From assembly GCA_951230915.1 (NCBI GenBank), contig OX579637.1, positions 8,742,001 through 8,806,000 on the forward strand: a stretch of DNA of 64,000 nucleotides, given 5' to 3'. Position 1 is the first letter of the stretch. Every line of letters begins with the position of its first letter. This stretch comes from Antitrichia curtipendula. Taxonomy: Eukaryota; Streptophyta; Bryopsida; Hypnales; Leucodontaceae. Positions 1-64,000 of the stretch are shown here, one piece after another. Position numbers and translations under genes: made by a program. The notes below the pieces were generated by a model. That model was given only the letters and a program-made list of their open reading frames with translations, was not told the origin of the DNA and did not search any database.

Positions 1-309
1 AAGTTTCGATATTTCATCGTAGCTCAAATTACCCAAGTGCTTGAAGAATTCATGATTCAACATGCAACTTTCAGGATTCCAATCCTCCTTAGCGTTAAAT
101 ATCATATCCGTGTCAGGATTGAAGAGCTCTCCATGCGCGGTTGCGGTGATCACCTCACTCCACAGCTTGTACACATCATCGGGTGCCGTGATGAGCCGTA
201 ATTCGTTCGTCAGCTTCAGCTTCTCTTCTTTGTATTTTGTTTTGGAGATCTTCAGATTCTTGATAACATCAATCATGGAGAATCTCATATACATTGCCCT
301 CTCGAATAC
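1..309 (-). pseudogene. NGQHS-1 exon 2 (partial, runs off the window)
   Basis: Reverse-strand reading is open for its whole length and starts with residues VFERAM followed by RFSMIDVIK and ends near HLGNLSYDEISKL. The 3' splice site is the AG at 310-311. The same exon occurs in the copy at 37240-37448 (EFDKAM, RFSMIDVTK) and continues there at 58502 (FNEKKRW...LLGNLSLDDLQKL), so homology supports it as coding. It joins the exon at 526-1907 in frame (K-VFERAM). The function is not known; charged helical sequence with LWSEVI and EFFK[HL]LGNLS. The typing as pseudogene is cautious: this copy has no visible lesion, but the gene is truncated by the window edge. Confidence 0.7.
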
Positions 310-525
310 CTATCACATATTTTGGTAAATGGCGTTAGAATCGACAGCAAAGGTTCATGTAATTCAATCGCAATACATGAAGCAAGAAATTGACCGAGGA
401 ATGAACTGATCCGTGTCTCAGGGATGCAGTTTAGCGCGCCTCGCGCTAAAGTGCTTACTTGGAAGCTCTACTTTTTCTGCCTGTTCTCTACTGTCCTTCT
501 CGTGGACGCGAGAGTACCTAATTAC
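310..525 (-). other. NGQHS-1 internal intron containing one palindrome
   Basis: GT (525-524) to AG (311-310) intron between the two coding exons, supported by homology to the exon junction of the copy at 37051/37240. It contains a 21-bp palindrome of the gene's own type at about 428-450 (TTTAGCGCG, centre, CGCGCTAAA with a mismatch). Confidence 0.6.
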
Positions 526-1907
526 TTTGTTGGCGTCGGGTTTTCGGGCTTGCCCATATCCTCCCAGACATTCCGAGCTCCCAAAATATTGGTCGCCCAA
601 GATGGTTGAACAGCCACAAAATGGTTTGTGCAATTGTAATATGCGGAAATGCTTCGCAGCTTCTCAGCATCTTCTAACCACACGATGAAGCAATTCCATT
701 TCCGAAAGTGCTCCCTCTCATCCTTGTCCACGTTGTTTTCGTCATCGAACATGTACTTGCTAGCTTCAACACTCTGCTGCCCGTTGATGATGTAGAATTC
801 CCCGGCCTCGATTTCCTCCCACCTTGTGGGCTTCTTCTTCAGACCAACGGGCATGATACAGAATGTTTGTTTGGTGCTCTTGTCAGGAATATTTAAGAGC
901 ATATTGACCATGTCTTCAGCAATGATGTTTTGCTTGGACCGGATGTTATATGTTGGCGGCGCCTCTATGAGCTGTGAGATGTCAATCTCTTTCTTCTCAC
1001 CAACACCAAAGACATATGCGTCTTCACAAGTGGTCCAGAACTTCTTGTACACCTGACTTATATGCTCATAGTCAGGTTTCTTCTCTATCGCCCGCGAGTG
1101 TGGCACATTTTCCATCTCATTCGCGTAACTCCCTTTTGCGACCTCTGAAGTCTCAGACTCCTTTGCATAAGGTGTCTTCTTAGACAGTGCTGCAACTTTC
1201 TTCCCCTTCCGCGTGTCGGTCTTCAGAGTTGGTGTCTGCGTGCTTCTGTGACCTCGACTTGCACCCGACTCCTGCTTGACTTTGAGCTTGGAGGTCATAC
1301 TGAGGCCTTGGTTCAAAATCTCCTTTGATATTGATCGAGCTCTGTTATTCTCCTTCTGCATCTCAAGCTTCCCCTTCAGTGTGTGTAAGTCGTTGAATAG
1401 CATACGGATTTTGCTGCATAGTTTTTTCCATGTCAGGGGGGTCCCATTTGCGTTCTGCCACTTGTTGTTGTCTAGTTTCTTCTCCAGCTCCTTGATCTCA
1501 CCGCGGTATGGAGTAGGTTCTAGACTCGAGAGGAATGAGCTCAATTGGAAAGGCACAAGAACAGAGTTGATACAGATTGCGAAGTGATAATTATTCTGCC
1601 TACTCTCACCGAGAATCATTGTCATGCATTTGACTTTGATCATTGGGTGCGTGTTTGCCTCTACATCCTTGATCTTCTCGTGAAAAGAGAGTTGCAAGAA
1701 GCACTGAGCGTTCTTAAATTTATACGAGATGCAGAATTGGTTTATGAATGGGATCATGAATAATCTCCAGGCCTCAACTCTTTCCGGCTCCTTGAATTCC
1801 CAATATTCTCCTTCATTGAGATGGTCGTCTACACTTTTGTCGTCGTCGTGGAACTGCACTTCACATCTCTTGAAGTATATTTCCAGTGCCTCGATTTGAT
1901 TATCCAT
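526..1907 (-). CDS. NGQHS-1 exon 1: repeat-family protein with ParB-like motif region
   Basis: Open for about 460 codons from ATG at 1907. Homologous exons occur at 14551-15988 (-) and 35619-37051 (+). Residues about 1-190 form a conserved N-terminal region (EYWEFKEP, WRLFMIPF, YHFAI). Residues 190-280 are basic and low-complexity (linker). Residues 320-380 read NIRSKQ, then EDMVNMLLNIPDKS, then FYIINGQQSVEAS, a pattern resembling the ParB/Srx-like arrangement in which an R-x-N helix is followed by a G-[QH]-H/R-x-x-A loop. Residues 400-455 hold WNCFIVW and SWATNILGAR, conserved in all copies. The ATG follows a splice acceptor (TAG at 1914-1912) by four bases, exactly as in the other copies, which decides the start. 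The ParB assignment is inference; no family name is certain. Confidence 0.72.
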
Positions 1908-1970
1908 CCTCCTATCAAAACAAGGTAGAAAATGAGGTTAGTCGACAGCGGACAATGTTTTTCGCCAGTT

Positions 1971-3178
1971 GCGTTTTAGCGCGGCGAGCGCTAAATTGTA
2001 GTTTCACGTAGATTGTAATATACTACTCGGATGACGATGTGGTCTGCTTTTCAAACGGGCGACTCATGCTAATGATCCTATTTTTTTGGTGCGTTTGGAC
2101 ATTCGTCCTGGTTGTTACTTCCTACACGGTGGTGGATCTTAGTCATCTTCACTTATTGTGTCTGCCTGCTACACTTTAGCGCGGCTCGCACTAAAGCGTC
2201 TCCCACTTAACAATTCCAATGGACTCTTGGTACTGGCCCTTGGACACGGATGCTTTACTGTGTCTGCCTTCTGCACTTTAGCGCGGCTCGCGCTAAAGCG
2301 TCTCCCGCTTAGCAATTCCAATGGACTCTTGGTACTGGTGCTTGGACATGGATGCTTTACTGTGTCTGCCTTCTGCACTTTAGTGCGGCTCGCGCTAAAG
2401 CGTCTCACTCCTAGCAATTTATGCCAAAATTTTGTGGTGGTGCTCGTGTATGAAGGTTTTATTGTGTCTGCCTGCTGCACTTTAGCGCGGCTTGCGCTAA
2501 AGTGGCTACTATCAAGAGGCTCGTGTGCGCCTGGATACTGATCTGTGTGTTCTAGTTCACTATTGAATTTGTCTGGTGCACTTTAGCGCGGCGCGCGCTA
2601 AACTCTGTCCGGGCCAACGGATCCTGGTGACTTGGCACTGGTCATTGTGTACTGTTGTAGTAGTCATTCTGTCTTCTACATGTTTGCGCCTCTCGCGCAG
2701 AACTTTTTCTCTTGTGCAGAGGTATATCTCGATTGGCATTTTGGTACTAATAAACTACTGGGTTCATTGACTGCAATTTAGCGCGAGTTGCACTAAACTG
2801 TCTCCCTGTCGGTTGTGTCCGAGCTTCCGTAGTGGTGTTTTGTTAGTATTTAATATGGGGTTCATGGACTGCAATTTAGCGCGAGTCGCGCTAAACTGTC
2901 TCCCTGGCGTTGGTGTCTGGGCTTTCGTACTGGATTTTCGGTTGTTCATCCGCTACAGTTTAGCGCGAGTCGTGCTAAACTGTCTCCTAGGCGATGGAGT
3001 CCGGGCTTACGTACTTGGGTTTTGGTATTATTTTAATGCTAGGTTCATCGACTACAGTTTAGCTCGACTCGCGCTAAACTGTCCCCCCGACGTTGGTGTC
3101 CGGGCATGCGTACTTGGGCTTTGATAGTACTTAATATTGTGTTCATCGACTAAATTTAGCGCGACTCGGGCTAAACTG
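1971..3178. repeat. Array of about 12 TTTAGCGCGA-type palindromes, ~100-bp spacing
   Basis: Imperfect tandem units of about 97-101 bp each carry one palindrome whose half-site is TTTAGCGCGA (or a one-base variant) and its reverse complement TCGCGCTAAA, separated by one base. Positions are about 1974, 2172, 2275, 2376, 2478, 2579, 2682 (eroded), 2774, 2873, 2956, 3056 and 3152. Palindromes are much better conserved than the intervening spacers. The array lies inside the putative 5' leader intron of NGQHS-1 (acceptor at 1912). Translations of this array (repeated ARLALKRLP-like strings) are artefacts of the repeats. Confidence 0.85.
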
Positions 3179-4030
3179 TCTCCTTGTGAGCGGTGCTCGC
3201 GGGCATGCGTCCGAAGATTGTTTTGAAGATTAGGTTTAGGCTGTTTAGGTTCCGGAATTCATTTTTAAAATCCAGGGACTCCTTCCAGCAACATTGATTA
3301 CAAAATCAATGTGCATTGCAAGGGAATTGACGGTTCAGGTATAAATGTTCAGACAACGTCGGACAACTCAATGACACACTTTCGTTTTAGTTAGATTTAT
3401 AATTGCTACAGTGTTTTCTAATGCTTTCTATCGATAGTGGCACTATCATCTGAAGAAGCTACTGGGTTCAAATGAGAGCGGTTTTGAATTTGTCTTTAGA
3501 AAAAGCATGAAAAATATAATGCATAAGCACAGGTCGACAGAAGTTACCTGAGATTGAAGTGTTGATTTGGCCCTCGTTGGCCCTCACAAATTGCCTAATT
3601 GCAGAACTTGTTTTCACCTTCCGATGACCTGTTTGCAAATCCAACAATTGAACACTAAGACATTGAATTTGACAGTTTTGAAAGCCCTGACGAGGTCACC
3701 GTGAACAGCAACTTCTGTTGAACAGTGATTTTGAACAACGTGAGTCTACTTTCCGAAAGTCTTCAACTCAAGTTCATACAATTTGGCTGCTACTTAACAA
3801 AATGCTTTGCAGTATTTGCTGATTTGTCAAGACAAGATTACTTCTGAGAATCTGTCTACAGCCTAAGATAAGCAATGTGATGAAGAATTCATACATCAAA
3901 AAGAAAAAACGTGCACTGATTGACAAATTTCATGCACTTTCATTCAGACAAGCAACTCAGCAATGAACATCCAGTACAAGCAGATTCAGGTACAGGAATT
4001 GGAAATGTGCAAAGCAGATGTGAACATTTG
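3179..4030. other. No gene recognised
   Basis: AT-rich unique-looking sequence between the palindrome array and the duplicated leader modules. I see no homology to the other parts of the window and no convincing ORF; it would be leader-intron sequence if transcription of NGQHS-1 starts near 4.1-5.3 kb. Confidence 0.4.
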
Positions 4031-5360
4031 GTAGAGCTCCGATCACTCAAAAAACACCGCACCCTACCACCTTCCAAAAAACGTACATCTGTTGGAGCTC
4101 CTCTTCAACAATAGCCAAAAAAAATACAGGACCACACCCGAACACACCCGAGAATCCAAATTTCAAAGCATAAATGCGAATGCTTACCACGAAGCACTCT
4201 CGAAGCACGCTGTCGTCGTAGTGCAAGTTTTGTACGCTCCACGCTCCACGCACTTCCCAAAATTGCTCCAAGCAAGCTCCAGAATCAGTTGCTGATGCTG
4301 AACCCTAAACAACGCAGGAGACAAACTTTAGACGTGCACGACAATAAAAGCAAAAAATATCGTAAGATCCAAATTACCCTAAACCCACCACAAGAGGTCA
4401 ACGAGGACGCGCAAAAAAAAAGATACTAGTGGAGGTCGATGACGACCCTGCTTGAATCTACAGCAAGGTCGATCGTCACGCATCTGCTGGAGCTCTCTTC
4501 AGCAGAAACAAAGATAAAGAGCAGGACCACACCGAGCACAGGCAAGGATTCCAATTTCAAAACAAAAATGCGAATGCTTACCACAAAGCACTCTCAAAGC
4601 ACACTGTCGTTGTAGTGCAAGTTTTGTACGCTCCACGCTCCACGCACTTCCCAAAATTGCTCCGAGCAAGCTCCAAAATCAGTTGCTGATGCTGAACCCT
4701 AATCAACGCAAGAGACGAACTTTAGAACGCGTGAGCCGAATTACCCTAAACCCAACACAGGAGGTCGACGAGGACGCGTAAAAAAGAAGATAACGTAGGA
4801 GGTCGGCGAGGACCCTGCTCAAACCTACAGCGGGGACGAGAAGAAGAACAGGAGAAACAAGAAAAAACGAGAAAAAACGAGAAGAAGGAAACGACCACAC
4901 AAAAAATCTACATTTGAAAGAGACGAGAAGAAACAAAAAGAAGGATAGCAGAATCGAGAAGAAGGACAGGACCACACCCAAGAATCCACATTTCAAAGAA
5001 AAGGTCGAATGCTTACCCCGCAGCAATTTTGAACCCCGAATGCTTACCCCGAAGAAAAATTTCAAAGCTTACCCGAATCACGCTGTGCAATTGGAAGAAC
5101 AAAGACGCTCCACGCTCCACCCACTTGCGGAATCGCTGCAACCAAATCACGCTGTGCAGTTGGAGAAACGAACATGCTCTACGCTCCACCCACTTGCGAA
5201 ATCGCTCCACGCACATGCTCCGAGATAACTCGCAACTCCAATAGCGGACGAGCTCAAATTTGAAGAAATACAATTCAGAAAAGTGGGAGCCAAACCCTAG
5301 TGTGGAACGCCACCTCGTGTTTTTCCGATACCCTAATATCCTGATCTTCCTTGTCAATAC
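4030..5360 (-). repeat. Duplicated leader-exon modules upstream of NGQHS-1
   Basis: Two direct repeats, about 4030-4430 and 4430-4810, share long near-identical blocks (for example 4197-4310 against 4601-4710), and a more diverged third module follows at 4810-5360. On the reverse strand each module contains a splice-donor-like GTAAGCATTCG preceded by a purine/GC-rich exon-like stretch (4185, 4578, 5015 and 5047). This is consistent with alternative or duplicated non-coding first exons for NGQHS-1. Sequence shows the repeats and the donor motifs; use as leader exons is inferred from the equivalent layout upstream of the other copies. Confidence 0.5.
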
Positions 5361-5960
5361 CCGCTTGAGAATACCTTGACCGTACCTTCACAATACCTTG
5401 AACCCTACCGATATACCCTCTTAGCAATACCCTGATCCTACCCATATACCCGCTTGGTAATACCCTAAACCTACCCTATAAATATCCATCTTGCAATACT
5501 CTAAACCCTATTTTGCTAATACCCGCCTTGCAATACACCATTCCTACCGTGCCGATACCTTTCAATACCGTGGCCCTACTTTGTCAATATCCTTAAAAAA
5601 ACATACCAAAATCCATCGAAGAATACTCTACATTATAGTCCGCCATTGATTCCGCTTCTGCTTTTGGTAAATAAAAAACGGCTTGATTCATTTCTGCCAA
5701 ACAAGAAATGAAGAACATAATGAATACAGGAAACACACCTTGCTATACCCTAAACCCATATTTTTACTGTTCTCTTGCTATAATTAAAATCCGCCATGCA
5801 ATACCCTGGCATAGTGGCATTTGTGATGACTGCCTTCAAATACTATAGCCAATACCCATCTTACAATGTCGTGGGTGATACCTTCCTTGTTGTGGTTTAC
5901 ACCCTTTGCAATACCGTGGATGATACCTGCCTTGCAAATGGAACTGAAATCCATCTTGCA
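5320..5960. repeat. ATACCCT-rich degenerate tandem repeat
   Basis: Irregular repeats built on ATACCCT/CTTGCAATACCC, roughly 30-45 bp apart, between about 5325 and 5950. Telomere-like in base composition but not a TTTAGGG array. No coding content supported. Confidence 0.6.
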
Positions 5961-6474
5961 GTACTTGACTATTGTAACGTAGTTTCAAGTACCAATATGA
6001 TACTTGAAAATCGCCACACTAAACCGTCTATCTACCATGGTTGAGTTCTTGGAGGACACCAAAATCCAGTCTTCTAGATTGTAAGATGCTTCATTCCTAA
6101 AAATCTGATTTATGAATGCCAGAAAAAAAACACCGAAAATTGAATCAAACTAAATCTTTCATTATTAATACAAAGATATCTATAGTTTCTGAATGGAAAC
6201 AAATATTTTATTGTTGGGATGTGGTTTTTAATATCGTTGGTCAATATTTATGAAGGCCTAAATGTTATTCGTTCATTTGATATAAATAATTGTAACAACT
6301 CAATACATGTGGGTTTCACATAACATATACCAATCTACAACCCCCTATTACAGTTCAAAGTTCATATTTACGCATCTCTGCATTGTTTACCTTGACCCTT
6401 ACTCATATGCAAATTGTTGTGTTTTGCATACATAGGATAAGTCTCAATTATCTTGGCTCATTTAGTCTATTTTG
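5961..6474. other. No gene recognised
   Basis: AT-rich intergenic sequence with no feature I can name. Confidence 0.4.
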
Positions 6475-7062
6475 TTAACCCCTAAAGCCCCAAGGGTGTT
6501 TTCTGCCAAAAACCATTCAAAACTACCACTTCTGTTGTTTTCACTAAAAGAAATTAATTATTTTTTCTTTTTTGTAATTTAACCATAAGATCTTGTACTT
6601 ACCTTATCTGAGATAATGTAGTAAAAATTTCATCAAATTTGACCGTACGGATTGAAAGATATTAGCATTCAAAGTTGAACAAAAACTTTTTTTTTAAGAA
6701 GATGCTTAAATTGCCCAAAAAACTGAGATTGTCAGTAGCGTTCTCATCCCTAGTCCAAATAGAATGAACCAAATCTTCACGTATAGGTAAAAACACGATA
6801 TTTTAGGAAAAAAATCCAAAAAAATATATTTTGACTTCTTGTAATTTTTTTTAGACTGCCCACCAATCTCCATTTCTTGCTCATTGTACCATAACTTTTT
6901 CATCCGGCATCTGATTGAAACAAAAATTATATATCCACAAAGCTCTTGCAAAGCTACACAACCTCAAAAAAGCTCAAAAAATCTCACTTCAAATTGAGAT
7001 AGTAGGAACCTACCTGGACCCAAATTGTCCCCCAAGGGAACAAGCAGGGCTTTAGGGGTTAA
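6475..7062. mobile_element. 580-bp MITE flanked by TTAA, piggyBac-like ends
   Basis: Terminal inverted repeats CCCCTAAAGCCC at 6479-6490 and GGGCTTTAGGGG at 7047-7058, each directly flanked by TTAA (6475-6478 and 7059-7062). TTAA target duplication with CCC-starting ends is the signature of piggyBac-type cut-and-paste elements. The inside is AT-rich and non-coding, so this is a non-autonomous copy. An imperfect extension of the repeats (CCAAGGG on both sides) lies a few bases inward. Confidence 0.7.
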
Positions 7063-8670
7063 CATGGAACACTACATTCATGTTTTAAAATTTAGTAACT
7101 AAGAATAATGAGTATTGTTTAGGTAACAAGGATTAGAGTTTTCATTTGCATTTCTGTACCTCTTTTTGAAGAAATAAATACTATTTAATGGCTTGAAAAT
7201 TACTCTTTATGATGTAGGCAAAATAATAATAAAGACAACATTTTCTAATGATTATGTGTAATTAGTTGAAACTTTAAACCCTTCGCGGATATTGAGATCC
7301 CCTATTGAAGCCCGTTAAGAAGATTTATTCCCACCAAAAATGAATTGCATCAGTACACCTAAACCATAATCATTTTCTTTTGTTTAGAGTCGTCTGTGGA
7401 CTTTCCTAAAGTCCAGACATCAAAATATTCAAACTATTATGTATTATTGTAATTCTGTTGTTAAAAAATGATTGAAAAATATTGATTAAGGGACTTAATG
7501 ATTGAAAAATATTGATTATTTTTCAAACCTTTAATCAAAATTTTTGATTGAAAAATATCGATTTAGGGTAAATATGATTGAAAAATATTGATTTGTGCAT
7601 TCTATACAAATGGTTTGTTGAAGTATTGTAGGGTTCAGAATTTAGGATTTATGGTTTAGATTGTATTTGCTGGAGATGGTTCTAATTTCTTCATTACAGT
7701 ACTAACATGGTTTTTTGGAAAGAATGCAAGTTCTCTTGCGTAGGAAAAGGCCTACTTCAAGTACCAACAATTAGGTTTGTGCATGGATTCTCAAAATTTT
7801 GTGTATTTGCAACTTCTACATATTTTTTGTTTTCATTTTATTAATTTATTTCATGTGTTCTGTGCTTTGAAATTCTTAAGCTACAGCACATGGCATGTCA
7901 AAAAAGAAGTTGGTTTTTGTAAACAATTGCCTACAAGTAGGTTTTAATAAGAGTCCTCATGGATTTCAAGTGTTCATGTACTTTGTAAATTCTACATTTT
8001 TTTTTCCTCGCGTTTCTAAAACTCTCACAGAATTAAATGTTCTTGATTCAAACTTTACAATATATTCATGCTACTTTTTTAGGAATTGGGCTTTAATCTC
8101 TAATCAAGTTGTAAACATTTAAAATAGTTAAAGTCCATGATGTTACAAATTTAAATGTTTTTTCACAAATTCAATTGCAATATGAAAGCAAAGTCACTTA
8201 TTTGCTATACTTTATTTGATTGAGTATTAAGAGTTCATAGATTTGATCATGAAATGCATGAAGAAAAAACTGGACGAAGTTTTAAGAATATTACTACTTA
8301 CAATTCATGAAAATATAAAATCCAAGTGTGTATGCATGTTTGTAATAGTGAGTGTAAAAATAATTTATTCATTATTTTGGTGGATGTGATTATTTATATT
8401 CTATTCTACACAAGTGTCTTTAAAGTACAACGTAAAAGTACTCCCAATTTATTCTGCACTTGTTAATTTTGATGTCTCAAGAAAATTTTAATTATAATTC
8501 CACAGATTTGACCAAGAAAAATTTTGAACTTCATGCATGAATTTGCTTTTCTATGTGGTGTTAATTTTTTTCCTACACGTCAACCTCAAAAGAACAATGA
8601 ACAATGACTACTAATTTTCATTGGCATGTGATGAATTTGACCTCACTTTTAATATTGTCATGGATTATTA
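7063..8670. other. AT-rich non-coding stretch with a short dispersed repeat
   Basis: No gene is recognisable. Four copies of GATTGAAAAATAT[TC]GATT lie between about 7467 and 7595; otherwise unremarkable AT-rich DNA. Confidence 0.45.
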
Positions 8671-8671
8671 G

Positions 8672-8722
8672 TACCCTAAATCCTAAACCCTAAACCCTAA
8701 AACCCTAAACCCTAAACCCTGA
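8672..8722. repeat. Interstitial telomere-like repeat (CCCTAAA)n
   Basis: About six imperfect CCCTAAA units, the complement of the plant TTTAGGG telomere repeat. Too short and too internal to be a chromosome end. Confidence 0.8.
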
Positions 8723-9200
8723 CATTGAACTTCCAGAACCTAAACCTTGAATGTCATGACGGTAAAATATAATTCGAATACTGTAAAAAACAATTATTCA
8801 GAGTCATATTTTGGTTTGTAAAATATTTTTTCACTATAAAAAGAAGAAATTTCTTTGACGTATACACTATACAACGAGAAAAACAAATCGACTTTGAAAA
8901 GAGCCCAATGACAATCCAACAAAGCAAGAACCCTCTTAATATAAGCAAAAGTATGTACTGTGTGCTAATTAAGTATTCCAGAAAAGAAGTGCGGAAAAGG
9001 CGAATAAACCAGGATAAGGCTATAAATTAGAATTCTACCTGGCGTTGATGACATTTTTCCAATTGTAAGAGGACACGTCTATACACGGAAGTCAACAAGC
9101 TTTAATAAAGGGAATCCTTGAAAAGTTGCATGCCCCATAACATCCGTGAAGCTTGTGGTTTATTCTAGAATTAGATGGCGCTTCATAGTTTATAGCTGCC
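8723..9200. other. No gene recognised
   Basis: AT-rich sequence between the telomere-like tract and the leader of the gene at 10.9 kb. Promoter elements may lie here, but I cannot point to one. Confidence 0.3.
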
Positions 9201-9259
9201 CAAGGCATGAGGAATCCCGGGGCTCCTGAAATTAGAAGCATGGTTTTCAAACTCATGGC

Positions 9260-9486
9260 AGGGGTTGGTGCAATTTTATTCCCGCCAAGAATTCTTTTGT
9301 GCATCGTCAACCAAGATGCAACCATCTCTGTCCACCTTTCTCTTCAACCAAGTCGATTTCTATGCGCGTTGCTCTCTTTGTGTGCGTGTTGCACTTGCAT
9401 TGTTATTTTCTGTGGAGAATTCAGAAGTTTCTCTTCGAGATCGCATCATGACCGTGTAGTTTGTGTCCGCTTCCTTCCTTAAGGAG
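9260..9486 (+). other. Putative non-coding leader exon of the DUF7869-type gene
   Basis: Pyrimidine-rich, CG-containing stretch ending in AAGGAG followed by the donor GTACTT at 9487. The next good acceptor (TTGTTCAG, 10887-10894) sits five bases before the ATG at 10900. This gives the same leader exon / palindrome-bearing intron / ATG-at-exon-start layout as the NGQHS genes. The 5' end is not determined. Confidence 0.4.
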
Positions 9487-9880
9487 GTACTTCATCTCAT
9501 CTTGTTTCTGGTAATGTGCTTGTACCTTCTCAATCAGTATTAAAACTTGTATCACGAACTTGAAGGAAGTTTTACATGGATTTTCATTTGCTTCACAAGC
9601 GCAACTTATTGCGTAGGTATTTACTTGTCAAGTGTGCATTTCATGTTTCTTCTCTTCCAATGCACCAGATTTTCATTACGTAAGGTTGTTAACCAATTTA
9701 CAATGACAGACGTATGATACTGTCTGAGAGTGATGCCTTAATTTTTGGAATTACTAAAAATAGTCATATTTTCAGTTAAAAAATGAGTTAGTTCCGTAAA
9801 ATACGGGATTGTTGTGCGTATAAAGGGTATATAATTGAATGTTGCGACTTAGACATCTTGTAACTAGAGGCGCCCGATTG

Positions 9881-10715
9881 CACTTTAGTGCTAGTCGTGC
9901 TAAAGTGCATATGCCATGTATATAAAATGAGCGGGCTGCCATTTAGCGCTACTCTCGCTTAAATGAACATGCATGGCCTGTAAAATAACATCATTGCACT
10001 TTAGCGCGACTAGTGCTAAAGTGCACGTTTAGTGTATGTACAACCAACGACTGCCATTTAGCGCTAGTCGTGCTAAAATGCATATTAATTCACTGTGAAA
10101 TGAGGCAATTGCACTTTAGCGCTAGTCGCGCTAAAGTGCATATGCCATGTAATTAAAGTCGACGGGTTGCACTTTAGCGCTAGTCGCGCTAAAGTGCATA
10201 TGCCATGTAATTAAAGTCGACGGGTTGCACTTTAGCGCTAGTCGCGCTAAAGTGCATATGCCGTATATGTAAAGTTAAGGTGTTGCACTTTAGCGCGGCC
10301 AGCGCTAAAGTGCATATTCAATATTTGTAAAATGAGTGGGTTACAGTTTAGCGCGAGTCGCGCTAATCTGCATATGCAGTCACTGTAGAATGACCTAGTT
10401 GCACTTTAGAGCTAGTCTCGCTGTATCGCGAGTTCTCACCATTGAAGATCATCTACCGCACTATACCGCAACCAGCGCTGAAGTGCATATGTGCTCTACG
10501 TAAAATGAACTTATTTCACTTTGGTGATAGTCGGGGTAAACCTAATTTACTGTCTATGTAGTATGACCCAATTGCAGTTTAGTGCTAGTCGCGCTAAAAT
10601 GCATATGGCCTTTATAGATGATCACTTGATTGCACTCTAGCACTAGTTGCGCTAGAAGGAATATGTACTTGAATAATCATTAAATTGCACATTGGCCATA
10701 GTCATGCTATGGTGC
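9881..10715. repeat. Array of about 15 TTTAGCGCTA-type palindromes, ~58-bp spacing
   Basis: Tandem units of 57-60 bp each with a 21-bp palindrome: left half-site mostly TTTAGCGCTA, right half TCGCGCTAAA, one central G. The flanks continue the symmetry (GCAC...GTGC). Units around 10113-10240 are identical for two full periods; units after about 10390 are eroded. The array lies in the leader intron (9487-10894) of the downstream gene. It shares architecture with, but is distinct in half-site from, the array at 1971-3178. Confidence 0.88.
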
Positions 10716-10899
10716 ATACATCCTGTATATGTCCTGAATTTGAACTGCAATTTATGACTTCTATTAATTGCATAGAATTCATGATGAATATTTGATCAAC
10801 AGCATTTGAGAACTAATTAAGAGAAATGACGTGATTGTTATGGTTCATGTTCTTTAAGAGCCTGAAAGCTTCTTTGGTTTACTATGTTGTTCAGGTGTC

Positions 10900-11391
10900 A
10901 TGGATTCTATAGAGGATCCAGCCACGGACATGGACTTATCGGACAATGAGTTCCAGGTTCTTCAGCAAATGAATGCTGGTGTTCTTGACTGTGAAGGTAT
11001 TCCGTGTCGGCTGTGGAATACGAAGTGTGTTAAGCTGTATAACACTGAGGGCGTACTTGTTGGTGAAGGTACCTGCCACAACGTGAACTCCGATCTAGTT
11101 CTTGGTGCCAGTGGACCTCTCGGTGACACTCATGTATCAATGCACATTTCAGTGTCACATTCTGAAGTGGACCTTCCAGAGGAACATGTTTACTCACTGC
11201 TAGCTTGGCCTGTTCAACTGGTTCATTATCGTGGAGCAAGTCTGCATGATCATGAGGCTAGGGACAGTTTCAACCGCCTACAAGCATCACTTCTAAACCC
11301 GCCTTCAGCAACACCTGCAAGACCATATGCAAGTGCCATTAGAAACCCGCCTCGTGAGACTGCTATCAAAACAAAAGACCAGTCCTCCTAA
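10900..11391 (+). pseudogene. N-terminal part of transposon gene (DUF8039-like region)
   Basis: 163 codons from ATG, placed at the start of an exon after the 10894 acceptor. Residues 30-110 (GIPCRLW, VGEGTCHN, GPLGDTHVSMHI, LLAWPVQLV) resemble the small domain often found in plant transposon proteins that ends in AWP-x-x-LV. The reading ends at TAA 11389-11391 and the protein continues, disrupted, in the ORFs after 11490. The acidic N-terminus (DPATDMDLSD) may be functional or spurious. Homology is from pattern recognition only. Confidence 0.5.
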
Positions 11392-11489
11392 CGCAGGAGT
11401 CAATTAACTTGGTGTCCAACAAGGTGTGTTGCAACAAGAATTGTGTTCAGCCGTTTCCTAGGGAAAAAATTTGAGCTTTTTGAGAACGC

Positions 11490-13726
11490 ATGTATCGAAA
11501 TTCAACTTTCAAGCATAGAGCTTTCATGAAGACTGATGTGCACAGACATATTCATGAAGGTGCACGCCGAGGAAAGATGGTGACAATTGAAGAGATAAAT
11601 GTGTGTTTGCGCGCATGGATGCATATTGCGGGGGTTGCTGAGTCTACATTCTATCGCTACTTGAAATACATGAAGGATGAACGGGAAGCAAGGGATCACG
11701 GTAATACGGGACTACTGAAGCCTAGAGAGCATACCAAACAAGCCACAACTTCCTTGAAGTGCATCCTAGACAAGGAGGCCGATCACATGCCGCATTGTAC
11801 ACGGACTTTGAAGGAAGGTGACAAGATTGTGTCCAAGATTCTTCCGGCCTCATTTCAATGGAAGGATCAGCTGAAGAGACTTAATGAAACCAATGCGGCT
11901 TTTCAACTTTGAACTTGAGCAAGATTAGATCAACCAAGTTCCCAGAGTATGATGTGAAGAAGCCAGGAGATAATTTTGCTCGGTGCGCTACTTGTGACAA
12001 ATATAATGAGCTCATCAAGGGTGCTATCAGTGGATTTCAAACCGCTATGAAGTGGTGTAGGAGATTGAATAAGCATCTCACCATTGCTCGTGCCCATAGG
12101 GATGTGTATTACATTAACCGAGACTTGTCATTCAATTCTCCGCATGAATGTGTTACAATCATACACGACAAGATGGATCATGCAAAAACCGCTTGTCCGG
12201 TCTTTTCTCACAAGAATAAAGAACTTGATGGCCTGATGAAGCTACCCATTTTTGTAACGGGCATGATTGCACATGGTCATGCAGATGTGCGCTACACACA
12301 TTACGGCTTGGATGTCTTCTCGCATGACTCCAACTATACCATTGGTTCAATGGCAAAGTTGTTGCGAGATTTAGAGTTAGCATCGAAGTCTTCTTCTCGG
12401 GAGTTGTTCACGAATTCAAAGTCCTCAAACTTATTTAAGGCCGTGCTAGAGGGTACAGACATGTGCTATGGGTCGTTACTGCCGCCGCCAAATACCTTAA
12501 CTCCAGCCAGGCGGCTACTACCCATTTTAAACGTGCAAATGGACAATGCCACTGGAGACAATAAGAATAGATATGTTTTCTGCTTTTGGTCTCTACTTGT
12601 TGCAAACAAGATCTTCCGAGAAGTTTATGTGAACTTCATGATTGTGGGTCATACGCATGACAATATTGATGCACTATTTGGAAGATGGAGCATGGATTTG
12701 AAGAAGGAGAACTTCCCGACAATACTAACGCTAATGAAGTTATTCATGGATGTGGATTCCGTCCCTACCATCCTTCACCTTATTGAAGAAATGCTCGACT
12801 TCAAGGTTTTATAGCAGGGTCATTTGTAGATGGCGATGACATCCTTGTTGGGCACCCGAGACCACATCAATTGAAGTTCTATCTAGATTCAACGGGGTGC
12901 CCTGTCATGAAGTACAAAGTTTTTTGCATTGATGCCGACTGGTTAGGGGAAGACAGAAGAGGCATTAAGTTGTGGAAAGAAGATGCTGAAGGGCAAAGTT
13001 TGTGGCCACGCGGTGCACCTTTGGCTGTTCCGTTGAAGCCTATGAAAGGCTTGGAAGATATTATCAAAGGTATGACGGGGTTTGTGAAATATTGGGACAA
13101 TTTATGTAATGCAGACATCACCGGAGATTATCGAAGACGTTACAAGCATTTGGTGAAGTATTGGCGTGGCGTGAAGGTAGCGTTGATGGAACCGTTACCT
13201 ACCTTTCATGTTTTGAGGGACGGTTTTTGGCCAACTACACGTATTCAAGCAAGTGAAGTGGATGAATTAGACGATGACGGTGAGGAGCGTGAAGAGTTTG
13301 GGGAGGATGACCCATACGTTGGGCCATTGAGTGGTCGTCCAAATCCATCCTTCCAAGTGGCTCAAGATTTGTTCGAAGGCTATTTTGTTGCAGTTCAACC
13401 CACAGATGGTGACTCTCACCCAGTTTTGGATTGCAAGGGCATTGTCTGATCCAAACTCCAATCTAGAGAATCCGAATTGTGTTCTTATTCAATACTTCCG
13501 TCCAACATCAAGGAATCAGGATGTTCAAGATTTCTACACCGGATGGGACAGCGAAAGAGGTCTACGTTGGAAGGTTGATGAAATTGAACCTCCTGTTTGG
13601 CAACATACGGATGCTCTTATGACAGCGTGGAAGTCAAGGATCCAGAAAGACACTGTGGAGTGCATGATCAAGATCCCTGCTATACAAATTGAAGTCATCA
13701 ATCAGAGTTTGGTTTCATATAATTGA
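11490..13726 (+). pseudogene. DUF7869-type transposase-like protein, frameshifted
   Basis: A single protein can be followed across three frame changes (about 11905, 12808 and 13420). Segment 1 (11490-11912) has a helix-turn-helix-like region (VAESTFYRYLKYMK) and MPHCTRTLKEGDKI. Segment 2 (11909-12814) has FPEYDVKKPGDNFARCATCDKY, then the diagnostic VQMDNATGDNKNRYVF and FMIVGHTHDNIDALFGRW of the DUF7869 family, a plant and oomycete transposon-associated domain. Segment 3 (12871-13449) and segment 4 (13331-13726) complete an acidic C-terminus ending QSLVSYN. D/H residues of the QMDN and GHTHDNID motifs are intact. The frameshifts make this copy inactive. Confidence 0.75.
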
Positions 13727-14545
13727 GAAGCCATATCCACATATGTGTATACGTGGCATGTTTTGTTTTGTATTTAACATATTTATATTGTGTATAATAG
13801 ATGGAATTTATATATTGCAATAGATGGCATAGGTTTGAATTTTGTTGGTTTGGATTTATAGTTTGGTATTGCTTGTATGTTTTGAAATATATGTCTTGTT
13901 TTTATAAAACAAGAATATTCAAATTCGATTTTAATCTATTTCTTTATGTACTTTTAAGTTTAATTTTTTCTCTTTTTTCCATCATTTTACTTTATTTTTC
14001 GAGAGCATCTATGTTATAACATATATGAACATTAAATTTGAAAGTGTGATACAATTGAAAAAATGAGTAGTGGGTATAACCACTTTGTTTTTGATAACCA
14101 TGTTAAGCACTTGTCACATTCCAGATAGGGGAGTAGTTGGTTGTTACAACTTTCATAGTTGCTTGCATAAGTCATTAAGCAACACCAAGTCATGCATGTC
14201 TCTTAGTCGCTCATACAAATTGATTGGGAATCGACCTCGGACCGCCTAAATGGCTAAATGAGATAAATAATCCCTTACAGCCAACTGCAGAGCTCATGAC
14301 TTGCTGTTCCATATGGCATGATCTCTATGTATATTAATGAAAACATTGATCTCCGAATTTCAACTCAACGATTAAAGACTCTGTATGTCACTACACTCTC
14401 ATTTTAATGGAAATTGCACACAAAAACTAATAATTATATTATTTGTCAATCTAAATTATCTATAGAAATTCCATTTGTATTGATATTAAAATCGACAATA
14501 TAATTTTGGGAGGCTCCAATACTTTCAAAATTTTGAATATGATGT
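13727..14545. other. No gene recognised
   Basis: AT-rich gap between two convergent pseudogenes. The second exon expected downstream of NGQHS-2 (the RFSMIDV exon) is not visible here, so that copy is 3'-truncated. Confidence 0.45.
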
Positions 14546-14550
14546 TATAC

Positions 14551-15988
14551 CTTAAACATTGTTTTGTTCAATTTGTTGTCTGCGTTTTGTTTGGCATTGG
14601 ACTTCTTTCCAATCGGTGCAGCTTTTTTGGGATTTCTGGGTCTCCCCATAATTTCCCAGACTTTCTTTGCTTCGAGGATGTTAGTGGACCACGACGGCTT
14701 CATGGCAACGAAGTGATTCACTCAATTGTAGTACACGGAGATGGCACGAAGCTTTTCACCATCTGATGACCAGACCATGTAGCACTCCTATTGGTGGAAG
14801 TGCTTCACAATCTCTTCGTCTAGTCCCTTTGCTACCATCAGCTTACTCGCAGTTACACTGTGTTGGCCGTTTATAATGTAGAACTTTTTGTTCTTCAACA
14901 GTGGCCACTATTTGGGTGTGGGTTTCTCAGTCTGATCCACGGGCATTACACACAGTGTTTGTTTTGTGGACTTGTCAAGCATCTCCCACAGAAACATCAT
15001 GACATCCTTGGTCAATCTTTGTTCATGGCTACGAATGTTAAGGTTTGCAGGTGCCTCACTTAGTTGGTTGATGGATATTGTTTTCTTCTCCTCCCGGTTG
15101 AAGACGTATGCATCTGTGCAATTTTTCTAGTATGCTTTGTAAGCAGCTGTGGAAGCGTCATAATCATGTTTCCGCCTTGAGTCGTACGCCCTAGGTACAT
15201 CAATTATTGCGGAGACAAAGCTTTGTTCCCCAGCTGCAGATGCGCTTGCGTCCTTGTCATACGGGATGATCTCTAACAACAATGCCAAGTTGCTTTTCTT
15301 TCGGCTTGACAAGGTTGCACCTACTTGCTTGCTCCTTCTTGTCCCACGACTCTGTTGTATTTCTGGAGTTCCCATCGACCCCTACCCTTCTACTGCGCTC
15401 GGACTTTTGGTGGAGACCAACCTCAGAGTCATGTCCTTCTGTTTTGCTTGAAGTTTCGCCTTCAATACAGCAAAGTCGACAAAGAGAATCCTCAGCTTAG
15501 CGCACAAGCTCTTCCTGACTACTGTTCTCCCACTTGCCATTTTGAAGAAGCCAAGGTCAACTTTCTTCTCCAGTTCCGGAATCTCTGTTTGGTATTCTGC
15601 TGGTTCCATTGACCTGATGAAGTGCGAGATGTTGAACTCTACCTTCGAGGAGTCTAGAACCAGCGTGAAGTGATACTGATCTTCTTCTTGTAGTCCTGTT
15701 TGTGCTGTCTTGCAGTGAATTTTTATTGTTGGCCCCAGATCGTGGACACTTTCCTTGATTTCTTTGTCATAGGAGATCAGGAAGTACGGCTCGGTTTCAT
15801 TATACTTAATGGCGAAGCATATGATCTTCTTGAACGATATCATGTTCAGACTCCAGTACTGAACCTTGTTTGGGTTTTGGAAATCCCAGTACTCCCCTTC
15901 GCGGTTGAAGTCGTCTCCGTCCTCCTTGACATTGAAGTTTTCACACTTCTTGTAGAATGCCTCCAGCTTCGATATCTGGTTTTCCATC
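14551..15988 (-). pseudogene. NGQHS-2 exon 1 with five in-frame stops
   Basis: Reverse reading from ATG 15987 matches NGQHS-1 exon 1 end to end: MENQISKLE, EYWDFQNPNKVQYWSLNMI, DQYHFTL, NIRSHEQR, FYIINGQHSVTAS, CYMVW, SWSTNILEAKKVW. It stays in a single frame. The five stops are at 15384, 15129, 14910, 14790 and 14724 (first base on the reverse strand). Two replace a tryptophan conserved in the other copies (TGG to TAG; YKKFW and KW/TW-x-C) and one an Arg/Cys site (TGA). The acceptor before the ATG is CTGTAG|G. It ends at a donor-like GTATAA. No downstream exon was found. Confidence 0.8.
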
Positions 15989-17462
15989 CTACAGAACAAT
16001 GTTGACATGCGCTTGTTATATTCAAGTCAAGTCGAGTTGATTGTCGTGGGTCGATGACTTTGTCACGACAACGCATCATTCACGCAGTTTCTCTCTTTGC
16101 CTTTGTTGACCGTGTTATATTTTGTTTCTTCTGTGTGTATGTACTGCCAGGGACACGCGTTTTAGCTTGACTCGACCTAATCAAGATTTGTTCATACAAC
16201 TCAGTCTATAATTAGTAGGTTAATCGTTTGTATTCTCTCATTTGACTAGTTATGCTGTACATGTTTGGGGTGTTATATGATCTGATTGATTTCACTCTTT
16301 GTGTTCTACATATGTTGTGTTGTTTTAGATCGGGTCGACTTGATCTACCGATCCAGATCCTTCTCTTCTTTTCTTGTTTGTTCTAGATTGTTACCTGTCT
16401 TTTAGATCGAGTTGACCTAAATGTTGTCTAGCAGATCTACTTGGTTTTGCTCTCTTCCTAGAGCTGATTTGCTGCTTGATTATTCTGGTCGGATCAACCT
16501 GTATGCCTTGTTTCTCTGTTTACTTGCTCTGTTTTACTGTTTCAGGTCAATTTGACCTGAATTGGGAGGTGATGTGGGCTTCCGCTTTAGACACTGCAAA
16601 TATAGTTGGTTTCTTCTATCGTGTTTTGGTTTCTGATTATCACAACTGACGTCTTTTTAGGTTGGGTCGACCTGAATAAAATTATAATTACTTTCATTAT
16701 TTTATGCATTCCTGTGTTTACCTTAATAGTCAACCTGAACTGTAATCGATCTGAGCTGCGTATGATTTTTATTTTTACTAATCCCTGATCTAGATTTCTA
16801 GAGGTTCACCTAAATAAGACCCTACACTCTCACCCTAAACCCTAAGCGATCAGCAAGATCCTAAACCCTAAGCAAACAGCTGGTGCATACCTGCACAGAA
16901 GAAGGTTCCAATGTCCTTGATGTCGTTGATGAGGCGTACTAAAACCTGCACATTCGAAGCAATACAAGCTTTGAGTTCCCGTTATTTACAATGTGTTGTT
17001 GGACAGACAAAGAACAACTGAACTGTGTGCAAGTTTTAATGAAGAAGGAAAAACAATCCCTTAACAAAAACCACTGACCAAAATCATGAATCCACGGACT
17101 ACGAGCTTAATCAAATTCGATGCAGGTTTTAAAAAAATTAAAAACACAATGTTCAAAAGACACAACATTCAATGCTTTTTCCACTCCACCACTTGCACTG
17201 AGAACAATCTAAACCCGAAACTTTGCACTGAGACCAATGTAAACCAAAGACTATGCACTGAGAACAATCTAAACCAAAAAGCTGAATGCAGTTCGCAAGT
17301 TCTAAGAAAACACAAAACACATTCTTCACAAGGTTTAGGGTAAGCCAAAATTTGTGAATACAAAATCAAAAACTCTAAAATTGAGCGCAAGTGTATGACA
17401 ACAGAAAACAATTTGTAATTTACAAAAACTTGACCCCAAACCCAAAGAGTGAGATGCAATAC
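15989..17462 (-). other. Putative leader intron of NGQHS-2
   Basis: Bounded by acceptor CTGTAG at 15989 and a donor-like GTATTG at 17462. It contains the palindrome array 16159-16818, two CCCTAAACCCTAAG tracts (16838-16880) and, at 17180-17290, three repeats of about 36 bp based on TGCACTGAGA. The intron assignment is inferred from the parallel organisation of NGQHS-1 and NGQHS-3. Confidence 0.4.
16022..16818. repeat. Array of degenerate TTTTAGGTCGA-type palindromes
   Basis: About nine imperfect 21-23-bp palindromes with half-sites of the type TT[TC]AGGTCGA / TCGACCTGAA: near 16022, 16160, 16325, 16400, 16486, 16542, 16657, 16727 and 16797. Spacing is about 55-160 bp. The set is more eroded than those at 2-3 kb and 9.9-10.7 kb but has the same odd-centred geometry. 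Confidence 0.7.
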
Positions 17463-17900
17463 CTGGCTTTTTCTACGAATTCGACGCAGCGCACCTGCAA
17501 AATTCAACGCAACGCACCCGCAACTCAAATTTGATGCAGCGCACTTGCAAAATCGAACGCGCAAAATCCTCTTCCGCTGAAGTCTTCTGATCCTCTTCCG
17601 CTCTTGATGAAGTCGCAAAATTGCAACGCCCGACGCATGCGTACTCTTCCGCAAAACCTGAACATGCGCACTCTTCCGCAAAATCGCACACCTGACGCAG
17701 CACGGAGTCCCTCCTCCGTCAAATCTCTGTAGCCACACCACGAAGCAGAACAAAGAGGAGAAGAGGGGATCGAACTCGGACGAGCACGCAGCCGCACCAC
17801 GAAGCAGAAACGAGGAGGAGAAGACGGGATTGAACTCAAACGAGCACGCAGGGAAGAATGATGAGGAATCCTCGCACGCAGGGAAGAGGGGATCGAAGAA
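17463..17900 (-). other. Putative non-coding leader exon of NGQHS-2
   Basis: GC-richer stretch. The reverse strand reads a run of GCGTTGAATTTTGCAGGTGCG-like and GGAAGAG-rich sequence ending in AAAGCCAG before GTATTG. Two near-repeats around GAACTCGGACGAGCACGCAG occur at 17770-17850. The ORFs here are not supported by homology. Confidence 0.35.
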
Positions 17901-17934
17901 TGAGAAACCCTAGCTCATTTCTTCGCGAAACCTG

Positions 17935-18190
17935 TTTCCCGCATACCTATACCCGGAAGCCAAAGCCTTACCCGGGAGTAAAAACCTTACCTGAGAGCCA
18001 AAGCCTTACTCAGGCGCTAAAACCCTTACCCTGCAGCGGAAAACTTTATCCGGGAGCAAAACCTTACCTGGCAAAATATACCCAAAACCCTAAACCTTAC
18101 CGGGGAGCCCAAAACCTTACCGGGAGCACAAACCCTTACTCAGGAGCAAGAAAACCTTACTCGAGAGTACAAATCCTAAACACTTACCCA
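17935..18190 (-). repeat. Tandem CTTACC repeats (GGTAAG donor-like on reverse strand)
   Basis: About 12-14 imperfect units of 15-25 bp, each containing CCTTACC. On the reverse strand, the direction of NGQHS-2, this is a run of GGTAAGG motifs, which look like consensus 5' splice sites. Confidence 0.6.
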
Positions 18191-18868
18191 TTTTATTAGA
18201 GCATGTCTTGAATCCTTACACAACGAATATAGGTGACTATAGAAATCATCCATTTTCATCACCGTCGGAATCAATCATTAGACTAAGGAATATGAGATGC
18301 ACTCCTCAGAAGTGAAATAGTTGTACCGTATTTACTCTATTCAGAACCAAATATTTGGATCATTCAATTATTGCAATGTGTACTGCACAAGACATTCTAC
18401 ATTATGCATTTCATTAGGAAGTTAAATTATGAGTTAAGAATTAAAAATGTTGAAAGAACTATAAAAAACCTAATATATAAGACCATAAAGAAGCTTTAGA
18501 AAATATTCTTTAAATGATAACTTTAAAAAATAGTCTATGAACTCATAGTCTTTGCCCCAATTTCATCTTGTGCATTTAATGTTCTCTAAACTTTTCCAAA
18601 CGAATCCCATGAATTTTGACTAAAAATACAAATGAGGTTAAAATTTGTAATTCAAATTATGAAATATTTTGGGTCATACGCATTTTGGGGTACTTTATGT
18701 ACAAAAGAGAAAAATAAATAAAACCGACCATATCCTGTACTTTAGGGATCCCAAATCCCAGTTCATGGAATTTTGACGTGAAACCATGGAAGAAAGAATT
18801 GTGTAAGTGGCCAATGGGATTAGGAGTTTGACTTCATGAAATATTTAGGGTCATGCACATTTTGGGGT
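18191..18868. other. No gene recognised
   Basis: AT-rich stretch. Two blocks sharing 'GGGTCAT.CACATTTTGGGGTAC' (18670-18700 and 18850-18880) suggest an old duplication near the retroelement edge. Confidence 0.4.
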
Positions 18869-18869
18869 A

Positions 18870-19576
18870 CCATATGTGTGACGATACCTAACATCCGGAA
18901 ATTCAAAAAAATGCATAAAATAAAAATAAATAGGAGAATGATCTTGATATTTTGTATAGGTGTAGGAAATTAGACATTAGAAACCAGAAATAGAAAATAG
19001 TTCTTTCCTAGGAAGAGTAAAACGATAATTAGGTTAACACAGTGTTTTGGAACCAATAGCCGGAAAGCTGGAAGTTCCGGAGCGTAGGACTTTTGGCTAG
19101 GGAACTTACGGGAACTCCACCGGGTTGGGAACTTAGGATTTCCATTCGCTATATAACCCCCGCCGCCATTCTCATTCGATCTCTTTTCTTGGCGGTTCTT
19201 CGCGAGTACACTTAGTGAATGAAAGAGTGGTGAGATAGGATCAAGATAGGAAGTGGAAGTGAGGCTGGTGCAACTTGCATCCGGAAGTCTGATAGTATGA
19301 CAGAAACTCTAACCCGGAAACCGGCAGTGACTGCCCGGGGTGTCAGCCCGATGATTCCGTATGATCCGGATCGTCATCGGGAGTCTGAAGAGGATCTGGC
19401 AGCCATGGGCTGTGTCGGATTCTTGCACCGCTCATGGAACTTCAAGAGTGAGGGGATGATTGAAGAACTCCTTTACAGAGTTCCCAATCAATATGAGTTA
19501 ATGGTGAGGGGCCGCTCAAGAGCTTGGACCCAGGAACTCTGGGTTGGAACGTACTTTGCCGTAAACTGAGATCATT
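18870..19576 (+). mobile_element. Truncated LTR-like leader with partial LTR ORF (gypsy)
   Basis: Contains a TATA-like TATATAA at about 19151 and a 90-codon ORF (19297-19569) whose DPDRHRESEEDLA...FKSEGMIEELL...RAWTQELW is homologous to the start of the long ORF inside the LTR at 25847-26366 (DERERKQLEEDL...LKSEEMIQELL...RKWTIETW). The ORF stops abruptly eight bases before the gag reading frame, so the rest of this LTR, the primer-binding site and the gag leader are missing. The sequence is diverged from the downstream LTR, so the two are related but not a young pair. Confidence 0.5.
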
Positions 19577-20773
19577 ATGGCTCCTTCTACACGCTTAAAG
19601 TACAATAGATTCAAGGGAGATGGAGCCGGTGATGTAGATGATTGGCTCTGTGAGTTTGAGTCCATTGCCATGGCTAATCAGGAGGATTTTGATGCCAAGA
19701 AGCGGATCTTTCAAGGTCTACTCAAGTGTGAAGCTCTGAAGTGGTACCAGGATGTTCCGGTGGCTACTCGGAATGACTGGAACCAGCTTACTAACCTGTT
19801 TGTTAGAACATTCTGAGAAGCAGGAGGGGAAGCTCGAGCTCTAGGACGTTTGAGTAGAATGACCATGAAATCGGATGAATCAGTTCGTAGGTATGGGCAG
19901 AGAGTGAAGGCCCTTATCCTAAAATTGACCACAAAAATTGCTCCAAGTGTGCAAGTTGAGTGGTATGTTGCAGGATTTCCGGAAGAGATGGGATTCTAGA
20001 TCCGTTAGGCTCGCCCAGCCACGTTGAGGGAGGCCATGGAAGCTGCCCAAAACTATGAGGATTCTGCTCAATCCCTCCAAAACGCTTTGAAGAGGAACGA
20101 GCGGAAGAGTAAGAAGCATTCCAAGAAGGGGAGGAGTCGAAGAAAGTACTCCGATAGCTTGAGCTTGGATAGCGGATCTAACACGCCAACATCCCCATCT
20201 GAGAGTTCGGAATCGGATCCTGGTACAGCATCCGGATCTGAATCTCGACACAAACACAGCCGTCATCACAAGAGCTCAAAATCTGAGAAGGGTAAGGGAG
20301 TTATCAAAGTGAAAGTGGAGAAAGACAACTCGAAGAAGTTCATGAAGAGAATCCAGGATTCGCTGGAGGCCATCAAGGTCAACCTAGCTGAATACCGGAA
20401 TCCTCGACAGACTGTCCCCACGAGCAATGCCAACGTACGGTGCCCAAGGTGTCAGGAGGTAGGTCATTTTCCAAGTGAGTGCAATAGGCCCCCTGTAAAG
20501 AGGGTCCATTACGTGAATCCGGACGGAGAAGTATACATCACCATGCCGGAAGAGGAAGAAGAGGAAGACATGAATCCGGTCTTCCAAATTCAGTCCTCAT
20601 ATGGAAGAGGAAAGCCGCCTCAACAATTGATGAGAGCCAACGTCATGCCAAGATCAGTTCCATTGGGAATGAACCAAGGTATGATGGGCCAGCCAAAGCT
20701 TTACGGATTTTGCTTCATTTGTGGCAGTCCGGATCACTATGCTCATGTATGTTCCTTTAAGGGACAAGGATAG
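19577..20773 (+). pseudogene. Ty3/gypsy Gag with zinc knuckles
   Basis: One frame with stops at 19814, 19997 and 20006. Begins MAPSTRLKYNRFKGDGAGDVDDW, the typical capsid N-terminus of plant gypsy Gag; ALKWYQDVP follows. A Ser/Lys-rich stretch (20090-20330) precedes a CCHC knuckle (CPRCQEVGHFPSEC, about 20442-20483) and a second (CFICGSPDHYAHVC, about 20710-20751). A third, lacking one Cys, follows the stop (20790-20835). Gag packages element RNA; this copy cannot make a full-length product. Confidence 0.85.
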
Positions 20774-22318
20774 GGTGCACCCATGATCCTTCCCTGTCAA
20801 AATTTCCAGGAGTATGGTCATGGTTTAGCTCAGTGTCCAAAGCCACAACAGCATAGGGTTATCTACAAGCAAGTAGATATTCCCCCTAGAGATTAGACAG
20901 CACTCAACTACGGATCCAAAATCGGAATAGAGAATCCGGATAAATGACTCGTAGAGGTGGAGCTGCCAGGTACAGTAGGGTGGACGGTTCTTAGAGTAGA
21001 TACTCGTAGCTCCACCAAGAACCGAAAAATAGATAGAATTAGAAATAGAAGTACTAGAACCACGGTAATACCAGATCCGGATTCAAGTGATTCTAATCAC
21101 TCAGAAGGATTGGATCAGGCTCAACCTTTAGCATCATCAGAAAATGGCATGTAGCCTAGAGGAATACTTAAGGACGTGAGTGAGGAGGTCAGAAAAGAAC
21201 TTGGAAGTTCCCAAACTAGTCGACAGGAGAGGAAGTTTCCGGGTTCCGGATCATTGAGCTCACCTCGGAAGGTACGGTTCAGTGACCACCCTGTTTTCAT
21301 TGAACCTGAAAGAAGAGAGGAACATGAGTACAACATCTTGCAGGATATCAAGGATCAGAAGGCCAATGTTACAATTGGCTAGCTCCTCCATGATAATGCC
21401 AACTATCAGAAGCTCATCCGGGAGGCATGGACCAAGAGAAGAAAAAGGAGATTCAAACTTCCAGCAGTAGCAGTCAACTTTGCCCAAGTTGAGGATTACG
21501 GACCACCTGAGCTGATCGTAGAGATTGAAGGATGTTCCATTCCTAAGGTACTAGTTGATGGAGGATCTGGAGTGAATCTCATGTTGGAAGATATTGCTTT
21601 CGACTTGGGATACACTACTTTCGAAACCACTAATCAATTAAGTACTACGAATGGCAAATCAATCCAGGGTAATTCCGGTTGGAAGACTTTCTCAAGTACC
21701 GACCCGGATTGGGGAGGTAACCTATCTCCTTAACTTTGTTATCATCCGTGTAGACAAAGGAAGACCATTTCCAATGCTATTAGGAAGACCTTGGTAATAT
21801 GCAACAAGAGTGATTATAGATTGGGGACACAAGGAATTCGTTATTGGGAAACCCAATATCCGGATTCTTTAGAAAAATGAGGAACACAAGGGAGAGACAA
21901 GTGAATCGGAAGGATACACCACTGACTGGTCAGATCCAGAAGATTCATCCTCCCCATCTGTCAACCTAGTGGAAGAATTCAACGGAATGACTGAAGCGGA
22001 TTTCGAATTTCCGGAACCCATGTTGGAGTTGGGTGAGCTAGAGGAAAGAGGAAATCCAGATCCGGTTTCAGGATCCGCAGTCAGTACAACGGAGGATTGA
22101 TCGCTTGGAGAAGCTAATGTTCCACTCACCGAGAAGTAGATAAGGCAGCAAATTCATGAAGGGAGCTTGCCTGTTGTCAGCTTGGCCGAAAGCAAGACCA
22201 ATGTCCCATGGAGCAACTTCCGCATCCAGTCAGAGGAATTGGAACCGGACCAGATCAAGAACGTAGTCAGTTCCTCTGACTATGAGAAGGTTGAGATTGA
22301 ACCGGGAAAGTCATTTTC
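20774..22318 (+). pseudogene. Gypsy gag-pol spacer and protease region, degenerate
   Basis: Interrupted readings join Gag to Pol. The aspartic protease active site reads VLVDGGSGVNLM at about 21547-21582 (D-G-G-S, a D[TS]G-type site), preceded by IVEIEG. Numerous stops and small shifts elsewhere. Assignment rests on the protease motif and its position between the zinc knuckles and reverse transcriptase. Confidence 0.75.
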
Positions 22319-23028
22319 TTGGGGAAATCCCTAAGTAGGAACGAGAGAAGAAGTTATGTGAGATTACTAAAGAAATACGTGAATGTATTTGCTTGGTCAT
22401 CCTCAGACCTTAGTGGAATTCCACCAGATCTTGGAGAGCACCGGATTGATCTTGTGGATGGGACTGTGCCGATTAGACAACGCCAATATAGATTGAATCC
22501 CAAATACTCTCTGATGATGAAAGAGGAAATCGCCCAACTGTTGGAGGCAAGATTCATCTATCCAGTCAACAACTCGGAATGGGTTTCACCCACTATAGGT
22601 TGTTTCCAAAAGGTGGAAGCAGATGGGAAAGTGAAGATCCGGGTGTGTTAAGATTTTCAGAAACTGAACGCCTCGACAAAGAAGGATTATTTTCCTCTTC
22701 CCTTCACTGACATAATCCTTGATCACGTATTCGGACAGGAATGCTATAGTATCCTGGATGGGTTTTCTGGATACAATCAGGTCTTTATTAGACTTGAGGA
22801 TCAATTGAAGACAACGTTTACCACTGAGTGGGGGACCTTCGCCTTCAACCGGATGCCATTTGGGTTGTGTAATGCACCCAGAACCTTCCAAAGACTGATG
22901 ATGGATATCTTTCGAGATTTCCTCAGACACTTTCTGGAAGTGTTTATTGATGACTTTGCAGTGTTCAACAACAAAGACAACCACCTGAGTTCCTGGAGAA
23001 GACGTTCATCCGGTGCAAGAGAACCGGA
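22319..23028 (+). pseudogene. Gypsy reverse transcriptase, interrupted
   Basis: Frame 22319-23032 with a TAA at 22649 within the block RVC*DFQKLN. Visible motifs: FAWSSSDLSGIPP, HRIDL, PIRQRQYRLNP, YSILDGFSGYNQ, FGLCNAPRTFQR and FIDDFAVF (the Y/F-x-DD catalytic box, about 22946). A frameshift near 22985-23028 moves the reading into the following pol ORF. Confidence 0.88.
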
Positions 23029-25173
23029 TTGAAACTACATCCGGGTAAGTGTTTTCTGGGAATGCAGTCTGGAATCCTTCTCGGTCATATTGTCAGCAAG
23101 AGAGGATTAGAAGTGGACATTGATAAAGTCAAGGCTATCCTAGCCTTGGTTGCTCCCTCTTCCATTAGAGAAATCCAAGGATTCCTAGGATGCGTGGGTT
23201 ACTATAGGAGGTTTATAGAAGGATATGCCAAACTGGCCATTCTTTTGACTGAACTCCTAAAGAAAGAGGTAGAGTTCACCTGGACAGAAGAGAGGCAGAA
23301 TGCTTTTGAGGAGTTGAAAGGAAGATTAATGAAGTCTCCCATTCTGTCTCCACCGGATTGGACTTGGGAATTCCACGTGACCCTAGATGCTTTAGGGTGG
23401 TGCCTTGGAGCGATTCTGTGGCAGTTTGAAGGAAAGAACGAATGCCCTATATACTATGCAAGTAGGCAGATGAGCCCAACAAAGCGGAAGTACACTACAA
23501 CGGAGCGGGAAGCCCTTGCTTTGATCTACGTTTGCAAGAAGTTCCGGCATTACTTGCTTGGATACCGGATCATTTTTCATATGGATCATGATTCATTAAA
23601 ATATCTTGTGAACAAAGCGGATCTATCTGGAAAAATAGCCAAATGGATACTTCTGCTCCAGGAGTTTAACTACGAGATAGTAGTGAAACCTAGCAAGGCT
23701 AATGCCAATGCCGATTTCCTCTCCCAACAAAGAGGACCGAAAGTGGTAGAGGGGATTTCAGCCGACTTTCTGGATGAATTTCCAAAAGAGGATCTGGGAA
23801 GAATGGGATCCGAAATTACGTCTGTACCAAAGGCAATGGTATACCACCTGGAAGGAGGTACAGATTCAAAGTTCCAGGATATCATTGACTACTTGATAGA
23901 TCATAGATATCCGAATGGATACTTAATGGAGGAGAAGATTGTGTTCCATAATAAGGTTGCACCTTATTCCCTAATCCATATGGTATTGTCCAAGATGGGA
24001 GTAGACGAACAACTGCAAAGGTGTTTGGAGAAGTGGGAGAGGAAACAAGTAATGAGTGCTCTTCATTCCGGATCCTCAGGTGGATACTTTGCAGCCCTGA
24101 CGACTGTAAACCGAATCCGCACATCCGGATACTGGTGGCCATCCGTGATCCGAGTTATGAAGATCTTTGTGAGCAGTTGTGATCAGTGTCAGAGGACAGG
24201 GGCGCCATCATTTAGGAACCTCTGGCCTTTAACTTCAATCATTCTCCTTGATCCATTTGAGAAATGGGGAATCGACTTCATTGGTCCTATCAATCCGGCC
24301 AGTGCCCGGAAGAAGGGGTACATCATTTTGGCAACGGATTATGCAACCAAGTGGGTGGAAGCAAGAGCTTCCCGGAAGAATGATGCCTCTACTGCAGCCT
24401 CTTTCCTGTTTGAGGAAATTATGATGCGGTTTGGTCATCCACTAGAATTGGTAAGCGATAGAGGAATTCACTTCCTCAACGATGTTATTGAGAATATAAC
24501 ATCCACTTATCAAATCAAACACAAGAAGACGACTCCATACAATCCAAAGGCGAACGGACTCACGGAGAGAGCAAACAGGACTGTGGGGAAGAGTTTGAAC
24601 AAGATGGTTTCCGCGCACAAGACAGATTGGGACCGGAAACTAGCTTCTACATTCCACGTGTACAACACTTCCGATAAGACTACCACTGGTAAGAGTCCAT
24701 TCTTTTTGGTATTTGGACAAGCAACGTTGCACAAAATAGAGATGGAAATCGAGACGTTGCGAGTAATGGCCTCCAGAAGGGGAAATCCGGTTCCGGATCC
24801 TAAGTTCCGGTTACTGGCGATTGAGAATCTGGAAGAAGCTCGTGGCGAAGCCCTGAGACGTATAGTAGCTGTCCAGCACCAGAGGAAGAAGAGATTCGAT
24901 GCTAGACTGCCAAAGGACCATGGAGTGTTGGAAGGAGGACTGGTGCTACTATATGACAACCGTCATGAAGAGTTTCCAGGCAAACTTCACACAAGGTGGA
25001 TTGGACCTTATCGGGTGAGCCGGATCTTTCCAAATGGTTCAGTACAACTTGAGGATCTTCAAGGGATAACACTTGATACTAGGACCAATGGATCCAGAAT
25101 CAAGCGTTATAACTTAGAAGCATTTTCAGAATCAGATTCAGATCCGGATGCTTTTAATCCGGATCAGGCATAA
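23029..25173 (+). pseudogene. Gypsy RT thumb, RNase H and integrase
   Basis: A 714-codon open stretch. RT connection (LHPGKCFLGM, GFLGCVGYYRRFI), RNase H (VTLDALGWCLGAIL, TTTEREALALIY, YLLGYRIIFHMDHDSLKYL), then integrase: zinc-binding region with LHSGSSGGYFAALT...CDQCQR, DDE core with WGIDFIGP, LVSDRGIHF and NGLTERANRT, and C-terminal GPY-type WIGPYRVSRIFPNGSVQLEDL. No chromodomain, which with the PBS type fits the Tat/Athila branch. The second zinc-site His of the usual GGHF is Tyr (GGYF). Ends 51 bp before the LTR. Confidence 0.92.
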
Positions 25174-25211
25174 AATCTTTTAACTTAGTGTTTGTAGAGA
25201 GGCTCACATTT

Positions 25212-25224
25212 GAAAATGGGGTGA
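25212..25224 (+). other. Polypurine tract
   Basis: Purine-rich GAAAATGGGGTGA immediately upstream of the LTR start TGTCGTAG at 25225; the usual plus-strand primer position for an LTR retroelement. Confidence 0.6.
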
Positions 25225-25784
25225 TGTCGTAGACCAAAATGTGGAGATTAGCCTATTTACTTAGAAAGATGGGGGAACGAGTTAGTATTGGTACATTTTT
25301 TTTGGTTTGTAGAGGTATAAATCAAGTATTTTATCAAGATTAACATTCCTTTATAATAGGTGTAGTAGTAGAGAGATAATAATGTTAACAGGAAGTTAAG
25401 ATTTCCTGTTTTTACCGGAAAGCGGAATCGGAAGAGGATCCGGATTAGTACCGGGAATATCTCAAAATGCTAAGATCAGATGCAGACACGTACCGGATGA
25501 GGCTGCGGGACCTATCGAAAGCCAGTGGAGCATTTCTTGGATCCAATGGAAATTAGGTATGACCGTTCAGCGGTCAGATCCTTCCAGGATGACGACGGAA
25601 ACGGGAAACCTAAACGGCTAGGAACCAAGTAGAGGAAGATGACCTAGAGGTCGGGACTTCCACTCTCCTTTCTTGTTTTAATGTTTGCAACATCCTTTGA
25701 GTGCTTAGAGTTGTTTGGGAGTGTGAAGGAGTGAGAGGAAAGCAAGTCCAGAGTTTCCGGATCCGGTAGAGAGGAAGGATCCAG

Positions 25785-26366
25785 TTGCTTGTAGTTTCTG
25801 AGGGACTGTGCGAGGTTTGTAGAGGGAGACAGATCTTTGAGGGAGAGATGGTGAAGGTGGAAGGCAGTGGATCTAAGGCGCTGAAGATCAAGAACATCTA
25901 TCCGGACATTCCGAAGGATGAGAGAGAGAGGAAACAGTTGGAGGAGGATCTCAGCCAAATCAGAGTAGCGGAGTTTTTTAGTCACCCCTGGAGTTTGAAG
26001 AGTGAGGAGATGATCCAGGAGTTGCTGAGCGAGCAGTCAAACAAGTGGGTGAAGGCAAATCGTGCTTTGCCCAGAAAGTGGACCATTGAGACGTGGAAGA
26101 AGGTGTATGACTTTCCGCGTCCGGGAGAAGGGATGGCTTCGTGGACGGACAAGTTTGCGGAAGGTAAATTTTCTAATCCTTCCCATGCTATGGACGGCTA
26201 CGTAGTAGCCGATTGCAAGATAGGAAGAGAAAGGAGGATGCTGGAGTTTGTAGTTCCAATACTGTATCCTGAACGTCCAAACCGGATCACAGTAACTTGG
26301 GCTAACACGATCTTTGGAGCATTGAGTGGGGAGAGGAAAATATTCTGGGCAGGAATAGTGAAGGAC
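25785..26366 (+). pseudogene. ORF inside the LTR, first part
   Basis: In-frame ORF; likely start ATG 25848 (MVKVEGSGSKALK). It contains EEDLSQIRVAEFFSHPWSLKSEEMIQELL, WTIETWKKVYDFPRPGEGMASWTDKF, VLYPE-type LYPERPNRITV and TIFGALSGERKIFWAGIVKD. It is cut by the CACTA-type element and resumes at 29020; removing the element and one GAC duplication restores a continuous frame (KD-LVRKMV). Related to plant 'gypsy-type putative transposase' ORFs. No catalytic motif seen; function unknown. Confidence 0.65.
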
Positions 26367-26619
26367 CACTACTAGAAAAATCAGCGTCCAAATTGACAAG
26401 AAAGTGTTGATTTGGACGTGTCAACTTTTGTTAATTTAGACATGTTGATGTGGACATTGTCCAACAAGAATTTGTTGATTTTTTGATGGTTTGGACAAAA
26501 TCCAACAAAAATTTGTTGGATTGGAAAAAATTTCAACCAAAATTTGTTGATTTTTTTTAACAATTTCAAATTTTTTTAATCAACTACAATTTTTTTTAAA
26601 ATAATCGGCCAATCAAAAG

Positions 26620-26757
26620 CTGCCACGTGGCAATCCACACACAAACAAAGCATACGTAGCGGACTACCACGTAGGCAACGCCTACGTGGCAAACTGCCAT
26701 ATGATACTGCCTATGTGGCAGTCCGACACGTGGCAACCGCCGCATAGGCAAGTTGGT
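26620..26757. repeat. GCCACGT-rich cluster in CACTA-type element 1
   Basis: Many copies of [T]GCCACGTGG / CTACGTGGCA within about 130 bp, including G-box CACGTG cores, arranged as short inverted repeats. The same kind of cluster occurs in the element at 61769-62898 and in the small MITE at 58779-59059. Confidence 0.65.
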
Positions 26758-26825
26758 GCAATGGGGTTTGAACCTTGCACCCCTTGCCTAGGGGTACAAG
26801 GCTCTAACCATTGCACCACATGTAA
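26752..26825 (-). other. tRNA-like segment in CACTA-type element 1
   Basis: The reverse strand reads TGGTGCAATGGTTAGAGC, close to a tRNA D-arm/A box, and about 40 bp later GGTGCAAGGTTCAAACCCC, close to a T-arm/B box GGTTCRANNCC. Stem pairing for a full cloverleaf is incomplete, so this is not called a tRNA gene. A related segment lies in the second element. Confidence 0.4.
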
Positions 26826-26889
26826 GAACACTAGCCTCAAATAGAAACAAAAAATTATTTATTTTATTTTTTGAAATTTTTTTTCATTT

Positions 26890-27260
26890 GTTTTTTCAAC
26901 TCAGCCAACTTTGGGGGCTGTTTTCTCATAGTATCGTACCTTTTTTCAAAAAACTTTGAACCAATAATAGTTGTATAATCAAGTTAAATTTCATGTCCAA
27001 GAATCCGTTTTTGATTTGAAGTCTTCAATTAAAAGTTATGGACAAAATTCAGAGAAGGGTTGGAATGAATTTTTTTTTTTACATTTGTAAACAATCTCTC
27101 TGAATTTTGCGCATAAATTTCAATTGAAGACTTCAAATCACAAAAGGATTGTTGGAGATGAAAGTTAACTTGATTATCCAACTTTTCTTAGTTCAAAGTT
27201 TTTTGAAAAAAGGTACGGTAATATGTGAAACTAGTCTCCAAAGTCAGCTGAGTTGAAAAA
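26890..27260. repeat. Foldback of about 165-bp arms in CACTA-type element 1
   Basis: The left arm (about 26896-27060) and right arm (about 27095-27255) are imperfect inverted repeats: CAACTCAGC / GCTGAGTTG, AAAAAACTTTGAAC / GTTCAAAGTTTTTT, GATTTGAAGTCTTCAATT / AATTGAAGACTTCAAATC. Transcription would give a long hairpin. Confidence 0.75.
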
Positions 27261-29019
27261 ACACTGAATTGTGAATTACTAAGTTAATAGAAAATACTCC
27301 CATTGCATGTAGAATGTCAAACTTGGTGGTTTAATTATTTCCTGCATGAAATGTTAGTGATAAAAACTTCAATTTAATTTAAGATATTATGAATATTTGA
27401 CAAACATTTTACTAGGAGGTGATTTGGTCACAATTCATATTCAAGTTTTTTGTAATTTAGAACATATAGTTTGAAGAGCTCTACATTAGAATTTGAGAAT
27501 TCTTAATGTAGAATTTAAATATTTAAGAATTAAGAATTTGAATTTAAAAAATTTAAAATTTGAATTTATACCCATAAGAACAAAGTAGCCTTTTTTGACA
27601 ATGTAGCTAGTGTTTTTGGTCATGTATTTAGAAATTGAACTTCTGTTTGTTTGTTTTTTTAATTTTTTACACAACATGTGGTGAAGGGATAGTTTGAAGG
27701 ACTCACAATATTTATAACTTATAATTACATGATGAGAAAGTTATTGTATAATGTATAGGTTTTCTAGCTATGTGTGCATATAAGCCAAGTAGATCTAAAT
27801 GTACTTTTTAAATAAATAGGAATTTGAAATTGATTTTCTGAAATATTAATCTTGTGAAAAGTTTCAAATCATTCTATATAGATTAGGGAGGTGAAACTTA
27901 TGAATAATTTCAATTTTTAGTTTAAAGTAGAATCTCTACACTAAAGTAAACTTCAAAATTCTTTCTTGAATGCATTTTTAAATATTTTATAAAAAATAAT
28001 TAAAAAATAGGATGCAAATTGTTTATTACAACATGTACATTAATACATTACAACCATTGGATTTGGGAAATTTTAGTTTTATAACTAGAATTTTTTTCCA
28101 TTGAATATTGTAAATCATTCTCAATTTCTATCAACTTATTACTTTTTTCAAATATGAATATGAAATATTTTTTATTGCAATTTCTAATACAGATTTTCGA
28201 ACATATTTTTCCAGCATATGATGGGAAGTTGCAAATTGTAGAATTGATATATACATTAATTTTTGGATAAAATGTTGGAAAAATGAAATATAGTCATTTG
28301 GGTTGAATGAAACACTATTTAAAAAAAAAAATCCAAGCATAATGATCTTGCAATTGGTAAAGTTTTTATTTTACAATTTCAAGAGGGAAAATTAGGTCAA
28401 ATTGAGTAGAAGCTTGATCATCTAGTTAAATTTGTTGAAAAAAACAACAGAAATGAAGATTTCAGCCTTGCTTTGAAAGCTAATATTTAAAAGCAATTAT
28501 GGGCTTTAATATATGAAAGGATATGGAGTTTAATACTTCAAATATGAATCATTCTATTGAGTAGTTCAATTTGAATTTTGAACTACTCAAATTTGATTAT
28601 TATAAGGTTGGAAACTTTGATATAATCAAAGTATTTGAATCAAAGTTAAATTAGATTTTGAATTTAATTACAACTCCAATCAAATTCAAAATCTAATTGA
28701 AAAAAATACAATTCAAACTCAAAATTCATAATTTCCGAAAAATTCTTAAAGATTCCAAAAACAATTCCAAAAACAATCCAAAAACAATCCAAAAACATTC
28801 AACCAAAATCTGTTGATTTGGTCGTTGCACTATTTAAATGAACAAAAACTTGTTAAACCATTTTGTTAACATGTGCTCAAATCAACAAAAATTTGTTAAC
28901 CATTTTCTTAATTTGTGCTCAAATCAATAAAAAACTGTAAAAACGGTCAGTGCAGTACCCAAATCAACAAGTTTTTGTTGATTTTTTGTTGATTTGGATG
29001 TAATTTTCTAGTAGTGGAC

Positions 29020-30273
29020 TTGGTCAGGAAAATGGTCATCTCTTTAGGAAACAAGAAGGCAACCCCAATTGGGCCCTTCCTCTTCCACTTGTATGATTAC
29101 TTAGGTACACTTAGGAACTCAGAGAGGACAATTTACAAGGCAGCAGCCACCTTGGTGAAACTGAACATAACTCCATCCCGAGAGAGTGAGGAAAGGGAGA
29201 AAAAGAGAGGACCGGATGAGGAATCTGGGAGGGGTTCATCAGAGAGGAAGAAAGGGTCTTCCGAACGGAAGACAGAGTTTGAGCGGATCCCAGCCTCTAT
29301 TAAGAAAAAAAGACCCCAGAGGGATAGAATGGACTCTCCGGATTCGGAAGTCCAAAGAGAGGATCCACTAGGGAGGGTTATTTTGGATCTTGAGGTGATC
29401 CGGGAAGAGCTAGACACGGAGAAAGGCGCAGTGAGGGATTTCTGTGGACTGCTTGGTGAGATCAAAGTGTCTGAGCTAGCAGAGAAAGTAGAAGGTCTAG
29501 TCCCGGATAGTGATGCCCGGAAGTGGGAAACCCGAGTGAAGGAGCTGACTGAGAGGAATGAGGATCTTCATCGGCAGTTAGAAAAGAGTTTGGAGAAGAG
29601 TAAGGAAGCGAGGGACCTGATGGTTGAGTCTGATGAGACCCTAAAGAGGGTACGGAGTTTTGTATCCCATTCCAGAGATGTGTTAAACAAAGCTCAACTT
29701 TATGATGAGGAAATCCACAAGGCTGGATCGGAAGCAGTAGCCAAGGCAGTCATGGTGTTGGCGGAGTACTTGGAGGCGATCAAAAAGTTCATACACGAGA
29801 TCCGCGAAGCCCTCCAACAGGCCGGATACCTTCCGGGTTCAAAGAGGAAGGGAAGAGTGGAGACAAGGAAGAAGACCTCGCCAATTCGGCCAGCTCAGAT
29901 CATGTCTCCTCCAAAGGAAAGAGTAGTAGAGAAGAAGACACCAGCCAAAGATCCCTCTAAGGCCAAGACAGAGGCAAGAGAAGGATCTGCATACGGATCC
30001 GGATCGACGAAAGGCATCCGGAAGTCGGAATCCGACTTAGAGACACCAAAGGGTAAGGGTTCTAAACCCTCTTCTCATACCCCAGCACTACAAAGAGGAA
30101 GATTACGCCAAAGAGGGCCAAAGAGGTGTCTCCAAAGAGTCACCATTCGGAGGAGGATGAGAAGTCGGATAATTCCGAGAAGGAGGAAAACGAGTCGCGA
30201 TCCAATTCCGGATCAGAGTCTGATCCGGAATTCGAATCCGAAAAGGAAACGGAGCCATTGCCAATCTCTCTAG
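29020..30273 (+). pseudogene. ORF inside the LTR, second part (coiled-coil, basic)
   Basis: Continues the ORF of 25848-26366 after the nested element. Begins LVRKMVISLGNKKATPIGPFLFHLYDYL, then a highly charged stretch with probable coiled coil (EVIREELDTEKG, WETRVKELTERNEDLHRQLEKSLEKS), and a Lys/Ser/Pro-rich C-terminus. A frame change near 30130 leads into a further acidic reading (30126-30380, SDNSEKEENESRSNSGSESD). No enzyme motif; possibly structural or nucleic-acid binding. Confidence 0.6.
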
Positions 30274-30380
30274 CTAGCTTCAAGGGGAAAACTCCAACAC
30301 CATCAAAGGGTAAGACGGCAACAAAGGCAAAACCACCAGCAAGCAGGAAACAACCACTGAGGAGAGGATCAGTCAAATAG

Positions 30381-32817
30381 GAGGAATCTTCCTCGAAACA
30401 GCTTAAGAAGTAGATAGGAAGCGGCTTACAAAGTAGGTAGGAAGTACTTAGGAAGGATCCTAGGAAGTTAGATGAATCAGAGTTGGAAGTAGGTAGAAAG
30501 CTACTCATGAGGTGCTTTCCAAATGGATGCACTTGGACTTCCTCTTTTTCGGGAATTTCGGATCTGAGATTCACTTTTTGTAGAAAAGGGAGGATGGTAG
30601 GAAAGTCAACTATTAGTGGATAGGGAATGACGCGTGTCATTCTCTGGTATTGTTTTTGGATTTCTGGGGACCTTTAGGGTTTTCCTTTAGTTTGGTATTT
30701 AGAGGTTGGGAGTTAGTTCCAACTCCGGGCAGTTTCATATTCTTGTTTTCATATTCTATCTTGCAAAGAGAGCTTGGGTTTCAACTCCATTGAATACTGG
30801 TCTGAAAAGTCTTGGTCTTGTGTGAGGGGTTAGGCGGTGCTTTGACCACAACTAGTTCAAGTGGCTTGGTGGTGGAAACTTGAGAGGAGAAGTTACCCCC
30901 GGATTTTGTCTAGATTCGGTTTCAGGAGTATTGGGATCTAGTTGATAAACCTTTGTGTAGTGGGAGGAAATTCTGATTGTTGAAGTTTCTTGAGTGTCTT
31001 TTGAGTGGAATAGCCTTTCTTAGGTTAGGTAAGTTCTTCAGGTGGGAGAGTGAGCGCTAGCCGACGTCAGAAGAGGTCTTGCTGAATCCGGAAGAGAGGA
31101 ACAGGAAGATAGTCTAGATCTCTTAGTTAGCAAAGTACCAGATCTGGCTTTTGGGATTTAGTCCAGATAAGTCTGTCATTGTAGTTAGAGAGGACTGTGG
31201 AGGTTTCCTGAGTGACCTACTGGTGAGGAGTGATGTCCAAATCAGTTGTGAGGAAGAATCCGCATCCGGGAATTGTTAATTTGTATATTTTGTGTTTTCG
31301 CTAAGTGGAACTTCAGTCACTATAATCTATTGAAAGGTAGAGTATACGTTCCCTTCCTTAAACCCAAAAGCGGAACCCTCTGATATAGAGGTTAAACTAT
31401 TACATTGGTTACTTGGTTTGTTGGATCCGGATCCGAGAAAGGCACAGAATAACAACACTCTTTCCGGTTCCGCATCTGTTAGATCGATTACTAAAGTATT
31501 GGGTAGTACTAGACACTGATACTAATTTATAAACCCATTTTGTGTGGGTTTGATACATGAAGAGTATGTGAGTTTAAAGGGAAGAAGTTTTAGAGGATAG
31601 AGATAGGGAAATACAGTTCCTAATTTACAGTTCCGGATTCCTTTTGCCTTGGGTTTTGGTTGCTTCCCGTATTGTGAATTCCGGAAGATTGAAGAAACTA
31701 CGAGTTAAAATCCTGTGGGAACAATACACGAGTCATCTTGGGTGTTTTGTCATTTAAAAACACCTAAAGGTAGGATTTGTGCTTTCTTGTACTATGACAT
31801 CCGGACCCTTAGGATGTTAACGGATTTCCATTTTATCCAGAACGGTTATTAGGACTGTTAGCTGGATTTGTAGTTGGCCGTTGGTCGGATTTTGGATTGG
31901 CCGTTTGGCCTCTTTTTGGTTGTTTTTAAGGGCAGGTCGGCTTTTTGGCCTGTCATTCCCTTTCCTTGTCATTTAATCTAAGCTTACCAGAGAGCAATTT
32001 GATCATTTCTTTGCGTACCGCATTTATGTTTGAGTTGTATGCTGGTTTGTAAGTGAAGGTGTACAAGAAGAAGTCCGAATTTTATGACTGACGAATGAGT
32101 TAAGATGTATTTTGACGGAAGAGTTGTAAACTTATGAGGGAGGAGCTGTGCGTGGTGCCTTTAATTTGCCGGAACGATGATCCAGTGGAAGTCTGTGAGG
32201 GGTGAGGGTGCAAGTCCAAAGGTCCAAGAAGGATTTCGTGCGGAGATAAGCAACCGCCAGAGGAATAATCCCATCTATCGGAAGGTCTGCCAACCTCCGG
32301 AATAGTCGACAGCTAGGAAGTTAACACTTAAATCCGGAATGTCGTGATTTGTCATTGTAGTAAAGAGGACCTAACACTGCCTTGTGTGACCTACTTTCCG
32401 GATATGTTTTCCGGAAGGTTGTGAGAGTACAGATTTCTTCTATTGCTATTACAATAAAATTCTTTGGTGATTGGATTTTGTTTTGTTTAGAGAGAGCGAG
32501 AACAAAGAGTGGTGAGTCCCTGCCCCTCGGAAAGATCAACAGTGGACCCCCTGAAGGTGAAACAGGGGTATCTAAAATCAGTTACTTAAAGAGTCAAAAC
32601 TGGATTCCGGAAGAGGACGGATCCGGACTAGAATCTGTATAACACTAGTTTCCGGAAGAGAAGCAATTGATTGAACGGATTGCTTGGGGTGTTTGAGAAG
32701 CGATGCCAAATACTTGAAACTTAAAGCAACGTACTAGAATTCCCCGGGACGATATTCCGTGTCATCTAACCACAATTGTGTGTTAAAGGTGTTTACACCT
32801 AGATTACACGTACGACA
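30381..32817. other. Non-coding 3' part of the LTR
   Basis: No ORF supported. TCCGGA/CCGGAT words are very frequent. Promoter and polyadenylation signals for the element should be in the LTR, but I cannot assign them confidently. Confidence 0.5.
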
Positions 32818-32821
32818 CTTT

Positions 32822-32838
32822 TGGCGCCGCTGTCGGGA
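32822..32838 (+). other. Primer-binding-site-like sequence
   Basis: TGGCGCCGCTGTCGGGA four bases after the LTR end. It closely resembles the TGGCGCCGTTGCCGGGG-type sites of Tat/Athila-like plant gypsy elements, which start with TGG pairing to the tRNA CCA end. Confidence 0.7.
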
Positions 32839-33360
32839 TTCTGATAGTTTGTTACGAGTTTTTGGATTAAATCCGGACGGTAAGCAGAAAGTCAAAAGGA
32901 CGGATTCACATCTAGATATCAATGAAGTAGAGATTGAGAGGGTAGTAAGTCTTGACTTCATGAGTAGACCACAAGGAAGAATTCCGGTAGGACGATGTTC
33001 CACACATTTAGACGACGCTGCTAGACAAGTAGTGGTACAAGAAATTTTGACGTTTGATTTAGAAGAAGATTTGGTAGTTATCCCTGACGTAGGAGCAAAA
33101 CCAGAGAATATTCCGGAACTAGTTGCAAATCCGGAAGAAGTCACAGAACCGGAACAAGCTGTAGAGGAACCGGAAAGAGAGGTTTCACCGGAAATTTCTG
33201 AGGAAGATTCCTCCTTTGAAGAAGCAATAATGGTAACTACTACACGACTCCGGTACAGTAGAATCCGCGGAGATGGCACCAAAGATGTAGATGACCGGAT
33301 GGGAGAATTTGAGGCCACCGCTGCTGCAAATCAAGAGGGGTCAGACCGCAAATACAGAAA
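32839..33360 (+). pseudogene. Truncated second gypsy internal region: leader and Gag N-terminus
   Basis: A reading through 32759-33424 contains an acidic leader (EEDLVVIPDVGAKPENIPELV) and then MVTTTRLRYSRIRGDGTKDVDDRMGEFEATAAANQE at about 33231, homologous to the Gag start at 19577 (APSTRLKYNRFKGDGAGDVDDW). Similarity stops near 33345, where unrelated sequence begins. This is the 5' stump of a second element sharing the 25225-32817 LTR. Confidence 0.7.
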
Positions 33361-33399
33361 GGCCGGGTTTATGCAACAGCCGGGTATGAACACCAGATC

Positions 33400-33817
33400 G
33401 GGTATACGCAACAAGCAGGTATAAACACACAGTCTTGGGTATACGCAAACAGGACCGAGTATCTCCAGGTTACAGAGCTTTAGAGTTTGGCGTACGTTCG
33501 TTTTTCTCCTTGCGCGCTGCTTCTCCCTCACCTCGCGTGTTGCTTCTTCGTGCATCTTCGTTGTTTCTCCATTGGTTTCTTCGTTGGTTTCTCCGTTGCT
33601 TCTCCGCTGCTTCTCTGTGCTTCTCCGCTGGTTTCAATGTCGTGCTCTCCCCACTGCGGTTTTGCTTCTGGAGTCGTGGTCGGTGGCGAGTTCCCTCCTG
33701 CGGATGGACGGTTTGGGAGGCAAGTGTTTCTTGAGGCAGGCGTTGCTTCAGGCGGGCGTCGCTTGAGGAAGGCATTGCGTGTACCAGGAATGCAAGAGGA
33801 GTTGCAATCTGAGGAAG
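33400..33817 (+). other. Putative non-coding leader exon of NGQHS-3
   Basis: CG-richer, pyrimidine-rich (TTCTCCG repeats) stretch ending GAGGAAG before a strong donor GTGAGT (33818-33823). Mirrors the leader exons proposed for NGQHS-1 and -2. Overlapping ORFs are low-complexity and unsupported. The boundary with the retroelement remnant is near 33.35 kb. Confidence 0.4.
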
Positions 33818-35618
33818 GTGAGTTTGAATTTGCTTGTGTCGATGTTGGGATCAGCTCTAGGGTTTTAGGATCGGCTTCAATTTTTTTTATTATTCTAGTT
33901 GTTGTAGTTCTTGTTGGGCTTAGGATTCTTGTGCGCTTAGTATGAATGCGCTTAGTATGAATGTTTCGTGCGCTTCTGGTTTCGTGCGCTTTTGGTTTCG
34001 TGCGCTTAGTATGAATGCTTTTGGTTTCATCGAATTCTTCAGGTTTCATGCGCTTCTTGTTTCGTGCGGTTAGTTTGAATCCTTCTTGTTTCATTGAATT
34101 CTTTTGGTTTTGTGCACCTTATTTCACTTACCAGGCGTTGGATTTTGCTTGTGTGACTTCAGCTGTATTCTTCAGTATTCATCAAATTCTTCAGGTTTCG
34201 TGCGTTTAGTATAAATCCTTCTTGTTTCATTGAATTCTTCTGGTTTCGTGCACCTTGTTTCACTTACTGGGCGTTGGATTTTGCTTGTGTGAATTCAACT
34301 GTATTCTTGAGTATAGATATTAAGTTCTTGTTATGATTATGTAGTTCTATTCTTAAGTATAGATATCAAGTTCCAGACTTGTTTTTTGAAATTTTCTTTA
34401 GAATTTGTTAATGAGGATTGTTTTGGCATTCATTAGTACATATTGATTTCATTCATTTCCATTTCAGTACCTCATTTCAGTACTTCATTGTGGCATTCAT
34501 TCTCATTTCAGTACTTGTTGATTGCATTAGCGTATGTTGTTTCAATTCGGAATGAATTCATTAGTGTACATTGTTTCTTGCAAGTGCTGAATTCCTGGCA
34601 AATGTTGAGAATCTTGCAGGATTCGGGAGTTGGTGCATCTTTAGCGCTTTCTAAGTCTCTCAAGGTTGTATCTTGTTAAGTTTCAGGTTAGTTTCTAGTT
34701 CTATTATGCACTATATGGGTTAGGACTTAGGATCTGGGCTTAGGATTCAGGTTACAGGCTTTAGGGTGTTATTTTAGGGTCCTCGTCTCACGGCTTAGGA
34801 TTTAGGATCTAGAAAATATCCAAGCTACTTGAATCCTCTGCTGTAACAATGGCATCAATATAATATGAGGCAGGTATTATCCGGATATCATAGGGTCTCA
34901 CCGAGCATCAGCATCGAAAACACTATCCTCGGGTCCTTCTCCGCCATGAAGCTAAGTGCAATTCAAGTCGACTCGACCTGAATTGCACACATGCCAAAAC
35001 AAGATAAGCATATCACTTAATTATATAAAGTCGCACCCCACTTGACCATGAAGTAGATGACAAATGGACACAAAACAGTAGGCAATTCAGGTTGAGTCGA
35101 TCTAAATACACAAAACAAAAGTATAATACGTAGAAGTCCTAGACACAATGTATTTAAATAACAAGTAGTACTAAACTCCACGAGAACAAGAGAAAAGCAA
35201 ATCCACATGATAAGAAATACTAAACATAACAACTACAAAAGCCTGAGGATTATGAGGAAACTAGAGTACAACATCTATATGAAAATCTCGAGACACAGAC
35301 AAGCATGTCAGCTTAGATCGAGTCGAGCCAAACTGACGTGGTTACTATGTACAAAACTCAAGAGCGGTACAACAATCGGGCAAAAAGCCATGGGAACAAT
35401 GGAATTGTAAGAACAACTAAAGTTGGAACAACAAATACATAGTAATTCACAGAAGCCCGATTAGCTCGAGTCGAGCTAATATGACCATCGATCATTAGGA
35501 ACAATGGAATTGTAGGAAAAACTAAAGCAGGAACGACAAACACATAGTAATGCACAAAAGCCTGATTAGCTCGAGTCGAGCTAATATGACCATTGCTCAC
35601 TATCTTCTTAACCTACAG
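33818..35618 (+). other. Putative leader intron of NGQHS-3
   Basis: Donor GTGAGT at 33818, acceptor TTCTTAACCTACAG ending at 35618, one base before the ATG context GATGG. Holds degenerate repeats of TTTCGTGCGCTT / TTTCATTGAATTCTT (33950-34260), a TTAGG-rich tract (34715-34810) and the palindromes at 34961-35585. Confidence 0.5.
34961..35585. repeat. TTAGCTCGA-type palindromes in NGQHS-3 leader intron
   Basis: Five odd-centred palindromes: 34961-34983 (ATTCAAGTCGA half), 35085-35107, 35311-35333, 35460-35481 and 35565-35585. The last two are perfect (ATTAGCTCGA, centre G, TCGAGCTAAT) and lie in tandem units of about 105 bp. Geometry equals that of the other arrays but half-sites differ in the middle positions. 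Confidence 0.82.
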
Positions 35619-37051
35619 GATGGAGGACCAAGTGCCGAAACTGGAAACATACTACAAGCAGTCAGAGTACAGGCGACTGGAAGATGATGGAGATGGAAAC
35701 GACATCCTCAATGACGAAGACTACTGGGAATTCCAAAATCCAAAGAAGATCGAATGCTGGAGCCTGCACATGATCCCGTTCACTGAGCAAATCTGCTTCT
35801 GTGTGCAGTTCAAGGGCATGGAGGTCTTCATCCCACTTTCCTACAACGAGAAAATCAAGGAGGTGACAAAGGGAGGGTAACAACCACGTCAAAGTGCATT
35901 GTGTGACTACGCAGACTAGAGTCCCTGCCGCAGATCAATACCACTTCACGATATCGTTCAAGTCTAAGGAGATTCCCTTTAGAGTGACGAACCTCCTGAA
36001 TTCATTGGAGTCTATACAATATTGGTCGGAGATAAAAGAGCTAGAAAACAAAGTCATCGAGAAGTTCTTCCAAAAAGCCAATGGCGATCCCTTGACTGGC
36101 CGAAAGCTCTGCTAGAAGATCAGAAGCCTCTTCCAAGACTTTGCAATCCTGAAGGCGAAGCTCGCAATGGCAAAGAAAAGTATGGCTGCCAGGACCGTAT
36201 CACTGAACATCAACAGCCAGGGGCCAAGCCAATTATCTATAGACACCCAACCCTCAACATCCAGACGGGGAGCCAGATCACAAAGACCAGCCGACGTCGC
36301 CCACGGAAGGTACACCACCTCCCCCCCACCTGCTAGAAGAAACGTAGGAAGGACAGCATCTGTGACTGTCACAGAGGACATCAGCGTTCAGCCAGAGCTT
36401 AGTGAAATTTACACAGTCGCTGAAGGCCAACAAGAAACCAAACTACAAGGAGTCCAATAAAGCATACAAAAAATTCTGGATAAATTGTGCGGACGCCTTC
36501 CTCCTCAAGATGGAGAAGAAAGAATTCGAGATTACATAGTTATCCAAGCTCCTGCCACCACAAATATCAGAAGCAAAGAAACTCGTATTGTCAAGGACAT
36601 GATGCATTGGATGATCCACATGCCCGACAGAAGCTCCAGACAAACCCTCTGCGTCATGCCTACAAACTATAAGGAAAAAACAAAAACATGGGAGGAGATC
36701 AAGGATGGCAAATTTTGGAAAATAAACGGTCAGCATAGTGTCGAGGCGAGTAGAATGATGCAGGACCCGACATTCGGAGTCGACGAGAAAACTGTAAACG
36801 AATTCAAGACGTGGAGTTGCTACATCGTCTGGATAGAGAACGACGGAATTCTCAGCTCCATCTCGGCTTACTACAACAGAGTGAATCACTTCCAAGCAAT
36901 TCAACCTTCTTGGGCCACAAATATTCTTGGAGCCAGGGCTGTTTGGATGGACATGGGTTGCCCAAGGAATCCAAAGGACTCCGCTCCGTTGGGAAGTATA
37001 TCAATATCTAGACGGACAAGGGAGGCCCATGACAATCGTGTCAAGTACGCG
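35619..37051 (+). pseudogene. NGQHS-3 exon 1, frameshifted
   Basis: ATG 35620 directly after the acceptor. Homologous throughout to NGQHS-1: MEDQVPKLETYYKQ, DYWEFQNPKKIECWSLHMIPF, DQYHFTI, then NIRSKETR, KFWKINGQHSVEASRMM, WSCYIVW, SWATNILGARAVWMDMG. Lesions: frame change near 35880, TAG at 36113, frame changes near 36430 and 36540. It keeps the canonical GQHS loop (Gln-Gln-Ser in NGQHS-1). Ends KYA before a GTATAT donor at 37052. Confidence 0.82.
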
Positions 37052-37239
37052 GTATATTTTGTCTGACACTCCAGTGATGTTTGTCAACTAGTAACATGGG
37101 ACGATGTCAGGTCTGATCAGCTTGGGTCGAGCTAAATATGCAGTACTTCCTTTTATAGTGTTGTAATTTGCGTTGAACAAGCATTCATACATCGACAGTG
37201 CCTTAAACGCTCACATGTCATTCTGGTGCTTGGATTCAG
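37052..37239 (+). other. NGQHS-3 intron 1 with one palindrome
   Basis: GT at 37052 to AG at 37238-37239. Carries CAGCTTGGGTCGAGCTAAA at 37118-37136, the gene's own palindrome type, at the position equivalent to the one in NGQHS-1's first coding intron. Confidence 0.6.
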
Positions 37240-37448
37240 GAATTCGATAAGGCAATGCAGAAGCGTTTCTCTATGATAGACGTTACGAAGTCTCATATTA
37301 AGGCGAAATCCAAAGATGCCAACAAAAATCTAAAAATCGTGAACGAGATAAGAATCATCACGGCACCCGAAGACATCTTCGCATTGTGGAGTGAAGTCAT
37401 TTCTAGTGCATCGTACGACGAGCTTACAGATGCGGACTCACTCATGAA
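37240..37448 (+). pseudogene. NGQHS-3 exon 2, left part (split by hAT element)
   Basis: EFDKAMQKRFSMIDVTK...APEDIFALWSEVISSASYDELTDADSLMN matches NGQHS-1 exon 2 (VFERAM, RFSMIDVIK, APDDVYKLWSEVITATAHGEL). Matching coding sequence stops exactly at the 8-bp duplication CTCATGAA (37441-37448) and resumes at 58494. Confidence 0.85.
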
Positions 37449-37473
37449 CAGGGTTGTCACATTTTAACGTCCG

Positions 37474-37680
37474 GGGCAAAATCATGTCCAAAATCTGGAC
37501 GTCCGGAAGTCCGGACGTAGCGGACGCAGTAGACGACGTCCGGCGGTCGGCAGCCGCGAGGCGTTGGCCGGTCGGTTGGTCGGTCGAGTGCCGGGCGTCG
37601 GTCGGTCTCTCCGACGGCCAGTTGGACGCGTATTATGTCGGACGCGTTTTCTGTCGGACGGGACCGTCAGCAAAGAGGCG
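37474..37680. repeat. hAT left subterminal CGTCCGA cluster
   Basis: GC-rich 200 bp just inside the left end with many GTCCGG, GTCGGACG and CGTCCGG words in both orientations, in sharp contrast to the AT-rich flanks. Confidence 0.8.
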
Positions 37681-38095
37681 ATTATAATGGAGGTTTTTTT
37701 GGGTGGTGAGAGCTAGTTAACTTCTGCAAATGAGTTTTAGGGTTAGGAAGATCTGGTTTTAAAACCTCTTCAATTGCAATTGTCATTGAAAAATGTGGAA
37801 ATGGCACTCAATGTAAGCATTCTTTTCATTTTCAAAATTCAGAGAACTTAGTCGACTTTGAAGACAAAATTGTTGCATTGTACAATTACATTTTAGAATG
37901 TCATGCTCCATTTACAATAAAATGCACAGAATCAAATTTTATTGAATTCGTCCTTTGTATTGGAAACCCAAAAACCTTCATGGTATTCCAAACATCAGTT
38001 TACTACAATGAAGCGGCAATAAACAATCGATTGCCACATAGTGCCATCTATGTATCATAAGTATTTGGACACCTAGGTTTACATCCCTTCAGCCC
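37681..38095. other. No gene recognised
   Basis: AT-rich sequence between the left cluster and the end of the transposase reading frame. Confidence 0.4.
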
Positions 38096-41000
38096 CTAAG
38101 GATTGTAATCACTGTCTCCCTTCACTTCAACCCCGCTACTCTCACCTCTTCTTTTCCATCCGGTGTCTTCATCTCTGGATGCTTCTTCTATATTGTCTGA
38201 TGAAGATTGTAGAATTCTCACTTCGGAACCATGTACTTCCCTAGATTTACGTGATCTGAATGCTTTACCCTCCTTTTTCACTTGTAATATGGACTTTCCA
38301 ATGCTTTCCCTAAGGTCGGTGACCGGTTTTATTTTCGTCATTGGAGTAGGCTGAAGTGCATCTAGGGGGGTTCTACTCACATTCGCTTTCTTCGATGGAG
38401 ACATAGCAAAAGGCTCTATTGCTCTTTTCTTTTTGTTTATTTTAGACTCTTTCACAACTAATTGTCCTGGTTTTTTGCCTCCTTGAATGATTACCTTCGT
38501 TGCGCTCAAGGACTGCGGTATACGGTTTGCTGATTTGAGAAGACCTTGTGATGAATGCTTAGATTTTTTAGCGAACATTACAGCCAACGTCTCGTCCTTG
38601 TCATCATCACTACATGATGAAATGGATAGACTGCGATTAATGAATTGCCGTTTTCCACATGATGAACCTCCGCAACCATCCAAAGTTGTACTAGCAATTG
38701 TAAGTAGTGTACGTACACCCAGTGCAAGACCAGTACGCGGTGGTAATTGGGGATCTCGCAGAAGTGGCTCCTTTCCTTTTCCGTTCCGGGTTAGGATTGG
38801 ACTCCCAAACTTCATAAAACGTATGTCTTCATTCTCTTCTACTTCACGTGGTTTGATATTCTCAATCCTTGGTTCACCACTCTTCTTGTTTGAGAACACC
38901 ACTTTCAATTGAACCCTTGTGTTCCCCATATTCATTGGGACCTTTACCCCCAATCCGCCCTTGTCACTGTCTTTGTCAATCTGTTCTGCTTGTGCCACTA
39001 TCGTGGATGGAGAGTCGGGAATTGGAATCTCTTCACCCATTTCAAGAGTCCCACCACTGATAAGCATTGCCCCATTTATTGTTGCATCTCATACATTGAT
39101 TGCCTCCTTATCCGCTAAAATCTTTTTGCTAGTCAACAACCGGGTCCCATCCATATATTTGGCTATCGGAAGGTTCTCTTCATCACATCCACGATTGTCT
39201 TCATCTGATGTATAATCGTAGACGTCTCGATCATTGGCTCCCAAATCTTCATCGTTCTGATTAGGGCTTTGAAACGGCTCATCATTCGAATTCGGCTCAT
39301 CATAGTTCATAGCATCTCCGTCATAAAATGCAGCCTCATGATTTTCAACATCCAAATTGTGCATGTCGTTGTCCATAGCACCTCCATCATCGAATGCGGG
39401 CTCGCCATCTTCCGAATCCTCATTTTCGGAGATAGGCATATCTCTATCTTCGAAAAGCACGTTCTCATGGTACCATTTTTTCTCATCCCTTTCCTTAGAT
39501 TGGGCTAAGACTTTTGAATTGGTGTACACATACACCAAATCATCTACTCTCTGTGGCTTCAACTTGTTCCTAGATTTGTTGTGAACAAAGGAATAGCTAC
39601 TCCAATTTCGTTCACACAAAGAAGAGGAGACCGGTTGTGCCAATATCCTCTTGGCAATTGGAGCAATGAGCTTTCCACACGCGCCTTCAAAATCCCACCA
39701 AGCATGTGCCTACAATTGTTGTTCACTCGACTCCAACATGTTGTGGAATGGCGGTTCCCTAAGTCGAAAAGCGACAAACTCCTTCACAACCGCGGCGTAA
39801 TCTCCTGGTTTACAAATTTTCATGAGAACACGCTTGTATGCCTCTATCGCATTTTGATCGTCGGCTAATTCTTTGTCTTCCAGATGGTAGGGATTCAGAA
39901 GAGCTCTTGCAAAATGCAGATCGGTCTCTACCATTTTGCGTCGGTCTTTAAAATACGCCAGCAGCGGATCGGCAAGAGCCTTGTTCAAACAAAAAGGCTC
40001 TCCAACCAAACCAGAGACGTGTTTTTCTAGATTTCTCATAATGTGCAAAACCTTGCCCATGCAGGGCGTCTTCGCATCCAAATCACGTAGCCCATACACA
40101 ACAGGACCCACCAAGTCCTTAAAATTCTGACAACGGTGCCAGAAATGCTCGCTCGTAAGTATCTTAAATACCTCTCGACAGTCACTGCGAGATTTCGATG
40201 TCCGGCCAAACTTCCTCACGTACTCATTCCACTACGGGTCCGTCACTGTCTGTTGCAATGGACCCTTCACCTTCAACAAACGTGCAATTGTGATGAAATT
40301 AGAGGCAAACCTTGTTTCACCCGGCATCAACAAGCTATACTTGGGCTCGTACTTCTGATATATTGCAAGCGGTTTATGCCTCATCTTGAAGAACTTCACT
40401 ACGGTTTCCGCATTGTCCACTTGATCCATTATCCATGCTTGTTTTTCCCAATCTTTTAGCAACAAATTCAAGGCGTGTACCGCGCAACCTTGGAAAAAAA
40501 TGTGTGGATATGTAGCAATCACAAGAGCACATGCTACGGGGTTCACAGGCGCATTATCTATAGTCACTTGCACCACATTTTGAGGGCCCACTTGGACTAT
40601 GAATTTCTCTAGGAGAGCGGCCAAGTACGTAGCGTTCTTATCGGCCCCAATTGTATCCACCACTCCTAGGAATTGCTCCCCCGCAGAGGACACTAGCATG
40701 GCATTTATCAATGGCCGATTCCCGGTCGAGCTCCATCCATCAATGGACAGCGTTGCTCCGAACTTCCTAATGCTCTCTTCGGTCCTCTTTTGTAAATTTG
40801 TTTGCGTATATCATTGTACAATGGCGGGATGTAGGGCCTACCAAACTCAGCTGTTCTCTTCACTGCTTCTTTGAATGCTGGATTTCGAGCTACAACAAAT
40901 GGGATGTCGCCCGCATAAAAGAATTTGGCCCAGATTGCATTTATAATCCGTTTATTGGCCGTCTCAAATCCATCCAATAGCCTGCTCTACCTCTGCGACC

Positions 41001-41424
41001 TACTGCTTGATTCCCGCGCAGTATCACGTTTGCTTGATGTTTGTGTATTTGGATTTCCATCAGAGGCCGCACAAAAGGATTGCTGTTGTGCTGTGCACGA
41101 GTCTTCTTGTGTACAAAGAGACGTCTGCCTTCCACTTGAAAGATCATTGGCGACTACAAGCATGCCATTGCCATCCACATTGTCTCCTGTAGATTTTCGT
41201 GGTATATCTCCATTGCAGCGAAAAAATAGATTTTGAACTTGAGATGTCAACTTCGGACAAAGGCTTATTCCGTTATCTCTCAAACCTGATGCGCCTTTAT
41301 ATCCTAGATGGCTAAACAAACGGCTTGTTTTCCTCGCGAACACCAATTTGCAAGCTTTGCATTCCACTTTACCAACTGATGGGGTACCATACCAACAAGA
41401 CCAATCCTTGCTCATAGTGACCAA
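38096..41424 (-). pseudogene. hAT transposase, degenerate
   Basis: Reverse-strand gene, start near 41424 (MSKDWSCWYGTPS). Order: BED-type zinc finger (CKACKLVFARKTSRLFSHL, 41340 region); DUF659-like core with LSIDGWSSTGNRPLINAM and VQVTIDNAPVN (catalytic-type Asp residues, 40560-40770); HALNLLLKD; and hAT C-terminal dimerisation region (KRILAQPVSSSLCERNWSSYSFVHNKSRNKL, 39540-39660). A long acidic then basic tail follows to 38096 (bipartite KINKKKRAIEPF). Lesions: frame changes near 40985 and 40795, in-frame stops at 40234, 39712 and 39091. It presumably mobilised this element; this copy is inactive. Confidence 0.85.
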
Positions 41425-41654
41425 TTCGGATCGTTTATATTCGAATGAAGTTGTAAAAGTAACGCAGTAACGGGTTGATAAATTTTGTCAAAAACAAGAC
41501 AAACAATGAGTGCACAAAACCTTGATAACCAAGGCCCCCCTGTCTACTGAACTATACATTATCAAGCAAGGGACCCAAAATGGGTCGGAACCTAGCCCTT
41601 GGAAATTAAAGCGTTCAGTTTCTCAAGAGTGCTTGCAAATGGCAAGGGTCTGGA

Positions 41655-41661
41655 ATTTATA
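41655..41661 (-). promoter_or_regulatory. TATA-like box of the hAT transposase
   Basis: TATAAAT on the reverse strand, about 230 bp upstream of the transposase start and immediately downstream of the CGTCCGA cluster. Position relative to cluster and gene matches the other three genes. Confidence 0.45.
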
Positions 41662-41689
41662 GTTCTGAGGTCGCTAGTGACCGTCGAAC

Positions 41690-42005
41690 AGGGAATGAAG
41701 AACATTATTTCGGTCCCAACGGTCAGGTGGACTGTCGAACGCAGAGTCGGACGGGGTCGGACGCCTTCGGACAGCGTTGGACCGTCCTAACAATCGGTCG
41801 GATAGGGTTTGGAATTCAGTCGGCAGGTCAGTCGGCGCTGCACAGGTCGGACGGGCTCTCGGTCCGAACGTCGAACGGTCGGTCGGCGGTGCACAGGTCG
41901 GACGGGATCTCCGTCCGAACGTTGGACAGTCAGTCGGCGGTGCACAGGATAACGGGCTCTTCGTCTGATAGTCGGACGGTCGGTCGAACCGACCGATTTC
42001 TGTTT
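41690..42005. promoter_or_regulatory. CGTCCGA cluster upstream of transposase
   Basis: About 15 TCGGACG/CGTCCGA-like words, mostly oriented as CGTCCGA toward the transposase. Positions 41820-41965 form about three direct repeats of 60-65 bp (GGTGCACAGGTCGGACGGG). Lies just upstream of the TATA-like box. Confidence 0.7.
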
Positions 42006-43240
42006 GGGTTCACAAAGTGAAGGGCTCAAGCCTCAAGGCCTTGACCCCTACATGCCTAAGGCCCTATCTAGCGTATCTAGCTTGTGAAAAAAGAGCATAG
42101 ACTTATGGAGTTATAGTTGGCGCATTGTATGTTCTCCACACTCAAGGAAATTGTTTGTTTTCCAAAATCAAACCGTATACGTGTTCAATGTTTTAGCTTA
42201 TTACTATTATTAATATGCACACCAATCTCTAGTGTCAAATTGCATATGAGATGAAAAAATTTGGAAAAAAATATGTGTACTTCTCATGCCCATTATGTTT
42301 GACAAATTAGGAAACAAACTTTTCTTGGGATTGGACGTGAGATGGACAACTAAAAATCATGTTAGCACACTAAAATATACTTTTAAAATTGGTTCCTTTG
42401 ATTTATATATACGTAAAAAGCTTTTACTTATTCCATTTTGATTTTTGAGATGGAAATTACAAAGTGTTCTAGTTTGCGAGCAGTTATGGATTCGCTATTG
42501 TAAAATAAACTTTGAAGTCTTGTATTTAACTCAATTTTTAATAGTTTTTGGAAAAAATTAAAGCAAAATAGGTACATTGTTTAGGGCAACAGTAGAACCT
42601 TTGGGCGTTGGGATTGAGGTTTTTCAATTGCATAATTAAATTTTTTTCAATTTAGTGTTTTGAACCAACCTCTGTCCTCTACTTCTTGCGTCTTCCTATT
42701 TTTTTCATATATATTGTACAATTTGAAATGATCTGAAAATTTTCAAGCACGTAGCCAAATTGGTTTCAAGAATTAATTTAAGGAGTAACCACCATTTTGG
42801 ACATTTTTCCATTTAAATGTGACCTTGTCAAGTGCAGCGGCCTTTTGTTTTGCTGCGCCCAAAAAAGTTTTTTTCCGCAATTACAAATCTAATACCTTGT
42901 AATTTACAAGGTGAAAAATTCTGAAATTTTCCCTATTCTACACATTAACAAGTTTACTACAAAATCTACCAAGCATGTGTCCTGGCATTTAGGAATTCAT
43001 CCATCAGTGACAGAAAAGTAACTTGTAATAGAAGGACGCAAATCACATAATTGCCAAAAGGGATAGCACAAAATACCATAAACTCTTAGCAAATCAAAAC
43101 ATATTTGTATTCTGTACATATTATTATATTAAAAGAAACTCATAAATACCATGGGTACACTGCTTTAGTGGTACTACATTCTCTTGAGATCCAAACAATA
43201 CTCCATGCAATTCTACCCTATTCCAAAAAAAGGCCATCGG
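42006..43240. other. No gene recognised
   Basis: AT-rich spacer between transposase promoter cluster and the 3' end of gene B. No repeats or ORFs I can support. Confidence 0.45.
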
Positions 43241-43242
43241 CA

Positions 43243-46200
43243 CTATATATTATTACCACTACGTTCCCCCAATACATAAGACAGATCCTCATCACCCATG
43301 AGTCTTGCACTTCTACGGCGAGGCGTATGCACAAGATTTATTCCAACGGTGGGCCCTACGGACCTAGCTTCCAAGTCAATGATGCCAAACTGTCGTTTTG
43401 TTTCCGGAGAGTGGTCATCATCGTCTTCCAACCTCCGTTTCTGCTTCCGCTTGGGAGACAAGTCCACTTTCCCTGCCTTCAACGCTTTGAGTGCACTATC
43501 CACTCGACGGACCAAAGCGTTGACCGTTGCATCATCATCTTGCATGTATAACCATGCAAGTCAATCTTCTCCCATTAGAAACACCCTCCATGCACTTATG
43601 ATGTCGCCCACCCTCTTATCAAATTCCCTTGCCACGTCCACATAATAATGCCCTGCGGTTGACATCACATCTATTTCCACAAAAGCACGAACTTCTGCGG
43701 CTTGTTCCAACTTTGACAAAAGAAGGGCCCTATCTATCAAAGTGTGATTGTACACCGAGTATTGCTCATGGAACTCTTGAGCATGCTCTTGTTCTATCCA
43801 ATTGCCATCTCCATCTTTACGCACCTCCTTTTCCGAAAATCGGAAGAATTTCTTGTGTTGCATGCTCCAATGTCCTCCCATGCTACAACAAAACATTTCA
43901 CGAGCCTCGTCATCCACAATACCTCTGGCCTGCAACTCCACTTCTCTGTCCTTGGTCATCCACACGTAATGATCTTCTTCACATGAAGACGCCTTGGTTA
44001 GGTTATGCACTTGGACTAGTGAATTCCATGTTATAGGTTTTCCCCAATGCATGTAATTTTGAAGTTTGTATGGCGCTTGGTCAAGTGGAAGGTTCAATCG
44101 ATTGTATTCGTAACCGGGGGGCATACCTTCCGAGATCCCAAGCATTTTGTAGAACCTTGGGCAGAAAAAAGTTTTACACTTGGGACACCGTGATTGAATG
44201 AGAGATGCTTTGACAATGCATGTGACATGAAAAATGTGGCGGCATTGGCCCATTGTTAGGGCTCCTTCTGGACCAGTATGACTTAGGCAAATGCTAAACG
44301 TGCCCTCCATGATTCCGACGTTAGGATCACGAGCGTGCACGACTTCCTTCTCATTCTTCTTGATGTGTGCTGAAAACGTGTTGTAAAGGACCCATCCTTC
44401 CTCTGCTTCCAAGGTCCAATTGATGTGGGGATGCTGGTTGTTATTTGCATGGTTCAAGCGCTCAAACATTGCATCCATGTCTCCCCAATACGTAATGTCG
44501 GTGGACCCCCTCGGATGTGCCTCAAACATCTCCTTCAGCCGCCAAAAAGAGCTCTCCATGGCATTACATTCATCTTTTGACTTCATTGCTAATTTCAGGA
44601 GCCTTTTCATTGCTCGGGATACTACGGTCGGTTTGTCTTCGAGCTTTTGTACCCATGCCAACCATCGAGAGTCCGCACTGCTCGATGGCATGTTGCTATC
44701 CAACCACACTATTCGTTTCAAGCGCACCACCTCAGACCGAGCATGGGCATTCTCTTTGGTTGCCTCATCCAATTTTTGCTTCAATTCTTCGACCTCACTT
44801 CCTTCCGTTTGCATGGAAGCATCTTGCAATGTTGGAGTAGGATTACAAATGGCAGTTTTAGGGTTTACTTCCCTGCTCTTGTGGCCCTCCACAGCTGCAT
44901 CTTTTTCAAAAGGAAGAGAGGGTTGATCACTCTCTTGAGTGTCTTGCACCTCTTGTGTTATGGGCACCAACCCTGAAATATCCTTCATCGGCTGCTCAAA
45001 TGAGCGCTTATGGATCCTCTGTAGCCTTTCGTACTTCTTTTTCAATTCATCACATTGTGCCTTCCAGTTGTCATTGGAATCGTTCAAGGCCCTCAACGTC
45101 TGATTTTCTTCTCCTAGAGCAACTAAGTCTTTCAGCTTCTCGTACTTGTCGTCGAGGAATGGTAATATAGCCTGCGTGTACTTCATGAAAGCCACGGCAC
45201 CAATGATTAGTTTAGGCGATACTTTGGCCAATTCCTCTGCAAATTCTGTAACCTTTGGGGCCATTTCTTGCACCATCCCCGTTGCTGTGGTCAATGAGAC
45301 AACGGTTCTGGCAAATGCCTCCCACTTTGTGTCGGGTTTAGGAAAAGTATCAAAGCTGCTCGCCTCAGCATTTGATATGGATGGGCTTACCCCTATGTGA
45401 AGTTCCTTCCATCGAGCAGAGCACTGCACCAAAGCTTCCAATTCCTTCAGATTTGGCATGTGACGGAGAATCTCCAATTGCGAGGGAGGAATATCTGACA
45501 CTCCTGGATACTTGTTTGCAATAACATCGCCATGAATGGTGGAATCCCGAGTCACGTCATGGGCTGGTGCTTTATTTCTTATTGACCGACGCCATTGATC
45601 TCGAGGGCTCAATATTAGGCTCAGCGACCCTGTCTCGTCTGGGTTCAAAGGTACATGTGTCAAGGGATCTAGAGCATTGCTCTCTAAAAGATTATCAATT
45701 GTAGCATAGGCCCTTGAAACTTGTTCCGGTCTAGGGTCCTGCTCATGTTCTCGTCGCGAAAAATGGGCTCCACGTTCGCTTAGAACGTTCTGCTCGTTCG
45801 GAACCATACTTACTAGAACCACGGTTTCTACGTTTGGTGTGCACATCAAAGCCGTTGGAGGAGTAAGAAACACCTCTCCCTCCGGATCTCCCAAGGAGGC
45901 ACGACTCACTGTCGTTGGGGTCTGTGTAGAAGCCAACGGTAATGCATCGCTTGGGCCCCAGAGATGATTGTCTGCGGCACTAGAGTATTTTTTAATACTC
46001 TTCTTGGTTTTGGTGTCTCACTTGGCCCTGCCTGTGGATTGTACAAATCCTGAATATCTTTTTGATTGCGATTAAGATGCAGTGGCTCCTTGGCTATTGT
46101 TGGAAACGTACTCCAATCCACCTTCCGGGCTAATTGGAGTTCTGCATACACCATGGAGGCCAAGCTGTAGTTTATGTACCCCTTACTCATTGGTTTGTCC

Positions 46201-46496
46201 CCAAAGAGTGTCTTCCACACCTCCAATGATCGTTCTTTAAAATGCTGGTCGTTGCAAGTCCATGGCTTGCAACTAAAATCATGCGTCTGAGCGGCATGGG
46301 ACTCCCTCGGCCACAACTTGTTGATGTGGTACATTTTTACATACTTCTTGCACATCCTAGAGTTCCAATATTCCGCAGTCTCCTTCTCCCAATCTGGCTC
46401 CGCTTTGATATTAGGGTTGTCCATAATCTCCGAATGGAGCCCGTGGGGTGCCCCCTTCCGTTTAGTTTTCTTACTGCTTTCCGCCCCTGGATTCAT
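43243..46496 (-). pseudogene. hAT cargo gene B: large protein with RING-H2-like finger
   Basis: Reverse-strand gene of about 1,080 codons with one frame change (about 45930) and one TGA (43561-43563). Residues 1-150 (CKKYVKMYHINKLW, TCNDQHF, KPMSKGY, KVDWS, LNRNQKDI) are homologous to the N-terminus of gene C. The middle has coiled-coil segments (ELKQKLDEATKENAHARSEV). A RING-H2-like finger lies at 44160-44310: ICL then C-x-H-x2-H-x2-C-x10-C-x2-C; the first Cys of the usual C-x-x-C is replaced (FSIC). After the TGA, the frame continues to a basic tail (SPKRKQKRRLEDDDD, a likely nuclear signal). The biochemical role is unknown; ubiquitin ligase activity would be inference. Confidence 0.68.
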
Positions 46497-46758
46497 CCTA
46501 CCAATATCCGCAACACCTTCACCGCTGATGACTGTCGCTTTGAATTTGTAACCGCTTCAAAAATCACTGAAAATGACCCCCTCGAACCATGTGTATTTCA
46601 ATCGAAAAAAGAGCGTATGTCGTTATGAAAAATGAATGACCCCAACTCTCCACCATATAGGAGCAGCTCGCGCGGTGAAGCAAGAGCAGAACATCCAACA
46701 CGGTTCTAATACCTCTGAGAGGAGAGAAGAAGTGAGGAAAAATGAACATCCCGTGCGA

Positions 46759-46765
46759 CCTTATA
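46759..46765 (-). promoter_or_regulatory. TATA-like box of gene B
   Basis: TATAAGG on the reverse strand, 12 bp downstream of a CCGTCCGAC word and about 260 bp before the gene B start. Confidence 0.45.
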
Positions 46766-46766
46766 G

Positions 46767-47186
46767 CAGTCGGACGGCAGATCTAAGCCAGGTCCGGTAC
46801 GGAACCTGTCCCGGACGTCGCGAAGCGTCCCCGGACCTGAGGTTTGTCGGACGGACCAACGCCGACCGCTTCGGGGTCGGATGGGCAGCACGCCGTCCGA
46901 CCGCCAGACCGAGACGTCCGAAATCTGGACCGGGACGTCCGAACTCGAAGCAGATTACGGCCGGCTGTCAGACGCCGGCGGTCGCTCTGGGACTGCCGTC
47001 CGATGCCCTGACCAACCCCCGTCCGATGCCCAATCCGACCAACCGTCCGATGGCCCGTCCTACACTCCTACCAGCCATCCAATGCCGCTTGCAACCCGCA
47101 TCCGACCCCCGTCCAAAGCGCCGTTCAAACCTGCCTTCCGACGATCGGTCGGTCTCCGTCCGACCAACGTCCGACTCGCCGTCCAG
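46767..47186. promoter_or_regulatory. CGTCCGA cluster upstream of gene B (bidirectional?)
   Basis: About 20 CGTCCGA/TCGGACG words in 420 bp. Unlike the others it is bounded by TATA-like boxes on both sides: TATAAGG facing gene B and TATATAAATATA facing right at 47202. Confidence 0.7.
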
Positions 47187-47201
47187 TCAGGTTTTCGGAA
47201 G

Positions 47202-47211
47202 TATATAAATA
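47202..47211 (+). promoter_or_regulatory. TATA-like box facing right
   Basis: TATATAAATA 15-20 bp after the last CGTCCGA-like word. No clear coding gene follows; a leader-exon-like stretch ends near 47290. Confidence 0.35.
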
Positions 47212-47349
47212 TAAGATTCAGTGATCTTAGGATCCTTTTCCAAGGCCCATTATTCATGAAACAAGCATCCAATGCGACGATGGCTGCTGAAATCAGGAGA
47301 TAAAAAAATCATGAACTCATGAACTTGCAACATCAAAGGTCAACCCGAG

Positions 47350-47516
47350 TAGGCGGAAGTGGTGGCTTCCTTCGTCCTTCGAACTCATTTGGGTTTGAAT
47401 TGGTCTCTAGTTCGATTCCCAGTGACATCATCTATCTTGTTTGATGATGTCACCTCCCTGATTGTGGGATTTGGTTTGGTCGTGGTAGCCAACCATACAA
47501 AAAAAAAAAAAAAAAA
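47350..47516 (+). mobile_element. Possible tRNA-derived SINE with 18-A tail
   Basis: An A-box-like GGCGGAAGTGG at 47352-47362, a B-box-like AGTTCGATTCC at 47409-47419 (57 bp apart) and a pure run of 18 A at 47499-47516. A perfect 11-bp hairpin (GTGACATCATC / GATGATGTCAC) lies between. I could not identify target duplications. Confidence 0.45.
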
Positions 47517-47594
47517 GCGTCCAACCAATTTGTGTTTGTATTTGGGAAAGAATCACGATTTGCTTGTGGAAGGGGGAGGTGTTGAAATGGAGTG

Positions 47595-47672
47595 CTTGGA
47601 AGGGGTGATCTCGAGTTTAGAAGCAGGATGTTTGTAGTACCATTCAACTACAAACATTTATGTTCTAAACTC
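47595..47672. repeat. Short inverted repeat
   Basis: CGAGTTTAGAA...GTTTGTAGT pairs with ACTACAAAC...TTCTAAACTCG around 47607-47671, a hairpin of about 25-bp arms with mismatches. Confidence 0.6.
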
Positions 47673-47859
47673 GAAATTCTCCATTCGAAACCCTCAAGAT
47701 TCGACACCTGCTCCTTCCACATGTAAATAATATTTGCTACTCACGTACAATCATGCCTTGGCTTGACGTTTTGTTTTTTTTCTTTTTTGGAGGGGGAGGG
47801 GGGCGGATAAATGACATTTAGAGTGCGACCATGATATGATTTTCATTTGATCTCTTCAA

Positions 47860-48595
47860 ATTAGAACAAAGTTTAAATGAATTGATTTTAATACTTCAAA
47901 CGTAAATGGAGGCACCATTATTTCATTTTGTGCACTTCAAATAAAACCGAAGCCACCATGATTTCACTTTGATACTTCACAAATAAAACAAAGCCACCTT
48001 CATTTAATTCACCTACTTAAAAATAAATCCAAGCCACCATGATTTAATTTTGCTAAATCACATTCAAATCTAGACACCATGATTTAAATTCTGCTTCTTC
48101 ACATTAAAATCAGCACACCTTGATTAAATTTTGCTACTTCAAATTAAAATCAAGCCACCAAAATTTAAATTTTGCTACTTCAAACAAAAATCAAGACACC
48201 ATGAATTACATTTGGCTACTTCAAACTAAAATCAAGAGACCATGATTTGAATTTTGCTACGTGAAACTAAGACCAAGCCAACATGATTTAAATTTGGTAC
48301 TTCACATTCAAATCAAGCCATTATGATTTAATTTTCCCACTTGAAACCAAAATCTAGTAACCATGATTTAATTTTTGCTACTTCACATTAAAATGGAGGC
48401 AACATAATTTAAGTTTTGGTACGTGAAACTAAAACCAAGCCACCATGATTTAGATTTTGGTACTTCACATTCAAATCAAGACACGATGATTTATATATTG
48501 CCATTTCAAGCCAATTTTGCTACTTCAAACCAAAATCAAGCCACGGTGATTTAAATTTTTCCATTTGAAACCGAAACAAAGCCACAATGATTTTA
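47860..48595. repeat. Satellite 1 of the hAT element, ~45-bp unit
   Basis: About 15 diverged units with the core CAAGCCACCATGATTTAA[A]TTTTGCTACTTCAAA. AT-rich, non-coding. Confidence 0.75.
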
Positions 48596-49255
48596 AAAAG
48601 GATATCCAATCATTTCTTTTTCAATATGGTCTAGCGTTGATTTATGTGTTTTCCTAGATAAATAAGAATAACCATTATCCCATATGCCCCTTATTATGGT
48701 GTCGTCTTTAATTTCATAAGGATATCCAATTTTTTTTTCCACTACGGTCTAACGTTAAGTCATGTTTTTTCCTAAAGAAATAAGAATACCCGTATGCCTC
48801 CTTATTATGGTGTTGTCACTAATTTCATAAGGGTACCCATTTTTTGTGCATGAGTGTGGTTGATCCACATTTCTTTTACAAGAATAACTAAGTTGTCTCT
48901 CTGAGCTTCTAGATGCCCCCCTATTTGGACATGTTCATCATGTACAATTCTACGACACTTGACAGACAATTGTTCATTTGTGATGCAATGTTTTTAAAGA
49001 AAACACTAAAACGGGGATTGCATAGGAATTAATCATCACATTTTAATATAAAATTAGAAATTCCAAACTTCAACAAACTTACATAAGTACAAGTCTGAAC
49101 TCTAAATGTTTGCCAAATTTTTTAGAAGTTATAGACTTGTATGCATGGAAGCTTTCAAAATGTGCCTACACAATTCAGTAGTGTGCATAGAAATTCTTTA
49201 CATGAACTGACATCATTGCATACTCTGAACAAACAAATATTATGAACGTATTCCA
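48596..49255. other. Non-coding, short direct duplication
   Basis: Two blocks sharing CATAAGGATATCCAAT / CTA[GA]CGTTGA / CCTTATTATGGTG (48600-48710 and 48715-48840) indicate a local duplication of about 110 bp. No gene. Confidence 0.45.
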
Positions 49256-49257
49256 GG

Positions 49258-49308
49258 TCAAGGGTTTAGGGTTTAGGATTTAGGGTTTAGGTTTAGGATT
49301 TAGGGTTC
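49258..49308. repeat. Interstitial telomere-like repeat (TTTAGGG)n
   Basis: About seven TTTAGGG or TTTAGGAT/TTAGG variants inside the hAT element, opposite in orientation to the tract at 8.7 kb. Confidence 0.8.
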
Positions 49309-49905
49309 AATTTCTGACAATAATTTCAGGTTCTTCCAACATAGCTTTGGAAAGGAATCTACAGGAGGTTCAGAAATCCTAATTCCCTCTCGCATTAATG
49401 CAATTTGAATTAAGGTAGAACTACCTATCACCCCCTTGATTTGCAATCTGAATATTTTGGGGCCAATTTCAATAGTGGTACATATTTTTCTGAGGTGTGT
49501 GCTTGTTTCACAAATCAAACCCAAGTGGAATTATAATTTTTCGATTAAAACTGTAATTTCTATAAATTTTTGAAGTAATTGGAGTGAAATTACAAAACCG
49601 TCAGTAGACTACAGAAATAAACGTTCCCTAATGAACCATAACCGCCCAAGTCAAGTACAAAATACTGACCATTAATGGAGTGACACATTATCCCTTGTTG
49701 TCATAAAAAATCAGATTCTATCATAGAACGCTTTAATTTCTGTCATAAGACGAATGAAAGTGGATGTTTTGTGGACAGATTTGGATGTTTTATGGACAAA
49801 ATTAGGTGACGGAATTGGGCTGGTCTACTCACTGAGTTGGAAAACTAACGATAATGGGCTGGTTTACCTTAAAACTCCCCCTTTTTCCCTGCCCCAGTAT
49901 CCACG
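49309..49905. other. No gene recognised
   Basis: AT-rich spacer before the gene C promoter cluster. Confidence 0.4.
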
Positions 49906-49909
49906 CTGT

Positions 49910-50240
49910 CTGATCAAAACGCCGTCCGACCACTTGGGCGTCTGAAACTAGAGCCGTCCGAAACTACATCCGTCCGATCTACTGGCGTCCAAAATGAAGC
50001 CGTCCGACAAGGCTCGATTCTGGTCGTCCGAAGTTGCTGCCAGCCTCCCGCTGCCCCGTCCGACGATCGGTCGGTCGCTCCGACCGATTTTTCCGTTCCC
50101 TCGGTCATCCACCTTTCGTCTGTGGCTGTGCGATTAGACATCCAGAGCTTGGTGGCCATCCGATTTGGGCGTCCGAACCTGGAGCCGTTCGATGTCCAGA
50201 GCGACGTACGCCCCGTCTGACTATTTAAGGGCGCGTCGGT
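49910..50240. promoter_or_regulatory. CGTCCGA cluster upstream of gene C
   Basis: About 12 CGTCCGA-type words, predominantly forward (CGTCCGAC, CGTCCGAA), within 330 bp, ending at a TATTTAAG TATA-like box (50222-50229). Confidence 0.7.
50222..50229 (+). promoter_or_regulatory. TATA-like box of gene C
   Basis: TATTTAAG, directly after the cluster and about 300 bp before the gene C ATG. Confidence 0.4.
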
Positions 50241-50525
50241 CGGCTCACTTTTCACAGTCGTTTTCCTTGCGGAGTGGGCTGATCCAGCCCCTTCGGGATT
50301 CTGCGCGCCTCTTCCAGCTTGGTGTGTGAACGGCTGTGGCCTGTGGTTGGAGATTGAGGTGCTGTTAGTCCTAAGTCAGGTTTTGAAAATCGAAACTAAT
50401 TTGTTTTTATAATGTGCAAGTCCCCTTTTTTCATCCACATTCTAACTTCATAGCATTGCACGCATGTGTTGAAAAAATCAATTACAATTCTAAAATCAAC
50501 TCCTAAAAACGTAATCAAAATTACC

Positions 50526-51596
50526 ATGCCACGTAGAGAAAGTGCACCGAAGGGAATATCACAAGAGATGAATTGGGTAGAATGGGAAAATCCTCTTTGC
50601 GTAGCGGAACCGGGATGGCAAGAAGAGCCCAAAAAAGTGTGGGATTGCACAACGTGCAAAAAGTATGTGAAAATGACACACATCTCCAAACTGTGGTCAC
50701 GTGCTCGTGCGGAGGTACAAGCTCGACGTTGGGAAGGGCAAATGACCACGTGCAATAGCGTCCATTTTGTTCGCCGGTACGAAGAGATTCTATCAGCATG
50801 CGGTTTACCAATGTCAAAAACAAATGTCATGACCTATTCGACTATAGCCATGGTGTGGGCGGAGATTGTACTTCACAAAGACGTAGATTGGAAAATGGTG
50901 TGTGGGAAAAATGTAAAAAATCTGAATCGCCGACAGCACATGATTTATACCAATTGGGTTGGAGCGAGCGATTGCTTGCCAGAGTGGTCCAATTGAGGGC
51001 ATTCTGGAACACCGTCGGTTGTGTTGCTTGACTCAGAGGATGATGTTTTGGACGACGATGATGTTCCCGATGTTGAAGCACCTGTGACATTTGGAGAGAG
51101 ACACGAACTGCGAGAAGCTCGCGAAGACATTGAGTACGAGGAACAGATGCGAGAGGCAATGCGTCGAAGCGTGGAGGATTGTGGTTGACAACATGGGCAT
51201 GACCCATCGCACCACCTTGACCATGGTTCACGTGCCCCACAAGATTTAGGAAGAAATTCACAATACGGTAATGCATCCTAAGGTGGCTCTCGAAGCACGC
51301 GGTATGACGATGCTAGCCAAGGTGGCTCCCAATACTATCTTGGGAGGACTGCACCCGCTTCATATCATCATCATGGAGGTTCTTATTATGGTGGTTCAAG
51401 TGAAGGAGGGTCCCAGCACAATGTTCCCATTCCTCCTCCTCCTCCTTTTGGAGGTCCTTACTGTCCAAATTACGAAAAAGTAGTGGCTCCAAGTGGACAG
51501 GGAGACACCTACGGAGGAGGACCATATCTTGGTGTTTATAGGTCTGGTTCTAGAGGCCCAAATAAGAGAGATGATACCAATTCTGATTCAGAGTAA
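50526..51596 (+). pseudogene. hAT cargo gene C: B-type N-domain plus low-complexity tail
   Basis: One continuous frame of about 356 codons with stops at 50994 (TGA), about 51186 (TGA) and about 51279 (TAA). Residues 1-150 (CTTCKKYVKMTHISKLWSR, TCNSVHF, LPMSK, KDVDW, LNRRQHMIY) are homologous to the start of gene B. Cys/His spacing (C-x2-C then C-x3-H) could bind zinc. Then an acidic segment (LLDSEDDVLDDDDVPD), a charged helix, and a Gly/Ser/Tyr/His-rich tail with five-proline run. The third stop falls within a repeated ASQGGS motif where CAA is expected. No frameshift is needed. Likely a nucleic-acid or protein-binding accessory factor; function unknown. Confidence 0.7.
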
Positions 51597-51599
51597 AGC

Positions 51600-52225
51600 A
51601 ATGTTTTGTCTTATAGTGCAAGCCTGAGCACCTTATCCATTGATTGTAATGGCCGTGGATTGTTGTTGTCGGCAAGCATTGTATAGTGATGTTGGGGAAT
51701 TGTAGTTCCTGATTTTCTAAGTTAGTGGGATTAAGTTTTTATGTCCATATAGAAGTACATTAGTAGCCATGTGATGGTATTATCCTTGAATACCGTTGTT
51801 GCATAACCAATGATTTTTTTAATATACATATGGTATCGGTCCGCGTTCTACAACTGAGTGGCATATGTAAGTCTCTAGCAAAGAACATAATGACTTCCGT
51901 ACTGACCTCAAAAAATGCATTGTATAAGTTATTTTTCCAAGAAATGATTGACGCATCACATTGTGCCCCCCAAACATAGTTCATACCTTCTGCATCATGC
52001 TTGTAGTCCAAATTGAGTGAATGAAAACTTCACATTTAAATCCGAAGCATAATGTTACCGGAAATTGGTATTGTTTTTAGTTTTGGTGGTGGATTTATAT
52101 TACCTCCACTTCTCTTTTTTTTGCTTCTGTTTCATTATCATTCATTCCATTCACCTTTTTTGCTTTTAGTTTCCTTTCCATTCATTCCCAATTTTTATTA
52201 AATCTGGAGTTTCAGTACTTGGACT
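51600..52225. other. No gene recognised
   Basis: Probable 3' flank of gene C and AT-rich spacer. Confidence 0.4.
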
Positions 52226-52239
52226 ACAAATGAGAGACC

Positions 52240-52735
52240 CTGTTGCAAAAAATCTGAAGTTTCATTATCATTCATTCCCCTTCCTTTTATGTTTTCAGAG
52301 GACCATCATTCTTTTCCAATTTTTTTTTGCTTTATGTTTCCTTGTCATGAACTTGCACATTTTTGGGGGCTTTTTGTTTTGTGATCATTCATTCCCAATA
52401 TTTTTGGGCCTCACGTTCCCTTGGCATGAATTCCCCAATTTTTTTGGGCTTTATGTTGTCTTGTCATGCATTCCCAATTTTTTTTGGTATATGTTGCCTT
52501 GTCATGCATTCCCCAATTCCCATGTTTTCAGACTTTCCTTTTCTTGGTCGTTCATTCCCAATTATTTTTGGGCTTATTGTTTCTTTGTCATGCCATCCCT
52601 ATTTTTTGGGGGTTTCTGATCTTGTTAGTCATTCCCCAATTTTTAGGGCTTCAAGTTTTTTTGTCGTTCATTTCCCATTTTTTTGGGCTCTCAGTCTACT
52701 TGTCATTTTTTTCCAATTTTTTTCCAAGTGTTAAC
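52240..52735. repeat. Satellite 2 of the hAT element, ~45-55-bp unit
   Basis: About ten diverged units around CATTCATTCCCCAATTTTTTTGGGCTT[TC][AG]TGTT[TG][CT]CTTGTCATG-like sequence. Overlapping ORFs (repeated HAFPNF-like residues) are by-products of the repeat. Confidence 0.75.
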
Positions 52736-53280
52736 CCTAAATGCCAAAGCCACACAAATGTGGTGTTTGCAGAACTTTGAAGTTCAATAAAACCTAACCA
52801 AGTTGCTATTTTTAGTAGTTTATACTTTTAGAAAATTCTTCTTGAAGTCTAGTTTTAGCTACAAAAGTCTAATCTTGAAAATAAATGATAGTGGTTTTTC
52901 TATTCAAGTTTTTGTACAAGGGTACCCATTGCAAATTTGCAATCTTAACTTCCCTTTCTGTTGAGAGCTCTTTGAAATGAGCCTCAAATATACTAGATCT
53001 TGGAGGAAAATTCACATTCAAAATCCATTTAATAAAATTGTAGAGTACATTTGAAAAAGCCATAAATTGATTGGGATTATACAAGTTAGGGCTGTTAGGC
53101 CCTTTAACAGTTTAACCTCATATTATTTTGGTCACCAAATTTTTAGATTTATCTTTCAATGGAAGAAGATTGAAAGATTTTAGCAGTTCTAGCACCCTCA
53201 TGGTCAAACATTATAATCTTGAAATCCATCCGTAATATTCTTTTTTTTTTTTTTTGCTATGAGACCTCTAACATGTGTAG
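52736..53280. other. No gene recognised
   Basis: AT-rich spacer, ends with a T14 run at 53240-53254. Confidence 0.4.
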
Positions 53281-53284
53281 TTTG

Positions 53285-53690
53285 AATCTGTCCCCACTGG
53301 GAACCCCGTCCGACCCTGACCCCGACCAAGAACCCGGCTGACCAAACTATCCAAAACCCGGACGAACCACCCGTCCGATACCCCGTCCGACACAACCGTC
53401 CGAGAACCTCTGCGTCCGCCCCTGACCCCGATCGACAACCCGACCAATTGAATTGTCCCAAAACCCGTCTAAACCACCCGTCCGAGAACCGCTGCGTCCG
53501 ACCTGTAACCGTTCGAAAATCTGTCGGATACCCCGTCCGATACCCGTTATAGCCGTCCGATCGGTCGGTTTCATCGGACGGCCGAGTCGCGACCGATTGA
53601 TCGGACGGCGGAGAATCGAGCTGACCGCCGAGAAGGCCGTCCGACAAGTATAAGAGTGCCGGACGGCCTGACCGCCCTCACTCTTGCCTT
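53285..53690. promoter_or_regulatory. CGTCCGA cluster upstream of gene D
   Basis: About 16 CGTCCGA words, nearly all forward, often as CCCGTCCGATACC or CCGTCCGAGAACC, in 400 bp; ends at a TATAAGAG TATA-like box. Confidence 0.72.
53649..53656 (+). promoter_or_regulatory. TATA-like box of gene D
   Basis: TATAAGAG right after GTCCGACAAG. A leader exon probably follows, with acceptor TAGTACAGTTCAG before the ATG at 53904. Confidence 0.5.
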
Positions 53691-53903
53691 CTCCCTTGTG
53701 TTTAACAAGAGGAGCGGAGAGCTTAGTGGTTTATCCTCCATTGGCTCCTTTCTTAGGAAAGGCAAGAGTCGGATTACAGGGGCCCCCTTATTGCTGTTTT
53801 TTTCAGTTTGGGCGTGGCGGTGTATGCATTATTTTTGATTTGAAGTGAAATCCCGAGTTCAATTTCATCTTTTGAATATTCATTGATAGTACAGTTCAGC
53901 AAG

Positions 53904-55742
53904 ATGCCAAGGCCAAAGAAGGGAGGGAAAGGCAAGCGGGTGCTGTCAGATGATGAAGAAGCTAGGATAACTAAGGAATATCCCACAGATGCTTGCAAAG
54001 CATTTTTGATCGAATTTACTGTCAAGTTTTATGAGTCCGAAAGCACCACGTCCATGGATAGCAAATATGTTAGATAACAAGAGGAATGCATTCAAAAATT
54101 CAAAGACGACATGACGCAGAAGATGTTAGAAGTACTGAACGTTCCGCAATGGAGGCATGAGATGGACAAACCGCGCTTCAACAAATTCTTGGCGAACAGG
54201 GTGAACGATGCATTTTGGAATGCCAAGGTGATTGTAGAAAAATACAGCAAGAGCTACCATGCACAGGATGCAGACTTTGAGCAAGTCATTCTCAGGGCAG
54301 ACTTGTTTATTCAACAGTGCCGTCCATTTGCTAATTCACGGAATAGGCAAGGGTCAATGTTTTACTGTCAAGTTTTATGAGTCCGAAAGCACCACGTCCA
54401 TGGATAGCAAATATGTTAGATATCAAGAGGAATGCATTCAAAAATTCAAAGACGACATGACGCAGAAGATGTTAGAAGTACTGAACGTTCCGCAATGGAG
54501 GCATGAGATGGACAAACCGCGCTTCAACAAATTCTTGGCGAACAGGGTGAACGATGCATTTTGGAATGCCAAGGTGATTGTAGAAAAATACAGCAAGAGC
54601 TACCATGCACAGGATGCAGACTTTGAGCAAGTCATTCTCAGGGCAGACTTGTTTATTCAACAGTGCCGTCCATTTGCTAATTCACGGAATAGGCAAGGGT
54701 CAATGTTTTGGTGGAAGAGCGTTGAGGGAATGGCAGAATTGCAGAAGGGGCGACGGCATCTTGTAGCGCTTCCAGAAACAACAAGGGTGATTGCACAAGA
54801 TGACAAAGTCATGATGGGCTGGTATGCAACAATTCGTAGGGTCCGAATTGAAGGATGTCCTGGGATACCCGTATTTTGGGAGTTTGCATCAAAGGTATCT
54901 CGCCAACATGGCATACAACCAAAACTTGCAAAATTAGAACACCAAAACAAGTCAATGGCAGTGAGGATTCCACATGATGGAGTCATACGATTTTATGCAA
55001 TGCATGCAACAAACAACAAAGGGTATTTGTACTAGTGGATGGCGGAACACTGCGGCAAATGTTGAACTTGGATGTGCAATATCCAGACAACATAGGTATT
55101 GCTTTGGCTTGTGCAAACGCTGATCCCGAAGAGGTGATTTGAGCTTTCCGTCTCGCTCGTTGGAGAAGGAAGTGCACGGAGCTTGCATGGGCATTGCTGC
55201 ACATCATGAATGCAGTGCACAATGCTGGACATCTCCACAATGATATTTCCCCGGACAACATCATGTTTCACTTTCCCAAAGACGAGTCCCTAGTCTACAT
55301 TGGAGTTTGCAATTGGGGCTTGACTTCCGTAAATAGCGAAGCACCCAAATCCTTGTACACGTTCACATCTGCAGGTGAGAAGGAAGAAGCTTTGCGAAGG
55401 AGGTGGTGGGTAGACCCCAATATTGCATATTTGCATAAGAGAAATGCAGATGTGGAAGTCATTCCCAATTTATCACGAAAATCAGAGGAATATGCGGTGG
55501 ATCAAATAGCTCAGAAGATCAATAAACAGTGCATGTCAGTGGCCTACCACAAGTTACACCGGGAAACCCAAGGACATACAAAGCTTAGCCATGAGGATTT
55601 GGCAATGGTGTTTCATCAATACTTAGAGCGACTTTGCAATGAAGACAACGGTTCACGAGGTAGTTTGGCTGAAATTACCAATCGATTTACCAATTCTTAC
55701 AATTGGCCAATACCAGATGAACACTTCCGACATTCATATTAG
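53904..55742 (+). pseudogene. hAT cargo gene D: protein-kinase-like
   Basis: Starts MPRPKKGGKGKRVLSDDEE (basic, AT-hook-like). The N-terminal 120 residues are unknown (YVRYQEEC, VPQWRHEMDKPRF). A 346-bp tandem duplication (54015-54706) breaks the frame. The C-terminal half reads as a kinase: HDGVIRFYAMHA and GGTLRQML (N-lobe-like), ALLHIMNAVHNAGHLHNDISPDNIMFHF (catalytic loop H-N-D-I-S-P-D-N) and VYIGVCNWGL where an Asp-Phe/Trp-Gly metal-binding motif is expected (Asp is Asn). Frame change near 55035 and TGA at 55139. The target is unknown; the Asp-to-Asn change argues against activity. Confidence 0.68.
54015..54706 (+). repeat. Exact 346-bp tandem duplication within gene D
   Basis: 54015-54360 and 54361-54706 appear identical except one base at about 54077/54423 (TAA against TAT). 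Period 346 is not a multiple of three. Confidence 0.9.
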
Positions 55743-56105
55743 TACTTGAGCGTACTATATAGACTATAGAACTGTAGAAGTATTTAATCAACGTAGAAGT
55801 GAGGATTTACGTTTGCGGACCATGTGGCCTAAATAGTATTATTTTCCATTTCCAGTATATACCAATTTATATGCAATTGGATGTACATTTTGGATTCTAT
55901 AGTGTTTTGGAATTGTATATCCTCTCCATCATTTTTTATATGAAATATATAAACTGCTTTAACAAAAACTGCATAAATTCTTGTCCATGGATGTTGGATT
56001 GATAAGGTTCTGTGAGAAGTTGTATGAATTGTCATATGAACGTGCATGTAATAGGACAATGCAAATGGAATATATTATATGTAGGTTTTTAGTAATATCT
56101 ACCCA
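55743..56105. other. No gene recognised
   Basis: 3' flank of gene D, AT-rich. Confidence 0.4.
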
Positions 56106-58235
56106 GTTTTTTTTAAATTCAATACCCTTTAGGGTATTCAATTTCCTATTGTACCCATTTTTTGAAAAAATTGAATACCCTTTACTTCTTTAGGGTATTC
56201 AATTTCCTGTTCCACCCATTTAAAAAAAAACTGAATACCCTCTAGGATAATCAATTTCCTATTGTACCCATGTCTTTAAATAAATTGAATACCCTCCAGG
56301 AATCTAGGGTATTCAATATGTATTCTATCTAGTTTTTTTTCAAAATGGAATATCCTTGAGGGTATTGGATTTGAAGAAACATCCATTTAAGAAAAAAAAT
56401 GAATACCCTAGAGGAGTAGAGGGTATCATCTATATCTATTGTACCCATTTTTTTTGCAAATTAAATATCCTTCAGGGTATTCAGTTTCCCATTCTACCCA
56501 TTTAAAAAAAATATTGAATACCCTAAAGGGTATTCAATTTCCTATTCTACCCATTTAAAAAAAATATTGAATACCCTAAAGGGTATTCAATTTCCTATTC
56601 TACCCATTTTATTTTTAAAATTCAATATCCTAGAGCATATTCAATTTCCTATTCTACCTATTTTAAAAAAAATTGAATATCCTCTACGGTGTTCAAATTC
56701 CTATTCTACTCATTTTTAAAAGAAAATTGAATTTCCTCTAGGATATTCAATTTCCTATTCAACCCATTTAAAAAAAAATTCAACACCCTAGAGGGTATTC
56801 AATTTCCTACTGTATCAATTCATTTTTTTAAATTTAATATCCTCCAGGGTATTCAATTTCCTATTCTACCCATTTTGGGTTTAAAATTGAATACTCTAGA
56901 GGGTAAGAGGGTATTCAATTTCCTATTCTACCCATCTTTTAAAAAAATTCAATACACTAGTCCCTAGAGGATATTCAATTTCCTATTCTACTCATTTAAA
57001 AAAAAAATTGAATACCCTTTAGAGAATTACGGTATCCAATTTCCTATTCTACCCATTTAAAAAAAAATTCAATATCCTAAAGGGTACTGAATATGTATTC
57101 TACCTATTTTTTTGAAAAAATTGACTTTCCTCTAGGGTATTCAGTTTCCTATTTGACCCATTTAAAAAAAAATTCAACACCCTAGAGGGTATTCAATTTC
57201 CTATTCTACCAATGTTTCTTTTAAAATTTAGTACCCTTCAAGGTATTCAATTTCCTATTCTATCTATATTTTGTTAAAAATTGAATACCTTAGAGGGTAT
57301 TCAATTTCCTATTCTACCCATCTTTTTTTAAAATTCAATACCCTAGAGGATATTCAATTTCCTATTCTATGCATTTTAAAAAAAAAATTCAATATCTTAG
57401 AGGGTATTTAATATGCATATTCTACCTATTTTTTTGAAAAATCGAACATCCTAGAGGGTATTCAATTTGAAAAAATATCCATTTAAGAAAAAAAATGAAT
57501 ACCTTAGAGGGTATTATCTATATCTATTTTACCTATTGTTTTTCAAATTAAATACCCTTTAGGATATTTAATACCCTATTCTACCCATTTAAAAAAAAAT
57601 TGAATACCCTGGAGGGTATTGAAATTCCTATTCTACCCATTTTTATTTTATCAAAATTGAATACCCTAAAAGATATTCAATTTGCTATTGTACCCATTAT
57701 CAAAAAAAATTGAATATCCCTTAGGGTATTCAATTTCCTATTCTACCCATTTTAAAAAAAAATACATTACCTTCAAGGTATTCAATTTCCTATTCTACGC
57801 ATTTAAAAACAAAATTGAATACCCTTTTGGGTATTTAATACCCTATTGTACCCATTTAAAAAAAAATTGAATACCCTCTAGGGCATTCAAATTCCTATTA
57901 TATCCATTTTTTTCCCAAATTGAATATCCTTAAGGAGTGGAGGATGTTCAATTTCCTATTCTATCCATTTTTAAAAAATAATTGAATTTCCTATAGGATA
58001 TTCTATTTCCTATTCAACCCATTTAAAAAAAAATTGATTACCCTACAAGGTATTCAATTTCCTATTCCACCTATTTCTAAAAAAAATTCAATACCGCCCG
58101 GGATATTCAATTTTCTATTCTACCCATTTTTAGAAAAAATTCAATACCCTAGAGAGTATTTAGTTTCCTATTCTATCCATTTCTTTTTGAAATTGAATAC
58201 CTTAAAGGCTTTTCAATTTGAAAAAATATTTATTT
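56106..58235. repeat. Satellite 3 of the hAT element, ~50-60-bp unit with palindromic core
   Basis: About 38-40 units of the type TTGAATACCCTAGAGGGTATTCAA, then TTTCCTATTCTACCCATTT and an A6-A9 run. Each unit contains a palindrome around CTAGAG/CTCTAG. Some adjacent units (for example 56508-56600) are near-identical, so amplification is partly recent. Confidence 0.88.
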
Positions 58236-58244
58236 AAGAAAAAA

Positions 58245-58485
58245 ATCGCCAGTCCGACCCCCACTCTCGTCCGACTTTCCTCCAGACCGTCCGACCTCCG
58301 ACGGAGCGTCCGCATTTCCATCCGACCTCGGATGTCCTGAAGGCCCGTCCGACCTCCCGACCCCCCGTCCGACCATCCACTGGATGGGGGGTTGGGGTCC
58401 GTCCGAATGCCCAGGGATGTCCGGAGGCCAGCATCCCGGGACTCTGGACGTACGTCCGGACGTCCAGGGCGCCTGGACGTTTGGA
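58245..58485. repeat. hAT right subterminal CGTCCGA cluster
   Basis: About 14 CGTCCGA/TCCGACC words in 240 bp ending at the right inverted end, the counterpart of 37474-37680. Confidence 0.8.
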
Positions 58486-58493
58486 CAACCCTG

Positions 58494-58778
58494 CTCATGA
58501 AGTTCAACGAGAAGAAAAGGTGGAAGACGGAGAACGGCATGATTAACAGAGAGTTCTTCAAATTACTCGGTAATCTGTCGCTGGACGATCTGCAGAAGCT
58601 AGGGAAACACATATTGGAACGGTCCAGGAAGAAAAGAATTCAGTCCCACCCAAAGGTGACAGTCAAACAAAGCTCCTCTGTTTTGGAGAGCTGTTACACG
58701 ATAAAAGAGTGGTGTGAGCAGCGGAAGAGGAAGATGCTCGTGCGCAAGGAATTGAACACATTGGAACAGAAAGGAGGC
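58494..58778 (+). pseudogene. NGQHS-3 exon 2, right part
   Basis: After the right target duplication the reading KFNEKKRWKTENGMINREFFKLLGNLSLDDLQKL aligns with NGQHS-1 exon 2 (IFNAKEDWNPESCMLNHEFFKHLGNLSYDEISKL). It continues as a basic helical segment (HILERSRKKR, EQRKRKMLVRKEL) until the 281-bp MITE at 58779. Confidence 0.85.
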
Positions 58779-59062
58779 CAAGGGAGGGCCTCCAGTTACC
58801 CTGGAGTTCCCCAGCCTGAGAGCTTTGCTCCCAGTGCTAAAGTCCATGCCACGTAGACTGTTGACGTGGCGGGGACACTGCCATGTCACCTGCCACGTCA
58901 GCATATTATTAAAAAAAACTTTTTTTCAAAAAAAATATCCAAAAATAGTAAATTTTAAATTTAAAAAAAAAAAAAAAAAAAAAATGAAAAACTTTTTTTT
59001 TTTTTTTTTTCCAAAAATGTTCCCAACATGGGGATCAGCCCTGAAACGGCCCTCCCTTGGGC
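58776..59062. mobile_element. 281-bp MITE in NGQHS-3
   Basis: Inverted ends CAAGGGAGGGCC (58779-58790) and GGCCCTCCCTTG (59048-59059) with GGC on both flanks (58776-58778 and 59060-59062). The inside has GCCACGT repeats and long A/T runs (58958-59010). Removing it does not by itself restore the frame, so a further 1-base indel or a slightly different boundary is needed. Confidence 0.55.
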
Positions 59063-59985
59063 TGAAATTTTCTCTAATGAATCTCAAACCGGAGCTCGGC
59101 CTGTTCAACTCTGATGGTGAACTCCTCCATGACAATTAGAAGAAGTTCAAGGTGCAGTACAACATTACATCCGCCACGATGAACGTATTCCTTGAGTGGC
59201 CAGGGGAGGAGTACTTCTCCGAAGCGAAGCAAGTGAAGTAAAAAAACAAATCAATCGAGGACATTTCACCAGGCGCCGCGGAGTTCTTCAAAGTGTTTCT
59301 CAGGTTGAAGAAATTTTTTGTTCCACCATCCGCAGTGGCGTACTACGCTCCATACGACATAAAGGAAGACAACCACGCTCCGTGGCCAACAAAGGTATGG
59401 ACTGTAGACATGCCAGGAGATCTTAGGCTAGGTGTTATAGATTTTTGGTACTTGCCAGACGTCCTGGCAAAGAACAAGGGGACAATCGCACTCCCCTACT
59501 TCTACACGTTTATGCACTCGTTGCAAGGCAAGGCCGAGCCACTGCTGGAGGAGGTTCCAGCATGGCTCCTCATCTGCTCGGATCTGATCGAGCAGACCTA
59601 AGCATTTGCGTACGTGCAAAGCAATTCGGTGCTGAGCACGTACAAATGCGAGTTTGCAGACTACAAGCCTGCGAAATACAAATGTCTAGGAGATTACTCT
59701 GCGGCGAAAGCGAAAGCCCAAGAGAAGGTTCTGTTGACGTTCTTGACCAGCCCACAATACCTTATCTTGAAGAAAATTCCGAGATCGTTCGAGGCTCCAG
59801 ATACAGCAGTCTTCGCAAAGCCCCAGGGATACAATGAGTTGGAGTTCAGGTTGCGGAATACCGAGCTGCGGATGGAGTTCTACCTATGGGTAGTGAAGAC
59901 ATTTTGCCCTCCCGGGTCTTGTGTGTTCTCAATACTTGCAGGTGGAAAATTCACCTGCGCAACACTGGTGAGACCCTTCTCCAAG
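59063..59985 (+). pseudogene. NGQHS-3 C-terminal exon, possibly methylase-like
   Basis: One frame with stops at 59137, 59239 and 59599. Reads LKFSLMNLKPELGLFNSDGEL, KKFKVQYNITSATMNVFLEW, FFVPPSAVAYYAPYDIKEDNHAPW, PGDLRLGVIDFWYLP, then EFYLWVVKTFCPPGSCVFSILAGGKFTCATLV. The last segment resembles the PG-x-x-V-[LF]-D/S-x-[FL]-x-G-G motif of beta-class DNA methylases, and LGVIDFWYLP sits where such enzymes have their D/S-PP-[YW] strand. The catalytic motif itself is not recognisable, so the assignment is weak. Ends FSK at donor GTTTAG (59986). Confidence 0.55.
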
Positions 59986-60183
59986 GTTTAGCTCGACTCA
60001 AGCTGACCAATTTATTTCCCGTATTGGTTTCTGCTTGAGTGGCATCTCTAGTCGTGTCACTTAACCAGTAACGAGACGATCGTGCTGTTTCAGCTCGATC
60101 CAAGCTGAACGACCAAGCCATTACTGAGTGATTCTTTTTGTGTTAGCATGTATCTAACAACTGTTCCTGAGTTGGAATTGCAG
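59986..60183 (+). other. NGQHS-3 intron with two palindromes
   Basis: GT 59986 to AG 60183 (TTGGAATTGCAG); frame is kept (FSK-MSSVNVYAAG). Palindromes TTTAGCTCGACTCAAGCTGA at 59987-60006 and TTTCAGCTCGATCCAAGCTGAA near 60088-60109. The first lies within two bases of the splice donor. Confidence 0.55.
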
Positions 60184-61159
60184 ATGAGTTCCGTGAATGT
60201 GTACGCTGCTGGAGTGAGTCAGGAGAGCGACTACTAGAACGACATCGCCATGTATGAAGTTAGACCGGGCAGACTTTTTGGAGAATGGGTACGCAGTCGA
60301 CAAAGGCAAGACCATAAGGGCTCCTGCTTCACAGTCTACGCCGTCAACCTCGAAGAGGAAGAGGCTCTTGGCTTGGGATGCGCCTTTGCCAAGTGGTCGG
60401 AACGTAAGACCATCACCTCGGGAAGTGCAGGATCTTTTGGACTCCAAGGACGATGGGGAGGACTTCTACAACGATAGAATAACAGAGGAGAATGTCACCC
60501 CAAGTCATCTCATCCCAGCAGAGTTCCGGGGATCGTCGACTTTGAGTGGGCAAGCCGTAGATACTCAACCCTCAGGCACTCCTCCTTCATGTCAGTAGCC
60601 GAAGAAAAGAAGACTTTCACAACGCGACGAGGACATTGAGCGGAGGTTGGACGCGATGGAGGCACGACTAACGAAGGATCGCACGCAGAATGTCGAATTT
60701 CACGCTACCACCAATCTGAGGCTTGCCAACCTACAAACATTCATGACGGCGGAGTCGAGATCACAGAACGCGAAGCTCGAGTCCATTATCAACGCAGTGA
60801 ATGGTATTTGACCAACTGTAACACTAGAACCTGCTGCGCAAAGTCAGCAAAAGCTGCTTGAGAATGTTCCCACCGGATTGCTAAACAGTGGGTCGTCTTC
60901 TCTAGCCAGTCCAGGATCAGTGGTAGTTCCACAACCTCCTACTCATGCTTCGCCTCCTATTCCCCCTCCTCCTTCTCCACTATCCCATAAAGATGTGGTC
61001 CCTAGCGAAGGTTGTGTTCCACCTACTCCTGAAGTCGAGGGTGTTGTTTTTGCGACTAATGCAGCTACGAATGCGGTGGTTGCTGAGCAAGCTACCAAGC
61101 AGACTGTCGAAGTTGAGGCTGCAGGTGCCCACCAACTACCACTTGCTGAAGTTGTGTAA
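60184..61159 (+). pseudogene. NGQHS-3 3' coding region, low complexity
   Basis: Continues after the intron: MSSVNVYAAGVSQESDY, stop, frame change near 60250, then one frame with TAG 60597 and TGA about 60809. Contains STSKRKRLLAWDAPLP, a coiled-coil-like DEDIERRLDAMEARLT and a Pro-rich stretch (PPTHASPPIPPPPSP). No domain recognised. The stops could derive from CAG and CGA. Confidence 0.55.
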
Positions 61160-61371
61160 AATCAGCTCGAATCAAGCTGATTTGTGCAACAACCTGTATA
61201 TAGGTTTAGGAATTTTGTTAAGGATGCATTCATTTTGACGACGGCAAGAATGTTATATAGTGAACCATTGAGTTTAGAGGCACACTGATTTATGTACAAT
61301 TTTTCTCATTATATGAGCCAGAAATACACGGAGCTCTTATGTGTATGATTTTGAAAATTCTTGAATTGCAG
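61158..61371 (+). other. Probable intron with palindrome
   Basis: A donor-like GTAAAA near 61155 and acceptor TTGAATTGCAG at 61371. Begins with the palindrome AAATCAGCTCGAATCAAGCTGATTT region (61158-61183). Phase does not match perfectly, so an indel in this pseudogene or a different donor is likely. Confidence 0.4.
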
Positions 61372-62092
61372 GCCGTCCCAATATTATTGATGTGATATCC
61401 CCTGATCTTGTTCAGAATGAAATATCTCCAACTCCTCAGTCATTGCATCATGACGTTGATGTTCCCATTTCTCAAGCGAAAGGAGAAGCTGATCCTGCTC
61501 CCGGCAATGCCACAAGCAGTTCCCTGGATGTTGTGAAGAATCCAAATATCATCATCCCTGACGTCGCTGTTCCTGAGTCCTTCCCGATGGAAGAAGATGA
61601 TCACGCGAGGGAGGTTGATTCAACACAAAATCAGGTACAATACATGTTCATTCAAATGGATACATTTTATTGCTTCTCCGTGTATTCTCACTGCCCTGTC
61701 ATTTTTATATTTTTTTCCTTCAACTGTAGGTGTCATGTATTGTTCCGCTTAGATGAAGAAATATATCACACTAGTAGAAAAAAACAGTGCCCAAATCAAC
61801 AAAAATCAACACAGAAGTGTTGATTTTTTTGTTGATTTGGACGTGTTAATTTGGGTACTTTTTAACAGAAAACTGTTGATTTTTTTGTTAGTCTTTTGAT
61901 AATTTGGGCACTAAAATTTTTTTTTCAAATTTTTTTTCTCCAAATTTTTTTTTTCAAAAAATCGACCACTGAAAAGTTGCCACGTGGCACTGCCACGTCA
62001 CGCGGGCAGCCTGCGACGTGGCACTGCCACGTAGGCAGCTCCAAATGGGGTGCCACGTGGCAGTTGCCTACGTGGCACCCCATTTAGTGTTG

Positions 62093-62155
62093 CCGGCAAG
62101 GTTTGAACCTTGCACCTCACTCTTGGGGTGCAAGGTTCAAACCATTGCACCACAC
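62093..62155 (-). other. tRNA-like segment in CACTA-type element 2
   Basis: The reverse strand reads GGTGCAATGGTTTGAACC, then GGTGCAAGGTTCAAACC with a perfect GCAAGG / CCTTGC stem: A- and B-box-like blocks at the same place as in element 1. Shorter and more symmetric than a real tRNA. Confidence 0.4.
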
Positions 62156-62224
62156 ACACACATGCATGCATGTGTGTGAGTTTTTTTTTGTTTTACCTAG
62201 TTAAGGTATTTTTTTTTCATTTTT

Positions 62225-62585
62225 TTGTTAAAGACAGCAGACTCCAAAGGCCATTTAGGCATAGAAAAACAAATTTTATCTAAAAACTTTGAACTAAGAA
62301 AAGTTGCTACATACAAGTATCTTTCATCTCCAAAAGTCCGTTTGCAATTTTAAGTCTCCAATCAAAAGTTATGACTAAATTTCAGAGAGGGTTTTTCATA
62401 ATGTCAAAAAAAATTCAATGGAACTCCTCTCTGAAATTTAGTCATAACTTTTGATTGGAGGCTTAAAATTGCAAACGGATTTTTGGAGATGAAAGATACT
62501 TGTATGTAGCAACTTTTCTTAGTTCAAAGTTCTTAGAAAAAAGTTGTTTTCCTATGCCTAAATGGTCTTTGAAGTCTGCTGACTT
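62225..62585. repeat. Foldback of about 160-bp arms in CACTA-type element 2
   Basis: Arms 62232-62400 and 62412-62582 pair almost perfectly (for example CTGAAATTTAGTCATAACTT against AAGTTATGACTAAATTTCAG), separated by about 12 bp. Confidence 0.85.
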
Positions 62586-63729
62586 TAAGAATTACCAAAT
62601 TGGGAATGATATATTTATTTTTTCCATAAACAAACTATTTATAGAATACTAGATATGATAGTTTACACATTTTTTCAAATAAAAAAATTTACTTGAGAAT
62701 TTTTTAGTCAAAATTAACAAAAAAGTGTTGAGTTTTTGTTAATTTGAAAATGCAGTACCCAAATTAACAAAAAAATTTGTTGATTTGGGCATTTTTTACA
62801 AAAATCAACAAATTTTTTTTAAAATGGACGATGCAGTATCCAAATCAACAAAAATTTGTTGATGTTTTGTTAATTTCGGCACTGTTTTTCTAGTAGTGTC
62901 ATTCAAGGATAATAATTCTATGCACATTCCTCCGTTGTTTAGTAGGGACCTATTCTCCCTTCTGATCGTGGAGGTACCTCGGAGAAGGTCAATATTCCCT
63001 TGAAGTCTAGGGTGTCCGAGAAGTGGCTCAACGTCGTCCTGGACCTCAATGGGATATTGTGTGTTTGTGAAGATCTAAAGTCAAAGGGTTGGTCCAGAAG
63101 CGTCGTTGACTCCCTACAACCGCATTTCGCTATTGTTCCAGCTGCTGTGGGACCCAAGCTAGTCTACGTTCGTCCACGTTGCTCTGAGTTTTTCCTGCAG
63201 TTAGAAAAGATAGCTTTGATATCAGTGTGGAGCTCAATGAAGAAATCCACAGCTGAAGCAGTTTGCATGTATCTCTTCGAAGGACTCCGCATGCCAGATT
63301 TTATACTTGGACAGGACTCCTGTAAGACACTCAAATGTAGAGATCAGTTGTCTAGGATTCCGGTTACAAGGAGCCAGGCACAAGCAAGGTGTTGTTTCTC
63401 AAGGATTTGGTAAGCATGTTCAGTCGCTTCTGCGGTAGATTTACACTCAAGAACACCATCATCGTAGACGATAATCCAAATGAGCACATTCTGAACTAGC
63501 CAGAAAACGTAGTTCTTCCTGACACTTGGTCATACAAGGGAAATGGTCCGAAGGACACGTTTCTATTGGATGCTCTACTTCCCTGGTTCCAGCGCCTGCA
63601 TGCTAGTGGAAAGCAAGGGCTAAAGTCGTTTAGGGGGAACAACATGGGCAGATTAGGACGTCGAATGATTTGTGACAATCAAAATTGTAGGGAATACGAT
63701 AGGCTAATGGAAGTCGTTCGTGCATCTTT

Positions 63730-64000
63730 TATTATCCGTTAGTATGGCTTCATAGACGTTTTACATAGTAGGTCGGCTTTAGGCTTTGGTTACCTGGATT
63801 TTTCATTTTATTTTGTGAGCTTCAGCTTGAATCCACCTGTTTTGTACATACATTTGTCGAAGAGACTCTAAGACATTTTTGTTTAGTATGTGTAATTAGC
63901 TTTTGCACAATAGGTTTCACTTTCACAGATTCTCTATCATGTCTAATTTCAGGAGGGTCCTCTGTAGATCCTTGATTTTGAATGACTCTAGCTGGTCTTC
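63730..64000. other. No gene recognised
   Basis: 3' flank of the phosphatase pseudogene, AT-rich. Confidence 0.4.

What the first reader, a model, noticed from the sequence alone, without database searches (positions are those of the whole stretch)
1971..35585. Family-specific arrays of 21-bp palindromes in 5' leader introns
Four genes (NGQHS-1, DUF7869 gene, NGQHS-2, NGQHS-3) each have an array of odd-centred 21-bp palindromes between a leader exon and an ATG placed at the exon start. Outer bases (TTTAG/CTAAA) and the central GA-N-TC are shared, while the middle of the half-site differs by gene: GCGC-GA, GCGC-TA, GGTC-GA, GCTC-GA. Palindromes are conserved while spacers drift. This is what diversifying, self-specific dimer-binding sites would look like, and arrays inside leader introns are unusual.
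Basis: partly seen in the sequence, partly recalled or inferred. Interest (0 to 1): 0.92.

Follow-up and report, generated by a model that had tools for sequence, protein, structure and literature searches.

The report
Self-specific palindrome arrays in moss transposons
A large family of jumping genes in a moss-like genome carries, in several of its non-coding parts, short mirror-image DNA sites whose exact spelling follows the type of a companion protein that seems to be built on a bacterial ParB-like fold, which suggests a way for each jumping gene to recognise only its own kind.

Summary
The palindromes are real, far above chance, and kept where spacers turn over. But they are not a leader-intron device of single genes. 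NGQHS-1 and the DUF7869 gene lie in one 19.5-kb DNA transposon with 25-bp terminal inverted repeats and 4-bp target duplications (4 of 4 copies). Palindromes occur in the NGQHS leader, in introns 1 and 2, behind exon 3, and before the DUF7869 gene.

Half-site type follows the NGQHS clade genome-wide. Listed TTTAGCGCGA sites lie upstream of >=75%-identity copies (20 of 20 assignable), TTCAGCGCGA sites upstream of 58-70% copies (37 of 37 assignable), [G/C]TCGA types upstream of 43-48% copies. Two contigs filed under another organism show the same layout with TTCAGCTCGA.

The NGQHS protein has a ParB/Srx-like fold (modest support), a methyltransferase-fold domain without catalytic motifs, and a later exon with a NIF-phosphatase-like domain. 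It pairs divergently with DUF7869 (50 of 90 copies; shuffled mean 2.3).

Best explanation: a transposon-encoded factor binds its own palindromes for self-specific regulation or anti-silencing. The layout is that of Arabidopsis VANDAL/VANC, built from unrelated protein parts. Binding, leader splicing and function are not shown.

The parts
1..14546 (.). Right 14.5 kb of transposon TE-A (about 19.5 kb; left end about 4.94 kb left of the window, C5:8737056). Right TIR 14522-14546; target duplication ATAC at 14547-14550
   Evidence: Three other copies share both ends (end segments 90-93% identical); TIR AACATCATATTCAAAATTTTGGGAG, exact at this copy's left end, 2 changes in the 25-bp right copy; TSDs ATAC, AATT, CTGG, TTTG
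522..1907 (-). NGQHS-1 exon 1: N-terminal region and ParB/Srx-like domain; ATG at 1907-1905
   Evidence: 460-aa open frame; 65 homologues; ParB-type rows top the fold comparison
1..300 (-). Start of NGQHS-1 exon 2 (continues left of the window; methyltransferase-fold domain; frame broken here, open in two of three other copies)
430..450 (.). Palindrome in NGQHS-1 intron 1, a few bases behind the 5' splice site
   Evidence: present in 4 of 4 copies
1975..3175 (.). NGQHS-1 leader array, 11 palindromes TTTAGCGCG-NNN-CGCGCTAAA, spacing mostly 97-102 bp
9884..10656 (.). DUF7869 upstream array, 58-bp period, TTTAGCGC-TAGTC-GCGCTAAA in both orientations, outer TGCAC/GTGCA
10900..13726 (+). DUF7869 gene (probable transposase), interrupted frame in this copy
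   Evidence: PF25273 E=1.6e-36; 408 homologues, one of the 120 listed is named transposase
14550..15987 (-). NGQHS-2 exon 1 (apparently an older element; TE-A seems inserted in its intron 1, as exon 2 of the same type continues left of TE-A)
16161..16676 (.). NGQHS-2 leader palindromes, GGTC/GCTC type
34962..35585 (.). NGQHS-3 leader palindromes, mixed GGTC and GCTC type
35620..37066 (+). NGQHS-3 exon 1 (ATG 35620; frame broken)
37116..37136 (.). Palindrome behind NGQHS-3 exon 1 (intron 1)
58500..61181 (+). Pieces of a fourth NGQHS gene (matches at 58500-58778 and 59029-59970) and GCTC-type palindromes at 59987, 60089, 61161

Best explanation
The palindromes are double-stranded DNA recognition sites of a transposon family. 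Each element carries two divergent genes: a DUF7869 gene (probable transposase) and a large NGQHS gene. Shown: the sites lie in non-coding DNA inside a TIR/TSD-bounded element; they are kept while spacers are replaced; their half-site spelling follows the NGQHS clade. Inferred: a dimer of the element's own NGQHS protein, which has a ParB/Srx-like domain, a methyltransferase-fold domain without catalytic motifs and probably a NIF-like domain, binds them. Inferred: binding marks the element's own leader, introns and transposase upstream region for self-specific regulation, most likely activation or protection from host silencing as for VANC in VANDAL elements. If the ParB-like domain keeps ParB behaviour, loading at the palindromes and spreading along the element would be the physical mechanism; this step is speculative.
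Confidence: 0.6

Rival explanations
1. The sites are bound by the DUF7869 protein as internal or subterminal transposase sites needed for transposition.
For: DUF7869 is the probable transposase; its own upstream region has the densest array, and it pairs with NGQHS in all identity classes, so its clades would track the sites too.
Against: In TE-A the nearest sites lie about 2.6 kb and 3.9 kb from the ends, not subterminally. Most sites sit in the NGQHS leader and introns or its neighbourhood. Read by eye from the coordinates, DUF7869 copies paired with 43-62% NGQHS copies stay about 70-77% identical to the query, so NGQHS varies more, as expected if it sets the specificity.
Confidence: 0.15
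2. Plain transcriptional autoregulation: NGQHS represses or activates its own and the DUF7869 promoter, with no role in silencing.
For: Sites upstream of both genes; KorB, a ParB-fold repressor, is among the fold matches.
Against: Sites also in coding introns 1 and 2 of TE-A, L030 and L031; 19-29 sites per TE-A copy exceed what a simple operator needs.
Confidence: 0.3
3. The palindromes act as hairpins in the pre-mRNA (splicing control or small-RNA source) and not as DNA sites.
For: They lie in introns or putative leader; in introns 1 and 2 some start about 8-26 nt behind the 5' splice site (read by eye).
Against: The central bases, unpaired in a hairpin, are also constrained in L030/L031 and the 43-48% clade; GACTC and GAGTC centres are used nearly alike, GAGCC and GGCTC less evenly; arrays of about ten at near-constant spacing are not needed for a hairpin.
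Confidence: 0.08
4. Bound by a host factor, for example a silencing or zinc-finger repressor, so that the types reflect host recognition.
For: Clade-specific spelling could also arise from host adaptation; the CpG decay makes host methylation at the sites plausible.
Against: Host-targeted sites should be lost, not kept while spacers are replaced.
Confidence: 0.07

Closest known systems
VANDAL transposons and VANC anti-silencing proteins (Arabidopsis; PMC5735166: abstract, Results part 1 of 2 and section 9 read)
   Same: A transposon-encoded companion protein; family-specific motif arrays in introns of that gene and upstream of the transposase gene; arrays gained and lost by tandem duplication.
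   Different: VANC has DUF1985/DUF287, not found here; motif is a 9-mer, here a 21-bp palindrome; VANDALs are MULEs (recalled), here a TIR element with DUF7869 and 4-bp TSDs; VANC binding and demethylation are shown by experiment, here not.
Bacterial ParB-parS (PMC7333895, passages only)
   Same: ParB/Srx-like fold; clustered palindromic sites (palindromy of parS recalled).
   Different: INGQHS in place of GERRxRA; ParA not looked for; no clear helix-turn-helix; followed by a methyltransferase-fold domain; eukaryotic transposon.
Beta-class DNA amino-methyltransferases, including bdelloid N4CMT
   Different: In place of DPPY: D in 79, F or L in 74, R in 77 of 80 members; third glycine of FxGxG is K in 66 of 69 with a letter, so probably not catalytic.
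TET/JBP genes carried by fungal DNA transposons (PMC12730594, abstract and section list only)
   Same: DNA transposons that carry a companion gene related to DNA modification, proposed to escape silencing.
   Different: Different enzyme fold; no self-specific site arrays mentioned in the abstract.

Membership tests
TIR DNA transposon | Terminal inverted repeats | tested here: met
   25-bp TIR in 4 of 4 copies, few mismatches
TIR DNA transposon | Target-site duplication differing between copies | tested here: met
   ATAC, AATT, CTGG, TTTG, 4 bp, 4 of 4
TIR DNA transposon | DDE/D transposase | tested here: inconclusive
   DUF7869 only; one of 120 listed homologues named transposase; superfamily not determined
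VANDAL/VANC system | Companion protein with motif arrays in its introns and upstream of the transposase gene | tested here: met
   compared
VANDAL/VANC system | Motif type follows the family of the encoded protein | tested here: met
VANDAL/VANC system | VANC domains DUF1985/DUF287 | tested here: not met
   No Pfam family in this NGQHS exon 1; not among the 25 of 29 families shown for 66 exon 1 proteins, the 24 for 80 exon 2 proteins, nor in L030/L031
VANDAL/VANC system | Sequence-specific binding and loss of DNA methylation | not testable with these tools
   needs experiment
ParB-parS | ParB/Srx-type N-terminal fold | tested here: met
ParB-parS | GERRxRA CTP-binding motif | tested here: not met
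   INGQHS in its place, H in 40 of 45 rows with a letter; that the two align is my reading
ParB-parS | Helix-turn-helix DNA-binding domain | tested here: inconclusive
   One weak hit, PF09039 E=0.086 in L031 exon 2; helical first half of exon 2 barely covered by the fold comparison
ParB-parS | CTP-dependent clamp and spreading | not testable with these tools
   needs purified protein
Beta-class DNA amino-methyltransferase | Fold | tested here: met
Beta-class DNA amino-methyltransferase | DPPY/SPPW and FxGxG motifs | tested here: not met

The most novel reading that the evidence does not exclude
Mosses carry a eukaryotic, transposon-borne counterpart of ParB-parS: NGQHS proteins load as ParB-like dimers on clade-specific palindromes scattered through their own element, spread over it and shield or activate that element only, with dead methyltransferase and phosphatase folds reused as chromatin-binding modules; palindrome and protein co-diversify, splitting the family into mutually blind lineages.
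Probability: 0.25. Interest if true: 0.95.

Novelty: new variant of a known kind. Interest (0 to 1): 0.82.

Why it matters
If borne out, it would be a second, independently built system in which transposons tell self from non-self by DNA spelling, after VANC, in a lineage far from Arabidopsis and with a ParB-like fold. The many clades in one genome make protein-site co-diversification directly testable, and NGQHS proteins could become sequence-specific tools for changing chromatin. It also gives a context to DUF7869 elements, for which I found no paper in the library searched.

Full report
OBSERVATION. The described palindromes exist. The window has 28 odd 21-bp palindromes with at most one mismatch, against 1-4 in ten Markov-resampled copies. 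Array units agree over the 21-bp core (0.83-0.92) better than over the neighbouring 25 bp (0.45-0.60), with the caveat that units were picked by a loose pattern match.

WHERE IT IS. The window lies in a 400-Mb genome of 303 contigs. The one NGQHS homologue with an organism name is from Physcomitrium patens, so I call the genome moss-like; the species is not known to me. Comparison with three other copies shows a transposon from about 4.94 kb left of the window to 14546: shared ends, a 25-bp terminal inverted repeat and 4-bp target duplications ATAC, AATT, CTGG and TTTG in the four copies. The elements are about 18.1-22.2 kb long. Inside are NGQHS-1 (minus strand) and a DUF7869 gene (plus strand). 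TE-A seems to sit in intron 1 of the older NGQHS-2 gene, whose exon 2 continues beyond TE-A's left end on the same strand.

WHERE THE SITES ARE. In TE-A the sites lie in the NGQHS leader (11 in this copy), in intron 1 (430), in intron 2 (two sites), behind exon 3 (one site, probably intron 3, GCTC type, identical in 4 of 4 copies), and in a 58-bp-period array upstream of DUF7869. Copy E3 lacks the NGQHS leader array. Introns 1 and 2 of copy E2 show GT-AG borders, and the leader has an acceptor-like sequence a few bases before the ATG (read by eye). Two contigs filed under a cyanobacterial desert-crust bin (L030, L031) hold homologous genes with clear GT-AG introns, so they are eukaryotic, probably another moss (inference). 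They carry eight sites each, TTCAGCTCGANTCGAGCTGAA with variants, in introns and, in L031, before exon 1. Their exon 1 has no ATG at its start, which implies an upstream exon and so a real intron where the leader sites lie.

CONSERVATION. At five orthologous sites of TE-A copies (four sites in four copies, one in three), 532 of 567 pair-columns are identical inside palindromes, 5418 of 6477 in the 120-bp flanks, although the palindromes are rich in CpG. Masked leader spacers of six copies are only 0-10% alignable to copy E2, yet 6-9 palindromes persist in each. Against this, sites changed on both sides are not in excess (3 seen, 3.27 expected), and 40 of 45 half-site changes at positions 6-7 are CpG transitions.

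TYPE AND CLADE. Eighteen GCGC clusters beyond the first four elements were fetched. In 17 the stretch holds coding sequence of NGQHS (14) or DUF7869 (3); L034 has only the leader. The genome search found 93 NGQHS matches with 92 of 857 candidates scored. Sixteen leaders of diverse copies were read: 15 have 2-7 sites of the described form with at most two mismatches, against 0.2-0.7 palindromes of any kind expected; L050 has none that is clear. Half-site spelling: near clade (18 leaders), position 3 T 301/310 and positions 6-7 CG 265/310; 58-62% clade (5 leaders), position 3 C 48/54 and CG 51/54; 43-48% clade with NGQHS-2 and -3 (10 leaders), position 7 T 94/94 with C 43, G 42 or A 9 before it; L030/L031, C at position 3 and CT at 6-7 in 32/32. 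Genome-wide, the 30 exact TTTAGCGCGA palindromes listed lie upstream of a scored NGQHS in 20 cases, all of >=75% identity. All 47 TTCAGCGCGA palindromes were checked: 35 lie upstream of 58-67% copies, 2 of the 70% copy, 10 of no scored copy, none of a >=75% copy. The 70% copy itself has both spellings. Trees put 10 of 10 and 9 of 9 GCGC rows in one clade for exons 1 and 2. Copies within a clade share descent, so these are few independent events; the point is that nearly all sites of an array have the clade's spelling while the rest of the array has been replaced.

THE PAIR. Of 90 NGQHS copies, 50 have a DUF7869 match within 30 kb in divergent orientation (median 12.2 kb) and 3 in another orientation; shuffled positions give 2.3 on average and at most 6 divergent pairs. 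By identity class the divergent pairs are 16 of 29 (80-100%), 2 of 6 (64-79%), 7 of 12 (55-63%) and 25 of 43 (40-54%). It is thus a two-gene transposon group, not one element; TIRs were examined for TE-A only.

MECHANISM. The simplest reading is that NGQHS is an element-encoded DNA-binding factor whose dimer reads the palindrome and that selection keeps protein and sites matched. The site layout is the one found for VANC21: introns of the companion genes and the region upstream of the transposase gene (PMC5735166, section 9). There, related proteins with different motifs demethylate different transposon families. I therefore favour self-specific activation or anti-silencing, with plain autoregulation as a close rival. 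A ParB-like clamp that loads on palindromes and spreads would explain how few sites could act on a 20-kb element; the GERRxRA motif is not conserved, so this remains speculative.

NOVELTY. Library searches for DUF7869, for ParB-like with transposable element and moss, and two broader ones (listings only) showed no description of this system; most subscription papers are not in that library. As a kind it is a new variant of self-specific transposon factors (VANC), with unrelated protein parts.

Noticed in passing
G000:C5 (whole contig, 37 Mb): 56 of 90 NGQHS copies and 69 of 128 DUF7869 matches lie on this one contig, which includes the window; it may be a sex chromosome or otherwise repeat-rich.
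   Followed up: no
window 14546 and about -4944: TE-A seems inserted in intron 1 of another NGQHS gene, close to one of that gene's own palindromes; whether insertion prefers such places is open.
   Followed up: partly
L030, L031 (CADCWO010000243, CADCWO010000269): Contigs filed under a Synechococcales MAG hold intron-containing eukaryotic genes; probably moss contamination of a desert-crust bin.
   Followed up: partly
L030:5170-6021 and TE-A left of the window: NIF/FCP1-like domain with DLNG in place of DxD in two lineages; probably a dead phosphatase.
   Followed up: partly
window 9884-10636: 58-bp period of the DUF7869 array (about 5.5 helical turns) against about 100 bp in NGQHS leaders of the near clade and of L051 in the 44% clade; spacing may matter.
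   Followed up: no
window 38096-40810: hAT-type transposase remains (DUF659, Dimer_Tnp_hAT) behind the interrupted NGQHS-3 gene.
   Followed up: no
window 26889-27263: Inverted repeat with 167-nt arms, 87% complementary, 41 nt apart; MITE-like.
   Followed up: no
window 66139-66933 (right flank, L012): A second DUF7869 match and a TE-A-like terminal repeat at 65927.
   Followed up: no
window 43561-46014: 817-aa open frame with a RING-type zinc finger, just below the Pfam cut-off.
   Followed up: no
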